A stretch of DNA of 64,000 bases. Source: Streptomyces sp. NA04227 (GTDB lineage Bacteria > Actinomycetota > Actinomycetes > Streptomycetales > Streptomycetaceae). Both the position numbers and the translations under genes were made by a program. Position 1 is the stretch's first letter. The number at the start of each line of letters is the position of its first letter. Below the pieces are notes generated by a model that had not been told where the DNA came from, made no database searches, and was given only the letters and a program-made list of their open reading frames with translations. The stretch spans positions 2,283,001 through 2,347,000 of the forward strand of contig NZ_CP054918.1 in the NCBI RefSeq assembly GCF_013364195.1, in the 5' to 3' direction. Shown here piece after piece: positions 1 through 64,000 of the stretch.

Positions 1-1170
1 AGCCGTGCCGGTTCACGGCGCGGACCCTCGGCGGCCGGGAACTCCGCCGATGGGGGCGGCGCAGCGCTCGCAGGGACGGATCCGGGGACGCATGCGGGTA
101 CGGACCGGTCGGAGCAGGCGTACGCGGGCGGCTCGGGCGCAGGGGGCGCGGGGAGCACCGGGGACGCCGAAGACAGCGCGGGCGGCGCGCCCTTCGCCAG
201 CAGCGAGCCGCTCGTCGGCACGACCGCCGCGTCCGCGCGCGTACGGCCCCGCAAGCGCCGTACCGCGCTCCTGGCCGCCGTCGCCTCGGCGGCCGTCCTG
301 GGCATCGTCGTACTCACCGTGACGCTGCCGTCCGGGGACGACGGCGGCGGCGGCAAAGCCTCCGGCACCGTGGGCCCGACCGCCGACGACGGCATCGGGG
401 TCGGCACCGGCCCGGAGGGCCACGGACGGCCGTCCGGGTCGGCCTCGCCCTCCCCGTCCAAGAGCGGAAAAACGGACAAGGACAAGGACGAGGACAACGA
501 CAAGGACAAGCCCTCCGCCCCGGCGACGGAGGCCCCCGCCAACGGCGGCGGCGCCGACGACTCCACCGGCGGTGCGGCGGTCAACGTCGCCACCCGGCCC
601 TTCGTCTACGAGAGCCCGTGCAGCCAGCACTTCCTCGTCGACAGCGAGCCCGAACAGGTCGGCCCGCCCGCCACCGAGCCGAACGCGCCGCGCTGGGCCG
701 CCGCGTACGGCGCGGTCTCCTCCGGGGAGCAGCGGGTTGCCCTCACCGTGCAGGGCACCGGGAAGGACACCGTCGTCCTGGAGGCCCTGCACGTACGGAT
801 CCTCTCCAAGGGCGCCCCGCTCGCCTGGAACGACTACTCGATGGGCGTCGGCTGCGGCGGCAACGTCGACACCAAGGTGTTCGACGTCGACCTCGACAAC
901 GGCAGCCCCTCCGTCACCGTCAAGGGCGGTCAGCGCGACTTCCCGTACAAGGTGAGCGAGTCCGACCCCGAGGTCTTCTACGTCAACGCCCGCACCAAGG
1001 CGCACGACGTCCGCTGGGACCTCACCCTGGAGTGGTCCAGCGGCAACCGCCGGGGCACCGTCCACATCGACAACGCCGGGACGCCGTTCCGCACCAGCGC
1101 CAACTCCGGCCGCCCCGGCTACGACTACCCGTTGGGCGCGAGTGAATGGAGCGAGCGGGTGGACGGCTGA
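1..1170 (+). CDS. Membrane-anchored regulator-like protein, C-terminal part
   Basis: The reading frame is open from base 1 to the TGA at 1168-1170, so the start lies outside the window; 389 codons are visible. After a Gly/Ala/Ser-rich linker there is a basic stretch (RPRKRR) followed by one hydrophobic helix near visible residues 83-105. A charged Gly/Ser/Lys/Asp-rich linker follows, then a compact C-terminal domain of about 185 residues beginning near PCSQHFLVDSEPEQV. This layout resembles Streptomyces proteins with an N-terminal XRE-type HTH, one membrane helix and an extracytoplasmic sensor-like domain. The HTH itself is not visible here, so that assignment is an inference. The domain would lie outside the membrane. 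No catalytic motif is recognised. Confidence 0.6.
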   Translation, partial: SRAGSRRGPSAAGNSADGGGAALAGTDPGTHAGTDRSEQAYAGGSGAGGAGSTGDAEDSAGGAPFASSEPLVGTTAASARVRPRKRRTALLAAVASAAVLGIVVLTVTLPSGDDGGGGKASGTVGPTADDGIGVGTGPEGHGRPSGSASPSPSKSGKTDKDKDEDNDKDKPSAPATEAPANGGGADDSTGGAAVNVATRPFVYESPCSQHFLVDSEPEQVGPPATEPNAPRWAAAYGAVSSGEQRVALTVQGTGKDTVVLEALHVRILSKGAPLAWNDYSMGVGCGGNVDTKVFDVDLDNGSPSVTVKGGQRDFPYKVSESDPEVFYVNARTKAHDVRWDLTLEWSSGNRRGTVHIDNAGTPFRTSANSGRPGYDYPLGASEWSERVDG

Positions 1171-1224
1171 TCGGCAGCCCCCGGCCGCGTCCGCGAAGTC
1201 CCGCTCAGCTCACCACGCGGGCCC

Positions 1225-1325
1225 CGGCGCCTGGCACGCTCTCCCGAGCTCTTCCGGCTAGCCCTTCCGGCGAGCTCTTCCGGCAAGCACTTCCGTCAAG
1301 CCCTCCCGGCAGGGCCCCGGAGAGC
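1225..1325. repeat. Short degenerate CTTCCGGC repeats
   Basis: The spacer after the first gene holds several copies of a CTTCCGGC-like core (AGCTCTTCCGGC twice, CCCTTCCGGC, and the diverged CACTTCCGTC and CCCTCCCGGC) at about 16-18 bp spacing. No coding frame is convincing. It may be a decayed minisatellite. Confidence 0.4.
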
Positions 1326-1392
1326 ACGCGCCGGACGCCGCAGGGTCCGTCCTCTGGCGAACCGCACCCAGGCGCCCGCACCGGGGCACGCC

Positions 1393-1854
1393 CTACGCCA
1401 GCCACACCCCGTCACGCATGACGACCCGGCCGCGCAGCTCCGGCTCGCCGCGCCAGGCGCGGATCGTCCGCGGCGCGACGCACAGGTACACGAAGGGGGC
1501 CTCTTCCGTACGCGGATCCCAGCCGAACTTGCCCGCGAACGCGTCCGCCGGGCCCTTCGGCACCTCCGGCGCGGGATGACACTCCGCCTCCCCTTGCAGC
1601 AGCACCACATCGAAGGTGTCGGGCAGTGCCAGCCGTACGCGAGGTTCCGCTCGTACGTTGCGTGCGGTCGCGGAGTTCACGCCGGTGCACATCCACACCG
1701 CCTGCCCGTCCCACCGGAACCACAGCGGCACTTGATGCGGGCCGTGCTCGGGGTGGGACGTCGACAGCCATATGTCGCGCTCCGCGCCGAGCCGTTCCAG
1801 GGTGTCCCGCCTGCGCTCCGCCCCGTCGCGGCGGGTGATCTCCGTACTGTGCAT
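1393..1854 (-). CDS. PPOX-class flavin/F420-binding split-barrel protein
   Basis: 153 aa, one domain, the usual length for pyridoxamine 5'-phosphate oxidase-like split barrels. Residues 20-110 hold the family pattern: LSTSHPEHGPHQVPLWFRWD, then a strand ending VWMCTGVNSATARN and a third RVRLALPDTFDVVLLQGEAE. Such proteins bind FMN or F420 and reduce small substrates; which cofactor is used cannot be read from the sequence. The ATG at 1854 follows TAGGGT on the minus strand by 8 nt, so the mRNA may be leaderless. It is transcribed alone, convergent with the first gene. Confidence 0.72.
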   Translation of the reverse strand: MHSTEITRRDGAERRRDTLERLGAERDIWLSTSHPEHGPHQVPLWFRWDGQAVWMCTGVNSATARNVRAEPRVRLALPDTFDVVLLQGEAECHPAPEVPKGPADAFAGKFGWDPRTEEAPFVYLCVAPRTIRAWRGEPELRGRVVMRDGVWLA

Positions 1855-1959
1855 GGGCGCCGACCCTAGCCAGCGCGGGCGCCGCGCACATGGGGCGCGG
1901 GGCGTAGGCCCGGCGACGGACCGTCGCCCGAGCGGCCCGAAACTGCACCGTCCGCGGTC

Positions 1960-3111
1960 CTAGGCCGGGCGCCGCCCCCGGATCCGGCGCCGTTCCCCCT
2001 CGGGCGGCGCGGGGGCGTCGGCGAGGCGGATGACCTCGTCGTCGGGGCCCTCGCGGCCGGCCACCACCGGCTTGTCGGCGCGGGCCGCCTTGGCGCGGTA
2101 CTGGGCGGCGTCGGCGAGGCGGAACAGGCGCCGGGGGGAGCGGACCGCGCCCACCGGGTCGCCGGTGGAGGCCACTCCGCAGGCCACGCCCTCGCCGACG
2201 CCCAACTCGGCGGCCCTGCGGCACAGTTCGTCCGCGACCCGGACCACCTCGTCCGTCGCGGGGCCGACGGCGAGCAGGCAGAACTCGTCGCCGCCGAGGC
2301 GGCCCGCGAGGGTGCCGGGGAGCATCGCGCCGCACAGCGAGAGCAGCGAGCCGAAGCGTTCCAGGAGGCGGTCTCCGACCGCGTGGCCCTGGGTGTCGTT
2401 GACCTTCTTCAGACCGTTGAGGTCGCAGACGACGAGGCTGACCACGGAGCCGTGGGTGCGGTGCTCCTCGATGGCCTCGTCCAGCCGTCCGTCGACCGCG
2501 CGGCGGTTGGCCAGACCGGTGAGGGCGTCGGTGTAGGCGAGACGGCGGGCCTCCTCCAGGCGCTCGGTCTGGGCGATCCCGGCGGCGACCACGGCGGCGA
2601 GCACGGTCGCGAAGTCGGCGTCGGCCTGGTCGAAGACCGCCTCGCGCTGCGGACGCGCCACATACAGCTCGCCCCAGGCGCGGCCCCGCAGCACCACCGG
2701 GGCGACCACACAGCAGCCCCGGCCGCGGCGGCGCAGCGCCGCCACCCTCTGATGGCAGTACTCCGCCTCGGCCTCGCCCTCGGCAGGGCCGCGCACCGTC
2801 TCCACCCAGGCACTGGGCTCACCGCCGCCGACCCAGCGCTCGTGCAGGAACTCGGTGATCTCCGGGAACTGGTGGACGGGGTAGACCTCCGCCTCCGGGT
2901 ACTCCTCCTCGCCCTCGGCGCGCTCGCCGACGTTGACCAGGACCCGCAGCCTGCCCAGCTCGCGCTCCCAGACCGACAGCGCGGCGAAGCTGCCGTCCAG
3001 TCCCCGGCAGGCCCCGCTCGCGGCCGCCTTCCAGGACTCACGGGGCGTACGCGCCGCCGCCATCGCCTGCGCCAGTGACACCACGGCCCGGAGCCGCTTA
3101 TCCTCCACCAT
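1960..3111 (-). CDS. GAF-GGDEF diguanylate cyclase
   Basis: 383 aa. Residues 10-165 look like a GAF sensor domain. A short helical linker leads into a GGDEF domain starting near ALTGLANRRAVDGRL. The metal/substrate motif CDLNGLKKVNDTQGHAVGD and an intact RLGGDEF signature are present, so the protein should make cyclic di-GMP from two GTP. The product-inhibition I-site (RxxD five residues before GGDEF) is not present; those positions read LPGT. In Streptomyces c-di-GMP controls BldD and development. The match in layout and neighbourhood is to SCO4931 of S. coelicolor (from memory). The ATG at 3111 is 6 nt after TAACCT, suggesting a leaderless mRNA, although GGAG 2 nt before the ATG is also seen. 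Confidence 0.85.
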   Translation of the reverse strand: MVEDKRLRAVVSLAQAMAAARTPRESWKAAASGACRGLDGSFAALSVWERELGRLRVLVNVGERAEGEEEYPEAEVYPVHQFPEITEFLHERWVGGGEPSAWVETVRGPAEGEAEAEYCHQRVAALRRRGRGCCVVAPVVLRGRAWGELYVARPQREAVFDQADADFATVLAAVVAAGIAQTERLEEARRLAYTDALTGLANRRAVDGRLDEAIEEHRTHGSVVSLVVCDLNGLKKVNDTQGHAVGDRLLERFGSLLSLCGAMLPGTLAGRLGGDEFCLLAVGPATDEVVRVADELCRRAAELGVGEGVACGVASTGDPVGAVRSPRRLFRLADAAQYRAKAARADKPVVAGREGPDDEVIRLADAPAPPEGERRRIRGRRPA

Positions 3112-3222
3112 TGCTCCAGGTTAGGAAGATTTACGGCAAATGGGAGGTCCGGTACGGCGAACAGGGCGCATCCGGCACTTCTCGCGCATCCGGGGCCCGG
3201 CCGACCGACCGTTCCGGCAGCG

Positions 3223-3258
3223 GCACCCGGGCCCGGAGCGAACGGCTCCGGCCCGTGC
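3223..3258 (-). terminator. Hairpin downstream of enoyl-CoA hydratase gene
   Basis: Inverted repeat built from CGGGCCcGGAGC and GCTCCGGCCCG, with one bulged base and a short loop, between the 3' end of the hydratase gene and the start of the GGDEF gene. No U-tract is present, as is usual in Streptomyces. Confidence 0.55.
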
Positions 3259-3270
3259 GCCACCTCTCGA

Positions 3271-4074
3271 CTACTCCCCCGGCCAGTTCGGTGAACGCTT
3301 CTCGTTGAACGCGGCCACCCCCTCCGCACGGTCGCCCGAGAAGGCCGTGGCCCGCCAGGCCGCGTCCTCGATCTCCAGTGCGCTCGGCAGGTCCAGGCCG
3401 TTGCCGAGCCGCAGGGCCTTCTTCGCGTTGCGCAGGCCGACGGGAGAGTTGGCCGCCATCCGCGCGCCCATGGCCAGCGCCTCCTCGCGGTCGGCGCCCT
3501 CCTCGACCAGGAAGTCGACCATGCCCAGCTCACGGGCCTCGGCGGCGGCCACCTTGCGCGCGGAGAAGATCAGCTCGGCGGCGCGGGCCGAGCCCACCCG
3601 GCGCGGCAGCAACTGCGTACCACCACCGCCGGGGATGACCCCGACCGAGACCTCGGGCAGGCCGACCAGGGCGGTGCTGTCGGCCACGATCAGGTCGCAG
3701 GCCAGCGCGAGCTCGTAGCCGCCGCCGAGCGCGAAGCCGTGCACCGCGGCGAGGGTCGGCTGCGGCAGTTCCAGTACGCCCGTGTAGGCGCGGCGGGCCA
3801 GCGGGCGCTGGCGGACCAGGTCGGCGTCGCTGAAGGAGTTGCGCTCCTTGAGGTCGGCACCGACGCAGAAGGCGCGCTCGTGCGTGGACGTGAGGACCAC
3901 GACCCGCGCCGCACGGTCGGCCGCGAGTGCCGCGCACGCCTCGCCGATCGAGGCCGCCATCGCACTGGAGACGGCGTTCATGGCCTTGGGGCGGTCGAGC
4001 ACCAGCTCGGCCACATGGGGGTGCACCTCGTGCCGCCGGACCGCCACGAACTCCCCGTACCGCTGTTCCTCCAC
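3271..4074 (-). CDS. Enoyl-CoA hydratase/isomerase family protein
   Basis: 267 aa, full length for a crotonase. The oxyanion-hole segments are present (GADLKERNSF and HGFALGGGYELALACD). Both catalytic glutamates of true enoyl-CoA hydratases can be placed, in GGGYE and in GLPEVSVGVIPGGGGTQ, so hydration of 2-enoyl-CoA in beta-oxidation or amino-acid catabolism is likely. The acyl chain specificity is unknown. It is on the same strand as the GGDEF gene but separated from it by a hairpin, so probably a separate unit. The ATG at 4074 opens the conserved N-terminus (EFVAVRRHEVHPHVAELVLDRP). Confidence 0.88.
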   Translation of the reverse strand: MEEQRYGEFVAVRRHEVHPHVAELVLDRPKAMNAVSSAMAASIGEACAALAADRAARVVVLTSTHERAFCVGADLKERNSFSDADLVRQRPLARRAYTGVLELPQPTLAAVHGFALGGGYELALACDLIVADSTALVGLPEVSVGVIPGGGGTQLLPRRVGSARAAELIFSARKVAAAEARELGMVDFLVEEGADREEALAMGARMAANSPVGLRNAKKALRLGNGLDLPSALEIEDAAWRATAFSGDRAEGVAAFNEKRSPNWPGE

Positions 4075-4204
4075 GAATTCCTCCGCTGCGAATTCCGCGC
4101 CGCGCCGGAGGGCTTGTGGCCTGGGCAGCGCCGCGTTGTTAACGGTCGTTACCGCTGGATCATGTCAGCTGCCCGGCCCACGTGAAAGGCCTCGAAGGGG
4201 GACC

Positions 4205-4365
4205 ACCGATCCCCGGCGCGTCCGGCAATCACGCACGCCCGCCCAGCACCACGCACACCCCGCACGCGCCCGCGTCCGTACCACGCACCTCACGCCCGCC
4301 CCGCACCACGCACGCCCGCACCTCACGCACGCACGCGACCGCGCCCCCGCACCCGCCCGCCTCGG
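4205..4365. repeat. CACGC/CGCCC low-complexity tract
   Basis: About 160 bp made mostly of iterated CACGCACGCCCGC, CACCACGCAC and CCTCACGC words between the hydratase gene and the cyclase gene. No gene is supported. It lies just downstream of the cyclase stop (minus strand) and upstream of the hydratase start. Confidence 0.6.
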
Positions 4366-4366
4366 C

Positions 4367-5677
4367 TCAACTCCGCCGAGTGAGCAACCACGGCTCCACA
4401 ACCCCCAGTCCACGCACCGGCCGCTGCCACATCGGCTGAAGAGCGAAGCGGTACTCCGGAGGTTCCTCGCCCTCCTTCTCGGCGGCGGCCGCCGCCTCGG
4501 CGGCCTCGGCCTCCGAGGCGGGGGCGAGTGCGGTGCGGGTGAGTTCCTGCGCGAAGGCGCTGTCGACCAGGACGGCGTCGCGCGGGGCGATGGACGTCAG
4601 ACGGCTGGCGAGGTTCACCGTGGTGCCGAAGACGTCGCCCATGCGGGTCGTGACGGTGCCGAAGGCGATGCCCACCCGCAGCTCCGGCATGCTCTCGTCG
4701 TAGGCCATCGTCTCGATGAGCAGCAGCGCGATCTCGGCGGCCGTACCGGCGTCGTCGGCGCAGTAGAGGACCTCGTCGCCGAGGGTCTTGATCAGGCGGC
4801 CGCCACGGGCGGCGACCAGGTCGGCGGCGGTGGTCTCGAAGGCCTCGACCAGTTCGCCGAGTTCCTCCTCCTCCATGCGCCGGGTGAGCCGGGTGAAGCC
4901 GACCAGGTCCGCGAAGCCGACCGCCAGGCGGCGGTCCACCATCTCCTCGTCGTCCCCGGCCTGCACCACGCGGCCGGTGGCGGCGGCCAGTTGGCGGCGC
5001 CAGACGTAGACGAGGAACTCCTCCAGCTCCGGCAGCAGGAGTTCGACCAGAGGATAGGTGACCTCGGTACGGGTCATGCCGGGCTCGGGCGGTTCGGTCA
5101 GGCCCTCCAGGAAGGAGTCGATCTGCCACTCCGCGAGCCGGGCCGTGGTCTGGCCGGTGGAACGGGCCACCTGGATGGCCATCGCCTCGCTGAGCAGGCC
5201 CGCCTCCACCAGACCCGCGAGCCTGCGCAGCGCGAGCACGTCCGCCTCGGTGAGCGCCTTGGCCTGGCCGATGTCGGCGAAGCCCATGGCGCGCCAGAAC
5301 CGTGAGGCCAGGTCCATGGAGACGCCCGCGGTCCGGGCCGCCTGGAAGGGCGTGTACCGGCGCTCGGCGCCCAGGATCAGACCCTCCAGGCGCAGCGCGA
5401 GCGGGTTCTCCTCGGGCGGCTTGACGGCGGCCTCGCCCGAGGAGTCGGCCGCGTCGCCGGACCGGCCGGGCTTCGCCGCGGGGGCGGGTTCCGCGGGGAC
5501 CGGCGGGCCGTGACCGGCCGGTCCGCTCCCGCTGGCGGGGTCGCCCGGCTCGGACGCGGCGCCCTCGGCGCCCGGCCCGCCCTCGTCGGCGGACCGTGCG
5601 GACTGCTCGGGCTGCGCGGAGCGCACCGGAGGGGATGCCGCGCCGGAGCCCGTGGAGCCCGTGTCGTCGACGCTCAC
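4367..5677 (-). CDS. cya: Class III adenylate cyclase with Rv1264-type regulatory domain
   Basis: 436 aa. Residues 1-85 are an acidic, Pro/Gly-rich disordered tail. Residues 85-220 ([20 protein letters not shown]... to YVWRRQLAA) resemble the all-helical regulatory domain of the pH-sensing mycobacterial cyclase Rv1264. Residues 225-410 are the catalytic domain. The two metal aspartates are seen in [12 protein letters not shown] and KTLGDEVLY, the adenine-selecting Lys in IKTLGDE, and the transition-state Asn/Arg in [10 protein letters not shown], so it should form cAMP from ATP. No membrane helix is present. Gene order next to birA and pccB matches S. coelicolor SCO4928, the cyclase needed for germination and aerial growth. 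The start is GTG with GGAAGG about 9 nt upstream. Confidence 0.9.
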
Positions 5678-5849
5678 GCCTGCTGCCCTTCCGATCGGCC
5701 GCGGTCAGTGTACAAGTGGAACCCCAGTTTATGAGATCCAGCTCACGAGGGCGGCCCGGGCGCCCGGGCCGCACGCCTCACGCGGAGTCGGCGCCCGGCC
5801 GGGGCCGATGCTCCCGCGACACGGAAGACTACGGCAGATGTGCGATGGC

Positions 5850-6731
5850 TCACTCCCGCGGAGCGGGCCCCGCCGCCTTCAGATGCACGATGTCCCCGGC
5901 GGCCACCGGCTCCTGCACGCCCTCCTCGGTGGCGAGCACCAGACGCCCGTCGCCGTCGATGGCGACCGCCTCGCCGATGATCTCGCCGCCACCGGGCAGT
6001 TCGGCCCGCACCCGGCGGCCGAGGGTGGCGCAGCCCGCGGCGTACGTCTCCTGGATGCCGGAGACCGCCGGATCGCCGCCCGCCTCGCGCCAGTCCCCGT
6101 ACCACTGCTCCAGGGAGCGCAGGATCGCGCGCAGCAGGATGTCGCGGTCGGCGTTCTTGGCGCCCGCGAGGGCCAGCGAACCGGCGCCGGGGACCGGGAG
6201 TTCGTCCGTGCGCAGGCTCACATTGAGGCCGATGCCGATGACCACGGCGCCGGTACCGGCGCGTTCGGCGAGGATGCCGCCCGTCTTGCGCTCCTCCGAG
6301 CCGACAGTGACCAGGAGGTCGTTGGGCCACTTGAGTGCCGTGTCCACGCCCGCCTCGCGGGACAGGGCGGTGGCGGTGGCGACCCCGGCGAGCAGCGGCA
6401 GCCAGCCCCAGCGCTCCACCGGTACGGCGTCGCCGGGGCGCAGCAGGACCGAGAAGAACAGGCCACTGCGCGCCGGGGCGCTCCAACGGCGCTCCAGACG
6501 GCCGCGGCCGGCGTTCTGCTCCTCGGCGACGAGCACCGTGCCCTCGTCCAGGGCGTCGGCGGCCGAGGTGAGATCGGTGTTGGTGGAGCCGGTGCTGGGC
6601 ACGACCTCCAGAGAGGTCCACAGCGATCCGGAACGGATCAGCGCGCGGCGCAACGAGGCGGCGTCGAGGGGCGGACGGTCCAGGTCGGACCAGCGGCTCC
6701 CCGAATCCCCTTGGGCATTTTCATGCGTCAT
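5850..6731 (-). CDS. birA: Biotin-[acetyl-CoA-carboxylase] ligase
   Basis: 293 aa from the ATG at 6731, the normal size for a BirA without an N-terminal DNA-binding domain; longer upstream frames lack conservation. It makes biotinyl-AMP and transfers biotin to the carrier-domain lysine of carboxylases. Visible motifs are the substrate segment [10 protein letters not shown], the biotin/ATP loop [19 protein letters not shown] and GIGLNVSLR. It is divergent from pccB across 166 bp. Its targets in this window are the biotin domains of AccA2 (Lys about 555) and AccA1 (Lys about 604). Lack of an HTH domain means it is not itself a repressor. Confidence 0.92.
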
Positions 6732-6897
6732 GCAAGCCAGCGTAGGTGTGGTCAACGCCGCACTGCCGAACCGTATTCGCGCCGATACGCTACGACCCAG
6801 TAACCGTTGGTCCACTCGCATGACCCCCCACAACGCTCCGACCACCGTGACAAGTCCCCCCGAACGTCCCCATGAGCAGGCAGGGAGCCGCAGCCCG

Positions 6898-8493
6898 ATG
6901 TCCGAGCCCCAAGAGCCGCAGATCGACATTCACACCACCGCAGGCAAGCTCGCCGACCTGCAGCGGCGTATCGAGGAGGCGACACACGCCGGCTCGGCAC
7001 GCGCGGTGGAGAAGCAGCACGCCAAGGGCAAGCTGACAGCGCGTGAGCGGATCGGCCTGCTCCTCGACGAGGATTCCTTCGTCGAGCTGGACGAGTTCGC
7101 GCAGCACCGTTCGACCAACTTCGGGCTGGAGAAGAACCGCCCGTACGGAGACGGTGTGGTCACCGGATACGGCACCGTCGACGGCCGCCCGGTCGCGGTG
7201 TTCTCGCAGGACTTCACGGTCTTCGGCGGTGCGCTCGGCGAGGTGTTCGGGCAGAAGATCGTCAAGGTCATGGACTTCGCGCTGAAGACCGGCTGCCCGG
7301 TCATCGGCATCAACGACTCCGGCGGCGCCCGTATCCAGGAGGGCGTGAGCGCGCTCGGCCTGTACGGCGAGATCTTCCGGCGCAACACGCTGGCCTCCGG
7401 TGTGATCCCGCAGATCAGCCTGGTCGTCGGCCCCTGTGCGGGCGGCGCGGTCTACTCCCCCGCCATCACCGACTTCACGATCATGGTCGACCAGACCTCG
7501 CACATGTTCATCACCGGTCCGGACGTCATCAAGACGGTCACCGGTGAGGACGTCGGCTTCGAGGAGCTCGGCGGCGCCCGTACCCACAACGCGACCTCCG
7601 GTGTGGCGCACCACATGGCGGGCGACGAGAAGGACGCGATCGAGTACGTCAAGACGCTGCTGTCCTACCTGCCGTCGAACAACCTGAGCGAGGCGCCCTC
7701 CTTCCCCGAGGAGGCCGACCTCGCCCTCACCGACGAGGACCGCGAGCTCGACACGATCATCCCGGACAGCGCGAACCAGCCGTACAACATCGTCTCGGTG
7801 GTCGAACACGTCCTGGACGACGGCGAGTTCTTCGAGACGCAGGCGCTGTTCGCGCCGAACATCGTCACCGGGTTCGGCCGTATCGAGGGCCATCCGGTGG
7901 GTGTCGTCGCCAACCAGCCGATGCAGTTCGCCGGTTGCCTGGACATCGACGCCTCCGAGAAGGCCGCGCGCTTCGTGCGCACCTGCGACGCCTTCAACAT
8001 CCCGGTGCTCACCTTCGTCGACGTCCCCGGCTTCCTGCCGGGCGTCGAGCAGGAGCACACCGGCATCATCCGCCGCGGCGCCAAGCTGATCTACGCCTAC
8101 GCCGAGGCCACCGTCCCGCTGATCACGGTCATCACCCGCAAGGCCTTCGGCGGCGCCTACGACGTGATGGGCTCCAAGCACCTCGGCGCGGACCTCAACC
8201 TGGCCTGGCCGACCGCCCAGATCGCCGTCATGGGCGCCCAGGGCGCGGTCAACATCCTGCACCGCCGCACCCTCGCCGCAGCGAGCGACGAGGAGCGCGA
8301 GGACCTGCGCGCCCAGCTCATCCGCGAGTACGAGGACACGCTGCTCAACCCGTACACGGCGGCCGAGCGCGGTTACATCGACGCGGTGATCATGCCGTCC
8401 GACACCCGTTCCCACCTCGTCCGCGGCCTGCGCCAGCTGCGCAGCAAGCGCGAGTCCCTGCCGCCGAAGAAGCACGGCAACATCCCGCTGTAG
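6898..8493 (+). CDS. pccB: Propionyl/acetyl-CoA carboxylase beta subunit
   Basis: 531 aa carboxyltransferase, two crotonase-like halves. The N half holds the acyl-CoA oxyanion hole region around [13 protein letters not shown] and [14 protein letters not shown]. The C half holds [25 protein letters not shown] and [19 protein letters not shown]. It moves the carboxyl group from carboxybiotin on AccA2 to propionyl-CoA (or acetyl-CoA), giving (2S)-methylmalonyl-CoA for fatty acid, mycolate-like and polyketide synthesis. The ATG at 6898 is chosen because homology starts at [21 protein letters not shown] and AGGGAG-like sequence lies upstream. pccE follows after 30 bp, as in S. coelicolor SCO4926-SCO4925. 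Confidence 0.93.
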
Positions 8494-8523
8494 GACGACC
8501 GCACGGAACCGCAAGGAGCCCTC

Positions 8524-8730
8524 ATGATCAAGGTTGTCCGGGGCAACCCCACCCCCGAGGAACTGGCCGCCGCGCTCGCGGTGGTACGCGCCCGCGCCGC
8601 CGCCGCGTCGAGCCTGCCGGGCGACGGTCCGGCACTGCCGGAGGCCTGGGCGGACCCGGCGCGGCTCGCGGTGCGCAAGGTGCCCGCACCGGGCCCGAAG
8701 TCCTGGGGCCGCACCTTCTGGCCCTCCTGA
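8524..8730 (+). CDS. pccE: Acyl-CoA carboxylase epsilon subunit
   Basis: 68 aa. It starts with IKVVRGNPTPEELAAALAVV and ends SWGRTFWPS; the N-terminal RGNPTPEELAAL-like helix and the terminal Trp-containing tail are diagnostic for actinobacterial epsilon subunits. These bridge the alpha and beta subunits and raise the activity of the AccA-PccB complex. The gene is 30 bp downstream of pccB with AAGGAG before the ATG, so co-transcription is expected. Small genes like this are often missed. Confidence 0.9.
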   Translation: MIKVVRGNPTPEELAAALAVVRARAAAASSLPGDGPALPEAWADPARLAVRKVPAPGPKSWGRTFWPS

Positions 8731-8732
8731 GG

Positions 8733-8805
8733 CACGCGCCTCCCGAGGCACGTCCCCGACGAGGCACGTCCCTGACGAGGCACAGCACAACCGAGGCACA
8801 GCGCT
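8733..8805 (+). repeat. GAGGCAC iterated repeats after pccE
   Basis: At least five GAGGCAC words (some inside CGAGGCACGTCCC units) occur directly after the pccE stop. They look like a small diverged tandem array in the 3' untranslated region. The rest of 8731-9049 holds no supported gene apart from the palindrome at 8999. Confidence 0.5.
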
Positions 8806-8998
8806 GCCCCTGTACGCCCTGCGGGCGCCGTCGCACTGCGCGACGGCGCCCGCGGTGCGTCCGGGGTGCGTCGTGGGTGCGTCCGGGGTGCCTGCGACCG
8901 GCCATCCCTGCTGCCTCCGACCGGCGTCCCGGCTGCCTCCGGTCAACGCCCGGCCACGACGCCGTACGTTCATCCGCAGGACACCGGACCGTGCGTAT

Positions 8999-9014
8999 TG
9001 AGTACGCGTACTCA
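8999..9014. promoter_or_regulatory. Perfect 16-bp palindrome, candidate operator
   Basis: TGAGTACGCGTACTCA is a perfect dyad placed 35 bp before the ATG of the 42-aa membrane gene. A CAGGAT element at 9037-9042, 7 nt before that ATG, could be its -10, which would put the palindrome at or just upstream of the -35 region. The binding protein is unknown. Confidence 0.5.
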
Positions 9015-9049
9015 GGCGTCGCGGCGGCCCGGACGGCAGGATCGTTCGC

Positions 9050-9178
9050 ATGTTGTGGTCCGACCCCGAGAACCAGCCCGACCGGCAACTGCGCGAGATG
9101 CAGTCAATGCTGCGGCGGGCCTCGTTCGTGCTGCCCGTCGCCGTCATGCTGGCGCTGCTGTTCCTCGGCTTCCGCTGA
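9050..9178 (+). CDS. 42-aa single-span membrane protein
   Basis: A short ORF: ATG at 9050, TGA at 9176-9178. The N-terminal 25 residues are polar (LWSDPENQPDRQLREMQSML), then one hydrophobic helix (ASFVLPVAVMLALLFLGF) reaches the C-terminus with one final Arg. Coding use is plausible (GC-rich third positions) and its place between pccE and maf matches a small gene in other Streptomyces. It would be a bitopic inner-membrane peptide with its charged part probably cytoplasmic. No function is known. A -10-like CAGGAT lies 7 nt before the ATG, so it may be leaderless. Confidence 0.6.
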   Translation: MLWSDPENQPDRQLREMQSMLRRASFVLPVAVMLALLFLGFR

Positions 9179-9324
9179 GCGGGCCGGGCGTACGGGAGCG
9201 CCGCGCGAGCCGTACGAGGGCCGCACAAGGGCCGTACGGCGCTCCGTGACAGCCCCGAGCAGGCCGTGCGTGCCCCTCGCGGCACCCCGTCGCGCCGCCA
9301 CCGGGCTCGTCTACCCTGACCCCC

Positions 9325-9945
9325 ATGAGTGATCAGCGCCGTCTCGTGCTCGCGTCCCAGTCCCCGGCCCGGCTCCAACTGCTGCGGCAGGCCGGACTCG
9401 AACCCGAGGTGATCGTCAGCGGCGTGGACGAGGACGCCGTCTCCGCGCCGACGCCCGCCGAGCTGGCCCTCGCCCTGGCCGAGGCCAAGGCCTCCGTGGT
9501 CGCCGCACGGCCCGAAGTCACCGCGAGCGGCGCCCTGGTGATCGGCTGCGACTCGGTGCTCGACCTGGACGGCGAGGCGCTCGGCAAGCCCGCGGACGCC
9601 GCCGAGGCCACCGCGCGCTGGAAGGCGATGCGCGGCCGCGCGGCCACCCTGCAGACCGGCCACTGTGTCTACGACACCGCGGCCGGACGGTACGTCGCCG
9701 CGACCGCCTCCACCGTGGTCCGCTTCGGCGAGCCCAGCGACGCGGAGATCGCCGCGTACGTCGCCTCCGGCGAACCCCTTTACGTGGCGGGCGCGTTCAC
9801 CCTGGACGGCCGCTCGGGCCCGTTCATCGACGGTATCGACGGCGACCACGGCAACGTCCTCGGCCTCTCGCTGCCGCTGCTGCGCCGCCTGCTCGCCGAA
9901 CTGGGCGTCGGTATCACCGAGTTGTGGACCGCGCCGGGGGCCTGA
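9325..9945 (+). CDS. maf: Maf-type nucleotide pyrophosphatase
   Basis: 206 aa. The N-terminus [18 protein letters not shown] carries the conserved S-x-x-R phosphate-binding segment; the catalytic Asp region is [11 protein letters not shown] and the C-terminal motif is [20 protein letters not shown]. Members hydrolyse non-canonical or modified (d)NTPs and affect septation in some bacteria. TACCCT lies 7 nt before the ATG, predicting a leaderless mRNA. A hairpin directly after the stop ends the unit. Confidence 0.85.
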
Positions 9946-9978
9946 CCGCCCGCCCGTACGGCGGGTGGCTACGTAGCC
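9946..9978 (+). terminator. Hairpin plus palindrome after maf
   Basis: CCCGCC-loop-GGCGGG (extended by flanking pairs) immediately follows the maf stop, and a perfect 12-bp palindrome GGCTACGTAGCC occupies 9967-9978 in front of the convergent gene's stop at 9980. Likely a bidirectional terminator. Confidence 0.55.
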
Positions 9979-9979
9979 G

Positions 9980-10438
9980 TCAGGCGGGCTGCGGCGTGCC
10001 GCCCTCGGGGCTGGCGGGTGCGTCGGCGGGGCGCTCCGGTGCCTCGGGCTGCTTGCCGTCCATCACCAGCGTGAAGACGATCAGCGCGAGCACGACCATC
10101 ATGAAGCCGAAGGCGGGCCAGCCCACCAGGCCGACGGTGAGGGCGCCGAGCAGGGCGTGCACCACGGCCGCGCTGATCAGCAGGATCCGGCCGAGGCCGA
10201 CAGCGGGCCGGTTGCGGACGCCCACCAGGAGCATCACCAGGGCGCACAGCAGCAGATACAGGCCGAAGAGCCCGCCGCCTATCCAGGTGCCCACGCTCAT
10301 CGCGTCCGGGTCCAGGCCGCCCATCGACATGTCCTGACGGTCCACCACGAGGCCCAGGAACCAGTTGAGGAGCGCGATCCCGATGGCCTCCCCGACGAGC
10401 ACGAGCGCACCCACCAGCGCAACAGGTCTGCGTACCAC
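9980..10438 (-). CDS. Four-helix integral membrane protein
   Basis: 152 aa if started at the GTG at 10438, which has AAGGTGGG upstream. The frame stays open further 5' (to 10846), but that extension is low-complexity Arg/Gly sequence and is not convincing as protein. Four hydrophobic helices are visible: VALVGALVLVGEAIGIALL, WIGGGLFGLYLLLCALVMLL, ILLISAAVVHALLGALTVGL and AFGFMMVVLALIVFTLVM. The C-terminal tail is Pro/Glu-rich and probably cytoplasmic. The gene lies between maf and accA2, where S. coelicolor also has a membrane protein of unknown function. The start is uncertain. Confidence 0.65.
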   Translation of the reverse strand: MVRRPVALVGALVLVGEAIGIALLNWFLGLVVDRQDMSMGGLDPDAMSVGTWIGGGLFGLYLLLCALVMLLVGVRNRPAVGLGRILLISAAVVHALLGALTVGLVGWPAFGFMMVVLALIVFTLVMDGKQPEAPERPADAPASPEGGTPQPA

Positions 10439-11043
10439 CGCGCCCCACCCACCTTCGACTGCAGTTGTTCCGGATGTCCGTTGTTCTCGCGCGCGGCTTC
10501 GCACGCTGTCGTACCGCTCGCGCGCCCGCGTACTCACGTACCCGCGCGCCCGTCCTTCTTGTTCGTGTGTTCGCGCGTTCCCGTGTTCGTCCGGAAGCAC
10601 GTGATGTTCGATACGTTCCTGCCCGCCCGGAGCCGGTCCGCCACCCCTGAAAGGGCCCTGCGATACCGGTATTTCGGACGAGTGGCCCCGAGTCCGGCCC
10701 CACAACAGGGCCCTTCGGGCCACGAACCCTTCGAACATCGTGAACGCTACTAACGGGTAAACGTCCGGACAAGGGGTCCGGCAAAGGCAAAGAACGATTG
10801 GGCCATTCGTAGGGACTCCACAAAGAAACCCCTTGGGGCGCGGCACGAATTCACAGAGACCTTGGCCACATCGCAGGGCTAGGGTTCAGACGAAGAAACC
10901 TGTCTTCGCCGGTACGACAAGGGGTTTCACCGAACGAGCAGGCCTCGAATCACGCTCCGTGTGGGCAAGCTCACCAGTGGGGACGGGTCGTAAGGCCGTG
11001 TCGGCTGTCCCTAAACTCAGCTTGTTTCAAGGAGGGAGCCATC
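10439..11043. other. Long intergenic region before accA2
   Basis: About 600 bp with no supported gene. It contains a 10-bp palindrome ATACCGGTAT (10663-10672) and an 11-bp inverted repeat, GAAACCCCTTG (10825-10835) and CAAGGGGTTTC (10918-10928), 82 nt apart. A -10-like TAAACT (11012-11017) is the best promoter candidate for accA2, followed by a strong ribosome binding site AAGGAGGGA. The left part is an open minus-strand frame of biased composition. Confidence 0.45.
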
Positions 11044-12816
11044 GTGCGCAAGGTGCTCATCGCCAACCGTGGCGAAATCGCAGTCCGCGTTGCCCGGGCA
11101 TGCCGGGATGCGGGTATCTCGAGTGTGGCCGTTTACGCCGAGCCGGACCGGGACGCTCTGCATGTCCGCGCGGCGGACGAGGCGTTCGCTCTGGGCGGTG
11201 ACACTCCGGCCACCAGTTACCTCGACATCGCGAAGGTGCTGCAGGCCGCCGCGGACTCGGGCGCGGATGCCGTGCATCCCGGCTACGGGTTCCTCTCGGA
11301 GAACGCCGACTTCGCCCAGGCCGTGCTCGACGCCGGACTGATCTGGATCGGCCCGCCGCCGCAGGCCATCCAGGACCTCGGCGACAAGGTCGCCGCCCGG
11401 CACATCGCCCAGCGGGCGGGCGCGCCCCTGGTCGCCGGTACCCCGGACCCCGTCTCGGGTGCCGAGGAAGTCGTCGCCTTCGCCCAGGAGCACGGCCTGC
11501 CGATCGCGATCAAGGCCGCCTTCGGCGGTGGCGGTCGCGGCCTGAAGGTCGCCCGCACCCTGGAGGAGGTCCCCGAGCTGTACGAGTCCGCGGTACGCGA
11601 GGCGGTCGCCGCCTTCGGTCGCGGCGAGTGCTTCGTGGAGCGCTACCTGGACAAGCCGCGGCACGTGGAGACCCAGTGCCTGGCCGACAAGTACGGCAAC
11701 GTGGTCGTCGTCTCCACCCGTGACTGCTCGCTGCAGCGCCGCCACCAGAAGCTCGTCGAGGAGGCCCCGGCGCCCTTCCTGAGCGAGGCGCAGAACGCCG
11801 AGCTGTACGCGGCGTCCAAGGCCATCCTCAAGGAGGCCGGTTACGTCGGCGCGGGCACCGTGGAGTTCCTCGTCGGCCAGGACGGCACGATCTCCTTCCT
11901 GGAGGTCAACACCCGCCTCCAGGTCGAGCACCCGGTCACCGAAGAGGTCACCGGCATCGACCTGGTCCGCGAGATGTTCCGGATCGCCGACGGCGAGGAA
12001 CTGGGCTACGGCGACCCCGAGATCCGCGGCCACTCCTTCGAGTTCCGCATCAACGGCGAGGACCCGGGCCGGGGCTTTCTGCCCGCGCCCGGCACTGTCA
12101 CCACCTTCGCGCCGCCGTCCGGCCCCGGTGTCCGGCTGGACGCGGGCGTCGAGTCCGGCAGCGTGATCGGCCCGGCCTGGGACTCCCTGCTTGCCAAGCT
12201 GATCATCACCGGCGCCACCCGTGAGCAGGCTCTCCAGCGGGCCTCGCGGGCGCTGAACGAGTTCCAGGTCGAGGGCATGGCCACCGCCATCCCGTTCCAC
12301 CGCAAGGTGGTCAAGGACCCGGCGTTCGCCCCCGAACTGACCGGCTCCAAGGGCCCGTTCACGGTCTTCACCCGCTGGATGGAGACCGAGTTCGTCAACG
12401 ACATCGCCCCGTTCCAGCCGGCCGGCGAGGCCGACGCGGAGGACGAGGCGGGCCGCGAGACGGTCGTCGTCGAGGTCGGCGGCAAGCGCCTGGAGGTCTC
12501 GCTCCCGTCCTCGCTCGGCATGTCCCTGGCGCGTACGGGTCTGGCCGCGGGCGCCAAGCCCAAGCGCCGTGCGACCAAGAAGTCGGGCCCCGCGGCCTCC
12601 GGCGACACGCTCGCCTCGCCGATGCAGGGCACCATCGTCAAGGTCGCCGTCGAGGAGGGCCAGGAGGTCAAGGAGGGCGACCTGGTCGTCGTCCTGGAGG
12701 CCATGAAGATGGAGCAGCCCCTCAACGCGCACCGGTCCGGCACCGTCAAGGGCCTGTCCGCCGAGGTCGGCGCCTCGATCACGTCCGGCGCCGCGATCTG
12801 CGAGATCAAGGACTGA
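11044..12816 (+). CDS. accA2: Acetyl/propionyl-CoA carboxylase alpha subunit (biotin carboxylase + BCCP)
   Basis: 590 aa. Residues 1-450 are the biotin carboxylase: N-terminal [21 protein letters not shown]-grasp glycine loop [12 protein letters not shown], catalytic [16 protein letters not shown] linker follows, then the biotin carrier domain with the EAMKME site (Lys about 555). It carboxylates biotin with bicarbonate and ATP and hands the carboxyl group to PccB or AccB-type partners. In S. coelicolor the near-identical accA1/accA2 supply this shared subunit; this copy sits in the SCO4921 context. The GTG start is supported by AAGGAGGGA 5 nt upstream. It is a single-gene unit ended by a strong hairpin. 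Confidence 0.93.
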
Positions 12817-12861
12817 CCCGCCGAGAACAGCCATCGACTCGGCGACAGCCATGAGTTGGCA

Positions 12862-12905
12862 GCCGCGGGCCCGGCCGGACTTCGAGTTCCGGCCGGGCCC
12901 GCGGC
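12862..12905. terminator. 18-bp perfect stem, bidirectional terminator
   Basis: Two perfect 18-base arms (left arm 12862-12879, right arm 12888-12905) flank an 8-nt loop between the convergent accA2 and DeoR-family genes. Confidence 0.8.
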
Positions 12906-12957
12906 GCGTTCCGGGGCCCGCGCGGGGCGGACGCCTACGCGCGCCCGCCCGCCCGGC

Positions 12958-13914
12958 TCAGCGGCGCCGCATGTCCGCGACCCGTGCCCCCGGCTGCTCC
13001 GCGATGGTGGCCGCGCTGCGCAACTGGGGTCCGCCGCCGCCCACTTGACCGCGGCGCGGGGCGGGCAGCGGGACCTGGGCGCGGCCCGGTTTGCGGGCGG
13101 GCTGGCGCTCGTTCTCGCCGCCGCCCGCGGCCCGCTCACCGGCCACCGTGATCTGGACACCCTGGTCGGCGAGGGCCTGCAACTCCGTACCCGCGCGCTC
13201 CTCGTGACCCGGCGGCTCGTCGGTGACCAGGCGGGTGATCACGTCCGTGGGCACCGTCTGGAACATGGTGTCGGAGCCGAGCTTGGTGTGGTCCGCGAGG
13301 ACGATCACCTCGGCGGCCGCCTGCACCAGGGCCCGGTCCACGCTCGCCGCGAGCATGTTGGAGGTGGACAGGCCGCGTTCGGCGGTCAGCCCGCTCCCGG
13401 ACAGGAAGGCCCGGGAGACCCGAAGGCCCTGCAGCGACTGCTCGGCCCCGCTGCCCACCAGGGCGTAGTTGGAGCCCCGCAGGGTGCCGCCGGTCATCAC
13501 CACTTCGACCCGGTTGGCGTGCGCCAGTGCCTGGGCGACGAGCAGGGAGTTGGTGACCACCGTGAGCCCGGGCACCCTGGCCAGTCTGCGGGCCAGTTCC
13601 TGGGTGGTGGTCCCGGCACCGACGACGATGGCCTCCCCCTCCGAGACGAAGGCGGCGGCGGCGTCGGCGATGGCGGTCTTCTCGGCGGTTGCGAGATGGG
13701 ACTTCTGCGGGAAGGCGGTCTCCCGCGTGAAGCCGCCGGGGAGCACCGCGCCACCGTGACGGCGGTCGAGGAGCCCTTCGGCCTCCAGGGCGCGCACATC
13801 GCGCCGGACGGTCACTTCGGAGGTCTGGACGACACGGGCGAGTTCGCGAAGCGACACCGCTCCGTTGGCCCGCACCATTTCGAGGATCAATTGGCGACGT
13901 TCTGCAGCGAACAC
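12958..13914 (-). CDS. DeoR/GlpR-family transcriptional regulator
   Basis: 318 aa. The N-terminal winged HTH has the family signature: LILEMVRANGAVSLRELA followed by SEVTVRRDVRALEAEGLLDRRHGGAV. Residues 75-235 form the DeoR C-terminal sugar-phosphate sensor, with VGAGTTTQELARRL and VTNSLLVAQAL. The last 60 residues are a Pro/Arg-rich tail not typical of the family. It probably represses sugar or deoxysugar genes in response to a phosphorylated sugar. It lies close to nucleoside catabolic genes, but nothing links it to them directly. The start is GTG at 13914; TACTGT lies 7 nt before it, suggesting a leaderless mRNA. Confidence 0.85.
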   Translation of the reverse strand: MFAAERRQLILEMVRANGAVSLRELARVVQTSEVTVRRDVRALEAEGLLDRRHGGAVLPGGFTRETAFPQKSHLATAEKTAIADAAAAFVSEGEAIVVGAGTTTQELARRLARVPGLTVVTNSLLVAQALAHANRVEVVMTGGTLRGSNYALVGSGAEQSLQGLRVSRAFLSGSGLTAERGLSTSNMLAASVDRALVQAAAEVIVLADHTKLGSDTMFQTVPTDVITRLVTDEPPGHEERAGTELQALADQGVQITVAGERAAGGGENERQPARKPGRAQVPLPAPRRGQVGGGGPQLRSAATIAEQPGARVADMRRR

Positions 13915-13996
13915 GAAACTGACAGTAACGCGAGCGACCGTCTGCTTTCAGCAGTTTGCGCCGAACACCGGAAGTTGTCCGCACTCGGCCGCGCGA

Positions 13997-14027
13997 AGTG
14001 GTATACGCGACCGCGTACTTGACCACT
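13997..14027. promoter_or_regulatory. Inverted repeat in DeoR/oxidoreductase spacer
   Basis: AGTGGT and ACCACT flank an inner partial dyad TACGCG-ACC-GCGTAC between the DeoR-family gene start and the end of the 2Fe-2S gene. It is a possible operator for the DeoR protein. The support is weak. Confidence 0.3.
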
Positions 14028-14122
14028 CCGTGCCGCACAGCCGTGCGACGGCGTACGCCCCGGGCCCGGAGCGGACGCCCCACGCCCGACGCCCGGGGCG
14101 CAACCACACCAGGGCCGAGACC

Positions 14123-14599
14123 TCACATCCGTTCGGCGCCCGCCCGGATCGCGTCCCGAATGCGGTTGTACGTACCGCACCGGCAGATGTTGCGGATCGA
14201 GTCGAGGTCCGCGTCGTCGATCTCGCGGCCCTCGGCGGCGGCCTGGCGGACCTTGGCGACGGCGGCCATGATCTGCCCCGGTTGACAGTAACCGCACTGC
14301 GAGACGTCGAGGTCGAGCCAGGCCTCCTGCATGGGGTGCAGGTCCTTGCCCACGGTCGCGGGCAGACCCTCGATGGTGGTGACCTCGTCCTCGGGCCCGA
14401 TCTTGGACACCGGCACCGAACACGGGTTGAACGCCTTGCCGTTGATGTGCGAGGTGCACGCCTGGCAGACGCCGATCCCGCAGCCGTACTTGGGCCCGGT
14501 GACCCCGAGCAGGTCACGCAGTACCCACAGCAGCCGGAGGTCGTCCTCGGCCTCGACGGTGATCTGCTCGCCGTTGAGCTTGAAGCTGTGCCTGGGCAT
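14123..14599 (-). CDS. 2Fe-2S subunit of a molybdenum hydroxylase
   Basis: 158 aa. Two iron-sulfur centres are recognisable: the plant-ferredoxin type cluster cysteines in GPKYGCGIGVCQACTSHING and the C-terminal helical cluster in SQCGYCQPGQIM and ICRCGTY. This is the electron-transfer subunit of IorA/CoxS type. The ATG at 14599 follows GAGGAG; a longer frame upstream is not conserved. The stop of the large subunit gene lies 20 bp... upstream in transcription order, so the large subunit (14620-17004) is transcribed first and this gene second. Confidence 0.88.
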   Translation of the reverse strand: MPRHSFKLNGEQITVEAEDDLRLLWVLRDLLGVTGPKYGCGIGVCQACTSHINGKAFNPCSVPVSKIGPEDEVTTIEGLPATVGKDLHPMQEAWLDLDVSQCGYCQPGQIMAAVAKVRQAAAEGREIDDADLDSIRNICRCGTYNRIRDAIRAGAERM

Positions 14600-14619
14600 G
14601 TGGCTCCTCAGTGGGCGGG

Positions 14620-17004
14620 TCAGTACGCGCGGTCGAGACCGTCGGTGGGCGAGGGCGGGGTGGAGGGCTGGCGGGGCAGCGGCTCGAAAGAGAGCGTGTC
14701 GTGGTTGACCGGGAAGCGGGTCGGCATGCTGCCGGTGGCCCGGGCGTAGGCGCAGGCGACGGCGGCGAAGGCCGGGGCCACGCCCAACTCCCCCGCCCCG
14801 CCCGGCTTCTCGTCGCTGGGCATGACCACCACTCGCAGTTCGAGTGGGGTGTTCCACTGCCGGGTGTAGAAGTAGTTGTCCCAACTGCCCTCCAGCGGCA
14901 GCCCCTTGTCGATGTGCAGGCTGGAGGTGAGCGCCATCGCGAGCCCGTCGTTGAAGCAGCCCATCATCTGGGCCTCCAGGCCACGGGGGTTGATGGCGAA
15001 GCCCGCGTCCACCACGATCAGCGCCTTGGTGACACGCGGCCCGGTCACCCCGTCCCGTACCTCGCGGCCCACCGTCTCCGGGCGGCAGTCGATCTCGGCG
15101 AGTACCGCGACCGCGCCCCGGTACTCACCGTGCAGCGCGATGCCCTGGGCGGTCAGCGCGGGCATCGACCTGCCCCACTCGCCCTCCTCGACCGCCTTGT
15201 CCAGTACGGCGCGCAGCCGCTTGTCGCGCAGGAACTCGCGGCGGAACTCCACCGGGTCCCGGCCGGTCCTCGCGGCGAGCTGGTCGACGACGAGCTCGCG
15301 GGCGCAGGCGACGTTGGGCGAGTAGATGTTGCGCATGCTGCCGGTGTTGAACTTCAGCGGCACCTCGTTGAGGAGGTGGGTGGTCACCCCGAAGTGGTAC
15401 GGCGTGGACTGGGTGAGCTGGAAGATCGTCTCGGCGAAGGTCAGATTGCCCACGACCGGCAGCTTGGTGGCCGTCGCGGTGATCATGTCGCCGAGGCCGT
15501 GCCCGAAGTCGGTCTCCGAACCGGTGTGCCGCTGCTCGTAGCTGAGCACATTGCCCGCCGCGTAGGTGGCGCGCACCCGGGAGACGCACATCGGGTGGGT
15601 ACGGCCCTGCCGGAAGGTGTCGGTACGGGACCAGGACAGCTTGACCGGCTTGCCCATCTTCTGCGAGATCTCGGCCGCCTCGGCGGCCACGTCGTGGAAC
15701 AGCCGCCGCCCGAACGACCCGCCGCCCTCCACCACATGGACGGTGACCCGGTGCTGCGGCAGACCGAGCCGGTGGGCGATGTCGCCCTGCGCCACGATCG
15801 GCGCCTTCACGTTCGCCCAGATCTCGGCGCGGTCCTCGCGTACGTCGGCGATGGCGTTGTCGGGTTCCAGCGGGGCGTTGCTGGCGAACGCGAAGGTGAA
15901 CTCGGCGTCGATCTTCTTGGTCAGCAACGGCGGCACGATCATGGGCAGTTGGGCCCGTTTGAGCTTGGCGAGGACGGACTCGTCGGACTCCCCGTCCACG
16001 GTGCCCCGGCCCCAGCTGACCTCCAGGGCGCGCAGCGCGTCGATGCACTGCCCGAAGGTCTCGCCGCGCACCGCGACGCCGTGCTCGATCGTGACCACAT
16101 CGGTGATGCCGGGCATGTTCCGTACCGCGTCCGCGTTGTGCACGGCCGTCACGGTGCCGTTCACGGTGGGCGGCCTGCGCACCATCGTCGGCTTGGCGTC
16201 GGGGACCTGGAGGTCGAGGCCGAACTGCTTGCGGCCGGTGACGATGTCGCGGGCGTCGATCCGGTTGTGCGGCTTGCCGAGGACGGTGAACTCCGAGGCG
16301 GGCTTGAGCCGGGCGGTGGCCGCGGCGACCTCGGTACTGGCCGCCGCCTTCGCGAGTTCGCCGTAGGTGACACTGCGCGCCGAACCGTCCCTGATCACAC
16401 CGCCGTCGGTGCTCAGCTTGGACGCGTCCACGCCCCACCGCTTCGCCGCCGTCGACACGAGCCGCTGCCGGGCCACGGCCGCCGCGGTGCGCACCGGCAC
16501 GTACACGCTGCGCATCGAGTTGGAGCCGCCGGTGAGCTGGTTGAAGAGCAACTCGGGGCGGGCGTCGGCGAGTTGCACCTTCACCCGGTCGACGGGCAGG
16601 TCCATCTCCTCGGCGATCATCATGGCCACCGCGGTCGTCATGCCCTGACCGACCTCGGTACGCGGCACCGCGAAGGAGACGGTGCCGTCCTCGTGCACCT
16701 CCACCCGGATCAGCCCCGAGGTGGGCGCGCCCGCAAGGGTCTGCATGTCGCCGAGGTCGAAGAGGTCGGCCGGCTGCGGCAGCGAGGGCACCGCGGCCTC
16801 GGCCTGAGGGGCGGCGGTGGCGTCCGCGCCGAACCGTACCCCCACGGCGAGCGTGGGCGCGGCGAGCAGATAGGCGAGCACGGTACGGCGGTCGGGCCCG
16901 CGCGAGCCGGTCGCCTCCTGCTCCCCTGCCGTACTCGGCTCCCCTTCCCCCTCGGGATGTTGAGGGCCCCCGGGGCTCCGCGAGGAACGGCGGTCTGCTG
17001 CCAT
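14620..17004 (-). CDS. Molybdopterin-binding large subunit, isoquinoline 1-oxidoreductase type
   Basis: 794 aa. A polar N-terminal tail precedes a twin-arginine segment (DRRTVLAYLLAAP, residues 39 on), suggesting Tat export, as in other IorB-like proteins. Residues 90-780 match the aldehyde oxidase/xanthine dehydrogenase molybdopterin-binding fold: RTEVGQGMTTAVAMM, GGGSFGRRLFHD and the C-terminal KPGGAGELGVAPAFAAVACA, where the Glu is the usual catalytic base position. With the following 2Fe-2S protein it forms a two-subunit hydroxylase that oxidises an aldehyde or N-heterocycle using water. No separate FAD (CoxM-type) gene is adjacent, as expected for the Ior class, which passes electrons elsewhere. 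The true substrate is unknown. Confidence 0.85.
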   Translation of the reverse strand: MAADRRSSRSPGGPQHPEGEGEPSTAGEQEATGSRGPDRRTVLAYLLAAPTLAVGVRFGADATAAPQAEAAVPSLPQPADLFDLGDMQTLAGAPTSGLIRVEVHEDGTVSFAVPRTEVGQGMTTAVAMMIAEEMDLPVDRVKVQLADARPELLFNQLTGGSNSMRSVYVPVRTAAAVARQRLVSTAAKRWGVDASKLSTDGGVIRDGSARSVTYGELAKAAASTEVAAATARLKPASEFTVLGKPHNRIDARDIVTGRKQFGLDLQVPDAKPTMVRRPPTVNGTVTAVHNADAVRNMPGITDVVTIEHGVAVRGETFGQCIDALRALEVSWGRGTVDGESDESVLAKLKRAQLPMIVPPLLTKKIDAEFTFAFASNAPLEPDNAIADVREDRAEIWANVKAPIVAQGDIAHRLGLPQHRVTVHVVEGGGSFGRRLFHDVAAEAAEISQKMGKPVKLSWSRTDTFRQGRTHPMCVSRVRATYAAGNVLSYEQRHTGSETDFGHGLGDMITATATKLPVVGNLTFAETIFQLTQSTPYHFGVTTHLLNEVPLKFNTGSMRNIYSPNVACARELVVDQLAARTGRDPVEFRREFLRDKRLRAVLDKAVEEGEWGRSMPALTAQGIALHGEYRGAVAVLAEIDCRPETVGREVRDGVTGPRVTKALIVVDAGFAINPRGLEAQMMGCFNDGLAMALTSSLHIDKGLPLEGSWDNYFYTRQWNTPLELRVVVMPSDEKPGGAGELGVAPAFAAVACAYARATGSMPTRFPVNHDTLSFEPLPRQPSTPPSPTDGLDRAY

Positions 17005-17252
17005 GCGTGGGCCTCCCCAGAACCGGAACGGCGGTCAGCGAGCGCTGCCGCGCACCGGAGCATGCCACGGCGCTGAGGACGAGGCCATGTTGCTCACCAC
17101 GCCAACACAGGGTGCCCACAAGGCAGTCGGACGGCGGACGAGGACGGCGGCCCGGCGGACGCGGGGTCAACCGCCCCGCGACATACGAGGGTTCGGGCTC
17201 ACTGTGCTCAACTCCCCCGCGAACAAAGAGAGTCGACGGAATCGGAGGGAAC

Positions 17253-18701
17253 TCAGGCCTCGCCGCCGGACTTGCGGGTGTGCAGCTGCCGGGCGACCTC
17301 GGCGAGGGAGCCGGACAGCGAGGGGTACACGGTGAAGGCGTTGGCGATCTGCTCGACGGTGAGGTTGTTGTCGACGGCGAGCGAGATGGGGTGGATCAGC
17401 TCGGAGGCGCGCGGCGAGACCACCACGCCGCCGACGACGATCCCGGTGCCGGGGCGGCAGAAGATCTTGACGAAGCCGTCCCGGATGCCCTGCATCTTGG
17501 CGCGCGGGTTGCGCAGCAGCGGCAGCTTGACCACCCGGGCGTCGATCTTGCCGCCGTCGACGTCGGCCTGCGAGTAGCCGACGGTGGCGATCTCCGGGTC
17601 GGTGAAGACATTGGAGGAGACGGTCTTGAGGTCGAGCGGGGTCACCGCGTCGCCGAGGAAGTGGTACATGGCGATCCGGCCCTGCATGGCGGCGACCGAG
17701 GCGAGCGCGAAGATCCCGGTGACATCACCGGCCGCGTAGACGCCGGGCGCGCTGGTGCGCGAGACCCGGTCGGTCCAGATGTGCCCGGAGTCCTTGACCT
17801 TGACCCCGGCCTCCTCCAGGCCCATGCCCTCGCTGTTGGGGATGGCGCCGACGGCCATCAGACAGTGCGAGCCGGTGATGACCCGTCCGTCGGCGAGGGT
17901 GACCTCGACCCGGTCGCCCACACGCTTGGCGGAGGCGGCGCGCGTACGGCCCATGACGTTCATGCCGCGACGCCGGAAGACGTCCTCCAGGACGGCGGCG
18001 GCGTCCGGGTCCTCACCGGGCAGCACCCGGTCGCGGCTGGAGACCAGCGTGACCCGCGAGCCCAGCGCCTGATAGGCGCCCGCGAACTCCGCACCGGTGA
18101 CACCGGAACCGACCACGATGAGCTCCTCGGGCAGCTCCTCGAGGTCGTAGACCTGGGTCCAGTTGAGGATGCGCTCGCCGTCCGGCTGGGCGTCGGGCAG
18201 CTCGCGCGGGTGACCGCCGGTGGCGATGAGCACCGCGTCCGCGACGAGCGTCTCCTCCTTACCGTCGGCAGTACGCACGACCACCTTGCGGGAGCCGTCC
18301 AGGGCCTGCCGTCCGTCGAGCCGTCCACGGCCGCGCAGGACGCGGGCGCCCGCACGGGTGACGGAGGCGGTGATGTCGTGCGACTGGGCCAGCGCGAGAC
18401 GTTTCACCCGGCGGTTGACCTTGCCGAGGTCCACGCCGACGACCCGGGCCGGGGTGTCGATGTGCGGGGTGTCGTCGGCGACGATGATGCCCAGTTCCTC
18501 GTAGGAGGAGTCGAACGTCGTCATCACCTCGGCGGTGGCGATGAGGGTCTTGGACGGTACGCAGTCGGTGAGTACCGACGCCCCGCCCAGACCGTCGGAG
18601 TCGACGACGGTCACCTCCGCGCCGAGCTGGGCGGCCACCAGGGCCGCCTCGTATCCGCCGGGTCCGCCACCGATGATCACGATCCGAGTCACGTACTCCA
18701 T
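17253..18701 (-). CDS. lpdA: LpdA-type NAD(P)H dehydrogenase (quinone), flavoprotein disulfide reductase fold
   Basis: 482 aa from the ATG at 18701; a GTG at 18692 (TRIVIIGGGPGG) is an equally good start. Domains: FAD binding (IVIIGGGPGGYEAALVAAQLGAEVTVVD), NAD(P) binding (ELIVVGSGVTGAEFAGAYQALG), FAD ribityl motif (TSAPGVYAAGDVTG) and C-terminal dimerisation domain. The redox-active disulfide of lipoamide dehydrogenases is incomplete: the segment reads GGASVLTDCVPSKT, with one Cys only, and the C-terminal His-Glu pair is not seen. This is the pattern of M. tuberculosis LpdA, which acts on quinones and not on lipoamide. The frame upstream of 18701 is open but not conserved. Confidence 0.85.
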   Translation of the reverse strand: MEYVTRIVIIGGGPGGYEAALVAAQLGAEVTVVDSDGLGGASVLTDCVPSKTLIATAEVMTTFDSSYEELGIIVADDTPHIDTPARVVGVDLGKVNRRVKRLALAQSHDITASVTRAGARVLRGRGRLDGRQALDGSRKVVVRTADGKEETLVADAVLIATGGHPRELPDAQPDGERILNWTQVYDLEELPEELIVVGSGVTGAEFAGAYQALGSRVTLVSSRDRVLPGEDPDAAAVLEDVFRRRGMNVMGRTRAASAKRVGDRVEVTLADGRVITGSHCLMAVGAIPNSEGMGLEEAGVKVKDSGHIWTDRVSRTSAPGVYAAGDVTGIFALASVAAMQGRIAMYHFLGDAVTPLDLKTVSSNVFTDPEIATVGYSQADVDGGKIDARVVKLPLLRNPRAKMQGIRDGFVKIFCRPGTGIVVGGVVVSPRASELIHPISLAVDNNLTVEQIANAFTVYPSLSGSLAEVARQLHTRKSGGEA

Positions 18702-18955
18702 TCTCCCGCAAGCCCGCCTCCGCTTCGCCCCCGGGGGGCCGTTCGCCCGTGCGAAGAGCCCCGCGGCGGCCGCCCGGGGCCGCGCCCCGGAAGCCTTCCG
18801 TCCGCTTCCCACCCGCCGCCACCTGCGCGTGTGCGGTTCCGCGGCGCGTCTTCGGCGCGTCGTCACCATGTCTTCGGTGCGTCTGCGGTGCGTCTTCGGG
18901 AAGCCGCCGCCGCTGGGCAGCGGGACCGGTCGCGGCCTGCCGTACCCTCGACGTC

Positions 18956-19393
18956 ATGTCGCTCTACGCCGCGTACGCCGGCAACCTCGACGCGCGGCTG
19001 ATGACCCGCCGCGCCCCGCATTCGCCGCTGCGCGCCACCGGATGGCTGGAGGGCTGGCGACTGACCTTCGGCGGCGAGCACATGGGCTGGGAGGGCGCCC
19101 TCGCCACGGTCGTGGAGGCCCCGCGCTCGCAGGTCTTCGTGGCGCTGTACGACATCGCGCCGATGGACGAGGACTCCATGGACCGCTGGGAAGGTGTCGG
19201 ACTCGACATCTACCGGCGGATGCGGGTTCGCGTCCAGACCCTGGACGGCCAGGAGCCCGCCTGGATGTATGTGCTCAACGGTTACGAGGGCGGTCTGCCC
19301 TCGGCCCGCTATCTGGGCGAGATCGCGGACGCGGCGGAGTCGGCGGGCGCCCCGCACGACTATGTGACGGAACTCCGCAAGCGGCCCTGCTGA
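18956..19393 (+). CDS. Gamma-glutamylcyclotransferase-like protein
   Basis: 145 aa. The N-terminus SLYAAYAGNLDARLMTRRAP carries the Y-x-S/A-N-x-x-x-x-M phosphate/substrate loop of the GGCT/AIG2 fold, and a central Glu region is VGLDIYRRMRVRV. Family members cyclise gamma-glutamyl amino acids to 5-oxoproline or act on related amides. The ATG at 18956 is 7 nt after TACCCT, so a leaderless mRNA is likely. It is divergent from the lpdA gene. Confidence 0.75.
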   Translation: MSLYAAYAGNLDARLMTRRAPHSPLRATGWLEGWRLTFGGEHMGWEGALATVVEAPRSQVFVALYDIAPMDEDSMDRWEGVGLDIYRRMRVRVQTLDGQEPAWMYVLNGYEGGLPSARYLGEIADAAESAGAPHDYVTELRKRPC

Positions 19394-19589
19394 CCGCCGG
19401 GTGACCCGGGACCGCGTGAAGCGGCCCGCGCTCGCCCCGGCCCCGCTCCCGCGCGCCTCCCCCAAGGCGCGCCGAGCTCGGACACTTCACGCCATTCGCG
19501 AAAAGTTTCCGCCCGCCGACCCTTGGCGTTTTGCCCCGTTCCGGACCGGTTCGAAAGATCACGATCAGGCCCGTGATTCCTCGCCCCAT

Positions 19590-19625
19590 CTACGCGCGTA
19601 GGCCAGGACCAGCTACCCTCTTCGC
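19590..19625 (+). promoter_or_regulatory. CTACGCGCGTAG operator and leaderless promoter of punA
   Basis: A perfect 12-bp palindrome CTACGCGCGTAG occupies 19590-19601. TACCCT at 19614-19619 is a -10 element 6 nt before the GTG start. The same palindrome occurs before deoC and add. Confidence 0.65.
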
Positions 19626-20450
19626 GTGAACGCATCTCTCCTTCCGGACGACATCCCGGGCGACCCGCACGCCGCTGCCGACACCGCCGCCGCCAGACTG
19701 CGCGAGCTCACCGGCACGGACACCCATGACGTCGCCCTCGTGATGGGCTCCGGCTGGGGTCCCGCGGTGGAAGCACTCGGCGTCCCCGAGCACGACTTCC
19801 CGGTCACCGAGCTGTCCGGCTTCCCGCCGCCGGCGGTGGCGGGCCACGGCGGACTGATCCGCTCGTACCGGGTCGGCGAGAAGCGGGCACTGGTCTTCCT
19901 CGGCCGTACCCACTACTACGAGGGCCACGGCGTCGCGGCCGTCGCGCACGGGGTGCGCACCGCCGTCGCCGCGGGCTGCAAGACGATCATCCTGACCAAC
20001 GGCTGCGGCGGACTGCGCGAGGGCATGCGCCCCGGCCAGCCGGTCCTGATCAGCGACCACCTGAACCTCACCGCCACCTCCCCGATCGTCGGCGCCCACT
20101 TCGTCGATCTGACCGACCTGTACTCGCCGCGGCTGCGCGCCCTGTGCAAGGAGGTCGACCCCACGCTGGAGGAGGGCGTCTACGCGCAGTTCCCCGGCCC
20201 GCACTACGAGACCCCGGCCGAGGTGCGCATGGCCCGGGTGCTCGGCGCGGACCTGGTCGGCATGTCGACCGTCCTGGAGGCCATCGCGGCCCGTGAGGCG
20301 GGCGCCGAGGTGCTCGGTATCTCCCTGGTCACCAACCTCGCGGCGGGCATGACGGGCGAGCCCCTCAACCACGAGGAGGTCCTCCAGGCGGGCCGCGATT
20401 CGGCCACCCGGATGGGCAGCCTGCTGGCCCAGCTCCTGGGCCGGATCTAA
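19626..20450 (+). CDS. punA: Purine nucleoside phosphorylase (trimeric family)
   Basis: 274 aa. Motifs of the family 2 trimeric enzyme are intact: phosphate loop [49 protein letters not shown], purine-site [13 protein letters not shown] and TNLAAG with the base-binding Asn. It phosphorolyses (deoxy)inosine and (deoxy)guanosine to base plus (deoxy)ribose 1-phosphate. The next gene is a sugar-phosphate mutase able in principle to convert the product to the 5-phosphate. The GTG start sits 6 nt after the -10 element with no Shine-Dalgarno, so translation is probably leaderless. The upstream palindrome predicts control with deoC and add. Confidence 0.92.
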
Positions 20451-20566
20451 TCTGCGACCACCCCGGTCCGGGCGCCCCGCGCCCGGAATCGACGGCAACA
20501 CCCACGGACTACCCCGTGGCGCCCTGCCCCCGCGGGCGCGCGCCGGGGCGGGAGGCGGAAGACCAC

Positions 20567-22216
20567 GTGCAGGACGAACTGCTGGCCCGGGCCCGGACCT
20601 GGCTCGCCGAGGACCCCGACCCCCAGACGCGCACCGAACTGGCCGCACTGATCGAGCGCGCCGCCGACGGTGACACCGACGAACTCGCCGAACGCTTCGC
20701 CGGAACCCTCCAGTTCGGCACCGCCGGGCTGCGCGGCGAACTCGGCGCGGGCCCGATGCGGATGAACCGCGCCGTGGTGATCCGCGCCGCCGCCGGGCTC
20801 GCCGCCTATCTGCGCGCCCGGGGCGAGGGCGACGGCCTGGTCGTCATCGGCTACGACGCCCGCTTCAAGTCCGCCGACTTCGCACGGGACACCGCCGCCG
20901 TGATGACCGGCGCCGGACTGCGCGCGGCCCTGCTGCCGCGCCCGCTGCCGACCCCCGTACTCGCCTTCGCCATACGGCACTTGGGCGCGGTGGCCGGAGT
21001 CGAGGTGACCGCGAGCCACAACCCGCCGCGCGACAACGGCTACAAGGTCTACCTCGGCGAGGGTTCCCAGATCGTGCCCCCCGCCGACGCGGGCATCGCC
21101 GCCGAGATCGCGGCGGTCGCCTCGCTGGCGGACGTACCACGCCCAGAGTCCGGCTGGGAGGTGCTCGGCGAGGAGGTCCTGGACGCCTATCTGGCCCGTA
21201 CCGACGCCGTGCTCGCCGAGGGTTCGCCGCGCACCGTCCGTATCGTGCACACCGCGCTGCACGGCGTCGGCACCGAGACCCTGCGCGCCGCCTTCGCCCG
21301 CGCGGGCTTCCCGGCCCCGGTGCCGGTACCCGAACAGGCCGAGCCCGACCCCGAGTTCCCCACCGTCGCCTTCCCCAACCCGGAGGAGCCCGGCGCGATG
21401 GACCTCGCCTTCGCCACCGCCCGGCAGGCGGCGCCGGACCTGATCATCGCCAACGACCCGGACGCGGACCGCTGCGCCGTAGCGGTGCCCGACCGGGCGG
21501 CCGAGGGCGGCTGGCGGATGCTGCGCGGCGACGAGGTGGGCGCGCTCCTCGCCGCACACCTCGTGCGGCGCGGGGTGAGCGGCACCTTCGCCGAGTCGAT
21601 CGTCTCCTCCTCCCTGCTCGGCCGGATCGCCGAGAAGGCGGGCCTGCGCCACGAGGAGACCCTCACCGGCTTCAAGTGGATCGCCCGGGTGGACGGCCTG
21701 CGCTACGGGTACGAGGAGGCGCTCGGCTACTGCGTCGACCCCGAGGGCGTACGCGACAAGGACGGCATCACCGCCGCCCTGCTCGTCGCCGAACTGGCCT
21801 CCGAACTCAGGGAACAGGGGCGGCAGTTGACCGACCTGCTCGACGAACTCGCCGTCGAGCACGGCCTGCACGCCACCGACCAGCTCTCGGTCCGCGTCAA
21901 GGACCTCTCCCTGATCGCCGACGCCATGCGCCGCCTGCGCGAACACCCCCCGACCCAGCTCGCGGGCCTCGCCGTGACGCGCACGGAGGACCTGACCGAG
22001 GGCACCGAGACCCTGCCGCCCACGGACGGCCTGCGCTACACCCTGGAGGGCGCGCGGGTGATCGTACGGCCGAGCGGTACCGAGCCGAAGATCAAGTGCT
22101 ATCTGGAGGTTGTGCTGCCGGTGGACTCGCCCACGGACCTCGGCGTAGTCCGGCACCGGGCGACACAGCTGCTCAACGCGCTCAAGACGGATCTGGCGGA
22201 GGCCGCGGGGATCTGA
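20567..22216 (+). CDS. Phospho-sugar mutase (phosphohexo/phosphopentomutase)
   Basis: 549 aa, alpha-D-phosphohexomutase superfamily with four domains. The phosphoserine loop is TASHNPPRDNGYK, the Mg site NDPDADRCAV, the sugar loop GDEVGALL with FKWIARVDG, and the phosphate-binding tail RPSGTEPKIKCYLE. It is 116 bp downstream of punA on the same strand, and homologues (for example PmmB of mycobacteria) keep this pairing. That suggests a phosphopentomutase role, ribose 1-phosphate to ribose 5-phosphate, feeding DeoC, although phosphoglucose or phosphomannose activity cannot be excluded. The GTG at 20567 was chosen because homology starts at QDELLARARTWLAED and GGAGG lies upstream. Confidence 0.88.
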   Translation: MQDELLARARTWLAEDPDPQTRTELAALIERAADGDTDELAERFAGTLQFGTAGLRGELGAGPMRMNRAVVIRAAAGLAAYLRARGEGDGLVVIGYDARFKSADFARDTAAVMTGAGLRAALLPRPLPTPVLAFAIRHLGAVAGVEVTASHNPPRDNGYKVYLGEGSQIVPPADAGIAAEIAAVASLADVPRPESGWEVLGEEVLDAYLARTDAVLAEGSPRTVRIVHTALHGVGTETLRAAFARAGFPAPVPVPEQAEPDPEFPTVAFPNPEEPGAMDLAFATARQAAPDLIIANDPDADRCAVAVPDRAAEGGWRMLRGDEVGALLAAHLVRRGVSGTFAESIVSSSLLGRIAEKAGLRHEETLTGFKWIARVDGLRYGYEEALGYCVDPEGVRDKDGITAALLVAELASELREQGRQLTDLLDELAVEHGLHATDQLSVRVKDLSLIADAMRRLREHPPTQLAGLAVTRTEDLTEGTETLPPTDGLRYTLEGARVIVRPSGTEPKIKCYLEVVLPVDSPTDLGVVRHRATQLLNALKTDLAEAAGI

Positions 22217-22245
22217 GGGGCGTGGCGAGGAGGCCCCAACAGCCC

Positions 22246-22704
22246 TCAGACGACGCAGAATTCGTTGCCCTCGGGGTCCTGCAGAACGACGGCGTAGTAC
22301 TCCATGTCCGGCTCGTCCATGATCCGCAGCACGGTGGCACCGGCTGCGGTCAGCCGTTCCACCTTGGCCGCGACCCGTTGCGTACGGACCGCCGGCGGGA
22401 CCCCGCGACCGCCACCGACCTTGAGGTCGAGGTGCACCCGGTTCTTGGCCACCTTCGGCTCCGGAACCTGCTGGAACCACACCCGCGGCCCCCGTCCCTC
22501 CGGATCGACGATCGACTCCGGCGTCTCCCCGGCGCCGGGGGGCAACTCGGCCTCGGGCACGCCCATTTCCGCCCAGTAGGCGCGCCATGTGGCGTGCCCG
22601 CCCGGCGGAGGCTCGGGCACGTACCCGAGGGCCTCGGCCCAGAAGGTCACCAGCTTGCGCGGGTCGGCGCAGTCGATGGTCAGTTGCAGCGTTGTCGTCT
22701 CCAT
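22246..22704 (-). CDS. VOC-family (glyoxalase/bleomycin-resistance fold) protein
   Basis: 152 aa from the ATG at 22704. Two beta-alpha-beta-beta-beta halves are visible: TLQLTIDCADPRKLVTFWAEALGY and NRVHLDLKV... to AVVLQDPEGNEFCVV. It belongs to the Glyoxalase_6-like group common in actinobacteria. No substrate can be named. It is convergent with the mutase gene, only 29 bp away. Confidence 0.82.
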   Translation of the reverse strand: METTTLQLTIDCADPRKLVTFWAEALGYVPEPPPGGHATWRAYWAEMGVPEAELPPGAGETPESIVDPEGRGPRVWFQQVPEPKVAKNRVHLDLKVGGGRGVPPAVRTQRVAAKVERLTAAGATVLRIMDEPDMEYYAVVLQDPEGNEFCVV

Positions 22705-22792
22705 GCCCGGAGCATCGCAGGCGGGTACGACAAGGGGCCGGGTCCGCTCCACAGCAGCCCTGAAGTGGCCCCGAACAGGCTCCGAACAGGCC

Positions 22793-23752
22793 CTAGTCCA
22801 GCGCCCCCTGCAACTTGCTCCCGTCCGCGGCGACCAGGCTGCAGGTCACCGTCCTCATCCCGAGCCGATAGCCGCTCAGCTTCGGATACTGGGCCAGCGT
22901 CCGGAAGCGCTCCCCCGCGGGCTGCTTGCGGGCCTTGCGTTCCAGCTCGGGCTTGCACATCGCGTCGGCCTTGGTCTTCAGGGCGTCCTCGGTGGTGAAG
23001 CCCTCGCCGAGCTTCTCCTGGTACACGACCTGGGCGTCGTGGGAGCCGGGGCAGGGGACCTTGTCGCCGTAACCCTGTTTGGTTTCCGAGAGGTTGAAGC
23101 AGTCGCCCGCCCTGAGCTGGTACGCAAGGCGAGGACCGGAACTGGGGGTGGGCATGATCGACTCGAAGTCCGAGGGGGCGTCCGAGGGCGACGCGTCCGC
23201 GCCGTCGTCGTAGCCGGGGTCCGGGTCGTCGTAGTCGCCGGAGCCGTCCTCGGGCGAGGCGCTTTCGCTGTTGCTGTCGCTCGGCGAGGGTGACGCGCTC
23301 GTGGCCGTCGAGGCGCTCGGGGAGCCCGCCGCCTCGTCCTTCTCGTCGTCCCCGTCGCCACCGAACAGCAGCACGCTGCCCACGACCAGCGCGACCACCG
23401 CCACCGCGGCGGCCACCGATATGAGGAGCGTCTTGCGGTTGCCGCCGCCTCCACCACCGGGCGGCGGGGGCGGCCAGCCGCCTGGGACCGGCGGGCCGGG
23501 CGGACCACCGGGCGGACCGAACCCTCCGCCGGGCGGACCGGCGGGCGGACCACCGGGAGCGCCGTACCCGCCCGGCGGCTGCCCGGACGAGCCGTACGGG
23601 TTCTCGGGCGACGAGCCGTACGGGTTGCCGGGCACAGGGCCGTACGAATTACCGGGCTGCGCCGGAGGAACGTATCCACTCGGCGGGCCGAACCCCCCGG
23701 CGCCGGAAGGGTGGTTGGGCGGCTGCCGCCCCGGAGGCGGCGGGAAAGTCAT
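22793..23752 (-). CDS. Proline-rich single-span protein with septum-formation domain
   Basis: 319 aa. Residues 1-105 are Pro/Gly/Tyr-rich and cytoplasmic, with repeated NPYGSS/PPGG units. One membrane helix follows (TLLISVAAAVAVVALVVGSVLLF). A Ser/Asp-rich extracellular linker leads to a C-terminal domain with RAGDCFNLSE, VPCPGSHDAQVVYQE and two later cysteines (AMCKPEL, VTCSLV). That Cys pattern fits the Septum_form family, whose members bind at or affect the division septum in actinobacteria. The exact role is unknown. Two cysteine pairs probably form disulfides outside the membrane. Confidence 0.7.
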   Translation of the reverse strand: MTFPPPPGRQPPNHPSGAGGFGPPSGYVPPAQPGNSYGPVPGNPYGSSPENPYGSSGQPPGGYGAPGGPPAGPPGGGFGPPGGPPGPPVPGGWPPPPPGGGGGGNRKTLLISVAAAVAVVALVVGSVLLFGGDGDDEKDEAAGSPSASTATSASPSPSDSNSESASPEDGSGDYDDPDPGYDDGADASPSDAPSDFESIMPTPSSGPRLAYQLRAGDCFNLSETKQGYGDKVPCPGSHDAQVVYQEKLGEGFTTEDALKTKADAMCKPELERKARKQPAGERFRTLAQYPKLSGYRLGMRTVTCSLVAADGSKLQGALD

Positions 23753-23882
23753 GCCTACAGCTTGTCATGTGCAGAATGCAGGCGGTAACCGGCCCCTCGG
23801 AGTGTCGGGCACCGCTTCGGCGACCAACAGCCGCCTCCCGCAAGGGAGTTCCGGTACGGGAGCGGCGGTACGGGAGTGGCGG

Positions 23883-24527
23883 TCAGCCCGCGATCAGCAG
23901 GATGGCGAGCAGCGCCGCGCCCGCCGCGGAGGGCCCGAGGATCTCGTACGCCCAGCGCACCTCGACCTCGCCCTGGGCGCCCGGCTTCTTCTCGTTGGTC
24001 TCCTGGAGCTCGCGCAGTTCGTCCATCGCGCGGTCGGAGGTGGCACGGTGATCCTCGGCCGGGACGCTGTCCTGTGCGGACTTGCCGGACTCGGCGCGCG
24101 CCTGGCGCGAGGCGGCGCGCTTGCGGCCGCGCAGGGACACCGGCAGGGCCCAGAGCTGGTACTTGGTGCCGGACTCGGCGAAGACCTCGTTGGAGTACCC
24201 GGCGCGCAGATTCACCACCTGCGACCAGGGCAGCGTGATCAGCCGGAAGGGGTTGCGGACCCGCATCCGGTCGTCATTGGCGAAGATCGCGGGCCGGAGG
24301 GTGAAGGCGCACACCAGGGGCACCAGGAACAGCGCGGAGGCGAGCGCCAGCCACGGGACCCGGCCGTCACCGCGTACCAGCGCGTCGATCCCGAGCCAGG
24401 CGACGAGCGCGAGCAGCAGCACCCCGCCCACGATGCCGCCGGGCGAGCGGTAGACACGGTCCTTGTACTCTGCGGCCCCATCGGGGTTGTCGCCGGGTGC
24501 GGGGGCCTTGGGGTCCGGGCTCGTCAT
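23883..24527 (-). CDS. Membrane protein with bacterial PH domain
   Basis: 214 aa. Two membrane helices (GGIVGGVLLLALVAWLGIDAL and WLALASALFLVPLVCAF) precede a PH-like beta domain (RPAIFANDDRMRVRNPFRLITLPWSQVVNLRAGYS). After it comes a charged helical region and a last hydrophobic helix at the C-terminus (AAGAALLAILLIAG). This bPH_6-type architecture is frequent in Streptomyces next to septum-formation-domain genes. CACAAT is 7 nt upstream of the ATG, so the mRNA may be leaderless. Role unknown, probably envelope-associated. Confidence 0.72.
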   Translation of the reverse strand: MTSPDPKAPAPGDNPDGAAEYKDRVYRSPGGIVGGVLLLALVAWLGIDALVRGDGRVPWLALASALFLVPLVCAFTLRPAIFANDDRMRVRNPFRLITLPWSQVVNLRAGYSNEVFAESGTKYQLWALPVSLRGRKRAASRQARAESGKSAQDSVPAEDHRATSDRAMDELRELQETNEKKPGAQGEVEVRWAYEILGPSAAGAALLAILLIAG

Positions 24528-24729
24528 GGTCCCGATTGTGCCTGAAGGTGTTCACCATCCGGACGCGGGTGACCGGGCGCATCTCGGAAGGTGTCCGCTC
24601 CGTGACCTTCGCGGACCGGGGCCCGCGCCCTCCGAAGGGGACCGTGTGCGGCGGCCGCGGGCCCGCACTCACCGGCCAACCCCCCGATTACCGGCCGAGT
24701 TCTCCCGCCCGACCCGCCCTGTACAGCCG

Positions 24730-24754
24730 CTACGCGCGTAGATATGCTCCCCTC
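24730..24754 (+). promoter_or_regulatory. CTACGCGCGTAG operator and leaderless promoter of deoC
   Basis: The palindrome CTACGCGCGTAG occupies 24730-24741 and a -10 element TATGCT 24743-24748, 6 nt before the GTG at 24755. The palindrome almost touches the -10, so a bound protein would block polymerase. Confidence 0.68.
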
Positions 24755-25729
24755 GTGACTATGGCGACCACTCCACCCTCTTCAGCCGCGGGGCGGGCCG
24801 CGTTTGCCGACGTGGCTGCGTCCGAGGCCACGCTGCGCCGCTTCCTGCACGGGCTCCCGGGCGTCGACCCGGTCGGGCTCGAAGCGCGCGCCGCGGCGCT
24901 GGGCACCCGCTCGATCAAGACCACGGCGAAGGCGTATGCCCTGGACCTGGCGATCTCGATGATCGACCTCACCACGCTCGAAGGGGCGGACACCCCGGGC
25001 AAGGTCCGCTCCCTCGGCACCAAGGCGGCCCACCCGGACCCGACGGACCCCACGACACCGAGGGTCGCGGCCGTCTGCGTCTATCCCGACATGGTCCCCG
25101 CCGCCAAGCGGTCCGTCGCGGGCACCGGCGTCAAGGTGGCCTCGGTCGCCACCGCGTTCCCCGCGGGCCGGGCCGCCCTGGAGGTCAAGCTCGCCGACGT
25201 ACGCGCGGCGGTGGCCGCGGGCGCGGACGAGATCGACATGGTCATCGACCGGGGCGCGTTCCTCGCGGGCCGCTACCTCAAGGTGTACGAGGAGATCACC
25301 GCCGTGAAGGCGGCGTGCGGCACCGCCCGGCTGAAGGTCATCTTCGAGACCGGCGAGCTCGCCACCTTCGACAACATCCGCCGCGCGAGCTGGCTCGGCA
25401 TGATCGCGGGCGCCGACTTCATCAAGACCTCCACCGGCAAGGTCGCGGTCAACGCCACCCCGGCGAACACCCTGCTCATGCTCCAGGCGGTACGCGACTT
25501 CCGCGCGCAGACCGGCGTACAGATCGGCGTGAAACCGGCGGGCGGCATCCGCACCGCCAAGGACGCGGTGAAGTTCCTGGTCCTGGTCAACGAGACCGCG
25601 GGCCAGGACTGGCTGGACAACCACTGGTTCCGCTTCGGCGCCTCCTCGCTCCTGAACGACCTGCTGATGCAGCGCCAGAAGCTGAGCACGGGACGCTACT
25701 CCGGACCCGACTACGTGACGGTGGACTGA
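24755..25729 (+). CDS. deoC: Deoxyribose-phosphate aldolase
   Basis: 324 aa from the GTG at 24755 (an ATG two codons later is possible). It is a class I aldolase TIM barrel: the Schiff-base Lys is in ADFIKTSTGK and the second essential Lys in GVKPAGGIR; EIDMVIDRGAFLAGRY is the conserved central strand. It splits 2-deoxyribose 5-phosphate into glyceraldehyde 3-phosphate and acetaldehyde. The next gene, 5 bp downstream, is an aldehyde dehydrogenase that could remove the acetaldehyde. About 40 extra N-terminal residues compared with short bacterial DeoC are typical of actinobacteria. Confidence 0.93.
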   Translation: MTMATTPPSSAAGRAAFADVAASEATLRRFLHGLPGVDPVGLEARAAALGTRSIKTTAKAYALDLAISMIDLTTLEGADTPGKVRSLGTKAAHPDPTDPTTPRVAAVCVYPDMVPAAKRSVAGTGVKVASVATAFPAGRAALEVKLADVRAAVAAGADEIDMVIDRGAFLAGRYLKVYEEITAVKAACGTARLKVIFETGELATFDNIRRASWLGMIAGADFIKTSTGKVAVNATPANTLLMLQAVRDFRAQTGVQIGVKPAGGIRTAKDAVKFLVLVNETAGQDWLDNHWFRFGASSLLNDLLMQRQKLSTGRYSGPDYVTVD

Positions 25730-25734
25730 GAGAC

Positions 25735-27213
25735 GTGAACACAGACGTGACCAACTCCCCAACGGGCTCCCCGCTTTCGAGTTCCCCGTTCGCGTACGCG
25801 CCCGCGCCCGAGTCCCACGAGATCGTCGACATCGCGCCCTCCTACGGGCTCTTCATCGACGGCGAGTTCACCGAGGCCGCCGACGGCCGGGTGTTCAAGA
25901 CGGTCTCGCCCGCGAGCGAGGAGGTCCTCTCCGAGGTCTGCCTGGCCGGTGAGGCCGACGTGGACCGCGCGGTACGGGCCGCCCGCAAGGCCTTCGTCTC
26001 CTGGTCGGCGCTGCCCGGCGCGGAGCGGGCCAAGTACCTGTTCCGTATCGCGCGGATCGTCCAGGAGCGCGCCCGCGAACTGGCCGTCCTGGAGAGCCTG
26101 GACAACGGCAAGCCCATCAAGGAGACCCGCGACACCGACCTGCCGCTGGTCGCCGCGCACTTCTTCTACTACGCGGGCTGGGCGGACAAGCTCGGCCACG
26201 CCGGGTTCGGAAGCGATCCGCGGCCGCTGGGCGTCGCGGGCCAGGTCATCCCCTGGAACTTCCCGCTGCTGATGCTCGCCTGGAAGATCGCCCCGGCGCT
26301 GGCCACCGGCAACACGGTGGTCCTCAAACCGGCCGAGACGACCCCGCTGTCCGCGCTGTTCTTCGCGGACATCTGCCGTCAGGCGGGCCTGCCCCGCGGT
26401 GTGGTCAACATCCTCACCGGGTACGGCGAGACGGGCGCGGCGCTGGTCGCGCACGAGGGCGTGGACAAGGTGGCGTTCACCGGTTCCACCGCCGTCGGCA
26501 AGCAGATCGCGCGGACCGTCGCGGGCACCGGCAAGAAGCTCACCCTCGAACTCGGCGGCAAGGGCGCCAACATCGTCTTCGACGACGCCCCGCTGGACCA
26601 GGCCGTCGAGGGCATCGTGAACGGCATCTTCTTCAACCAGGGCCAGGTGTGCTGCGCGGGCAGCCGCCTGCTCGTCCAGGAGTCGATCGAGGAGGAGTTC
26701 CTCGACGCGCTCAAGGCACGGCTCGCGACACTGCGCCTGGGCGACCCGCTCGACAAGAACACCGACATCGGCGCCATCAACTCCGCCGAGCAGCTCGCCA
26801 GGATCACCGCACTGGCCGAACAGGGCGAGGCCGAGGGCGCCGAGCGCTGGTCGCCGCCGTGCGAACTGCCCTCCTCCGGCTACTGGTTCGCGCCGACCCT
26901 GTTCACCGGGGTCTCCCAGGCGCACACGGTGGCCCGGGACGAGATCTTCGGCCCGGTCCTGTCCGTACTGACCTTCCGTACCCCCGAGGAGGCCGTGGCC
27001 AAGGCCAACAACACTCCGTACGGGCTCTCGGCGGGCATCTGGACCGAGAAGGGCTCGCGCATCCTCGCGGTCGCGGACCGCCTGCGCGCGGGTGTGGTCT
27101 GGGCGAACACGTTCAACAAGTTCGATCCCACCTCGCCGTTCGGCGGGTACAAGGAGTCGGGCTTCGGCCGCGAGGGCGGCCGCCACGGTCTGGAGGCGTA
27201 CCTCGATGTCTGA
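25735..27213 (+). CDS. Aldehyde dehydrogenase (NAD(P)+)
   Basis: 492 aa, full-length ALDH superfamily. The NAD-binding segment is VIPWNFPLLMLAWKIAPALATGN with KPAETTPLSA; the general-base Glu is in LTLELGGKGAN and the nucleophile in FFNQGQVCCAGSR (Cys about 306). EIFGPVLSV and PFGGYKESGFGREGG complete the fold. Its position 5 bp after deoC suggests it oxidises the acetaldehyde released by DeoC to acetate. The GTG at 25735 is the first start after the deoC stop. It overlaps the next gene by 8 bp, so the two are translationally coupled. Confidence 0.9.
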   Translation: MNTDVTNSPTGSPLSSSPFAYAPAPESHEIVDIAPSYGLFIDGEFTEAADGRVFKTVSPASEEVLSEVCLAGEADVDRAVRAARKAFVSWSALPGAERAKYLFRIARIVQERARELAVLESLDNGKPIKETRDTDLPLVAAHFFYYAGWADKLGHAGFGSDPRPLGVAGQVIPWNFPLLMLAWKIAPALATGNTVVLKPAETTPLSALFFADICRQAGLPRGVVNILTGYGETGAALVAHEGVDKVAFTGSTAVGKQIARTVAGTGKKLTLELGGKGANIVFDDAPLDQAVEGIVNGIFFNQGQVCCAGSRLLVQESIEEEFLDALKARLATLRLGDPLDKNTDIGAINSAEQLARITALAEQGEAEGAERWSPPCELPSSGYWFAPTLFTGVSQAHTVARDEIFGPVLSVLTFRTPEEAVAKANNTPYGLSAGIWTEKGSRILAVADRLRAGVVWANTFNKFDPTSPFGGYKESGFGREGGRHGLEAYLDV

Positions 27214-28213
27214 CAAGTCCGCGAAGGCCGCGAGCGGTTCGAAGAACTCCGGCGGCGCGAAGGGCGCCAAGAGTGCCGAGCCGGCGGCCGCGAAGCCGTC
27301 GAACGGGGCGAAGGAGTCCGTGTCCGCGCCCCGGCTCGCCGTGTTCAAGACCTACAAGCTGTACGTCGGGGGCAAGTTCCCCCGCAGCGAGAGCGGCCGG
27401 GTGTACGAGGTGACCGACTCCGAGGGCCAGTGGCTGGCCAACGCCCCGCTGTCCTCCCGCAAGGACGCCCGTGACGCGGTGGTCGCCGCGCGCAAGGCCT
27501 TCGGCGGCTGGGCGGGCAGGACCGCGTACAACCGCGGGCAGATCCTGTACCGGGTCGCGGAGATGCTGGAGGGGCGCCGCGAGCAGTTCGCCGCCGAAGT
27601 GGCCGCGGCCGAGGGCCTGTCGGCCGAGGCGGCGGCCGCCGAGGTCGACGCCGCGGTGGACCGCTGGGTCTGGTACGCGGGCTGGACCGACAAGGTCGCG
27701 CAGGTCGTGGGCGGCGGCAACCCGGTCGCCGGACCCTTCTTCAACCTGTCGGCCCCGGAGCCGTCCGGAGTGGTGGCGGTGCTCGCCCCGCAGGAGTCCT
27801 CGCTGCTCGGCCTGGTCTCGGTGCTCGCCCCGGTGATCGCGACCGGCAACACCGCCGTACTGGTCGCCTCCGCCCAACACCCGTTGCCCGCCCTGTCGTT
27901 GGGCGAGGTCCTGGCCACCTCCGACCTGCCCGGCGGTGTGGTCAACATCCTGTCCGGACGCACCCAGGAGATCGCGGGCCCGCTCGCCGCCCACAGGGAC
28001 GTCAACGCACTCGACCTGACCGGAGCCGAGGACGAGCAGCTCGCCAAGGCCCTGGAGATCGCGGCGGCGGACAACCTCAAGCGGGTACTGCGCCCCGACC
28101 TCGACGCCGACTGGCACACCGACCCCGGCACCCGCCGCCTGACCGCCTTCCTGGAGACCAAGACGGTCTGGCACCCGACGGGCTCCCTCGGCGCCTCGGG
28201 CTCGGCGTACTGA
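27206..28213 (+). CDS. Truncated aldehyde-dehydrogenase-like protein lacking the catalytic Cys
   Basis: 335 aa. A Lys/Ala/Ser-rich tail of about 45 residues precedes an ALDH N-terminal domain: LYVGGKFPRSESGRVYEV, ARKAFGGWAGRTAYNRGQILYRVAEML, and the cofactor region VVAVLAPQESSLLGLVSVLAPVIATGNTAVL. The protein stops after about 290 residues of homology. The ELGG glutamate and the nucleophilic Cys are both missing, so it cannot be an active dehydrogenase alone. Gene order deoC-ALDH-ALDH-like is seen in other actinobacteria (from memory), and the 8-bp overlap with the active ALDH suggests a partner or regulatory subunit. It is not an obvious pseudogene: the reading frame is clean. Confidence 0.82.
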   Translation: MSDKSAKAASGSKNSGGAKGAKSAEPAAAKPSNGAKESVSAPRLAVFKTYKLYVGGKFPRSESGRVYEVTDSEGQWLANAPLSSRKDARDAVVAARKAFGGWAGRTAYNRGQILYRVAEMLEGRREQFAAEVAAAEGLSAEAAAAEVDAAVDRWVWYAGWTDKVAQVVGGGNPVAGPFFNLSAPEPSGVVAVLAPQESSLLGLVSVLAPVIATGNTAVLVASAQHPLPALSLGEVLATSDLPGGVVNILSGRTQEIAGPLAAHRDVNALDLTGAEDEQLAKALEIAAADNLKRVLRPDLDADWHTDPGTRRLTAFLETKTVWHPTGSLGASGSAY

Positions 28214-28248
28214 GCCCAACTCCCCGCCCGTCAGGGCGCTTTGGCCAA

Positions 28249-28294
28249 AAGCCCCGGTTCCTCCGCTTTCCCCCGGGCGGAGGAGCGGGGGCTT
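28249..28294. terminator. Bipartite hairpin terminator after the deoC operon
   Basis: Outer arms AAGCCCC and GGGGCTT and inner arms CCTCCGC and GCGGAGG are separated by a symmetric 4/4 internal loop. It lies between the deoC-ALDH operon and the convergent secreted-protein gene. Confidence 0.75.
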
Positions 28295-28324
28295 CCTCGC
28301 CGCTGCGGCAAGCCGCGTTCCCGG

Positions 28325-28708
28325 TCAGCCCCGCGCCAGCAACTTGCCCACCACCGGCAGCTCCGACAGCGAGGCGCCCTCCGACAGCGGCCCGGTGACC
28401 GTCCTCGTACCCACCGGCTTGAAGTCGGCGACCTGGGTCTCCACACCGTTGTCCAGCGGGTCGACGCCGGTATTGGCGAGAGGGTTGATCTGCAGGCCGG
28501 TGATCGAGTCGAGCGCGGTCGGCACGTCCGGGGCGCTGACCTTCGTACCGCTGCCGCTCACGTCGCCCTTGGCCTCGGCCCCCGTCGGAGCCGCGCTCGC
28601 CCCGGCCGCACCCGCGGCGAGCGCCGCACCGGCCGCGCCGAGGGTCAGCCCCGCGCGCAGAAGGGTCCGGGCTGCGGGGGAGTTCCTGCGGGCCGCGTGT
28701 CGGGCCAT
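28325..28708 (-). CDS. Small secreted protein
   Basis: 127 aa from the ATG at 28708. The N-terminus is basic (ARHAARRNSPAARTLLRAG) followed by a hydrophobic Ala/Gly segment ending AGASAA, a signal peptide with a probable cut before PTGAEAKG. The mature part, about 85 residues, has no cysteines and is Ser/Thr/Val-rich, ending LSELPVVGKLLARG. The C-terminus resembles that of the secreted protein at 35799-36233 (LPVAGLLG). No function is known; such proteins are common on Streptomyces surfaces. Confidence 0.7.
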   Translation of the reverse strand: MARHAARRNSPAARTLLRAGLTLGAAGAALAAGAAGASAAPTGAEAKGDVSGSGTKVSAPDVPTALDSITGLQINPLANTGVDPLDNGVETQVADFKPVGTRTVTGPLSEGASLSELPVVGKLLARG

Positions 28709-28989
28709 GTGCTTGCCGCCTCTCGATCTGCCCCCGGGCCACCGCCGGGGATACTCGGCCCAACGAATCCCGGGCGGAGCGGTCACGCGAGACGGATCAC
28801 GCCCAACCGGACCATCACACAAGCGGATTGCGTACGCGCGGACTGGCGGAGAGATCACGCGATACGGCCACGGTTCCTCCTCGGCGCCCCGCCTTTCGTA
28901 CCGCGCGCCCGTGTGACACCCACTGCATTGTCCGCGGAACCGGTCCAGGGGCTCGGCCAACCGCCCAAGATGGCGCACACTGGACTCTC

Positions 28990-29814
28990 GTGAGTTCCCA
29001 TCCCCCCATACCTACGCGCGTCGTGCTGCTCTGCGGCCCCTCCGGCTCCGGAAAGTCCTCGCTGGCCACCCGCTCAGGACTGCCGGTGCTCGCCCTCGAC
29101 GACTTCTACAAGGAGGGCGACGATCCCACCCTCCCGCGGCTGACCGGCACCGACGCCGCGGACTGGGACTCCCCCGCCTCCTGGGACGAGGAGAGTGCCG
29201 TCGCCGCGATCCTGGCCCTGTGCCGCACCGGACGTACCCAGGTGCCGGTCTACGACCTCGCGAGCAGCAGCCGTACGGGCAACAGGGCGCTGGACATCGG
29301 CCGTACGCCACTGTTCGTCGCGGAGGGGATCTTCGCCGCGGAAATCGTGGAACGCTGCCGCGAACTCGGCGTCCTCGCCGACGCGCTGTGCCTGCGCGGC
29401 CGCCCCACCACCACCTTCCGCCGCCGGCTGCTGCGCGACCTGCGCGAGGGCCGCAAGTCGACCCTGCTCCTGCTGCGCCGCGGCTGGCGCCTGATGCGCA
29501 CCGAACGCGCCATCGTCGCCCGGCAGACGGCACTCGGCGCCCACCCCTGCGCCCGCGACGAGGCCCTCGGCCGCCTCGCCGCCGCGGCGGCGGGCCACTG
29601 CGCGGGCGGCCGCGCCCGCAATGCCCGCACCGGCGAGGCGCCGCGCATCCCGGCACAGGCCGACGTCGAGAACGCCTCCGCCAGGGCCGCCGACTCCGTC
29701 GAGGCTCCCGGTACGGCGAGCACGGCCAGTGCAGCGAGTACGGCGGGCACGGCCGGTACGGCCAGTGCCGCCGAAGCCACGCACGCCACCGGCGCACCGC
29801 ACTCCGCCAACTGA
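28990..29814 (+). CDS. Uridine kinase-like P-loop kinase
   Basis: 274 aa from the GTG at 28990. The Walker A motif is LLCGPSGSGKSSL, followed by the substrate segment LALDDFYKEGDDP with the catalytic Asp and VPVYDLASSSRTG. The EGIFAAEIV strand is in the usual uridine kinase place. It probably phosphorylates uridine or cytidine in pyrimidine salvage, in keeping with the nucleoside genes around it. From about residue 220 the tail is low-complexity Ala/Thr/Ser (STASAASTAGTAGTASAAEA) encoded by short imperfect DNA repeats and unlikely to be part of the fold. Confidence 0.78.
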   Translation: MSSHPPIPTRVVLLCGPSGSGKSSLATRSGLPVLALDDFYKEGDDPTLPRLTGTDAADWDSPASWDEESAVAAILALCRTGRTQVPVYDLASSSRTGNRALDIGRTPLFVAEGIFAAEIVERCRELGVLADALCLRGRPTTTFRRRLLRDLREGRKSTLLLLRRGWRLMRTERAIVARQTALGAHPCARDEALGRLAAAAAGHCAGGRARNARTGEAPRIPAQADVENASARAADSVEAPGTASTASAASTAGTAGTASAAEATHATGAPHSAN

Positions 29815-29846
29815 ACCGGGCGGAAGCGGAAAAGGAGTCGAGCCAA

Positions 29847-29874
29847 AGCTGTTGGGCTGAAGCTGTTGGGCTGA
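29847..29874 (+). repeat. 14-bp perfect tandem duplication
   Basis: AGCTGTTGGGCTGA is present twice in direct succession just after the uridine kinase gene. Confidence 0.8.
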
Positions 29875-29994
29875 AGGACCAGCAGCCCGGCCGCGACGCG
29901 GATAACCGGTCAAACTGGCCCATACTCCCGGAAAGCAACATCCGGAGAGTCCGGAAAAAGCAACAAGACCGGAAAGGCCCCCCAGCCCTCCGGT

Positions 29995-30245
29995 CCTGCG
30001 CTCTCCACCCCCGTGGATTCCCCCGTGTTCCCCCGGTCCCCCGTTCTTCTCCGTGTTCCCCCGATACCCCTCGGGCCGCGTCGGGCCCCCCGGCCCTCGG
30101 CATCTCGCCCGTTCTCGTCCCGGGGCAGTGACGCCACCGTTCCCCCACGAACGGCGACGTCAATTCGCCCCAGGCTCCCCCGGTTTCCCCCTGTTTTCCC
30201 CCACGCCGGGTCTCCCCGGCGCCCCCGTGTTTCCCCCGTAGACCT
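29995..30245. repeat. C-run tract (G-quadruplex-prone on the minus strand)
   Basis: About 250 bp with a dozen runs of four or five C, often in CCCCCGTGTT or TTCCCCCG units, directly 3' of sigQ (minus strand). On the sigQ transcript these are G runs. No gene is supported in the 440-bp region 29815-30256. Confidence 0.6.
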
Positions 30246-30256
30246 TCGAAGTGGGC

Positions 30257-31081
30257 TCAGGCAACGAGCTCTTCGAAGGACTCCTCCTCGTCACGGCCGA
30301 AGCTGAGCACCTCGTCCTCGCGCAGCCTGCGCAGCGAACGCCAGATGCTGGACTTGACCGTGCCGACACTGATGTCGAGGATGTCCGCGATCTCCGGGTC
30401 GGTACGGCCCTCGTAGTAACGCAGGACCAGCATCGTCCGCTGGAGTTCGGGCAGCCGGGCGAGCGCCTGCCACAGGACGGCGCGCAGTTCGGTGCCGCGC
30501 ATCGCGTCCGTGTCGCCGGCGGTCTCCGGCAGTTCCTCGGTCGGGTACTCGTTCAGCTTGCGCCTGCGCCAGGCGCTGATGTGCAGGTTGGTCATGGTGC
30601 GGCGCAGGTATCCGCCGACGGCGGCCTTGTCGCTGATCCGGTCCCAGGCCTTGTAGGTCGAGAACAGCGCGCTCTGCAGCAGGTCCTCGGCCTCGAAGCG
30701 GTCACCGGTCAGGTGGTACGCGGTGGCGTAGAGGGAGGCGCGGCGCTCCTGGACGTAGGCCGTGAACGCCGCCTCGGCGTCCGCCCCGCCCGCGACGGTG
30801 CGCCGCTCCCCCGCGGCCTCCCCGTACGTCTGGCCCCCGCGCGTTACCCCTTCGTGTGCGTCAACCACCGTCATGTACGCGGTGTGCTGACGCCCGGTGC
30901 CGCGAGCGCACCCCCGCCCGCTCACGGCACCGGACTTCTCGGTGTTTCCAGCGGTTGTGAAGTTCGTGGAGTTCGTGGTCTTGGTGCCGGCGTTCGCAGC
31001 GGCCTTCATGGCGCTGCGCCCGACGGCGTCGTGCAGACGCGTGACAACTGCGCCAGTTGTGGTGCTGTGCAGTGTGTTCAT
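30257..31081 (-). CDS. sigQ: RNA polymerase sigma factor SigQ
   Basis: 274 aa from the ATG at 31081. The N-terminal 95 residues are Thr/Gly/Ala-rich and unlike a sigma domain. Region 2 is AAFTAYVQERRASLYATAYHLTGDRFEAEDLLQSALFSTYKAW and region 4 ARLPELQRTMLVLRYYEGRTDPEIADILDISVGTVKSSIWRSLRRL; that places it in the SigE-like (SACE) ECF group. It is divergent from afsQ1 as in S. coelicolor (SCO4908), where sigQ and the AfsQ1/Q2 system have opposing effects on antibiotic production. The AfsQ1 box in the spacer argues for direct control by AfsQ1. A later start is possible. Confidence 0.85.
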   Translation of the reverse strand: MNTLHSTTTGAVVTRLHDAVGRSAMKAAANAGTKTTNSTNFTTAGNTEKSGAVSGRGCARGTGRQHTAYMTVVDAHEGVTRGGQTYGEAAGERRTVAGGADAEAAFTAYVQERRASLYATAYHLTGDRFEAEDLLQSALFSTYKAWDRISDKAAVGGYLRRTMTNLHISAWRRRKLNEYPTEELPETAGDTDAMRGTELRAVLWQALARLPELQRTMLVLRYYEGRTDPEIADILDISVGTVKSSIWRSLRRLREDEVLSFGRDEEESFEELVA

Positions 31082-31168
31082 CGTGCGCCCCCCGTCGTCG
31101 GTGTCTGCCGTTCCTCGCCTTGTGACCACAACCTTGCCGACCCCACTTCATGGCGGTGTCCGCCGACT

Positions 31169-31184
31169 GTCACAGGGCTGTCAC
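31169..31184. promoter_or_regulatory. AfsQ1 binding box
   Basis: GTCAC-AGGGCT-GTCAC matches the published AfsQ1 consensus GTnAC-n6-GTnAC exactly. It sits between the divergent sigQ and afsQ1 starts. Confidence 0.75.
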
Positions 31185-31274
31185 AGGCCCCGGGGGCCCT
31201 TCCGGAGGTGTGGGTGCGGTGAGAGTGAACTCAGGAGGTCGAAAGACCGGCACCCCATGGGACAGAATGGCGCC

Positions 31275-31952
31275 GTGCCTTCCCTGTTGCTGATCGAGGA
31301 CGACGACGCCATTCGTACGGCCCTGGAGCTGTCGCTGACCCGTCAGGGTCACCGTGTGGCGACCGCTGCCACGGGCGAGGACGGTCTGAAACTGCTGCGC
31401 GAGGCGCGGCCCGATCTGATCGTCCTCGACGTCATGCTGCCCGGTATCGACGGCTTCGAGGTGTGCCGCCGCATCCGGCGCACCGACCAGCTGCCGATCA
31501 TCCTGCTCACCGCACGCAGCGACGACATCGACGTCGTGGTGGGGCTGGAGTCCGGCGCCGACGACTACGTGGTCAAACCCGTACAGGGACGGGTACTCGA
31601 CGCGCGTATCCGCGCCGTACTGCGCCGTGGCGAGCGCGAGGCCAACGACGCCGCCTCCTTCGGCAGCCTGGTCATCGACCGGGCCGCGATGACGGTCACC
31701 AAGAACGGCGAGGACCTCCAGCTCACGCCCACCGAACTGCGGCTGCTCCTCGAACTGAGCCGACGGCCCGGACAGGCGCTGTCCCGGCAGCAGTTGCTGC
31801 GGCTCGTGTGGGAGCACGACTACCTGGGCGACTCGCGGCTGGTCGACGCCTGTGTGCAGCGCCTGCGCGCCAAGGTGGAGGACGTACCGTCCTCGCCCAC
31901 CCTGATCCGCACCGTACGGGGCGTCGGCTACCGCCTGGACACCCCGTCATGA
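31275..31952 (+). CDS. afsQ1: Response regulator AfsQ1
   Basis: 225 aa from the GTG at 31275, the length of S. coelicolor AfsQ1. OmpR/PhoB type: receiver domain PSLLLIEDDDAIRTALELSL with acidic pocket, phospho-acceptor Asp52 in LIVLDVMLPG, and Lys in DDYVVKPVQ; then a winged HTH with LQLTPTELRLLLELSRRPGQALSRQQLL and RLVDACVQRLRAKVE. Phosphorylated by AfsQ2, it is known to activate antibiotic pathway genes and to respond to nitrogen source. A longer frame to 30897 is rejected because homology starts at PSLLLIED. Its TGA overlaps the ATG of a 22-codon mini-ORF. Confidence 0.95.
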   Translation: MPSLLLIEDDDAIRTALELSLTRQGHRVATAATGEDGLKLLREARPDLIVLDVMLPGIDGFEVCRRIRRTDQLPIILLTARSDDIDVVVGLESGADDYVVKPVQGRVLDARIRAVLRRGEREANDAASFGSLVIDRAAMTVTKNGEDLQLTPTELRLLLELSRRPGQALSRQQLLRLVWEHDYLGDSRLVDACVQRLRAKVEDVPSSPTLIRTVRGVGYRLDTPS

Positions 31953-32017
31953 GCGAGGCACATCCAGCGAACGGCGGGGCACACCAGGCGAGTACGGCGG
32001 GCGGCCGCCGCACGTGA
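31949..32017 (+). CDS. 22-codon linking ORF between afsQ1 and afsQ2
   Basis: ATG 31949 overlaps the afsQ1 stop (ATGA), and its TGA at 32015-32017 overlaps the afsQ2 GTG (GTGA). It encodes MSEAHPANGGAHQASTAGGR plus two residues. The double overlap could couple translation of the two genes across a 61-nt gap. It may have no product function. Confidence 0.4.
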   Translation: MSEAHPANGGAHQASTAGGRRT

Positions 32018-33774
32018 CACAGCCGCAGGACACGACGCACGACACGTCATCCGGCAGTACGCAGGACTCCCCGGCGGACGGCACCGCGGGCAAGACGGGC
32101 GGCTGGGCCGCCGCGCGCAAGGCGATACTCGCGGGCCTGCGCTTCACCAGTCTGCGGCTGCGCCTGGTCGTGGTCTTCGCCCTGGTGGCGCTCACCGCGG
32201 CGGTACTGGCCTCCGGCATCGCGTACTGGCTGAACCGGGAAGCCGTCCTCACGCGTGCCCAGGACGCCGCGCTCAACGACTTCCAGCAGGAGATGCAGAA
32301 CCACGCGAGCGCGCTGCCCACCCATCCGACCCAGTCCGAACTCCAGCGCACCGCGGGGGTGATGGCCCAGAGCAGCCAGCACTTCAGCGTGCTGCTCATC
32401 GGTACGGACGAGGACGGCAACACGGTCGTCGGCAACTCCGACCTGGACCGCTTCACGCTGGAGGACGTACCGCGGTCGCTGCGGGACGCGGTGAACCGCA
32501 AGCAGAACCTCGGCGAGCACAACTCCTCGGCGTACCACCTGTACTGGCAGCGCACCGAGGAGGGCGGTACGCCCTATCTCGTCGGCGGCGTCAAGGTGAT
32601 CGGCGGCGGTCCGACCGGCTACATGCTCAAGTCCCTCGAACCCGAGGCCGAGGACCTGGACTCGCTGGCCTGGTCGCTCGCCATCGCCACCGCGCTCGCC
32701 CTGGTCGGCGCGGCGCTGCTCGCCCAGGCCGCCGCGACCACGGTGCTCAGGCCGGTGCACCGCCTCGGCACCGCCGCCCGGCGCCTCGGTGAGGGCAAGC
32801 TCGACACCCGGCTGCGGGTCTCCGGCACCGACGAACTCGCCGAACTGTCAAGGACGTTCAACCGCACCGCGGAGGCCCTGGAGAAACGCGTCGCCGACAT
32901 GAGCGCGCGCGACGAGGCCTCGCGCCGGTTCGTGGCGGACATGTCGCACGAGCTGCGCACCCCGCTGACCGCGATCACCGCCGTCACCGAGGTCCTGGAA
33001 GAGGAACTCGACGCCGAGACCGGCAGCGTGGACCCGATGATCGAGCCCGCGGTACGGCTGGTGGTCAGCGAGACCCGGCGCCTGAACGACCTCGTCGAGA
33101 ACCTGATGGAGGTCACCCGCTTCGACGCCGGTACGGCCCGTCTCGTACGCGACGACGTCGACATCGCGGACCAGATCACCGCCTGTATCGACGCCCGCGC
33201 CTGGCTGGACGCGGTCGAACTCGACGCGGAGCGCGGGATCATGGCGCGGATCGACCCGCGCCGCCTCGACGTGATCCTGGCGAACCTGATCGGCAACGCG
33301 CTCAAGCACGGCGGCTCGCCGGTACGGGTCTCGGTGCGCACCGAGGACGACGGGGTGGACGACGTGGTCATCGAGGTGCACGATCACGGCCCCGGCATCC
33401 CCGAAGAGGTCCTGCCGCACGTCTTCGACCGTTTCTACAAGGCCAGCGCCTCCCGGCCGCGTTCCGAGGGCAGCGGCCTCGGCCTGTCCATCGCCCTGGA
33501 GAACGCGCACATCCACGGCGGCGAGATCACGGCCGCCAACTCCCCCGAGGGCGGTGCGGTGTTCACCCTGCGCCTGCCGCGCGACATTCACCCCGAGCCG
33601 GTGGCGGGCGAGGAGAACGGCAGGGACGGCGCCGGGAGTGCGGCACGTCCGGCGGGCTCCGGCGGGGCCGACGGCACGGGCGGCGCCTCCGGGAGCGGCG
33701 GTGGTCGCGGGAGCGGCGCCGCCGGGAGTGACGCCGGGGGCAAGGGCACCGAGGGCGAGGACCAGGAGAAATGA
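32014..33774 (+). CDS. afsQ2: Sensor histidine kinase AfsQ2
   Basis: 586 aa. A 45-residue polar N-terminus is followed by helix 1 (LRLVVVFALVALTAAVLASGIAYWL), an extracytoplasmic sensor of about 150 residues, helix 2 (LAWSLAIATALALVGAALLAQAA), HAMP, then DHp with His312 in MSHELRTPLTAI and the ATPase domain (N box LANLIGNALKHG, GPGIPEEVLPHVFDRFYKA, GSGLGLSIALENAHIHGGE). The last 45 residues are Gly/Ser/Asp-rich and not conserved. It phosphorylates AfsQ1. The start overlaps the mini-ORF stop, and the 3' end overlaps the lipoprotein gene by ATGA. Confidence 0.92.
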   Translation: MTQPQDTTHDTSSGSTQDSPADGTAGKTGGWAAARKAILAGLRFTSLRLRLVVVFALVALTAAVLASGIAYWLNREAVLTRAQDAALNDFQQEMQNHASALPTHPTQSELQRTAGVMAQSSQHFSVLLIGTDEDGNTVVGNSDLDRFTLEDVPRSLRDAVNRKQNLGEHNSSAYHLYWQRTEEGGTPYLVGGVKVIGGGPTGYMLKSLEPEAEDLDSLAWSLAIATALALVGAALLAQAAATTVLRPVHRLGTAARRLGEGKLDTRLRVSGTDELAELSRTFNRTAEALEKRVADMSARDEASRRFVADMSHELRTPLTAITAVTEVLEEELDAETGSVDPMIEPAVRLVVSETRRLNDLVENLMEVTRFDAGTARLVRDDVDIADQITACIDARAWLDAVELDAERGIMARIDPRRLDVILANLIGNALKHGGSPVRVSVRTEDDGVDDVVIEVHDHGPGIPEEVLPHVFDRFYKASASRPRSEGSGLGLSIALENAHIHGGEITAANSPEGGAVFTLRLPRDIHPEPVAGEENGRDGAGSAARPAGSGGADGTGGASGSGGGRGSGAAGSDAGGKGTEGEDQEK

Positions 33775-34427
33775 CCAGGCGAGTGCTGCCTCGGACGCGT
33801 GCTCTCTCGCGTGCCCGGGCCCTGACCGCGCTGCGCGCCGCCACGGGCGTCGCCGCCGCCGGTCTGCTGCTGGGTGCCTGTGGGATCCGGCCCACCGAGG
33901 TGCCGACCGACTTCGGCCCCGCGCCCTCGCGCGCGCCGTGCGCGCTGTCCGGTCCCGACGAGGAGGCCAAGGCCGCCCCGGAGGGCATCCCGGTCCAGGT
34001 CTTCCTGGTCTGCGCCACTCAGCTGGTGACCGTGGACCGTGCCGTACGGCTGCCCACCCGGCCCGAGTCCGCGGACCGGCTGCGGGTGGCGCAGGCCCTG
34101 CTCGGACAGCTCCGGCGGATGCCGTCCGAGGCGGAGCGCGAGGCCGGTTACAAGACCGAGGTCCCGCAGGAGACCCGGGTGAGCGGCCCGCGCGAGGGCG
34201 ACCCGGACAGCGCCCTGCGGCTGAGCATCCAGCCCGAGGACCTCTCCACGTACGCGCTGGCGCAGCTGGTGTGCTCGTACACCGCCTCGGCCGCCGCCGA
34301 CGAGGGCCACGGCATCGTCCTCGGCGGCCCCGATCCCGAGCCGCTGCGCCGCTACGAGTGTCCGGAGGAGCTGCGCGCCCGGCCGGGTACGCAGGTGCCG
34401 CCCGACTCGGTGGTGGAGCGGGACTGA
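33771..34427 (+). CDS. Conserved lipoprotein of the afsQ operon
   Basis: 218 aa. A basic N-terminus and hydrophobic stretch end in the lipobox LLLGACGIRP (Cys about 37), so it is lipid-anchored outside the membrane. The mature part has several cysteines (APCALSG, VCATQLV, LVCSYTAS, YECPEEL) that could pair. It overlaps afsQ2 by 4 bp (ATGA), and an orthologous lipoprotein follows afsQ2 in S. coelicolor (SCO4905), suggesting a role in signal sensing by AfsQ2. The last nine codons including the stop are duplicated directly after the gene. Confidence 0.82.
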   Translation: MTRRVLPRTRALSRARALTALRAATGVAAAGLLLGACGIRPTEVPTDFGPAPSRAPCALSGPDEEAKAAPEGIPVQVFLVCATQLVTVDRAVRLPTRPESADRLRVAQALLGQLRRMPSEAEREAGYKTEVPQETRVSGPREGDPDSALRLSIQPEDLSTYALAQLVCSYTASAAADEGHGIVLGGPDPEPLRRYECPEELRARPGTQVPPDSVVERD

Positions 34428-34454
34428 CCCGACTCCGTGGTGGAGCGGGACTGA
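34401..34454 (+). repeat. 27-bp tandem duplication at the lipoprotein gene end
   Basis: Bases 34401-34427 (last nine codons with TGA) and 34428-34454 are identical except for one base. The copy is in frame but behind the stop codon. Confidence 0.85.
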
Positions 34455-34630
34455 GGGTTGGGCCCTGGCCCCTCGGGGCTCATCCGCGCCTTTCGCCGTG
34501 CGACCCGCGTACGCCGTGGGCGCGCGACCCCGGTCGCACTCCACGGTCACCCGTCCCACCTGTTGACACACTGTCTGAGACCTGCCCCGAGCAGGGAACC
34601 GATCCAGCCCGGGCGTACGTCCTTGGGGTC

Positions 34631-35206
34631 GTGCAGCGTCAAGGCTCGGGCGACGACAGCGTCGCGGTACCACTGCGCGCGGCGGGAGTCGTCCTCCTGG
34701 CCGCGCATCTCGCGCTCGTCGCCTGGACCAGTCTGCGCCCGGTGGACGTCGCCTGGGTCAGCGCGACGAATCTGCGTCCGCTGGAAGGCATCCGCGCCGA
34801 CTTCGAGCTGGGCTGGTGGCAGGGCGCCCGCCGGGTCGTCCAGGACCTGCTGATGCTGGCGCCGCTGGGCTTCCTGCTGCCGCTCATCGGCGGACGGCTG
34901 CGCGCCTCGTGGTTCTTCTCGCTGGTGCGCTGCACGGCGGCCGGTGCCCTGGTGTCCATGTGGATCGGGCTGCTGCAGACCTACGTACCCGGGCAGGTCG
35001 TGGACATCGACTCGCTGCTGCTCAACAGCCTCGGGGTACTGCTCGCGCATCTGGCCGTGGTGCCCTGGGCCAGGTCCGCGCTGCGCAGGCGCCGCGCGGC
35101 CGGTGCGCAGGAGGTCGTTCCGGTCGCCGAGGAGGCTCAGGGTCCGACCCCGACGATTGCCGGGGTCGGGTTCGCTCCGTGGGGCGAGGCGCTGCGGCGC
35201 CCCTGA
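34631..35206 (+). CDS. VanZ-family membrane protein
   Basis: 191 aa from the GTG at 34631. Four hydrophobic helices in VanZ order: AAGVVLLAAHLALVAWTSL, VVQDLLMLAPLGFLLPLI, FFSLVRCTAAGALVSMWIGLLQ and VDIDSLLLNSLGVLLAHLAVV, with the conserved LMLAPLGFLLPL, Q-T and VDIDSLLLNSLG segments. VanZ-like proteins change cell-wall or lipid interactions with glycopeptides, but most homologues have no proven role. It is 200 bp after the afsQ operon lipoprotein. A TTGACA at 34563-34568 could start its own promoter, though no clear -10 is seen. Confidence 0.8.
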   Translation: MQRQGSGDDSVAVPLRAAGVVLLAAHLALVAWTSLRPVDVAWVSATNLRPLEGIRADFELGWWQGARRVVQDLLMLAPLGFLLPLIGGRLRASWFFSLVRCTAAGALVSMWIGLLQTYVPGQVVDIDSLLLNSLGVLLAHLAVVPWARSALRRRRAAGAQEVVPVAEEAQGPTPTIAGVGFAPWGEALRRP

Positions 35207-35271
35207 CCCGTACCGTCGAAGACAGCCGACCGAACGATCCGGTCCGGAGATCCGAGGCTCAACCGTGTGCG

Positions 35272-35314
35272 GCTCCGAGGCTTCAACCGCCTCGAAACCG
35301 AGAAGCCTCGGAGC
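35272..35314 (+). terminator. 13-bp stem terminator after the vanZ-like gene
   Basis: GCTCCGAGGCTTC and GAAGCCTCGGAGC are perfect arms around a 17-nt loop. Confidence 0.7.
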
Positions 35315-35437
35315 GTGGGCCCCGTCGACGGGCCCGCGGCAGGTCTCCGCAGAGTTGCGGCAGAGCTGCGGCAGGCGTCGACAGGCCCGCGAGACGGGAC
35401 GTCGTCCTTCCGGACCCTGGACTTTTAGGAGAGCGTC

Positions 35438-35638
35438 ATGAGTGCCCTTGTCCGCCCCAGGAACGGCCGGATGATCGGCGGCGTCTGCGCCGCCCTCGCC
35501 CAGCGCTTCGGCACCTCGACCCGCACGATGCGGCTGATCTGGGTGGTCTCCTGCCTGCTGCCCGGACCGCAGTTCCTGCTCTACCTCGCGCTGTGGATCT
35601 TCCTGCCCGACGAGTCCAAGGCCCCGGCGCCCTGGTGA
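35438..35638 (+). CDS. PspC-domain small membrane protein
   Basis: 66 aa. It starts LVRPRNGRMIGGVCAALAQRFGTSTRTMRLIW, the phage-shock-protein C signature, followed by a hydrophobic helix (FLLYLALWIFLP). PspC proteins sense or answer envelope stress. The ATG has AGGAG 6 nt upstream, preceded by a 230-bp spacer with its own promoter room, so it is probably monocistronic. Confidence 0.85.
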   Translation: MSALVRPRNGRMIGGVCAALAQRFGTSTRTMRLIWVVSCLLPGPQFLLYLALWIFLPDESKAPAPW

Positions 35639-35798
35639 TCCCGGCCTTTCGGTGATCGCGGCCTTGCGCTGATCCCGGCCCTTCGGTGAGCCCGTCCCGT
35701 ACGCGGGCGCAAGACGCCGGCGGGGCGCACGGCAGATGCCGAGCGCCCCGCCGCAGGGCCACGCGCCGAAAGCCCGTGGCCCGGACCGAAGTCAGCCG

Positions 35799-36233
35799 TC
35801 AGCCGAGCAGACCGGCGACCGGGAGGCCGCCGAGGAGCTGGCCGACCGGGCTCTGGGCGCCCATCAGCGAGTCGTCCTGCTGCTTGCCCTGCTGGCCCTG
35901 CTTGCCCTGCTGGCCCTTCTCCCCGCGCTCGGCCGCCTGCTTGCGCTCCGCCTCCTCGGCGAGGGCGCGCGTGGACTCGTAGCCGTCCTTGATCTGGTGC
36001 AGCGGAGCCGTCTCGTTCACGCCGTTCACGACGTCCTGCGGGACGCCGAGGACCTGGTTCACGCCTTCGGCCGCCGGGAGCGTCCCGGGGACCTCGGGTG
36101 CCTGGACGGCACCGGTGACGTTCCCGAGGGCGTCGGTGTCGGCCGGGGCGGCGTTGGCGGCACCCGCACCGGCGGCGGCGAAGGCGGCACCGAGCGCGGC
36201 GACACCGAGGGTCTTGACTGCAGACTGCTTCAT
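35799..36233 (-). CDS. Small secreted protein with Lys/Gln/Gly repeats
   Basis: 144 aa from the ATG at 36233. Signal peptide KQSAVKTLGVAALGAAFAAAGAGAANAA with likely cleavage before PADTDALG. The mature protein has a charged helix (ESTRALAEEAERKQAAERG) and a repeat KGQQGKQGQQGKQQ, then a hydrophobic C-terminus SPVGQLLGGLPVAGLLG. No domain is recognised. It shares its general plan and LPVxG ending with the secreted protein at 28325-28708. Probably exported by Sec and surface-associated or free. Confidence 0.7.
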   Translation of the reverse strand: MKQSAVKTLGVAALGAAFAAAGAGAANAAPADTDALGNVTGAVQAPEVPGTLPAAEGVNQVLGVPQDVVNGVNETAPLHQIKDGYESTRALAEEAERKQAAERGEKGQQGKQGQQGKQQDDSLMGAQSPVGQLLGGLPVAGLLG

Positions 36234-36377
36234 GGTGAATGCGTCCTTGTGACGGGGAACTGAGCGGTCCAAGAACGTATCGAGGTGTTTACCCGCCCGC
36301 AAACACCGAATCGCGCTCGGAAAAACGAATCACCCGCCCCGCAACAAGGACGACAATCAGCCTTGTTCTCCGGAGAG

Positions 36378-37511
36378 TTACCTGGTCACGGCGGTCTGAC
36401 GGAAGAGCCACTCCGACTTGAGTTCCGCATAGCCGGGCTTGATGACGTCATTGATCATGGCCAGCCTTTCATCGAAAGGAATGAAAGCTGATTTCATCGC
36501 ATTGACGGTGAACCACTGCATGTCGTCGAGCGTGTAGCCGAAGGTGCCGACCAGGTGCTCGAATTCGCGGCTCATGGTGGTGCCGCTCATGAGCCTGTTG
36601 TCGGTGTTGACCGTGGCCCGGAAGTGCAGCCTGCGCAGCAGCCCGATCGGGTGCGCCGCATAGGAATCGGCCGCCCCCGTCTGGAGGTTGGAGGTCGGGC
36701 ACAGCTCCAGCGGGATGCGCTTGTCGCGTACGTACGAGGCGAGCCGCCCGAGCGTGACGGTGCCGTCGTCGGCGACCTGGATGTCGTCGATGATCCGCAC
36801 CCCGTGCCCGAGCCGGTCGGCGCCGCACCACTGGAGCGCCTGCCAGATCGACGGCAGTCCGAAGGCCTCGCCCGCGTGAATGGTGAAGTGGTTGTTCTCG
36901 CGCTTGAGGTACTCGAAGGCGTCGAGGTGGCGGGTGGGCGGGTACCCGGCCTCGGCACCGGCGATGTCGAAGCCGACGACGCCCGAGTCCCGGTAACGGT
37001 TGGCCAGTTCGGCGATTTCCAGGGCGCGCGCGGCGTGCCGCATCGCGGTGAGCAGGGCGCCGACGCGGATCCGGTGACCGTTCTCGCGCGCCCGCTGCTC
37101 CCCTTCCCGGAAGCCCTCGTTGACCGCCTCGACGACCTCTTCGAGGCTGAGCCCGCGCTCCAGGTGCTGCTCGGGGGCGTAGCGCACCTCCGCGTACACC
37201 ACGCCGTCCTCGGCGAGGTCCTCGGCGCACTCGGCGGCGACCCGGCGCAGTGCGTCCTTGGTCTGCATGACGGCGCAGGTGTGGGCGAAGGTCTCCAGAT
37301 AGCGTTCCAGCGAACCGGAGTCGGCGGCCTCGCGGAACCACAGGCCGAGTTTGTCGGCGTCCGCCTCGGGCAGCCCCTCGTAGCCCGTCTCACGGGCGAG
37401 ATCCACCACGGTTCCTGGGCGCAGGCCCCCGTCGAGGTGGTCGTGCAGCAATACCTTGGGGGCTCGGCGGATCTGCTCGGCTCCCGGTCCGGAGAAAGTC
37501 TGGCTCGTCAT
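36378..37511 (-). CDS. add: Adenosine deaminase
   Basis: 377 aa. Zinc and catalytic residues are present: LLHDHLDGG (HxH), TIHAGEAFG (His and catalytic Glu), LGHGVRI and [11 protein letters not shown]. That is the true adenosine deaminase pattern, converting (deoxy)adenosine to (deoxy)inosine, the substrate of PunA. The gene matches SCO4901 by context. The ATG at 37511 lies 6 nt after TAGAGT without a Shine-Dalgarno, so it is predicted leaderless. The upstream CTACGCGCGTAG is shared with punA and deoC. Confidence 0.92.
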
Positions 37512-37539
37512 CTCGGCACTCTAACGCCTACGCGCGTAG
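37512..37539 (-). promoter_or_regulatory. CTACGCGCGTAG operator and leaderless promoter of add
   Basis: The palindrome CTACGCGCGTAG covers 37528-37539. On the minus strand it is followed by TAGAGT, a -10 element 6 nt before the ATG. Third copy of the element in the window. Confidence 0.68.
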
Positions 37540-37627
37540 ATCGCTTACCTCTCGCGCCCGTGGTCGATACGTAACAGTGATCGCCAGGAGGGGTGGCGTA
37601 CACCGGGGCTTCTGACACTGTTCTGTC

Positions 37628-38449
37628 ATGGGTTCAGTCAAGTCACAATCGACGGCGGCCCGTGCGGCACGGCTCTCGGGCCCGATCGGCCCCGCGCCGT
37701 CCTCGGTGAGCGGCGTGGTGCTGTTGCTGCCGGGCGGCGAGGAGGTCTCCGCGCGCAGACCCCTGCCGTTCGCCGCTGCGGGGATGCGGGCGCTGGGGCG
37801 GCATCTGGCGCGCGCCGGGCGCACGGACGGGCTCGCCGCACATGTCGTGCAGTACCACCAACGCGGCTGGAACGGCAGCGAGGCACAGCTCGCCAAGGCC
37901 GCCACCTGGGCCGCGGACGAGGCCGTACGCAGATACGGGGACGTTCCGGTGTGCCTCGCGGGCACGGACATGGGCGCCCGGGCCGCCCTGCACGCCTCGG
38001 GTCACGCCGCCGTCAACTCCGTACTGGCACTGGCGCCTTGGCTGCCCGAGGACGACGTCGCCGTACCGCCCGAACCGGTGAAGCAGTTCCACGGCCGCAC
38101 CGTACTGATCGTGCACGGCACCAACGACGAACGCACCGACCCCGAACTCTCCTTCCGGCTCGCAGCCCGCGCCAAGAAGGCACACCGCGACATCGCCCGC
38201 TTCGAGGTCCACTCCGACGGCCACCGCCTGAGCCAGCACCGCAGCGAAGTCCTCGCCCTGGCCGCCGACTTCGTCCGCGGCACCCTCTTCGGCCACGCCT
38301 TCGCCCGCCCCGTCCAGGACGCCCTGGCCGCACCCCCGCCGATCGGCCTGCGGATGCCACTCGCCTCCGGGTTCGGGAGCACACTGGGCACGCCGAACGG
38401 ACGAGGGAACGGACGAGGAAACGGGCGAGGGAACGGACGCCGGAAGTAA
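37628..38449 (+). CDS. Alpha/beta-hydrolase-fold protein with Asp at the nucleophile elbow
   Basis: 273 aa. The fold is seen in VVLLLPGGEEVSARR (first strand), the elbow CLAGTDMGARAALHASG, TVLIVHGTNDERTDPE (acid position) and VHSDGHRLSQHRSEVL (His). The elbow carries Asp where esterases and lipases have Ser, so it is either a dehalogenase-like enzyme or a non-canonical member; the sequence does not decide. The C-terminus is a Gly/Arg/Asn repeat (GRGNGRGNGRGNGRRK) encoded by an imperfect 12-bp DNA repeat. It is divergent from add across 116 bp. Confidence 0.75.
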   Translation: MGSVKSQSTAARAARLSGPIGPAPSSVSGVVLLLPGGEEVSARRPLPFAAAGMRALGRHLARAGRTDGLAAHVVQYHQRGWNGSEAQLAKAATWAADEAVRRYGDVPVCLAGTDMGARAALHASGHAAVNSVLALAPWLPEDDVAVPPEPVKQFHGRTVLIVHGTNDERTDPELSFRLAARAKKAHRDIARFEVHSDGHRLSQHRSEVLALAADFVRGTLFGHAFARPVQDALAAPPPIGLRMPLASGFGSTLGTPNGRGNGRGNGRGNGRRK

Positions 38450-38567
38450 CGTGCCCGTGGGGGTGGCGAGTTGGTCTCGGGCGGGCACAACACTTCCCTG
38501 CTGTTGCTGACTACTTGGCAGTCGTCGCCGCTCATCCGCCAACCACTACTTCCTATTTGCCACTTGC

Positions 38568-39617
38568 TCAGTGCTCGCGCAGCAGTCGGCCGCGCCGTGA
38601 GAGCAGGAAGCGTTTGAAGGCGGCCACCGGCACCGTGTCGGGGTGGCCGTCCAGCCAGGCCACACCGATCTGACGGACCGCGCGCGGCGCCGTGACGGCC
38701 AGATCGACAACTCCCGGGCGGGGAAAGGCCGGTGGCGGCAGCAGAGCCACGCCGAGTCCGGCCGCGACCAGGCCGCGCAGGGTCTCGGCCTCCTCACCCT
38801 CGAAGGCGATCCGGGGCCGGAACCCGGCCTGGCGGCACAGGTCGTCCGTGATGCGCCGCAGCCCGTAGCCGGACTCCAGGGTCACAAAGGCCTCCTCGGC
38901 CGTCTCGGCGAGACGCACCCGGCGCCGTCCGGCCAGGCGGTGGTCCTCCGGTACGACGAGGTTGAGCCGCTGCTCCCCGAGCGGGCGGGCGACCAGATCC
39001 GGGGCGTCCGGCACCGGCGAGGTGAGGCACAGGTCGAGCTCACCCGCCCGCATCCGTTCCAGCATGGCCTCGCCGTACGTCTGCACCAGGCTGAAGCGGA
39101 CCCGCGGATGCTCGGCGCGGAAGGCGCGCAGCAGGCCGGGCACGGTCTCGGAACCCATGGTGTGCAGGAAGCCGAAGGCCACCTTGCCGGAGGTCGGATC
39201 GGCGTCGGCGCGTACCTCCTCCGCGGCGCGTTCCACCTCGCCGAGGGCCCGCTCCACGGAACCGAGGAAGGTCCGCCCCGCGGGCGTCAGCGACAGGGCC
39301 CGGCCCCGGCGTGCGAACAGGTCGACGCCCAGGTCCTGTTCGAGGCGTACCAGTGCCCGCGACAGGGTGGACTGCGGGACCTCCAGGTCCAGGGCGGCCC
39401 GGGTCACGTGCTCGGTGCGCGCGACTGCGGCGAACTGGGCGAGCCGGGGCGCGAGTACCGCCGCCCAGGACCCGGGTTCGAGGGCGACGGCGGAACCCGG
39501 GGCCCCCTCGCCGGACGGCGCCGCCTCCTCGGTGGCCGTTCGCCCATTCCTCCGGGAGGCGTTTCCCGTACCTTCCGACCCGCCCTCCGCACCCGCTGAC
39601 CTCGGCTCATGCTTCAT
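38568..39617 (-). CDS. LysR-family transcriptional regulator
   Basis: 349 aa from the ATG at 39617. About 50 variable residues precede the winged HTH (LAQFAAVARTEHVTRAALDLEVPQSTLSRALVRLEQDLGVDLFARRGRALSLTP trimmed view: residues 60-115). The effector domain begins near GKVAFGFLHTMGSETVPGLL. It is divergent from an MFS gene across 64 bp, the usual arrangement for a LysR regulator of an efflux pump. On its strand CATAAT lies 7 nt before the ATG, so its mRNA is probably leaderless. Confidence 0.85.
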   Translation of the reverse strand: MKHEPRSAGAEGGSEGTGNASRRNGRTATEEAAPSGEGAPGSAVALEPGSWAAVLAPRLAQFAAVARTEHVTRAALDLEVPQSTLSRALVRLEQDLGVDLFARRGRALSLTPAGRTFLGSVERALGEVERAAEEVRADADPTSGKVAFGFLHTMGSETVPGLLRAFRAEHPRVRFSLVQTYGEAMLERMRAGELDLCLTSPVPDAPDLVARPLGEQRLNLVVPEDHRLAGRRRVRLAETAEEAFVTLESGYGLRRITDDLCRQAGFRPRIAFEGEEAETLRGLVAAGLGVALLPPPAFPRPGVVDLAVTAPRAVRQIGVAWLDGHPDTVPVAAFKRFLLSRRGRLLREH

Positions 39618-39681
39618 GGCATCGATTATGCCGATTCCATGCATTGGACGCATGAGCGGCGGCTCTCCTAGGTTCGGGGGC

Positions 39682-41001
39682 ATGAAGCCTGCCAGTAGCC
39701 AGGCGTCCGGCAGCGGACCGGACGCCCTCGCCCCCGCCACCGTCCCCGACCCGTCGCCCGCCCACGGACAGGCCGACCGGCCGCAGGGGCCCGACACCCG
39801 GCTCGCGCCCGGCGACGCCGGCTACCGCAGGATGAGCTTCGCCCTGTTCCTCGCGGGCGTCGCGACCTTCGCACTGCTCTACTCCACCCAGGCCCTACTG
39901 CCGCTGATCTCCGCCGAGTTCGGCGTCACCGAGAGCGCGGCGAGCTGGTCCGTCTCGGCCGCGACCGGCGCCCTGGCCCTGTGCGTGCTGCCGCTCAGCG
40001 CGCTCTCCGAACGCTACGGACGGCGCACGCTGATGACCGTGTCGCTCGTGGTCGCGGTCGCGGTGGGCCTGCTGGTGCCCTTCGCGCCGAATCTCCCCGT
40101 ACTGGTGGCACTGCGCGCCGTGCAGGGCGCCGCCCTCGCCGGGCTGCCCGCCACCGCCATGGCCTTTCTCGCCGAGGAGGTACGGCCGCGCGCCCTAGTC
40201 GCCGCGATCGGCCTGTTCGTCGCGGGCAACAGCATCGGCGGCATGAGCGGCCGGGTCGTCGGCGGCTGGAGCGCGCAACTGTGGGGCTGGCGCGCGGCGC
40301 TCGCGGTGATCGGACTGCTCGCCGTGGTCTGCGCCCTCGCCTTCCGCGCGCTGCTCCCCGCGCCCCGGCACTTCAGGCCCGCCCCGCTCGACCCGCGCTC
40401 GCTGGCCCGCACCGTACGCGGCCACCTCGCCAACCCGCTGCTGCGGCGCCTCTACGCGATCGGGGCGCTGTTCATGGCGGTGTTCGGCGCGAGCTACACC
40501 GTGATCGGGTACCGGCTCAGCGAGGCACCGTTCTCACTGCCGCAGGGCGTGGTCGGCTCGGTGTTCCTCATCTACCTGGTCGGTACGGGCACCTCGGCCA
40601 CCGCCGGACGGATGGTGGCCCGGCTCGGCAGGCGCGGCGCCCTGTACCTGGGCGGAACCACCGCGGCCACCGGACTGCTCCTGACGCTCGCGGGCTCACT
40701 GCCGCTGGTCCTGCTCGGCCTGGTCCTGATCACCGCGGGCTTCTTCACCGGACACGCGGTGGCCTCCTCGGCGGTGAGCCGGACGGCCACCGAGGGGCGC
40801 GCGCAGGCCTCGGCGCTGTACACCTCCGCGTACTACATCGGCTCCAGCGCGGGCAGCACGCTCGGGGCGATCGCCTACCGGTCCGACGGCTGGGCGGGAA
40901 CCGTCTGCCTGGGCCTGCTCGCGGTGCTCGGCGTGGTCGCCATCACGGCACTCGGCACCCGCGCCGCCCGCGCACAGCAGCTCAGGGCGGCGCGCGCCTG
41001 A
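39682..41001 (+). CDS. MFS transporter, YnfM/CynX-like
   Basis: 439 aa. After about 45 polar residues come 12 hydrophobic helices. MFS motif A is seen as LSERYGRRTLMT between helices 2 and 3 and in weaker form (ARLGRRGALY) between 8 and 9. Helix 5 carries GNSIGGMSGRVVGG. Likely a proton-coupled exporter controlled by the divergent LysR protein. TAGGTT lies 7 nt before the ATG at 39682, so translation may be leaderless. An ATG at 39652 is an alternative. Confidence 0.85.
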   Translation: MKPASSQASGSGPDALAPATVPDPSPAHGQADRPQGPDTRLAPGDAGYRRMSFALFLAGVATFALLYSTQALLPLISAEFGVTESAASWSVSAATGALALCVLPLSALSERYGRRTLMTVSLVVAVAVGLLVPFAPNLPVLVALRAVQGAALAGLPATAMAFLAEEVRPRALVAAIGLFVAGNSIGGMSGRVVGGWSAQLWGWRAALAVIGLLAVVCALAFRALLPAPRHFRPAPLDPRSLARTVRGHLANPLLRRLYAIGALFMAVFGASYTVIGYRLSEAPFSLPQGVVGSVFLIYLVGTGTSATAGRMVARLGRRGALYLGGTTAATGLLLTLAGSLPLVLLGLVLITAGFFTGHAVASSAVSRTATEGRAQASALYTSAYYIGSSAGSTLGAIAYRSDGWAGTVCLGLLAVLGVVAITALGTRAARAQQLRAARA

Positions 41002-41030
41002 CCCACGCACGCCCGGGGCTCGGCGCCTCG

Positions 41031-41062
41031 GCCGGGGCGGCGGACTCTCCCGCCGCCCCGGC
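41031..41062 (+). terminator. 13-bp perfect stem after MFS gene
   Basis: GCCGGGGCGGCGG and CCGCCGCCCCGGC arms with a 6-nt loop, 30 bp after the transporter stop. Confidence 0.78.
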
Positions 41063-41277
41063 TCCCGTACGCACGCTCCCGTACTCACCGTCCGTACGGC
41101 CTGCCTGACCATCCGTACCGCGCGTTCGCCCCGGCGGTCGGGCCGCGCCAGTATCGGGGCAGGGAGCTCTTCACGGGCGGATTTCCCCACTCGGGTCGCA
41201 TTGTCAGTGCCGTCCGGTAACTTCCGTGAGTGCCGCCGCCGTCCGGGGCGCCGGCCGAGCCTCCGGGGGTGTGAGTG

Positions 41278-42291
41278 ATGACGGACACGGCGACAACCGA
41301 TCTCGACCAACGGCTCGAGGAGTACCGGGTCGAGCTGACGGGCTACTGCTACCGGATGCTGGGCTCCTCCTTCGAGGCCGAGGACGCGGTACAGGAGACG
41401 ATGGTGCGCGCCTGGCGCAGCCACGACCGCTTCGAGGGCCGCTCCTCGCTGCGCTCCTGGCTGTACCGGATCGCCACCAACGTCTGCCTCGACCTGCTCA
41501 ACGCGGGCAACCGGAGGGCACGGCCGATGGACCTGACCCAGCCCGGGACGGCCGCCACCGCGGTCCTCCAGGAACGCGCCGAGCCGACCTGGCTGGAGCC
41601 GGTGCCCGACGGCCGCGTCCTGCCGGGCGGCGCGGACCCCGCCGAGACGGCGGTGGCCCGCGAGTCGGTACGCCTCGCCTTCGTGGCCGCCCTCCAGCAC
41701 CTGCCGCCCAAGCAGCGCGCCGTGCTCATCCTGCGCGAGGTGCTGGCCTGGAAGGCCAGCGAGTGCGCCGAACTCCTGGAGACCTCGGTCGCCTCGGTCA
41801 ACAGCGCTCTCCAGCGCGCCCGTTCGACCCTGGCGGCGACCGAGGTCAAGGCCAGCGACCCGGTGAACGAGATGGACGAGGAGCAGCGCAAGCTCCTCGA
41901 CCGGTACGTCCGCGCCTTCGAGGGCTACGACATGAAGGAACTTGCCGCCCTGCTGCACGAGGACGCGGTCCTGTCCATGCCCCCGTTCGACCTGTGGCTG
42001 GTCGGCCAGGCCGAGATCGAGGCCTGGATGCTCGGCACCGGCTCCGGCTGCCGCGGCTCGCGCCTGGTGCCCACGGTCGCCAACGGCATGCCCGCCTTCG
42101 CCCAGTACCGCAGGGCCGAGAACGGCGACGGCTTCGAGCCCTGGGCCCTTCAGGTCCTGGAGATCTCAGAGGGCAGGATCACCGGGCTCAACTCCTTCCT
42201 GGACACCGCCAGGTGGTTCCCGCTCTTCGGGGTCCCCGAGCGGCTCGAAGGTGAAGCCGGGAGTACCGAGCAGACCGGCGAGACCCAGTAG
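41278..42291 (+). CDS. ECF sigma factor fused to a SnoaL-like domain
   Basis: 337 aa from the ATG at 41278 (a GTG one codon earlier is possible; GGGGG is better spaced for the ATG). Region 2 ([28 protein letters not shown]) and region 4 ([44 protein letters not shown]) are followed by a SnoaL-like domain from about residue 205 ([21 protein letters not shown]) that in such sigma factors replaces an anti-sigma partner as the regulator. TIGR02960/SigG-like class. It recognises unknown promoters. The 3' 126 bp overlap an antiparallel STAS-domain gene. Confidence 0.85.
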
Positions 42292-42687
42292 CGTCCGCAG
42301 CCCGGGGGCGGGTCCGCGCAGGCCGATCCGCCCCCCGGCCCGGCGCGCCGTGAGCTGCAGCCGGGCCAGTACCTCGACGGCGCCGAAACCGGAGGCGTCG
42401 AGGTGGACCACGTCGCAGACGATCACGGGCGGGGCGCCCGGAGCCACCGCCTCGTCCGTCCCGTCGCGGGCCCGCGCCGTCCCGCCGGGCCCGGCCCGCA
42501 TGTCACCGAGCCGCGCCTCCACCTCCCCGCACAAGCGCGCCAGTTCGCCCCGGCCGATCTCGCCCCGCAGGACCAGTGCGTCCGCTGTCGATGCCCTCGC
42601 CTCCACTGCCCTCTCATCCACGTCCGGTAGACCCGCGCCGGTCACGGAACTCATCGGCGGCGGGGCCATGCCACGGAGCGTGTCCAC
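42166..42687 (-). CDS. STAS-domain protein, anti-sigma factor antagonist-like
   Basis: 173 aa from a GTG at 42687; ATGs at 42669 and 42654 are alternatives. The core STAS strand-helix is [24 protein letters not shown] and [24 protein letters not shown], where the Ser after Asp-Ala is the position phosphorylated in classical antagonists. The C-terminus is Pro/Gly/Glu-rich and is encoded antisense to the sigma gene's end (42166-42291). This arrangement suggests a functional link between the two, but no kinase is next to them. Confidence 0.68.
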
Positions 42688-42837
42688 CGAAGGGCCGTCA
42701 GGATCTGGGCCGCCACCACTCGAACGCAGGAAGGGACGCCCCCTGAGCTGGTGTTAAACATTCAACATTGGGCCATTCGGGTGAACCGAAGCGAAAAGCT
42801 GTGATCGCAGAACCTGACCCTCCGTAGCGTCCTGTCC

Positions 42838-43849
42838 ATGGTCACTTCATCCCATGAGGCGATGCATCGGGTCTTCCAGGAGGACCCGAACGTCTTCGCC
42901 CGGACCTTCCGCCGCTTCGGCCTGGAGTTCGGGGAGTTCGCCGACGCGGTAGTCATCTCCCCCGACCTGACGGAGATCAGGCCCGTCGAGCGGCGCACGG
43001 ACACTCTCATCCGGTTCACGACCAGCGAGGGCAGAGAACTCCTGCTCCTGGTCGAGGCACAGCGACGCAAGGACATTAAGAAACCCCGGAGTTGGGCCTA
43101 CTACCTGGCCTACACCCAGGCGAAGTACGAAAGCGCCGAAGCCACCCTGCTGGTCGTCTGCCAGGACCGGCGCACGGCCGACTGGGCCCGGGGGCCCTTC
43201 TCCCTGGGTCCCCCGCAGTGGGCCACGCTGAAGGTTCAGCCACTGGTCATCGGCCCGCAGAACATGCCCCTGATCACCGACGTGGCCAAGGCGGCCGAGG
43301 ACATCACCCCTCGCGGTGCTCGCCGCCATCGCCCACGCCAATAGCCCGGAGCCCGCTGTCATACTCGAACCACTGTCCTCCGCCCTGGCAAAGGAGGACG
43401 AGGACACCAAGAGCACCTTCGCCGAACTCACCGAACTCGGCCTCGGCAAAGACAGCCGAGCAGGAAAGATCTGGGAGCACCTTATGGTCGTCGACCTCTC
43501 CTTCTTCCGGTCACCTACTTCGAACCGGTTGCGGGCCGAAGGACATGTGAAGGGCAAAGCAGAGGGCAAAGCGGAGGGCAAAGCAGAGGGCACGGTGCAA
43601 GGCCGCGCGGCGGCAAGCAAGGAGCACATCTTCAAGGTCTTCGACCGGCGCGGCATCCTCCTCACCGACGCGGACCGCGAACGCATCACCGCCTGCGAGG
43701 ACCTCCAACAACTCGACACCTGGTTCGACCGCGCCTTGACCGCCGGCGCCCCGGCCGACCTCTTCACGACAGCCGAACCAGCCGACGCGGCCATGGCCCC
43801 GGACGAAGAGCCGACCGCCGAACAGTCCTCCGCCGAGGGGCTCTCGTGA
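42838..43849 (+). pseudogene. Frameshifted nuclease-like conserved gene (Rpn/PD-(D/E)XK-like?)
   Basis: The N-terminal part (42838-43344) begins VTSSHEAMHRVFQEDPNVFA and contains RELLLLVEAQRRKD, SWAYYLAYTQAKYES and LLVVCQDRRTADWARGP. The frame then ends early, and the C-terminal part continues one frame over (open before and through a GTG at 43316) with LAAIAHANSPEPAVILEPL and VDLSFFRSPTSNRLRAEG. Removing one base from the C run at 43307-43310 joins them as ...EDITLAVLAAIAHA..., so a single-base insertion (or a sequencing error) broke the gene. A GKAEGKAEGKAEG repeat sits in the C part. ExQ in LLVEAQ suggests a PD-(D/E)XK nuclease, a family that includes Rpn recombination nucleases; this is uncertain. 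Confidence 0.65.
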
Positions 43850-44154
43850 GCGACAACGAACAGGCGACGTCCGCCAAGTCCGCCAAGGAAGCGGAGAAGC
43901 AGCCCATCGACCTCTCCTTCTTCCAGTCCCCCACGTCACAGCGCAAGCGAGCCGCCGGCTGCATGGAGTACTACATCAAGAAGGTCCTCGAGTTCAGCGA
44001 AATCGAACCCACCCCAGCGGAGTGGGAACGCCTCCACAACTGCTGGGACCTCGCTGTGCTGGGAACCTGGTTCGAGCGAAGCATGCAGGCCAGCACCTCC
44101 GCCGACATCTTTGACGAGGAGTGCCCCACACCGCGCCGCTCAGCGATCTCCTGA
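43846..44154 (+). pseudogene. Truncated duplicate of the preceding gene's C-terminus
   Basis: 102 aa starting with a GTG that overlaps the previous stop (GTGA). Residues 20-40 (PIDLSFFQSPTSQRKRAAG) repeat VDLSFFRSPTSNRLRAEG, and the end (LHNCWDLAVLGTWFERSMQASTSADIF) repeats ITACEDLQQLDTWFDRALTAGAPADLF. Only the C-terminal third of the family is present, so it is probably a remnant of a tandem duplication. It may still be translated. Confidence 0.6.
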
Positions 44155-44160
44155 CACTCG

Positions 44161-44204
44161 GGCGGCGGAAGCTCTGAGCCCCTCGGCTCAGGGCTTCCGC
44201 CGCC
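44161..44204 (+). terminator. 20-bp stem, 4-nt loop terminator
   Basis: Left arm 44161-44180 and right arm 44185-44204 pair with one G-T wobble around CCTC. It is the strongest hairpin in the window and directly follows the truncated duplicate. Confidence 0.85.
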
Positions 44205-44352
44205 ATCCTGCCATCGTCATTCCCTTGCACCCGATCCCACCGCCTCCCCCAACACCCCACCCCCACAAGGAAGTCACCACCCGGGCACCCCTCCTGCACC
44301 ACCTCGTCCCGATGCAAGGCTCCGCGCCCAACGCCGCTATCGTGACGAGGCC

Positions 44353-46179
44353 ATGACGGCGGGACCGGGGGCGGTCGTGGCGGTCGCAGTTGGGGGACAG
44401 AGGGGTCCAGGGGTGCGGAACAGTGCGGGCGCGGACGCGGGGCCCGAAGCGGGGCGGCTGGTCGCGGGGCGTTACCGGCTTCTCGAGCGGATCGGCGCCG
44501 GGGGCATGGGAACCGTATGGCGTGCGGGGGACGAGCTGTTGGGGCGCGATGTCGCGCTGAAGAAGCTGCACGTACCGCCGCATCTCTCGGACGGCGAGCG
44601 GGAGCGGCTGTACGAGCGGACACGGCGGGAGGCGCGCAGCGCGGCGCGGATCGCGCATCCGAACGTGATCGTGGTGCACGACGTGGTCGACGACGGCGGG
44701 CTGCCCTGCATCGTCATGGAGTACGTGCCCTCGCGCACCCTGGGCGACGTACTGAAGGAGAACGGGACGCTGTCGCCGCAGGAGGCGGCGCGGATCGGGC
44801 ACCGGACGGCCGAGGCGCTGCGGGCCGCGCACGCCGCCGGGGTGCTGCACCGTGACGTCAAGCCGGGCAATGTGCTGCTCGGCGACGGCGGGCGGGTGGT
44901 CCTGACCGACTTCGGCATCGCGGTGTCCTCCGGGGCGCCGACGCTGACCCGTACCGGCGAGATCGTCGGTTCGCTCAACTACCTTTCCCCGGAACGGGTC
45001 AAGGGCGAGACGCCCGGGCCCGCCTCGGATCTGTGGGCGCTGGGCGCGATGCTGTTCGAGGCGGTCGAGGGGCAGCCGCCGTTCCGCAGGAACACGGTCC
45101 TGGAGGCCGTGTACGCGATCGCCTCCGACCCGGTTCCGGCCCCGTACGCCGCGGGTCCGCTGACCCCGCTGATCGAGCAACTCCTCGCCAAGGAGCCGCA
45201 GTCGCGGCCGTCCGCCGAGACGGTGGAGGCCGGGCTGCGCGCGTGTGCCGCGGGGGACGGTGCCGGATTCGCGGCGGACGCCTCCGGCGGTGCGCACCGG
45301 TCCGTGCCGCAGCGAGACGGCGGCTACTGGAACGGCGCCGAGGACGACAGCAGCCGTCGCGGCAGCACCCTGCCGGACCTCGGCGGCCAGGGCGGCGCCG
45401 GGAGCGGTCCGGCGGTGGGCCGGGGCGCGGCCGCCGGTCGCAAGAGCGGCACCGTGGGCGGGCGCACGCAGCGTTCACGACGGATGCGGGTGGCCCTCGC
45501 CGCCGTCGCCGTGGTGGTGGTCCTCGCCGGAGCGGCGGGCGCCGCGGTCCTCGTCATGCGCGACGACGGTACGGAGGGGCAGGCGGCCAAGGATCCCGCT
45601 CCCGGCAACTCGTCGCCCGCTCCCGCGAGTTCGCCGCCGTCCACCTCCAAGAAGCCGGACGGTTCCGCCTCGCCGACGACGGCCGAACCCACCGGCCCGG
45701 TCGAGGAGCCGCCGCCGGTGCCCGCCGGATACCAGCTGGTGAGCGAGGAGGGCGCCGGGCTCTCGCTGCCGGTGCCGGACGGCTGGACCCGCAAGGTCCT
45801 GGAGGACGGTTCGACCGGCTTCATCGACCCCGGCGGTCTGGTCCGGCTGCAGATCGGCGCCCTGGACTTCGCCAGCTCCGACCCGCTCCAGCACTGGAAG
45901 GACGACGAGCGCAAGTCGATCGCCGAGGGCAAGCTGCCGGGGTACAAGCAGCTCCGTATGCAGGGCACGACCTTCCGCGAACTGCCCGCCGCCATCTGGG
46001 AGTTCACCTTCGAGGGCCGCGCGCGCGGCTTCCGCGCCGTCGACCTGGGCTTCGGCAAGCCGGGCGGCACCGAGTACACGGTCTACCTCTCGGCGCCGGC
46101 CCTGCAGTGGGACGAGTACAAGCCGGTCTTCGACAACGTCCTGGCGGGCCTGCGCCTGCACGAGGAACCCGGCGCGTGA
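44353..46179 (+). CDS. Membrane Ser/Thr protein kinase
   Basis: 608 aa. Kinase domain residues 40-300: YRLLERIGAGGMGTVWRA, the ATP Lys in VALKKL, catalytic HRDVKPGN (His166-Asp168), VLTDFGIA and an activation loop with TLTRTGEIVGSLNYLSPERV. A disordered linker leads to one membrane helix (MRVALAAVAVVVVLAGAAGAAVLVM). Outside the membrane a Pro/Ser/Thr-rich stalk is followed by a globular domain of about 140 residues (YQLVSEEGAGLSLPVPDGW... to VLAGLRLHEE) not of the PASTA type. It would transmit an extracellular cue to cytoplasmic substrates. The start is uncertain: a GTG at 44413 is also plausible. Confidence 0.88.
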   Translation: MTAGPGAVVAVAVGGQRGPGVRNSAGADAGPEAGRLVAGRYRLLERIGAGGMGTVWRAGDELLGRDVALKKLHVPPHLSDGERERLYERTRREARSAARIAHPNVIVVHDVVDDGGLPCIVMEYVPSRTLGDVLKENGTLSPQEAARIGHRTAEALRAAHAAGVLHRDVKPGNVLLGDGGRVVLTDFGIAVSSGAPTLTRTGEIVGSLNYLSPERVKGETPGPASDLWALGAMLFEAVEGQPPFRRNTVLEAVYAIASDPVPAPYAAGPLTPLIEQLLAKEPQSRPSAETVEAGLRACAAGDGAGFAADASGGAHRSVPQRDGGYWNGAEDDSSRRGSTLPDLGGQGGAGSGPAVGRGAAAGRKSGTVGGRTQRSRRMRVALAAVAVVVVLAGAAGAAVLVMRDDGTEGQAAKDPAPGNSSPAPASSPPSTSKKPDGSASPTTAEPTGPVEEPPPVPAGYQLVSEEGAGLSLPVPDGWTRKVLEDGSTGFIDPGGLVRLQIGALDFASSDPLQHWKDDERKSIAEGKLPGYKQLRMQGTTFRELPAAIWEFTFEGRARGFRAVDLGFGKPGGTEYTVYLSAPALQWDEYKPVFDNVLAGLRLHEEPGA

Positions 46180-46180
46180 G

Positions 46181-46213
46181 AGTGCCCCGGTCCCGCAAAG
46201 GGGCCGGGGCACT
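46181..46213 (+). terminator. 14-bp stem terminator after the kinase gene
   Basis: AGTGCCCCGGTCCC and GGGGCCGGGGCACT arms pair with one wobble around GCAAA. It starts 1 nt after the stop. Confidence 0.8.
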
Positions 46214-46291
46214 GTCACAGGCGTACGAGGGCGGCCGCCGGAGGCCACCTCACCCCGACAGCCTCAGCCCGATCACTTCACGCCGATCACT

Positions 46292-46891
46292 TCACCCCAC
46301 CCGCCGCACCGCCGCCGCGAAGGCCCCCCGGGCCAGCCGGTGCAGCAGTTCGGCGGTGGCGTCGCGGCCCGGCAGCGAGCCGGGGCGGGCCAGGTGCGGG
46401 GTGGAGTTCAGCAGGCCGAAGACGGCGTGCACGGCGGCGCGGGCGTCGGTCTCGTCGAGGTCCGCGTACACCGCGCGTACGGCCTGCACCCACAGCTCCA
46501 CGTACTGCCGCTGCAGCTGGCGGACCCGCTTGCGGTCGGCGTCGCGCAGCGTGTCGAGTTCGCGGTCCTGGATGGTGATCAGGGCGCGGTCGTCGAGGGC
46601 GAAGTCGATATGGCCCGCGAGCAGGGAGTCCAGTACGCGCTCGGGGTCGCCGTCGGCCTCCTCGGTGCGGCGTCTGCCACCGAGGAAGAGGCGCTCGCTG
46701 ATGCCGACGAGCAGCTCGGCGAGCATGGCGTCCTTGCCCGCGAAATGCCGGTACAGGCCGGGGCCGCTGATGCCGACCGCGGCTCCTATCTCGTCGACGC
46801 CGACTCCGTGGAAACCGCGCTCGGCGAAGAGACGGGCGGCTTCCCCGAGGATCTGTTCGCGACGGGTCGGGGCCTCGGCTCTGCTGGTCAT
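46292..46891 (-). CDS. TetR-family regulator of leucine catabolism
   Basis: 199 aa from the ATG at 46891. The N-terminal HTH is REQILGEAARLFAERGFHGVGVDEIGAAVGISGPGLYRHFAGKDAML; the rest is a helical effector domain. It is divergent from the accD1-accA1-hmgL-acdH operon, so repression relieved by an acyl-CoA intermediate is likely, as for related LiuR/AccR-type regulators. TACAAT lies 7 nt before this ATG on the minus strand (leaderless), which supports this start over the GTG at 46909. The expected -35 falls in the dyad at 46914-46929, so it should repress itself. Confidence 0.85.
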   Translation of the reverse strand: MTSRAEAPTRREQILGEAARLFAERGFHGVGVDEIGAAVGISGPGLYRHFAGKDAMLAELLVGISERLFLGGRRRTEEADGDPERVLDSLLAGHIDFALDDRALITIQDRELDTLRDADRKRVRQLQRQYVELWVQAVRAVYADLDETDARAAVHAVFGLLNSTPHLARPGSLPGRDATAELLHRLARGAFAAAVRRVG

Positions 46892-46913
46892 GCGGGTAAT
46901 TGTAGACACGCGG

Positions 46914-46929
46914 GTTAGCGTTCGTTAAC
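46914..46929. promoter_or_regulatory. TetR operator candidate 1
   Basis: GTTAGCGTTCGTTAAC, imperfect dyad; its complement GTTAACGAACGCTAAC matches the second site at 12 of 16 positions. It overlaps the predicted -35 of the TetR gene. Confidence 0.65.
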
Positions 46930-46941
46930 CTGATCGAAGGA

Positions 46942-46957
46942 GTTAACGCCTACTAAC
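46942..46957. promoter_or_regulatory. TetR operator candidate 2
   Basis: GTTAACGCCTACTAAC, 28 bp from the first site (centre to centre) and 55 bp before the accD1 ATG. Probably covers the accD1 promoter. Confidence 0.65.
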
Positions 46958-47012
46958 AGGACCGGACGCGATCCGCCCGGCCTTGACGGGCACGAGCAAG
47001 GGGGCTCGAACA

Positions 47013-48644
47013 ATGCAGCAGGCACCGGTGCTGAGCAGCGCCGCCGACCCGGCGTCGGAGGCCTGGCGCGCCAATGAGGCGGCGCACGAGGCACTCGGCG
47101 AGGAGCTCCGCTCCCGCCTGAACGCGGCCCGGCTGGGCGGCGGCGAACGGGCCAGGGCCCGGCACGTGGCGCGGGGCAAGCTGCTGCCGCGTGAGCGCGT
47201 GGACGCGCTCCTCGACGAGGGCTCGCCGTTCCTGGAGCTGGCGCCGCTGGCGGCCGAGGACATGTACGGCGGCGGGGCCCCGGCGGCCGGGGTGATCGCG
47301 GGCATCGGCCGGGTCTCGGGCCGCGAGTGCCTGGTGGTCGCCAACGACGCCACGGTCAAGGGCGGCACGTACTACCCGATGACCGTCAAGAAGCATCTGC
47401 GCGCCCAGGAAGTGGCCCTGGAGAACCGCCTCCCCTGCCTGTACCTGGTCGACTCCGGAGGCGCCTTCCTGCCGATGCAGGACGAGGTCTTCCCGGACCG
47501 TGACCACTTCGGGCGGATCTTCTACAACCAGGCCCGGATGTCGGGCGCGGGCATCCCGCAGATCGCGGCGGTACTCGGCTCCTGCACGGCGGGCGGCGCG
47601 TACGTCCCCGCGATGAGCGACGAGGCCGTGATCGTGCGCGGCCAGGGCACCATCTTCCTGGGCGGCCCGCCGCTGGTGAAGGCGGCCACCGGCGAGGTCG
47701 TCACGGCCGAGGAGCTGGGCGGCGGCGAGGTCCACTCGCGGGTCTCCGGTGTCACCGACCACCTCGCCGAGGACGACGCGCACGCGCTGCGGATCGTGCG
47801 CAACATCGTGGGCACCATGCCCGCGCGCGGCGAACTCCCCTGGACCGTAAGGCCGGTTGAGGAGCCGAAGGTGGACCCGCGCGGCCTGTACGGCGCGGTG
47901 CCGGTGGACTCCCGTACGCCCTACGACGTGCGCGAGGCCATCGCCCGGGTCGTGGACGGTTCGCGGTTCTCCGAGTTCAAGGCGGAGTACGGGCAGACCC
48001 TGGTGACCGGCTTCGCGCACATCCACGGGCACCCGGTGGGCATCGTCGCCAACAACGGCATCCTGTTCTCGGAGTCGGCGCAGAAGGGCGCCCACTTCAT
48101 CGAGCTGTGCGACCAGCGCGGCATCCCGCTGGTGTTCCTGCAGAACATCTCCGGCTTCATGGTCGGCCGGGACTACGAGGCGGGCGGTATCGCCAAGCAC
48201 GGCGCCAAGATGGTGACGGCCGTGGCCTGCACCCGGGTGCCGAAGCTGACGGTGGTCATCGGCGGCTCGTACGGCGCGGGCAACTACTCGATGTGCGGCC
48301 GCGCCTACTCTCCGCGCTTCATGTGGATGTGGCCCGGCGCGAAGATCTCCGTGATGGGCGGCGAGCAGGCCGCCTCGGTGCTCGCGACCGTCAAGCGCGA
48401 CCAGCTGGAGGCGCGCGGCGAAGCGTGGTCCGCCGAGGACGAGGAGAGCTTCAAGTCCCCGGTCCGCCAGCAGTACGAGACGCAGGGCAGTGCCTACTAC
48501 GCGACCGCGCGGCTGTGGGACGACGGCGTCATCGACCCGCTGGAGACCCGTCAGGTGCTCGGCCTCGCGCTGACCGCCTGCGCCAATGCCCCGCTGCCCG
48601 AAAAAGACCCCGCGGCGCCGCACTACGGCGTCTTCCGGATGTGA
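47013..48644 (+). CDS. accD1: Methylcrotonyl-CoA carboxylase beta subunit
   Basis: 543 aa. Carboxyltransferase with the methylcrotonyl type features: [63 protein letters not shown] and [25 protein letters not shown]. It carboxylates 3-methylcrotonyl-CoA in leucine breakdown, using carboxybiotin on AccA1. The ATG at 47013 is preceded by AAGGGGG at good distance; the upstream ATG at 46983 is less likely. First gene of a four-gene operon matching S. coelicolor SCO2776-SCO2779. Confidence 0.92.
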
Positions 48645-48670
48645 GTGCCGTGACGAGGGAGACCACCGCC

Positions 48671-50686
48671 ATGTTCGACACCGTGCTCGTGGCCAACCGC
48701 GGCGAGATCGCCGTACGGGTCATCCGGACGCTGCGCGCGCTCGGGGTGCGCTCGGTGGCCGTGTTCAGCGACGCGGACGCCGAGGCCCGGCACGTCCGCG
48801 AGGCCGACACCGCGGTGCGCCTCGGTGCCGCGCCCGCCGCCGAGAGCTATCTGTCCGTGGAGAAGATCCTCGCCGCGGCCCGCACCAGCGGGGCGCAGGC
48901 GGTGCACCCGGGGTACGGGTTCCTCGCCGAGAACGCGGAGTTCGCCCGCGCCTGCGAGGAGGCGGGACTGGTCTTCATCGGGCCGTCCGCCGAGGCGATC
49001 TCGCTGATGGGCGACAAGATCCGCGCCAAGGAGACGGTCCGCGCGGCGGGCGTCCCGGTGGTGCCCGGTTCCTCCGGCAGCGGTCTGAGCGACGCCCAAC
49101 TCGCCGACTCCGCACGGGAGATCGGCATGCCGGTCCTGCTGAAGCCGTCCGCGGGCGGTGGCGGCAAGGGCATGCGGCTGGTGCGGGACGCGGCCGTGCT
49201 GGACGAGGAGATCGCCGCCGCCCGGCGCGAGGCGCGGGCCTCCTTCGGCGACGACACCCTGCTCGTGGAGCGCTGGATCGACCGGCCCCGGCACATCGAG
49301 ATCCAGGTCCTCGCCGACGGCCACGGCAATGTGGTCCACCTCGGCGAGCGCGAGTGCTCGCTCCAGCGCCGCCACCAGAAGATCATCGAGGAGGCGCCCT
49401 CGGTCCTGCTCGACGAGCACACCCGGGCCGCCATGGGCGAGGCCGCCGTGCAGGCGGCGCGCTCCTGCGCCTACCGGGGCGCGGGCACCGTGGAGTTCAT
49501 CGTGCCGGGCGGCGACCCGTCCTCGTACTACTTCATGGAGATGAACACCCGGCTCCAGGTGGAGCACCCGGTCACCGAGCTGATCACCGGCCTCGACCTG
49601 GTCGAGTGGCAGCTGCGGGTCGCGGCGGGCGAGCAACTCCCGTACGCACAGGGCGACATCACGCTGACCGGGCACGCCGTCGAGGCGCGGATCTGTGCCG
49701 AGGACCCGGCGCGCGGCTTTCTGCCCTCGGGCGGCACCGTGCTCGCGCTCGACGAGCCCGAGGGCGAGGGCGTCCGCACCGACTCGGGGCTCAGCGAGGG
49801 CACCGAGGTGTCCAGCCTCTACGACCCGATGCTCTCCAAGGTCATCGCGTACGGCCCGGACCGGGCGACCGCGCTGCGCAAGCTGCGCGCCGCGCTCGGC
49901 CGTACGGTCACCCTCGGTGTGCAGACCAATGCCGGTTTCCTGCGCCGCCTGCTCGCCCATCCGGCCGTGGTGGCGGGCGAGTTGGACACCGGCCTGGTCG
50001 AGCGGGAGGCCGAGTCGCTGATCTCGCAGGAGGTCCCGGAGGCGGTGTACGAGGCGGCCGCGGCCGTGCGCGTGCGGCGGCCCGAGCCCGATGCGAACGG
50101 CTGGATCGACCCGTACGCGGCGGGCGACGGCTGGCGGCTCGGCGGCAGCCCGGCCCCGGTCACCCGGCATCTGCGGGTGCCGGGCCTGGACCCGGTGGCC
50201 CATGTGGCGCGCGGCAGCGCCGTGGTGGACGGTGACAGGGTGCACGTCACTCTGGACGGCGTCCAGCACCACTTCACGCACGCCGGTGACTGGCTCGGCC
50301 GGGACGGAGACTCCTGGCAGGTCCGCGACCACGACCCGGTCGCCGCCTCGCTGACCGGCGCCGCCCACGCGGGCGCGGACTCCCTGACCGCGCCGATGCC
50401 GGGCACCGTCACCGTGGTCAAGGTCGCGGTCGGCGACCGGGTCGAGGCGGGCCAGAGCCTGGTCGTGGTCGAGGCCATGAAGATGGAACACGTCGTCTCC
50501 GCACCCCACGCGGGCACCGTCACCGAACTCGACGTCAGCCCGGGCACCACGGTCGCCATGGACCAGGTGCTCGCCGTGGTCGAGCCGGACAGCACCGAAG
50601 GCGCCGAAAGCGACCCCTCGACCGAGGGAGCCGCACAGCAGGAGGCGGGGGGCTCCGTACCGGACGAGAAGGAGCCGGTGTCATGA
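48671..50686 (+). CDS. accA1: Methylcrotonyl-CoA carboxylase alpha subunit (biotin-containing)
   Basis: 671 aa. Biotin carboxylase residues 1-450 ([51 protein letters not shown]), a middle domain, and a C-terminal biotin carrier with EAMKMEH (Lys about 604). The middle domain (about 470-590), absent from AccA2, fits the BT domain of methylcrotonyl/propionyl carboxylases. The ATG at 48671 has AGGGAG 9 nt upstream. It overlaps hmgL by ATGA. An acidic Glu/Ser tail ends the protein. Confidence 0.92.
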
Positions 50687-51633
50687 CGAACAGCGTGCGT
50701 GAACTTCCCATGGTCGTTCCCGCCGAGGGCCTGCCCGCCCGCGTCCGTGTCCACGAGGTCGGCGCGCGCGACGGACTGCAGAACGAGAAGGACGTCGTAC
50801 CGACCGCGGTGAAGGCCGAGTTCATCCGGCGCCTCGCCGGGGCCGGGCTCACCACCATCGAGGCGACGAGCTTCGTCCACCCCGAGTGGGTGCCCCAACT
50901 CGCCGACGCCGAGCGGCTGTTCGCCGAGGTCGCCGACCTCGGTGTGAACCTGCCGGTACTGGTGCCCAACGAGCGCGGCATGCAGCGCGCGCTGCCGCTC
51001 GGCGTACGGCGGATCGCCGTGTTCGCCAGCGTCACCGAGTCCTTCGCCCGGGCCAACCTGAACCGGACCGTGGACGAGACGCTCGCCATCCAGCGGGCGG
51101 TGGTGGCCCAGGCCAAGTCCGAGCACGGCGTGCACGTACGCGGCTATCTGTCGATGTGCTTCGGCGACCCCTGGGAGGGCCCGGTGCCGATCGCCCAGAC
51201 GGTCCGCGTCTGCCGGGCGATGCTCGACATGGGCTGCGACGAACTGAGCCTCGGCGACACCATCGGCGTGGCCACCCCCGGTCATGTCCGCGCCCTGCTC
51301 GCCGCCCTGAACGAGGCAGGGGTGCCCACCGGCATGCTCGGTGTGCACTTCCACGACACCTACGGGCAGGCGCTCAGCAACACCCTGACCGCACTGGAAC
51401 ACGGCGTCACGACCGTGGACGCCTCCGCGGGCGGCCTCGGCGGCTGCCCCTACGCCAAGAGCGCCACCGGAAACCTCGCCACCGAGGACCTGGTCTGGAT
51501 GCTCGACGGCCTCGGCGTGGAGACCGGGGTCGACCTCGACGAACTCATCGCCACCAGCACCTGGATGGCCGAGCAGCTCGGCCGCCCGAGTCCGTCCCGT
51601 ACCGTCCGCGCACTCTCCCACAAGGAGTCCTGA
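50683..51633 (+). CDS. hmgL: Hydroxymethylglutaryl-CoA lyase
   Basis: 316 aa. TIM-barrel lyase: metal site [13 protein letters not shown], the [12 protein letters not shown] metal histidines, and the catalytic Cys loop [15 protein letters not shown]. It splits HMG-CoA into acetoacetate and acetyl-CoA, the last step of leucine breakdown. ATGA overlap with accA1 and 4 bp to acdH show tight coupling. The enoyl-CoA hydratase step (methylglutaconyl-CoA hydratase) is not encoded in this operon. Confidence 0.92.
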
Positions 51634-51637
51634 AGCC

Positions 51638-52801
51638 ATGTCGATCGACCATCGTCTCTCCGCCGAGCACGAAGAACTGCGGCGTACGGTCGAGGCTTTC
51701 GCCCACGACGTCGTCGCCCCGAAGATCGGCGACTTCTACGAGCGGCACGAGTTCCCGTACGAGATCGTCCGCGAGATGGGCCGGATGGGCCTGTTCGGGC
51801 TGCCGTTCCCCGAGGAGTACGGCGGCATGGGCGGCGACTACCTCGCGCTCGGCCTCGCCCTGGAGGAGCTCGCCCGGGTCGACTCCTCGGTGGCCATCAC
51901 CCTGGAGGCGGGCGTCTCCCTCGGCGCCATGCCGATCTTCCGCTTCGGCACCGAGGAGCAGAAGCGCGAGTGGCTGCCGAAGCTGTGCTCCGGCGAGATG
52001 CTCGGCGGCTTCGGCCTGACCGAGCCGGAGGCCGGTTCGGACTCCGGCGGCACCCGGACCACCGCCGTCCTCGACGAGGACACCGACGAGTGGGTGATCA
52101 ACGGCACCAAGTGCTTCATCACCAACTCGGGCACCGACATCACCGGCCTGGTCACCGTCACCGCGGTCACCGGCCGCAAGGACGACGGCCGCCCGCTGAT
52201 CTCCTCGATACTGGTGCCCTCGGGCACCCCCGGGTTCACCGTCGCCGCGCCGTACTCGAAGGTCGGCTGGAACTCCTCGGACACCCGTGAACTCTCCTTC
52301 CAGGACGTACGGGTGCCGCGCGCCAACCTGGTCGGCGAACAGGGCCGGGGCTACGCCCAGTTCCTGCGCATCCTCGACGAGGGCCGGATCGCCATCTCCG
52401 CGCTCGCCACCGGTCTCGCGCAGGGCTGTGTGGACGAGTCGGTCAAGTACGCCAAGGAGCGGCAGGCCTTCGGCAAGCACATCGGCTCGTACCAGGCCGT
52501 GCAGTTCAAGATCGCGGACATGGAGATGAAGGCCTACGCGGCCCGCCTCGCCTGGCGCGACGCCGCCTCCCGCCTCGTCCAGGGCGAGCCGTTCAAGAAG
52601 GAGGCGGCGATGGCCAAGCTGTACTCCTCCACGATCGCCGTCGACAACGCCCGCGAGGCCACCCAGATCCACGGTGGCTACGGCTTCATGAACGAGTACC
52701 CGGTGGCCCGTATGTGGCGCGACTCGAAGATCCTGGAGATCGGCGAGGGCACCAGTGAGGTCCAGCGGATGCTGATCAGCCGGGAGTTGGGGCTGGGCTG
52801 A
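51638..52801 (+). CDS. acdH: Acyl-CoA dehydrogenase (isovaleryl-CoA dehydrogenase-like)
   Basis: 387 aa. FAD-binding and substrate motifs GGFGLTEPEAGSDSGGTRT and FITNSGTD, the catalytic Glu in GYGFMNEYPVARMWRD, and RDSKILEIGEGTSEVQRM. In the leucine operon it should convert isovaleryl-CoA to 3-methylcrotonyl-CoA, the substrate of AccA1/AccD1. It ends the operon; a hairpin lies 95 bp downstream. Confidence 0.9.
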   Translation: MSIDHRLSAEHEELRRTVEAFAHDVVAPKIGDFYERHEFPYEIVREMGRMGLFGLPFPEEYGGMGGDYLALGLALEELARVDSSVAITLEAGVSLGAMPIFRFGTEEQKREWLPKLCSGEMLGGFGLTEPEAGSDSGGTRTTAVLDEDTDEWVINGTKCFITNSGTDITGLVTVTAVTGRKDDGRPLISSILVPSGTPGFTVAAPYSKVGWNSSDTRELSFQDVRVPRANLVGEQGRGYAQFLRILDEGRIAISALATGLAQGCVDESVKYAKERQAFGKHIGSYQAVQFKIADMEMKAYAARLAWRDAASRLVQGEPFKKEAAMAKLYSSTIAVDNAREATQIHGGYGFMNEYPVARMWRDSKILEIGEGTSEVQRMLISRELGLG

Positions 52802-52895
52802 GTGTCCGCCCGGGGTCCTGGGCGCCTGAGCGCCTGAGTTCTTGAGCAGTACGGCGCCGTACCGGAGCAACCGGGCTTTTACCAACGGGAGTTGA

Positions 52896-52931
52896 CCGCC
52901 CCCGTCGCCGAGTGAGTGGCGGCGGGGGCGG
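52896..52931. terminator. 14-bp stem, bidirectional terminator
   Basis: CCGCCCCCGTCGCC and GGCGGCGGGGGCGG pair with one wobble around an 8-nt loop between convergent acdH and MFS genes. Confidence 0.75.
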
Positions 52932-52939
52932 ACTCGTTG

Positions 52940-54274
52940 TCAGCTCCCGCCGCCTGCCGCGACAACGCCGCTCTTCGCGGCGGTCGTTGACGGCTCCGGG
53001 CTGGGGCCGCCCTCGCGCCGTGGTCCGGTCAGCGCGAGGACGGCCGTGGCCAGTGTGGGCAGAGCCGCCGCGACGAAGCAGAGCCAGAGCGGGCACCCGC
53101 CGAGCAGCAGTCCCGCCCCGGCGGTCCCTACCGCATACCCCGCGTTGAAGGCGCTGTTGACCCAGGTACCCACCTGGGTACGGGTTTCCGGTGTGGCGCA
53201 CTCGTCCGCGTACAGATAGGCGGTGGACAGGACCGGGGCGATGAAGATCCCCGTACAGCCCGCGGCGACGGCGAGAACGATCAGGTTGGGGGCGAGCCCC
53301 GCCGTGCCGAGCACCACCGCCAGCGCGATCGCCAGCAGGGGCAGACGCTGCGCGCTGGACAGGCGCCAGGTCCTCGCGCCGTAGAGCATCCCGCCCGTCG
53401 CGCTGCCCACGGCGATCGCGGCCTGGATCCACGCCACCGCCTCGACATGGTGACGACTGTGGGCGAAGGCGACCACCAGCAGACCCATCGCACCCGTCGA
53501 CGCTCCGAGCCCACCAGCCACCGCCGCGGGCACAAGCCAGCCCTTGCGGCGGAGGGACGCCCTGGCGGCCGCGTCCTCGGCGGCCTGCTCCTCGCCCCCG
53601 TCCGCGTCCGGGTCCCGGGCGGAACCGGGAGCGGCGGCCTTGCTCAGTACGGGCGAGGCCGCCATCGCCAAGCTGCCCACCAGCACCAGGACGGCGCTGA
53701 TGCCCACCCCGAAGGCCGGGTTGCCGAACGTGATGCACAGGCCCGCCACCAACGGCCCTGCGACATAGAGAAGTTCCTCGACGACGGTGTCCAACGAGAA
53801 GGCGCGCTGCCGCAGTTGAGGATCGGGCAGCAGCGCACTCCACAGCGCCCGCATCACCGGTCCGAGCGGCGGTGCGCAGGCCCCGGCAAGCAGGGCCAGG
53901 GCCAGCAGCGCCGAAGGCGGGACACCCGGGCTCCAGGTGGCGGCGGTCAGCGCGACGAGGACGGCCGCATACGCCACGGCAAGGACCGGGAGCACCCGGC
54001 GCGGGCCGCGCCGGTCGATCCACCGTGCGCGCAGCGGGCCCAGAGCGGAGGCGGTGAGACCGAAAGCGGCCATGGACAGGCCTGCCCAGGCGTAGGAGCC
54101 GGTCGCCCGGCTGAGCGCGACCGTCAGCGCCACGAAGACGATGCCGTACGAGAAACGGCCGGTCAGCGCGGCGAGGAAGATCCGCGGCACATCAGGCTGA
54201 CGGAGCACCGCGGAGTACGAAGGGGCCTTGTGGACAAGGGAGTTCAAGGCAGGGGTCTTCGACGCGGAAGACAT
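52940..54274 (-). CDS. MFS transporter, 12-helix efflux type
   Basis: 444 aa from the ATG at 54274, with GAGGAA 6 nt upstream. Twelve hydrophobic helices in two halves separated by an acidic cytoplasmic loop (SARDPDADGGEEQAAEDAAARASLRRKG). The motif A position is ARWIDRRGPRRVLP. Substrate unknown; probably a small-molecule exporter. It sits with the FAD oxidase gene between the leucine operon and desE, and neither belongs to the S. coelicolor order there, so both may be an insertion. Confidence 0.82.
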   Translation of the reverse strand: MSSASKTPALNSLVHKAPSYSAVLRQPDVPRIFLAALTGRFSYGIVFVALTVALSRATGSYAWAGLSMAAFGLTASALGPLRARWIDRRGPRRVLPVLAVAYAAVLVALTAATWSPGVPPSALLALALLAGACAPPLGPVMRALWSALLPDPQLRQRAFSLDTVVEELLYVAGPLVAGLCITFGNPAFGVGISAVLVLVGSLAMAASPVLSKAAAPGSARDPDADGGEEQAAEDAAARASLRRKGWLVPAAVAGGLGASTGAMGLLVVAFAHSRHHVEAVAWIQAAIAVGSATGGMLYGARTWRLSSAQRLPLLAIALAVVLGTAGLAPNLIVLAVAAGCTGIFIAPVLSTAYLYADECATPETRTQVGTWVNSAFNAGYAVGTAGAGLLLGGCPLWLCFVAAALPTLATAVLALTGPRREGGPSPEPSTTAAKSGVVAAGGGS

Positions 54275-54469
54275 CGGAATGTTCCTCACGAATGTGGTGC
54301 CCGGCGGACGGGCACGAAAGTGTGCGGGCATCGCTCAAGGCGCGGGTCCGTATCGGACGGACCGGCCTCGGCTCTTGCCTACGCACACAGAAGGAACATG
54401 CCGAGGAGTCTATGGCCTCCCCCGGCAGCACGCGAGCGTTCTGCCGACATCGGGGGCGCGGTCAGCGGT

Positions 54470-55873
54470 TCAGGCCGTGCCCGGCAGGATGTTGGCGTTG
54501 CGGTTGAAGACGTTGTGCGGGTCGTACTTGGCCTTGATCGCGGCCAGACGCTCGTACTTGGCCGCGCCGTACGCGGCACGGATCCGGTCCTCCTCGGACT
54601 CGACCATGAAGTTCACATAGCCGCCCGGATTCGCCGCGTGCGGCAGCATCTCCGTCCACAAAGAGCGCACCCATGCGGTGTCGGCGGTGAGCTCGTCGCG
54701 GTCGGGGGTGACGGCCGCCATCGACACCATGTACGTCGGCTCCCGGACGCCGCCGAACGCCGTGGCGTCCTCGGCGACATCGGTGAAGGCGCCACTCAGA
54801 TAGAACGTCGGGCAGAACGTCATCGGTGAGCTCTTGCGCGGGAGTTGGTCGCCGAACAGGGCGATCGTGTCCTCGTCGAAACCGGTGAACGGCAGCGACT
54901 TCTCGTACGCGAGGATCCCGAACGGCGCCGCGTCGTCGAGCATGCTCTGCAGCCCGGTGTACGGCATCGGGGTACGCATCTGGAACAGGGTGGGCGGCCC
55001 CTTCGCGAGCGGGGCCACGGCTTCGGCGTGCTCCTCGGCGGTGCCGAACCCGGCGACGATGAGGGCCTGGCCGAGGGTGCCCACGTGCTCGGGCGGCACG
55101 AAGTCCTCGGGCGGTGCGCTGAGGCCGATGCCGGCGAGCACTCCGGTCTTGCGGGGCAGCGCGGGCACCGTCTCGCCGATCAGCCCAAGCGCCTCGTCGC
55201 TCTGCGCCATGTCCCAGAAGAACAGGCCGACTTGGACCTCGGGGCCCACCTCGTGCAGCCGGAAGAGGAAGGTGGTGACCACGCCGAAGTTGCCGCCACC
55301 GCCGCGCAGCGCCCAGAACAGGTCGGCGTTCTCGCCCTCGGCGGCCCGGACCACGGTGCCGTCCGCGAGGACCACCTCGGCGGCGAGGAGATTGTCCGCG
55401 GTGAGCCCGTACTGCGGGGTGAGCCAGCCGAAGCCGCCGCCGAGGGCCAGTCCGCCGACGCCGGTGTGGCTGATGGTCCCGGACGGGACGGCGAGTGCGT
55501 GCGCCTGGGTGGCCGCGTCGAGTTCGGCGAGCGTCGCGCCACCGCCGCAGCGGGCGAGCCGCTCCGCGGGGTCGACCTCGACCTTGTTCAGCGGGGACAG
55601 GTCCACGACGAGCCCGTCGGGGCAGACGGCGTTGCCCGCGAAGCTGTGGCTGCCGCCGCGCACCGAGATCTTCAGGCCCTCGGCGCGGGCGAAGTTCAGC
55701 GCGGCGGCCACGTCCTCGGATCCGGTGCAGCGCGCCACCACGGCGGGACGGTGGTCGATGGCGCCGTTCCACACACTCCGGGCCCGGTCGTATTCGGTCG
55801 CGTCGGGACCGATCAACTCCCCCTGGAAATCGCCGCGCAGGGCATGCGCGGCGTGTTCGAGCACGCTGGTCAT
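54470..55873 (-). CDS. FAD-linked oxidase (berberine-bridge/6-hydroxynicotine oxidase type)
   Basis: 467 aa from the ATG at 55873 (GGAGG 6 nt upstream). The N-terminal FAD domain contains ISVRGGSHSFAGNAVCPDG; its His is the usual 8-alpha covalent FAD site. GGLALGGGFGWLTPQYGL and GGGGNFGVVTTFLFRLH complete the PCMH fold. The C-terminal BBE segment YDPHNVFNRNANILPGT is present. Such enzymes oxidise alcohols or amines and make H2O2. The Cys used for a second covalent bond in bicovalent members is not seen. It may act on the substrate of the adjacent MFS protein. Confidence 0.85.
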   Translation of the reverse strand: MTSVLEHAAHALRGDFQGELIGPDATEYDRARSVWNGAIDHRPAVVARCTGSEDVAAALNFARAEGLKISVRGGSHSFAGNAVCPDGLVVDLSPLNKVEVDPAERLARCGGGATLAELDAATQAHALAVPSGTISHTGVGGLALGGGFGWLTPQYGLTADNLLAAEVVLADGTVVRAAEGENADLFWALRGGGGNFGVVTTFLFRLHEVGPEVQVGLFFWDMAQSDEALGLIGETVPALPRKTGVLAGIGLSAPPEDFVPPEHVGTLGQALIVAGFGTAEEHAEAVAPLAKGPPTLFQMRTPMPYTGLQSMLDDAAPFGILAYEKSLPFTGFDEDTIALFGDQLPRKSSPMTFCPTFYLSGAFTDVAEDATAFGGVREPTYMVSMAAVTPDRDELTADTAWVRSLWTEMLPHAANPGGYVNFMVESEEDRIRAAYGAAKYERLAAIKAKYDPHNVFNRNANILPGTA

Positions 55874-56211
55874 CGGTGCCTCCGCATCGCCTGGCCCGTG
55901 CCGGATCAGGCGATGGTCCGCCACGGCTCGTGGCGCGCTCGCCGACATTGCGGCGCGGTCGGACGGTCAGGCGCAGGACAGTGCGGAAGGCATGTTCGTG
56001 CCCGGCAGCAACGGAGCGAACGTGCGCTGTCCTTTACACCGTAGACCCGCTGCCACAGGCCGACAACCGGCGCAAACGGGAGAGATGACCACACGAAAGG
56101 CCGATGTTCGGCGGGCCCAACTCACCTCATTCCAGGACGAGATGACAGACGCCACGCGACTCGCCCCGGAGTGCGGCCACACATCGCCACCCCCTCCCCC
56201 TGGACAACAAC
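55874..56211. other. Divergent region between FAD oxidase and desE
   Basis: About 400 bp including the iron box. A 46-codon frame from 56087 with a fair ribosome site runs into the iron box and is not supported. No other structure is evident. Confidence 0.4.
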
Positions 56212-56230
56212 TTAGGTTAGGTTAACCTAA
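56212..56230. promoter_or_regulatory. DmdR/IdeR iron box of desE
   Basis: TTAGGTTAGGTTAACCTAA matches the consensus TTAGGTTAGGCTAACCTAA at 18 of 19 positions. It lies 49 bp before the desE ATG, so iron repression by DmdR1 is expected. Confidence 0.9.
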
Positions 56231-56279
56231 CAACGCATTGTCGGAGCGGCCCCGCCGCGCCTCACGAAAGAGCTCTCCC

Positions 56280-57368
56280 ATGCCCTCATCGCCTCTCTCC
56301 TCCCGGACCACCGGAGCTCTGACCTCACGCCGCAGCGTGCTCGCCGTGGGCGGCGCCCTCGGTCTCACCGGCCTGCTGGCCGCCTGCGGGGAGAGCGAGG
56401 AGAAAAAGGCGGACAGCGGCAAGCCGGGCGGCACCGACAGCGGCGGCAAGAGCGCCAAGAAGGGCCCCTGGACCTTCACCGACGACCGCAAGAAGGCGGT
56501 CAAGAAGGACGCCGTGCCCACGAACATCGTCGCCTTCACCGGTGTCGCGGCGGCCCTCTTCGACTACGGCATCAAGGTCAAGGCCGTGTTCGGGCCGACC
56601 AAAACGCAGGGCGGCAAGGCGGACGTACAGGCCGGTGACCTCGACGTCGACAAGCTGACCGTCCTCGGCAACGAGTGGGGTCAGTTCAACGTCGAGGAGT
56701 ACGCGGCCCTCTCGCCCGACCTGCTGATCTCCACCATGTTCGACGGCTCCGGCACCCTCTGGTACGTGCCCGAGGAGTCCGAGAAGCAGATCCTCGGCCT
56801 CGCCGACAGCGTCGGCATCAGCGTCTACGACCGGCAGCTCACCGCACCGCTCCAGCGCATGCTCGAACTGGCTGCCTCGCTCGGCGCGGACGTCAAGGCC
56901 AAGCAGGTCACCGACGCCAAGAAGCGCTTCGAGGCGGCGGCGGCCCGGCTGCGCAAGGCGGCCAAGGCCCGCCCGGAGATCAAGGTCCTCGTCGGCTCCG
57001 CCAGCCAGGAGATCTTCTACGTCTCCGGCTCCAACCTCTCCGCCGACCTGGAGTACTTCACGTCGCTCGGTGTGAACATCGTCGAGCCGTCGGAGTCCGC
57101 GAAGAAGGCGAGCGGCGGCTGGTTCGAGAACCTGAGCTGGGAGAACGTCGACAAGTACCCGGCCGACGTGCTCCTGATGGACAACCGCACCTCCGCCCTC
57201 CAGCCCGACGCCCTCACCAAGGCCAAGCCCACCTGGAACAAGCTGCCCGCCGTCAAGGCCGGTCAGGTCGTCCCGCGCGTCACCGAGCCGATCTACTCGT
57301 ACGGCAAGGTCGCCCCGATCCTGGAGGACCTCGCCAAGGCCATCGAGACGGCGAAGAAGGTCTCCTGA
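56280..57368 (+). CDS. desE: Ferric-siderophore-binding lipoprotein (ferrioxamine type)
   Basis: 362 aa from the ATG at 56280. A twin-arginine signal (SRRSVLAVGGALGLTGLLAAC) with lipobox Cys36 suggests Tat export and lipidation. The mature part is a class III periplasmic-binding fold: VPTNIVAFTGVAAALFDYGI, a long backbone helix LGADVKAKQVTDAKKRF, and VGSASQEIFYVSGSNLSADLEYF. It binds ferrioxamine and passes it to an ABC importer encoded elsewhere. It follows the leucine operon as in SCO2780. A TTG at 56238 upstream is in frame but less likely. Confidence 0.78.
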   Translation: MPSSPLSSRTTGALTSRRSVLAVGGALGLTGLLAACGESEEKKADSGKPGGTDSGGKSAKKGPWTFTDDRKKAVKKDAVPTNIVAFTGVAAALFDYGIKVKAVFGPTKTQGGKADVQAGDLDVDKLTVLGNEWGQFNVEEYAALSPDLLISTMFDGSGTLWYVPEESEKQILGLADSVGISVYDRQLTAPLQRMLELAASLGADVKAKQVTDAKKRFEAAAARLRKAAKARPEIKVLVGSASQEIFYVSGSNLSADLEYFTSLGVNIVEPSESAKKASGGWFENLSWENVDKYPADVLLMDNRTSALQPDALTKAKPTWNKLPAVKAGQVVPRVTEPIYSYGKVAPILEDLAKAIETAKKVS

Positions 57369-57373
57369 GTCCC

Positions 57374-57405
57374 GGGGCCGGGTGCGGTGTGGCGCGCCCG
57401 GCCCC
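57374..57405 (+). terminator. Attenuator-like hairpin between desE and desF
   Basis: GGGGCCGGG and CCCGGCCCC perfect arms with a 14-nt loop, 5 nt after the desE stop. It could lower desF expression relative to desE. Confidence 0.6.
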
Positions 57406-57534
57406 GTCCTACCGTCGGGCCGGACGCCTCCCCGCGTAACCGGCCCGGCACCTTTTCCCGCACCGCTCCGGTACGTACGCGTCCCGCACCCGTCACCCGC
57501 CGACACTCACCGACCTCGCCGCGAAGGAGCCGCG

Positions 57535-58380
57535 ATGCCGACCGCAGCCCAAGCCCCCGTCCGCGCCTTCGACTTCTTCGCGCTGCATGTGCTGCGCACC
57601 CGGCGGCTGAGCGAGTCGCTGCTCCGGGTGACCTTCGGCGGCGAGTCGCTGACCGGCTTCGCCTCCGGCGGCCGGGACCAGTCGGTCTCGCTGTTCCTGC
57701 CGCAGCCGGGCCAGTCACGGCCCGAGGTGCCGGTGGAGGAGGGCGAGGGCTGGTGGCAGGCGTGGCGCGAACTGCCGGACACGGTACGGGCGGTGATGCG
57801 CTCGTACACGGTGCGCGAGCAGCGCCGGGAGCCGGACGGGCCCGGCGAGATCGACATCGACTTCGCCCTGCACGGCGACGGCGGACCGGCCTCCCGCTGG
57901 GCCGCCCGCGCGCTCCCGGGAGACCAGGTGCTCGTCCTCGGCCCAACCGCCGCCGACAACACCGCCGTTCGCTTCCGCCCGCCCGCGGACACCGACCTGG
58001 TCCTGCTCTACGCGGACGAGACCGCCCTGCCCGCCGCCGCGGCCATCCTCGGCCAACTCCCCGAGGACACCCGCGTGCACGCCTTCCTGGAGGTCGAACA
58101 CCCCGGCGACCGGCTGCCGTTGACGGCTCCCGCCGGTGCGGAACTGACCTGGCTGGTACGTACCGAGGGCGCTCCCCCGGCCCACGAGGCCGTACGCGCC
58201 GCCGAGTTGGCTCCCGCCGACGCTCCGTACGCCTGGATCGCCGGTGAGTCGGGCAGCATCAAGGAACTGCGGCGTCATCTGGTCCGCGAGCGGGCGATCG
58301 ACCGGCGCCGGGTCACCTTTGTGGGGTACTGGCGGCGGGGGCTGAGTGAGGAGCAGTTGCGTGAGGTGGGGGAGGAGTAG
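57535..58380 (+). CDS. desF: Siderophore-interacting protein, ferric-siderophore reductase
   Basis: 281 aa. N-terminal FAD domain with SYTVREQRREPDG (R-x-Y-T/S-x-R type site) and GPASRWAARALPGDQVLVLGP; C-terminal NAD(P)H domain with TDLVLLYADETALPAAAAILGQLP and YAWIAGESGSIKELRRHLV. Members reduce Fe(III)-siderophore to release iron in the cytoplasm. The ATG has AAGGAG 6 nt upstream. In S. coelicolor desF is followed by desABCD for desferrioxamine synthesis; here the next gene is a convergent HTH regulator 12 bp away. Confidence 0.85.
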   Translation: MPTAAQAPVRAFDFFALHVLRTRRLSESLLRVTFGGESLTGFASGGRDQSVSLFLPQPGQSRPEVPVEEGEGWWQAWRELPDTVRAVMRSYTVREQRREPDGPGEIDIDFALHGDGGPASRWAARALPGDQVLVLGPTAADNTAVRFRPPADTDLVLLYADETALPAAAAILGQLPEDTRVHAFLEVEHPGDRLPLTAPAGAELTWLVRTEGAPPAHEAVRAAELAPADAPYAWIAGESGSIKELRRHLVRERAIDRRRVTFVGYWRRGLSEEQLREVGEE

Positions 58381-58392
58381 GGGGCCTGCGCG

Positions 58393-59244
58393 TCAGCGCA
58401 GAGACTCGATCGCGTGCAGGACCAGCGCCCTGGCTTCCGCGCCATAGACAGCCATGTGGCGCAGCTGCTCAAACGCCCTCACGTACATGGCGACTTCGGA
58501 GGGCTGCGTCACCCGCACTCTGGCGGACATCAGCTCCACGGACACCATCTGATCGTCGTAGATGTGGAACAGCTCTTGCGGCCACAAGGCCCGCTGGCGC
58601 GTGGCCTTGGGAATTATGCCGAGCGAGACCGAGGGCAAGGCGCCCGCAGTAAGGAGATAGCCGAGCTGTGCGGCCATGGCCTCGGCATCTGCCAACTGGT
58701 AGTGCAGGACGCTCTCTTCGATGACCATGACGAACCGGTGCCCCGGCTCATGCACGATCTTCGATCGCTCCAAGCGTGCGGCTGCCGCCTGGTCCGCGTC
58801 ATTGGGGATCTCCAGCAACTCGGCGACACCGGACAGTACGCCGCGTGCGTAACCTTCCGTCTGGAGAAGACCGGGGACCAGGGTCGGCGAGTAGATCCGG
58901 AACAACTCGGTCGCCCGGTACAGGTCGACGTAGCTGTTCTGAAGCCGCTTCAGGCCCGCGCGCACTTGCCGTCGCCACTCCAGGTACGCGGACTCGGCGT
59001 CCCGGGACTGGGCAATAATGTCCTCGGCCTGGCCCTCGGCACCGCACGCCTGGCACCAGCGGCGGATGTCGTCGGGGGTGGGTGGTGTGCGCGCATTCTC
59101 CAGACGTGACGTCTTGGGGTGGGTCCAGCCGCAGAGTGCGGCCAACTCCGAGCCGGTCAGACCGGCGTCAGCGCGGAGGTCACGCATCCGTCGTGCGACG
59201 CGGTCTCGGGCGTCCTGGGCCGATGAGGACGGGGAGGTGGCCAT
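58393..59244 (-). CDS. XRE-family HTH regulator with DUF5753 (Scr1/WhiJ type)
   Basis: 283 aa from the ATG at 59244. HTH residues 15-70 (VARRMRDLRADAGLTGSELAALCGWTHPKTSRLENART) and a DUF5753 domain from about residue 100 (YSPTLVPGLLQTEGYARGVL, FVMVIEESVLHYQL, QELFHIYDDQMVSVELMSARV). Such regulators occur in dozens per Streptomyces genome, usually beside a small partner gene, and include WhiJ. It forms an operon with the two genes upstream in transcription order (60027 to 59268). Confidence 0.86.
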   Translation of the reverse strand: MATSPSSSAQDARDRVARRMRDLRADAGLTGSELAALCGWTHPKTSRLENARTPPTPDDIRRWCQACGAEGQAEDIIAQSRDAESAYLEWRRQVRAGLKRLQNSYVDLYRATELFRIYSPTLVPGLLQTEGYARGVLSGVAELLEIPNDADQAAAARLERSKIVHEPGHRFVMVIEESVLHYQLADAEAMAAQLGYLLTAGALPSVSLGIIPKATRQRALWPQELFHIYDDQMVSVELMSARVRVTQPSEVAMYVRAFEQLRHMAVYGAEARALVLHAIESLR

Positions 59245-59267
59245 GCGCTGCGACTGAACCCTTCGCT

Positions 59268-59798
59268 CTAGCTGATCTTGTACTCGTCGTGCGGAATCGC
59301 CCGGGTCCACACCGACTCGAAGGCTGTGGCACACAGCCGGGCCGCCGCCGGGGCTTCGCTGATCTCCCCGGGTGCGCTGGCTCCTGCGCCGGTGAAGTGG
59401 TTCCAGCGGATGAGGCGCCCGTCAATCAGCCAGAAGTCGTTGCCCGGGAGGGCGATGTCGCTGGCCTGACGGCGAGGCAGCCATCGCACCTGTTCACCGA
59501 CAGCCACATTGACGAGAGTTCCGGCGTGCTCGTACCGGATGTACTCACTCACCGGCTCGGAAACAATACGGGCCCGCCGCACCGAGACGCCTCGGGCTCT
59601 CGTACGGCGGATGAGTTCCGACCATGGTGCCCAGTACGCGGAGTCCGGGTCGGCATCGACTTCCCCGCTCGCCAGCCACCGGGCGAAGCCGTCGGATTCA
59701 CCGGCGACTCCGTACACATCCCGCATCTCCAGGTGAACGGCCGACTCCTGCGCACCGTCGAGTAGTTCGGCGTAGCTAGGCACGTTCTGCGGCATCAC
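59268..59798 (-). CDS. DUF6879-family protein
   Basis: 176 aa from a GTG at 59798 (ATG next codon). The features are HLEMRDVYG, FARWLASGEVD, WAPWSELIRRTRARGVSVRRARIVSEPVSEYIRYEH, and LPGNDFWLIDGRLIRWNHFTGAG, typical of DUF6879 proteins that accompany DUF5753 regulators. Function is unknown; it may be a partner that modulates the HTH protein. It overlaps the upstream gene by 23 bp and lies 23 bp before the regulator gene. Confidence 0.78.
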   Translation of the reverse strand: MMPQNVPSYAELLDGAQESAVHLEMRDVYGVAGESDGFARWLASGEVDADPDSAYWAPWSELIRRTRARGVSVRRARIVSEPVSEYIRYEHAGTLVNVAVGEQVRWLPRRQASDIALPGNDFWLIDGRLIRWNHFTGAGASAPGEISEAPAAARLCATAFESVWTRAIPHDEYKIS

Positions 59799-60027
59799 AC
59801 GCCTCCCTCAAGATCGGCACCATGCGGACCGGAATGCGGACCACCGTCTCGTGGTCGGGGATGCCCACCGCATGACCGGGCACCGTGAACTGCGCGCACT
59901 CCGCCTCGGTCTCCGCGTCGGGCCTCCAGCCCTGGATGACCAGCTCGCGCTTGCTCTCGTCGACCCAGACGGTTGGGCTTTCGCCCTGCCCGGTACTGGG
60001 ATCAATTCCGATGAACCGTAGTGGCAT
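59776..60027 (-). CDS. 83-aa conserved hypothetical in DUF5753 cassette
   Basis: 83 aa from the ATG at 60027, with GGAGG 6 nt upstream. Begins PLRFIGIDPSTGQGESPTVW and ends VRIPVRMVPILREACDAAERA. The sequence is compact and acidic with no transmembrane part. It is the first gene of the three-gene operon and overlaps the DUF6879 gene by 23 bp. No domain is recognised; in other Streptomyces a protein of this size holds the same position. The in-frame extension upstream to 60237 is not supported. Confidence 0.65.
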   Translation of the reverse strand: MPLRFIGIDPSTGQGESPTVWVDESKRELVIQGWRPDAETEAECAQFTVPGHAVGIPDHETVVRIPVRMVPILREACDAAERA

Positions 60028-60289
60028 CGCAGCCTCCAGCGCTCGCGGCGTACATGGATGTGCACAATCTCGACCCCTGAAGGCTGACTGGTCAAGCCCC
60101 AAAGCAGACAACAGCAATGGCCACCCCTGACTGCGAACATTCGTGAACATCGCTGGAAAGTGGTGGACGCACGTCCTTAGCGTCAGTCGGGACGACAAGC
60201 CAGAGACCGTTGCCGTCTTCGCCGTGGTTCTCGGCACGACGTCACAAGCAACCGACCGTGGCCAGCACGCTCACGCGAAGGAGCCTTCC

Positions 60290-60736
60290 ATGCCCGCTCT
60301 TGCCACCGAATCCCGCCAGGGCCGGGACCTCATCGAGCCCGGGCTGTTCACCCGCCTCGCCACCTTCGTGGCGAACGAAGAGAAGATCACCACCGAGCGC
60401 GCCGAACGCGTAGTGGACCAGGCGCTGGCCTTCCTGCACATGTCGGCCATGCGCGACGAGCAGCTGTCGCCCTCCAAGGCCGTGGACCCCGGCTGGCACG
60501 CCTTCATGCTGCACACCCGTGAGTACGCCGACTGGTGTCAGGAGCGGTTCGGCCGGTTCATCCACCACAACCCCTTCCCCGTACCGCAGTTGTTCGACGG
60601 CGCCCGGATGCGGGCCACCGTCGACGCGATCCGCGAGGCCGGATTCACCGTGGACCCGGACCTGTGGGGCACGGCCGCCGACTGCAACCCGCCCGCCTGC
60701 TGCGGAGACGGCGGAGGCTGCGGCGGCAGCGAGTAG
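60290..60736 (+). CDS. Small glycine-rich-domain-like protein with Cys-rich tail
   Basis: 148 aa from the ATG at 60290 (AAGGAG upstream). The central segment VDPGWHAFMLHTREYADWCQERFGRFIHHNPF resembles the W-H-x-H, Y, fG-x-f-x-H-x-P signature of the glycine-rich domain-containing (DUF1399-like) proteins. The C-terminus NPPACCGDGGGCGGSE has three closely spaced cysteines and could bind metal. Function unknown. It is divergent from the DUF5753 operon by 262 bp. Confidence 0.65.
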   Translation: MPALATESRQGRDLIEPGLFTRLATFVANEEKITTERAERVVDQALAFLHMSAMRDEQLSPSKAVDPGWHAFMLHTREYADWCQERFGRFIHHNPFPVPQLFDGARMRATVDAIREAGFTVDPDLWGTAADCNPPACCGDGGGCGGSE

Positions 60737-60813
60737 CTGGTCGTCCACCCTCCCCCGGGCGTGGGCCGCCGCCCCCTGACGACCCACACCCATCCACAGG
60801 ACCGGAGGCGCCA

Positions 60814-61194
60814 ATGCCCCCTGCGGAAACGGTCTCAGCCATCAGCCGCCTCACCCTGTTCCCCCTGGAGGAACTGACCGTCGCCTACACGACCCAGTCC
60901 AGCGACTCACGCGGACTCGGTGACATCGCCATCGTGTGCGTCGCCGAGCCCAACACAGTGCCGGGCGAGCGACTGTGGCAACTCGCCGCGACCATGTACG
61001 CCAACACCCCCACCACCATCACCCTGGCCCGCTGGATCCTCACCCAGTGCTCCCGCGCACGCATCTGCCGCTCCGCCCAGCACCCGGACCAGCCCCACAC
61101 CAAATGGACGGCCGAACTCACCCGCACCGTGCACCTGGACGCCCTCTTCGCGAACCACGAGGCCCTACGGACGGGGCAGATCACGCTCCACTGA
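60814..61194 (+). CDS. Conserved hypothetical, 126 aa
   Basis: 126 aa from the ATG at 60814 with GGAGG 6 nt upstream. Contains LTLFPLEELTVAYTTQSSDSRG, RLWQLAATMYANTPTTITLARWILTQCSR and HLDALFANHEALRTGQITLH. No family is recognised. It is co-directional with the preceding Cys-tailed gene (77 bp apart), so the two may form an operon. The last 30 bp overlap the antiparallel PAP2 gene. Confidence 0.6.
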   Translation: MPPAETVSAISRLTLFPLEELTVAYTTQSSDSRGLGDIAIVCVAEPNTVPGERLWQLAATMYANTPTTITLARWILTQCSRARICRSAQHPDQPHTKWTAELTRTVHLDALFANHEALRTGQITLH

Positions 61195-61962
61195 GGTCCC
61201 GCCCACGCCCCACGAGCTCCCTGCCCCCAGCACCATGGAGGCGCTCGCGATGCCGAGGACCGCGCCCGCGACCACATCCCCCGGGTAGTGCACGCCGGTG
61301 TGGACCCGGGAGTACCCCACGGCCCCCGCCAGGAGGCCGAGCGGCACCGCGACCACGGGCAGGACGCCTCCGGTGGCGGTGGCGAAGGCTACGGCCGAGG
61401 CGGTGTGCCCGGAGGGGAACGAGGCCGAAGTCGGCATGGGTACGTGCCGGTCCACGGCCACCCGGGCCGCCTCGCGGTCGGGGCGGCGCCTGGGGATCAC
61501 GCGCTTGCCGACCAGGTTGGCCGCGGCGGAGGCCACCGCGATCGCCGCGACTCCCGCGAGCGCCGCCCTGCGCGGGCGGCCGGGGGTGATGGCGAGCGTC
61601 GCGGCCAGGGTGAGCGAGATCTTGGAGTGGTCGGCCGCCATGGACAACCGCCGAAGTGCCTTGTCCAGGGCAGGTGTTGGGGTGGCGGCGACAGCCGCGT
61701 ACACGGCACCGTCGACCGTGCGCAGGTCGTGCAGCGCGGCGGCGACCGTACTCCGCAGGGCACGGGTGCGCGCGCCGGGACCCGTAGAGAAACCCTTGCC
61801 CGGATCCGCCGAGGGACCCTCACCCGGACCACCGGTAGAAGGGCCCTCGCCCGGACCCGTGGAGCGGCCCTCGCCCGGAGGCCCCGCCGAGGAACCCTCG
61901 CCGGAACCCCGAGCGCCATCGGACGCCTCACCGCTGCCGCGCTCCCCCCACCGGCCCCTCAC
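61165..61962 (-). CDS. PAP2-family phosphatase with repetitive N-terminal region
   Basis: 265 aa from a GTG at 61962 that overlaps the kinase stop (GTGA). Residues 10-60 are repeated G-P-G-E-G-P/S-T/A-G units encoded by an imperfect DNA repeat. The PAP2 core has the three motifs KRVIPRRRPD, FPSGHTASA and SRVHTGVHYPGDV with the catalytic His residues. It dephosphorylates a lipid phosphate such as phosphatidic acid or a prenyl pyrophosphate, within the membrane; about four to five helices are visible. Coupling to a diacylglycerol kinase suggests lipid phosphate turnover. Confidence 0.85.
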   Translation of the reverse strand: MRGRWGERGSGEASDGARGSGEGSSAGPPGEGRSTGPGEGPSTGGPGEGPSADPGKGFSTGPGARTRALRSTVAAALHDLRTVDGAVYAAVAATPTPALDKALRRLSMAADHSKISLTLAATLAITPGRPRRAALAGVAAIAVASAAANLVGKRVIPRRRPDREAARVAVDRHVPMPTSASFPSGHTASAVAFATATGGVLPVVAVPLGLLAGAVGYSRVHTGVHYPGDVVAGAVLGIASASMVLGAGSSWGVGGTSVERDLPRP

Positions 61963-63293
61963 CGGACACGTCCCAGAGCGAGTGCCGCGATCCACCGCCA
62001 GTTCAGGGGCGAGCTGGGTGCCTTGGTGCCCGGCCGGGAGCGGGGGACCAGGACGCGCAGGGCGCGGCGGCGGACGGTGCAGACCACGGGCGAGGGCAGG
62101 ATCAGTGCCTCGCCGTCCACCGCGACCGGCATGGTGTCGGACTCGGCGGTGACCTCCACCGCGCGCGCGGTGAGGAAGTTGAGGCCCTCCGAGCGCCTGC
62201 CCCATACGGCGAGTTCGGCCGCCCGGGCGGCGCCCTCCACCCGGACCGCGATCACGCCGAGCTTTCCGCGGTCGAGTCGGGCGCGCATGCTGGTGGCGAG
62301 GACGTCGGGCGCGGCGTAGGGGTTGTTGCTGACGAGGATCGCCTGCTGGCCGGTGAGGTGCCGGTCCCCGGCCCTGGCTTCCAGGCGCGGGCCCTCCTCC
62401 CCCAGCAGATCGGGCAGCAGGCTGAGCGCGGTTCCGGTCTTGGCCTCGCGGTACTCGGGGCGCTGGACGATATCGGCGTACGCCCCGAAGGACACGGTGT
62501 TGACGAAGGCCCGGCCGCTGACCGTGCCCAGGTCGACGCGGAGTTCCTCGCCGTCGGTCAGGGCGTCGAGGCAGGTGGCCGGGTCCGCGCGGTCCAGGCC
62601 GAGGTCCATGGCGAAGTGGTTGCGTGTTCCGGCGGAGATCACCAGGAACGGCAGTCCGTACTCGGCGGCCACGCCCGCGACCAGTGCCTGGGTGCCGTCG
62701 CCGCCCGCGACGCCGAGCAGGTCGGCCCCGTTCTCGGCGGCCTGCCGGGCCAGTTCCTCCACGTCGGTCGCGCTCTGGGTGTCGAGCAAGTGCACTTCGG
62801 CACCGAGCTGTTGGGCTCGTTCCACCAGGTCGAAGTGGCCGACCTTTCCGTCGCCCGACTTCGGGTTCATGATCAGGAAGGCCCGGCGCGGGGGCGCGCC
62901 GAATTTGCCGCGCATCACATAGGACTTGCCGGTGGCGCGCAGGGCGGACCGGCCGAAGACCAGGGCCACGCCGTACAGGGCGAGGGCGACCAGCGCGTTG
63001 TCCCAGACGCCTTCGCGGATGTAGTGGACCAGTACGCCCGCGGGCGCGCCGACGGCGAGGAGCGCGCCGAGCAGCCGGAGCAGTCCGCGCCTGGCGAGCA
63101 GCCACCACAGGCCGACGGCCGAGACGACGATTCCGCCGAGCCCGGTCAGGAAGACCGCGGGGCCGACCTCGACCAGGGCGAGGACCAGGACGACGAATCC
63201 GGCCGCCACCGCGAGCAGCGCACAGCGCGCCAGTATCCGCGCCGTGCCGCGCGCGCTCTGCCGCGTACTGGTGGAACCACCCACCCGAGCCAC
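61959..63293 (-). CDS. Diacylglycerol kinase-family lipid kinase with membrane N-terminus
   Basis: 444 aa from a GTG at 63293; a GTG at 63284 has a better spaced GGAGG. Four hydrophobic helices in residues 18-120 (ARCALLAVAAGFVVLVLALV, VFLTGLGGIVVSAVGLWWLL and others) precede the DAGK catalytic domain: LIMNPKSGDGKVGHF, the nucleotide motif LGVAGGDGTQALVAGVA, and ISAGTRNHFAMDLGLD. It phosphorylates diacylglycerol or another lipid with ATP. The fused transmembrane half is unusual for DgkB-like enzymes but common in actinobacteria. It overlaps the PAP2 gene by 4 bp. Confidence 0.85.
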   Translation of the reverse strand: MARVGGSTSTRQSARGTARILARCALLAVAAGFVVLVLALVEVGPAVFLTGLGGIVVSAVGLWWLLARRGLLRLLGALLAVGAPAGVLVHYIREGVWDNALVALALYGVALVFGRSALRATGKSYVMRGKFGAPPRRAFLIMNPKSGDGKVGHFDLVERAQQLGAEVHLLDTQSATDVEELARQAAENGADLLGVAGGDGTQALVAGVAAEYGLPFLVISAGTRNHFAMDLGLDRADPATCLDALTDGEELRVDLGTVSGRAFVNTVSFGAYADIVQRPEYREAKTGTALSLLPDLLGEEGPRLEARAGDRHLTGQQAILVSNNPYAAPDVLATSMRARLDRGKLGVIAVRVEGAARAAELAVWGRRSEGLNFLTARAVEVTAESDTMPVAVDGEALILPSPVVCTVRRRALRVLVPRSRPGTKAPSSPLNWRWIAALALGRVR

Positions 63294-63450
63294 CTCCGCC
63301 CCGGATTCCCGTCCGGCCGTGCACGGCGTCCCGGAACATGTGTCCGCGAGCCGTTACGACCAGGACCTCTCGTTGGCATCCGGTCCGGGTGCCGCCCGGT
63401 GGTGTCTGCCCCCGGACCGCCCGGTCATGCACCGTCGCCATGCGCCGTCA

Positions 63451-64000
63451 TCATGCCCGGTCGGCGGCGGTTCCGGCTTCCTTCGCCGACGCGGCGGCCG
63501 CCTCCGCTCCGGCCTTGGCGCCGGACGTGTAGGCGCCGGACGCCTGACGCACCGTACACACAAGGGAGTTGTCGCGTACGTCGGCGACGAGGGTGTCCCC
63601 GGGTCCGGCCTCGCCCGAGATGATCAGCGAGGCGATGCGGTTGTCCAGTTCCGTCTGTACGGTCCTGCGCAGCGGGCGGGCGCCGAACTCGGGCTGGTGG
63701 CCGTGTGCGACGAGGAGTTTCCTGGCCGCGTCGGTGATCTCCAGGTCCATGTCCTGGGCGCGTACGCGGCGCCTGCTGTGGTCGAGCAACAGGTCGACGA
63801 TCTCGGTGAGTTCGTCGGCGCCGAGGCCGTGGAAGACGACCGTCTCGTCGATCCGGTTGAGGAATTCGGGGCGGAAGCGCTGGTGCAGGTCCGCCATCAG
63901 CTCGTCCTTGATCTGCGAGACGTCGCCGCGGTGCGCCAGGATGCGCTGGGCGCCGACGTTGGAGGTCATCACGACGATGGTGTTGCGGAAGTCGACGGTG
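63451..64000 (-). CDS. Clp/HSP100 AAA+ ATPase, C-terminal part
   Basis: Partial: about 182 codons, N-terminus outside the window. Visible are TVDFRNTIVVMTSNVGAQ (second AAA+ domain, after Walker B), RFRPEFLNRIDETVVFHGL (sensor 1/arginine finger region) and EFGARPLRRTVQTELDNRIA (sensor 2), followed by a Clp C-domain and an Ala/Gly/Lys-rich tail. This fits ClpA/ClpC-type unfoldases that feed ClpP or remodel aggregates; class cannot be settled from the C-terminus. The IGF/L loop for ClpP binding would be just outside the visible part. Confidence 0.85.
   Translation of the reverse strand, partial: TVDFRNTIVVMTSNVGAQRILAHRGDVSQIKDELMADLHQRFRPEFLNRIDETVVFHGLGADELTEIVDLLLDHSRRRVRAQDMDLEITDAARKLLVAHGHQPEFGARPLRRTVQTELDNRIASLIISGEAGPGDTLVADVRDNSLVCTVRQASGAYTSGAKAGAEAAAASAKEAGTAADRA

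Follow-up and report, generated by a model that had tools for sequence, protein, structure and literature searches.

We find that nucleoside salvage, deoxynucleoside breakdown and one gene of de novo purine synthesis, purS, stand under one common operator, the 12-mer CTACGCGCGTAG, as judged from promoter sequences. It is highly probable that this operator defines a conserved Streptomycetaceae regulon working in a repressor mode, an estimate that leaves the identity of the regulator aside.

The operator at the PNP, deoC and add promoters

CTACGCGCGTAG is an even palindrome with its centre between C and G, and the bases flanking this core vary from promoter to promoter. The window (the whole 64,000-nt stretch of DNA that was analysed) holds three perfect copies, exactly where the earlier note had placed them, and no further one. 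The features concerned are as follows.

19590..19601, no strand: operator CTACGCGCGTAG in the promoter of the purine nucleoside phosphorylase (PNP) gene, overlapping the expected -35 region
19614..19619, + strand: -10-like box TACCCT, 6 nt 5' of GTG (direct reading)
19626..20450, + strand: PNP, PF01048, 274 aa
24730..24741, no strand: operator CTACGCGCGTAG in the deoC promoter, occupying the -35/-10 spacer
24743..24748, + strand: -10 box TATGCT, 6 nt 5' of the deoC GTG
24755..25729, + strand: deoC, deoxyribose-phosphate aldolase, PF01791; GTG start, with an alternative ATG at 24761
37528..37539, no strand: operator CTACGCGCGTAG in the add promoter
37518..37523, - strand: -10-like box TAGAGT, 6 nt 5' of the add ATG (direct reading)
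36378..37511, - strand: add, adenosine deaminase, PF00962, 377 aa
12958..13914, - strand: DeoR/GlpR-type regulator, PF08220 and PF00455; its own promoter is without the operator

These three copies are the only perfect ones in the 7.9-Mb genome, compared with one for a reversed-pattern control. A 12-mer common genome-wide and unlinked to nucleoside genes would have told against a regulon; the search instead returned three copies, all at nucleoside genes. Dinucleotide shuffling of the window, repeated 100 times, never produced a perfect copy. Allowing up to 2 mismatches brings the count in the window to 6, where 4.5 are expected, and it is the perfect copies alone that are exceptional there. 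Similarly, the looser pattern CTACNCGNGTAG occurs at 7 places genome-wide versus 5 for its control, and loose matches by themselves therefore weigh little. Two of these places were set aside, a secreted hydrolase-like gene by translation (L006), which was taken as chance, and a site within a coding-like stretch (L014).

The -10-like hexamers of PNP, deoC and add, and the 6 nt separating each from its start codon, read as the earlier note had described them. Taking as the mark of a leaderless-type promoter a -10 box at 6-7 nt from the start codon, with no Shine-Dalgarno sequence, all three genes carry it, and we infer from this promoter-to-start spacing that their mRNAs are leaderless.

Reach and conservation of the probable regulon

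Sites with one mismatch extend the set of targets in this genome. They lie before nucleoside-type ABC transporter genes, behind which sits the cytidine deaminase gene (cdd), and in the promoters of thymidine phosphorylase (deoA) and purS. The transporter, cytidine deaminase and thymidine phosphorylase had been predicted as partners of the regulon, and all were found. In total, the genome has 24 one-mismatch places, and 20 of the 24 are at no recognised target. One of them, at 29012-29023 within the first codons of a uridine kinase gene, was rejected as chance, with a site at up to 2 mismatches in 0/12 relatives.

The purS site is kept throughout the sample. Among 80 named loci, those retained out of 545, all 80 promoters carry it at up to 2 mismatches, although it is perfect in only 3, compared with 2/957 background windows. 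An operator at a purine biosynthesis gene is what a PurR-type regulator would have, and its presence at purS makes the regulon wider than salvage alone. The nucleoside-salvage regulon proposed earlier thus holds in its shared operator and its nucleoside gene targets, but it was incomplete in omitting this de novo gene. Since the purS site starts 69-125 nt upstream of the start codon, the leaderless arrangement, which stands for PNP, deoC and add, does not extend to every target.

Conservation was followed at deoC using loci fetched by protein rather than by motif (50 examined of 81 found, covering 17 genera). The site is present at up to 2 mismatches in 50/50 promoters and perfect in 34, the weakest being that of G504 with 2 mismatches. 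A -10 box lies 6 nt before RTG at all 50 of these family loci, and an SD-like 4-mer was seen at none (0/50). Perfect copies number 2-6 in each of 199/199 Streptomyces genomes, with 0-3 for controls.

Could the 12-mer be a chance or compositional repeat of a GC-rich genome? Base composition gives, by our own estimate, about one perfect copy per genome, and the control counts fall in a similar range. This explanation is refuted by the location of the site, kept at every deoC and purS promoter examined, by the invariant deoC spacing and by the shuffle counts, leaving it a negligible probability.

Beyond the genus, few genomes have the exact 12-mer (10/268 in the class), and no regulon gene carried it in the 4 of these 10 whose surroundings were read. 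At deoC and PNP in two order-neighbour families, the site was absent from 5/5 loci, and the regulatory circuit therefore seems young. One of the four genomes read, G282 of another family, has the palindrome three times without mismatch, first within a transposase-like gene and again in an unclear stretch. The third copy is some 115 nt upstream of a string of genes with PTPS, PfkB, radical-SAM, IMPDH and phosphoribosyltransferase domains. This string includes no gene of the regulon, but it is purine-related, and the copy is perhaps not a chance match.

Because the operator overlaps promoter elements, a repressor is implied. A dimeric repressor would bind CTACGCGCGTAG and block RNA polymerase at the target promoters, controlling uptake through the ABC transporter genes and cdd, and nucleoside cleavage and breakdown through PNP, add, deoA and deoC. 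The purS promoter, with its mostly imperfect site, would be controlled more weakly, and repression may be relieved by a nucleoside- or purine-derived signal.

Candidate regulators

Our tentative first choice for the regulator, ahead of the DeoR/GlpR-type protein of the window, is the LacI protein encoded beside glnR (L164), which looks like SCO4158 by its position adjoining that gene. The LacI survey took in 8 genomes, namely this one, with 16 such genes, and 7 relatives, of which G504 is the LacI-poorest with 5; G504, through which the list of LacI candidates was narrowed, is also the genome with the weakest deoC site. Only L164 and a second protein, L168, have clear orthologs in G504 (86% and 84% identical); the remaining LacI proteins of this genome have a match of at most 36% or none. 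An L164 ortholog is present in 8/8 genomes, and CcpA, RbsR and PurR are among the closest relatives of L164 that have a solved structure. The E. coli PurR residues that bind purine, R190 and T192, are not conserved in L164 on our reading.

Most LacI proteins (1173/1303) use an even palindrome centred between C and G (PMC4052901), as is found here, whereas the 12-nt core is shorter than the 16-22 nt of most LacI motifs (PMC4052901). Autoregulation through the protein's own site is found for 72% of LacI proteins (PMC4052901). L164 promoters have a half-site, with 3 mismatches in 5/8 orthologs and more in the other 3, this genome included. At none of this genome's 16 LacI loci is there a copy with 0 or 1 mismatch; one 2-mismatch copy lies 98-236 nt before possible start codons of L162. 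The earlier proposal of a LacI-type regulator rather than the window DeoR-type protein is no more than plausible.

L168 is itself widely kept, with an ortholog seen in 7/8 genomes (none was established in G008). Its promoters, however, conserve another element, GCAGAAACGT or near it, and lack the 12-mer, which makes the L168 group a very unlikely source of the regulator.

The earlier note had judged the window DeoR-type protein probably not to be the regulator, yet its conservation is as wide as that of the site, with one ortholog in 81/81 family genomes (73-100% identical). It could bind the 12-mer and have deoxyribose-5-phosphate or a sugar phosphate like it as inducer, in the manner of E. 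coli DeoR. Its PF08220 and PF00455 domains make it a DeoR-type protein with a sensor domain, its sole solved-structure match is the deoxyribose operon repressor (7l6l), and its first 60 residues are identical across the 30 family loci read. It lies near PNP in 5 stretches from the genus and in 4 from other genera that hold PNP. In the order-neighbour families, where 5 loci were read without the operator, the best match among those listed is at most 46% (12 genomes).

However, the promoter of this DeoR gene has a site at up to 2 mismatches in 0/41 loci, and its autoregulation through the 12-mer was rejected. Homologs from two other families (55-69% identity) have a near-identical recognition helix, but the 12-mer is absent from their promoters, and several of these loci show, by eye, GATCGG-type repeats instead. 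A PNP, deoC, add or deoA match is absent from 8/8 of their stretches, while ABC ATPase matches occur in 5/8. As purS also fits poorly with a deoxyribose signal, we regard the window DeoR-type protein as an improbable regulator.

There is a substantial possibility, short of an even chance, that the site is bound by a different DNA-binding protein, neither L164 nor the window DeoR. The survey covered the LacI genes of 8 genomes and one DeoR across the family, and reading 7 further perfect sites within the genus revealed no recognisable regulator gene at any of them; the LacI-like symmetry of the palindrome argues against this reading. BldD was set aside as a binder; its half-site resembles that of CTACGCGCGTAG, but the spacing is different.

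Significance and relation to known systems

Our literature search found no paper describing this regulon, none on purSQL in Streptomyces, none bringing together three or more of SCO4901, SCO4914, SCO4917, SCO4885 and SCO4889, and no description of the targets of SCO4158-type LacI. As text, the 12-mer turned up in two papers, by their titles a review on DNA structure and a study of GapR. GTP, (p)ppGpp and c-di-GMP are supplied from purine pools and bear on Streptomyces development and antibiotic production (PMC6627660). An operator found across the family that couples nucleoside salvage to a gene of purine synthesis offers a concrete way into this purine-development link, with a short list of regulator candidates that includes a widely conserved LacI.

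Among Streptomyces LacI regulators are ScnR1 and GvmR; ScnR1 is highly conserved and has the motif RTSATACGHATRAY (PMC12292694). This motif is, like CTACGCGCGTAG, palindromic with a central CG, but its sequence is a different one.

L164, about 29% identical to E. coli PurR, belongs to the same LacI family. E. coli PurR acts on purine synthesis and other purine-related genes through a single set of palindromic operators, unlike CTACGCGCGTAG in sequence, and hypoxanthine or guanine is the corepressor expected of PurR-type control; in the present regulon it is the genes for breaking down and taking up nucleosides that have the perfect sites. In E. coli, DeoR and CytR are shared repressors of the deo operon and nucleoside genes, again with a different operator. 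The enzymes are the same (deoC, deoA, PNP), along with transport, but unlike in E. coli deo, the genes are scattered, have leaderless-type promoters and include purS. B. subtilis PurR, controlled by PRPP/(p)ppGpp, is unrelated both in its PurBox operator and in its protein family. It joins purine synthesis with nucleoside transport (PMC8789054), and the regulon resembles it in tying the two together. It is conceivable, if doubtful, that the glnR-linked SCO4158-type LacI is the Streptomycetaceae counterpart of PurR, with graded operator copies that would set de novo purine synthesis plus nucleoside uptake and breakdown, in some species a secreted nucleotidase and nuclease, and leaderless mRNAs at the strongest targets.

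A conserved probable operator overlaps promoters of nucleoside-salvage genes

The earlier note had placed perfect copies of a 12-bp palindrome, CTACGCGCGTAG, upstream of three salvage genes, and re-examination bore this out in position, gene identity and number.

19590-19601: operator, 12 nt upstream of the -10-like hexamer of the purine nucleoside phosphorylase (PNP) gene
24730-24741: operator, 1 nt upstream of the hexamer of deoC (deoxyribose-phosphate aldolase)
37528-37539: operator, 4 nt upstream of the hexamer of add (adenosine deaminase)
12958-13914, minus strand: DeoR/GlpR-type regulator gene

None of 100 shuffles contained a copy, and no other perfect copy was found in the window or the whole genome (7,894,562 bases searched). 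The proposed -10-like hexamer, ending 6 nt 5' of the start codon, is also present in each gene. At distances of 12, 1 and 4 nt, the operator falls on either the expected -35 region or the spacer between the -35 and -10 elements, a placement that would suit a blocking repressor.

Perfect copies number 2 to 6 in each of the 199 genus genomes (own genome included), compared to 0 to 3 for the reversed control. In a scan of the class, 38 of 296 genomes matched: 28 belong to the own genus and 10 are among the 268 others, nine of these with one copy and one (G282, another family) with three. Where the surroundings were read, at 6 copies in four of these ten genomes, no regulon genes lay beside the copy. 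One perfect copy in G282 (L114:7001-7012) stands ~115 nt 5' of a purine-related gene run that is perhaps a deazapurine-type cluster, encoding PTPS, PfkB, radical-SAM, IMPDH and phosphoribosyltransferase domains; this copy may or may not be there by chance.

As a motif-independent test, loci were fetched by DeoC protein, which is encoded in all 81 family genomes, and 50 of the 81 deoC promoters, covering all 17 genera, were examined. Every one contained the operator (34 perfect, 15 with one mismatch and 1, from the LacI-poor relative G504, with two) and had a -10 box exactly 6 nt ahead of the first RTG, with a Shine-Dalgarno-like 4-mer in 0/50; own-genus sites were all perfect (15/15). In two other families of the order, no operator with up to two mismatches was found at deoC and PNP in five of five loci with both genes. 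Two deoC promoters from another family of the order (L190, L260) had only a half-site, CGCGTAGA, ahead of a TATGCT box, perhaps an ancestral stage.

Further targets and the purS site

One-mismatch operator sites of the own genome with recognised downstream targets
CTACGCGGGTAG: before genes for a nucleoside-type ABC transporter ATPase (PF00005), two permeases (PF02653) and cytidine deaminase
CTATGCGCGTAG: before thymidine phosphorylase
CTACTCGCGTAG: before purS

These are three of 24 one-mismatch places in the own genome; another lies inside a uridine kinase gene, and ORF reading gave no recognised target at the remaining 20. A Bmp/PnrA-like binding protein gene (PF02608) directly precedes the transporter site. 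Only about 11-13 kb separate the transporter site from add in relatives G187 and G106, against 3 Mb between add (window 37528) and the transporter/cdd/deoA cluster (G000:5324905) in the own genome, which points to a large rearrangement.

We tallied 80 distinct perfect sites from motif- or region-fetched loci, mostly motif-fetched, so that the tally is no independent test: 25 precede PNP, 14 add, 14 the transporter, 7 deoC and 2 purS. The other 18 comprise 9 outside the genus, 2 PNP sites cut by a locus edge and 7 extra in-genus sites. Among the latter, one precedes a secreted-looking 5'-nucleotidase gene (PF02872 and PF00149; L083, with a matching site in L095) and one an extracellular nuclease-type protein gene (L084; PF03372, with PF00932 below cut-off). 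Translations place the rest before glycosidase-like, HAD-like, phytase-like and unclear genes, where they may be due to chance.

For purS, the best 80 of 545 loci from a scan of named genomes (79 titled Streptomyces and one Streptosporangium nondiastaticum) all had a site with at most two mismatches within 250 bp upstream, compared to 2 of 957 same-locus background windows. Within these best 80, 3 sites were perfect, 75 had one mismatch and 2 had two; the 79 mismatches fell at pair 5/8 (61), position 2 (10), position 4 (7) and position 1 (1). This pattern suggests a systematically weakened purS site, a reading held at that strength because mismatches at pair 5/8, which is variable in deoC sites of other genera too, may be tolerated.

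Candidate regulators

The DeoR/GlpR-type protein of the window could be considered as the regulator, being as widespread (81/81 family genomes) as the LacI candidate apparently encoded beside glnR (L164), but the operator is missing from the DeoR gene's own promoter (0/41 loci), and no use of the 12-mer by DeoR relatives was seen at the loci examined in two other families. Residues 1-60 of DeoR do not vary among the 30 family loci read. Its promoter, also leaderless-looking, lies in a block of ~60 bp (window 13915-13990) that is well conserved family-wide and ends in TTACTGTCAGTTTC-GTG or a near-identical sequence. Upstream of DeoR homologs in another family (L232-L235), GATCGG/CCGATC/GGTCA-like elements were seen by eye and are perhaps the homologs' own operator; the homologs with annotated surroundings adjoin sugar-type ABC transporter genes. 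Two genes (14123-17004), whose translations resemble a 2Fe-2S subunit and a large oxidoreductase, separate deoR from the next genes; they are missing there in two relatives read (L118, L120).

None of the 16 LacI loci of the own genome has a 0- or 1-mismatch copy. One (L162, G000:408952 region) has a symmetric 2-mismatch copy, CTGCGCGCGCAG, 98-236 nt ahead of the gene's possible start codons, and lacks a close ortholog in both G504 and G494. G504 (assembly 96% complete, 5% contamination) encodes five LacI genes, the minimum among 7 surveyed relatives (range 5-37), and only L164 (86%) and a second widely kept gene, L168 (84%), have orthologs there; the other 14 gave at most 36% or no hit against the G504 LacI set.

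L164 (G000:4493405) was found in 8/8 genomes examined, own included, the others at 70-91%. Upstream of it we read a sequence resembling the closing part of a GlnR-type response regulator gene and, since the available portion of PMC9739823 locates SCO4158 downstream of glnR, we take L164 as the probable ortholog of SCO4158. The same portion speculates that SCO4158 may control glnR and gives no targets. A half operator with 3 mismatches lies at the -10 box in five of the eight L164-group promoters; the own-genome copy has more mismatches. In G135, an L164-type LacI gene is ~4.5 kb from the nucleotidase gene's perfect operator (G135:C16:7389 and 11941). L168-group promoters (L168, L305, L309, L311, L313, L315, L317) conserve GCAGAAACGT or a near-identical element, perhaps this LacI protein's own site.

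Possible signals and comparison with known regulators

The available text of PMC4052901 sets out rules for LacI motifs and lists as nucleoside LacI groups AdeR, HpxR and UriR. Within the open-licence literature, the accessible parts of PMC12292694, PMC6627660, PMC3224704, PMC4848846, PMC9739823 and PMC5839063 do not describe the regulon.

We propose that a repressor binds the operator and that a purine or nucleoside signal would either relieve or strengthen it, with the data favouring neither a nucleoside-relieved nor a purine-strengthened repressor. Relief by nucleosides would leave the purS site as a weak side branch. Strengthening in purine-replete cells would make uptake and synthesis drop together, and this joint fall would be a likeness to PurR.
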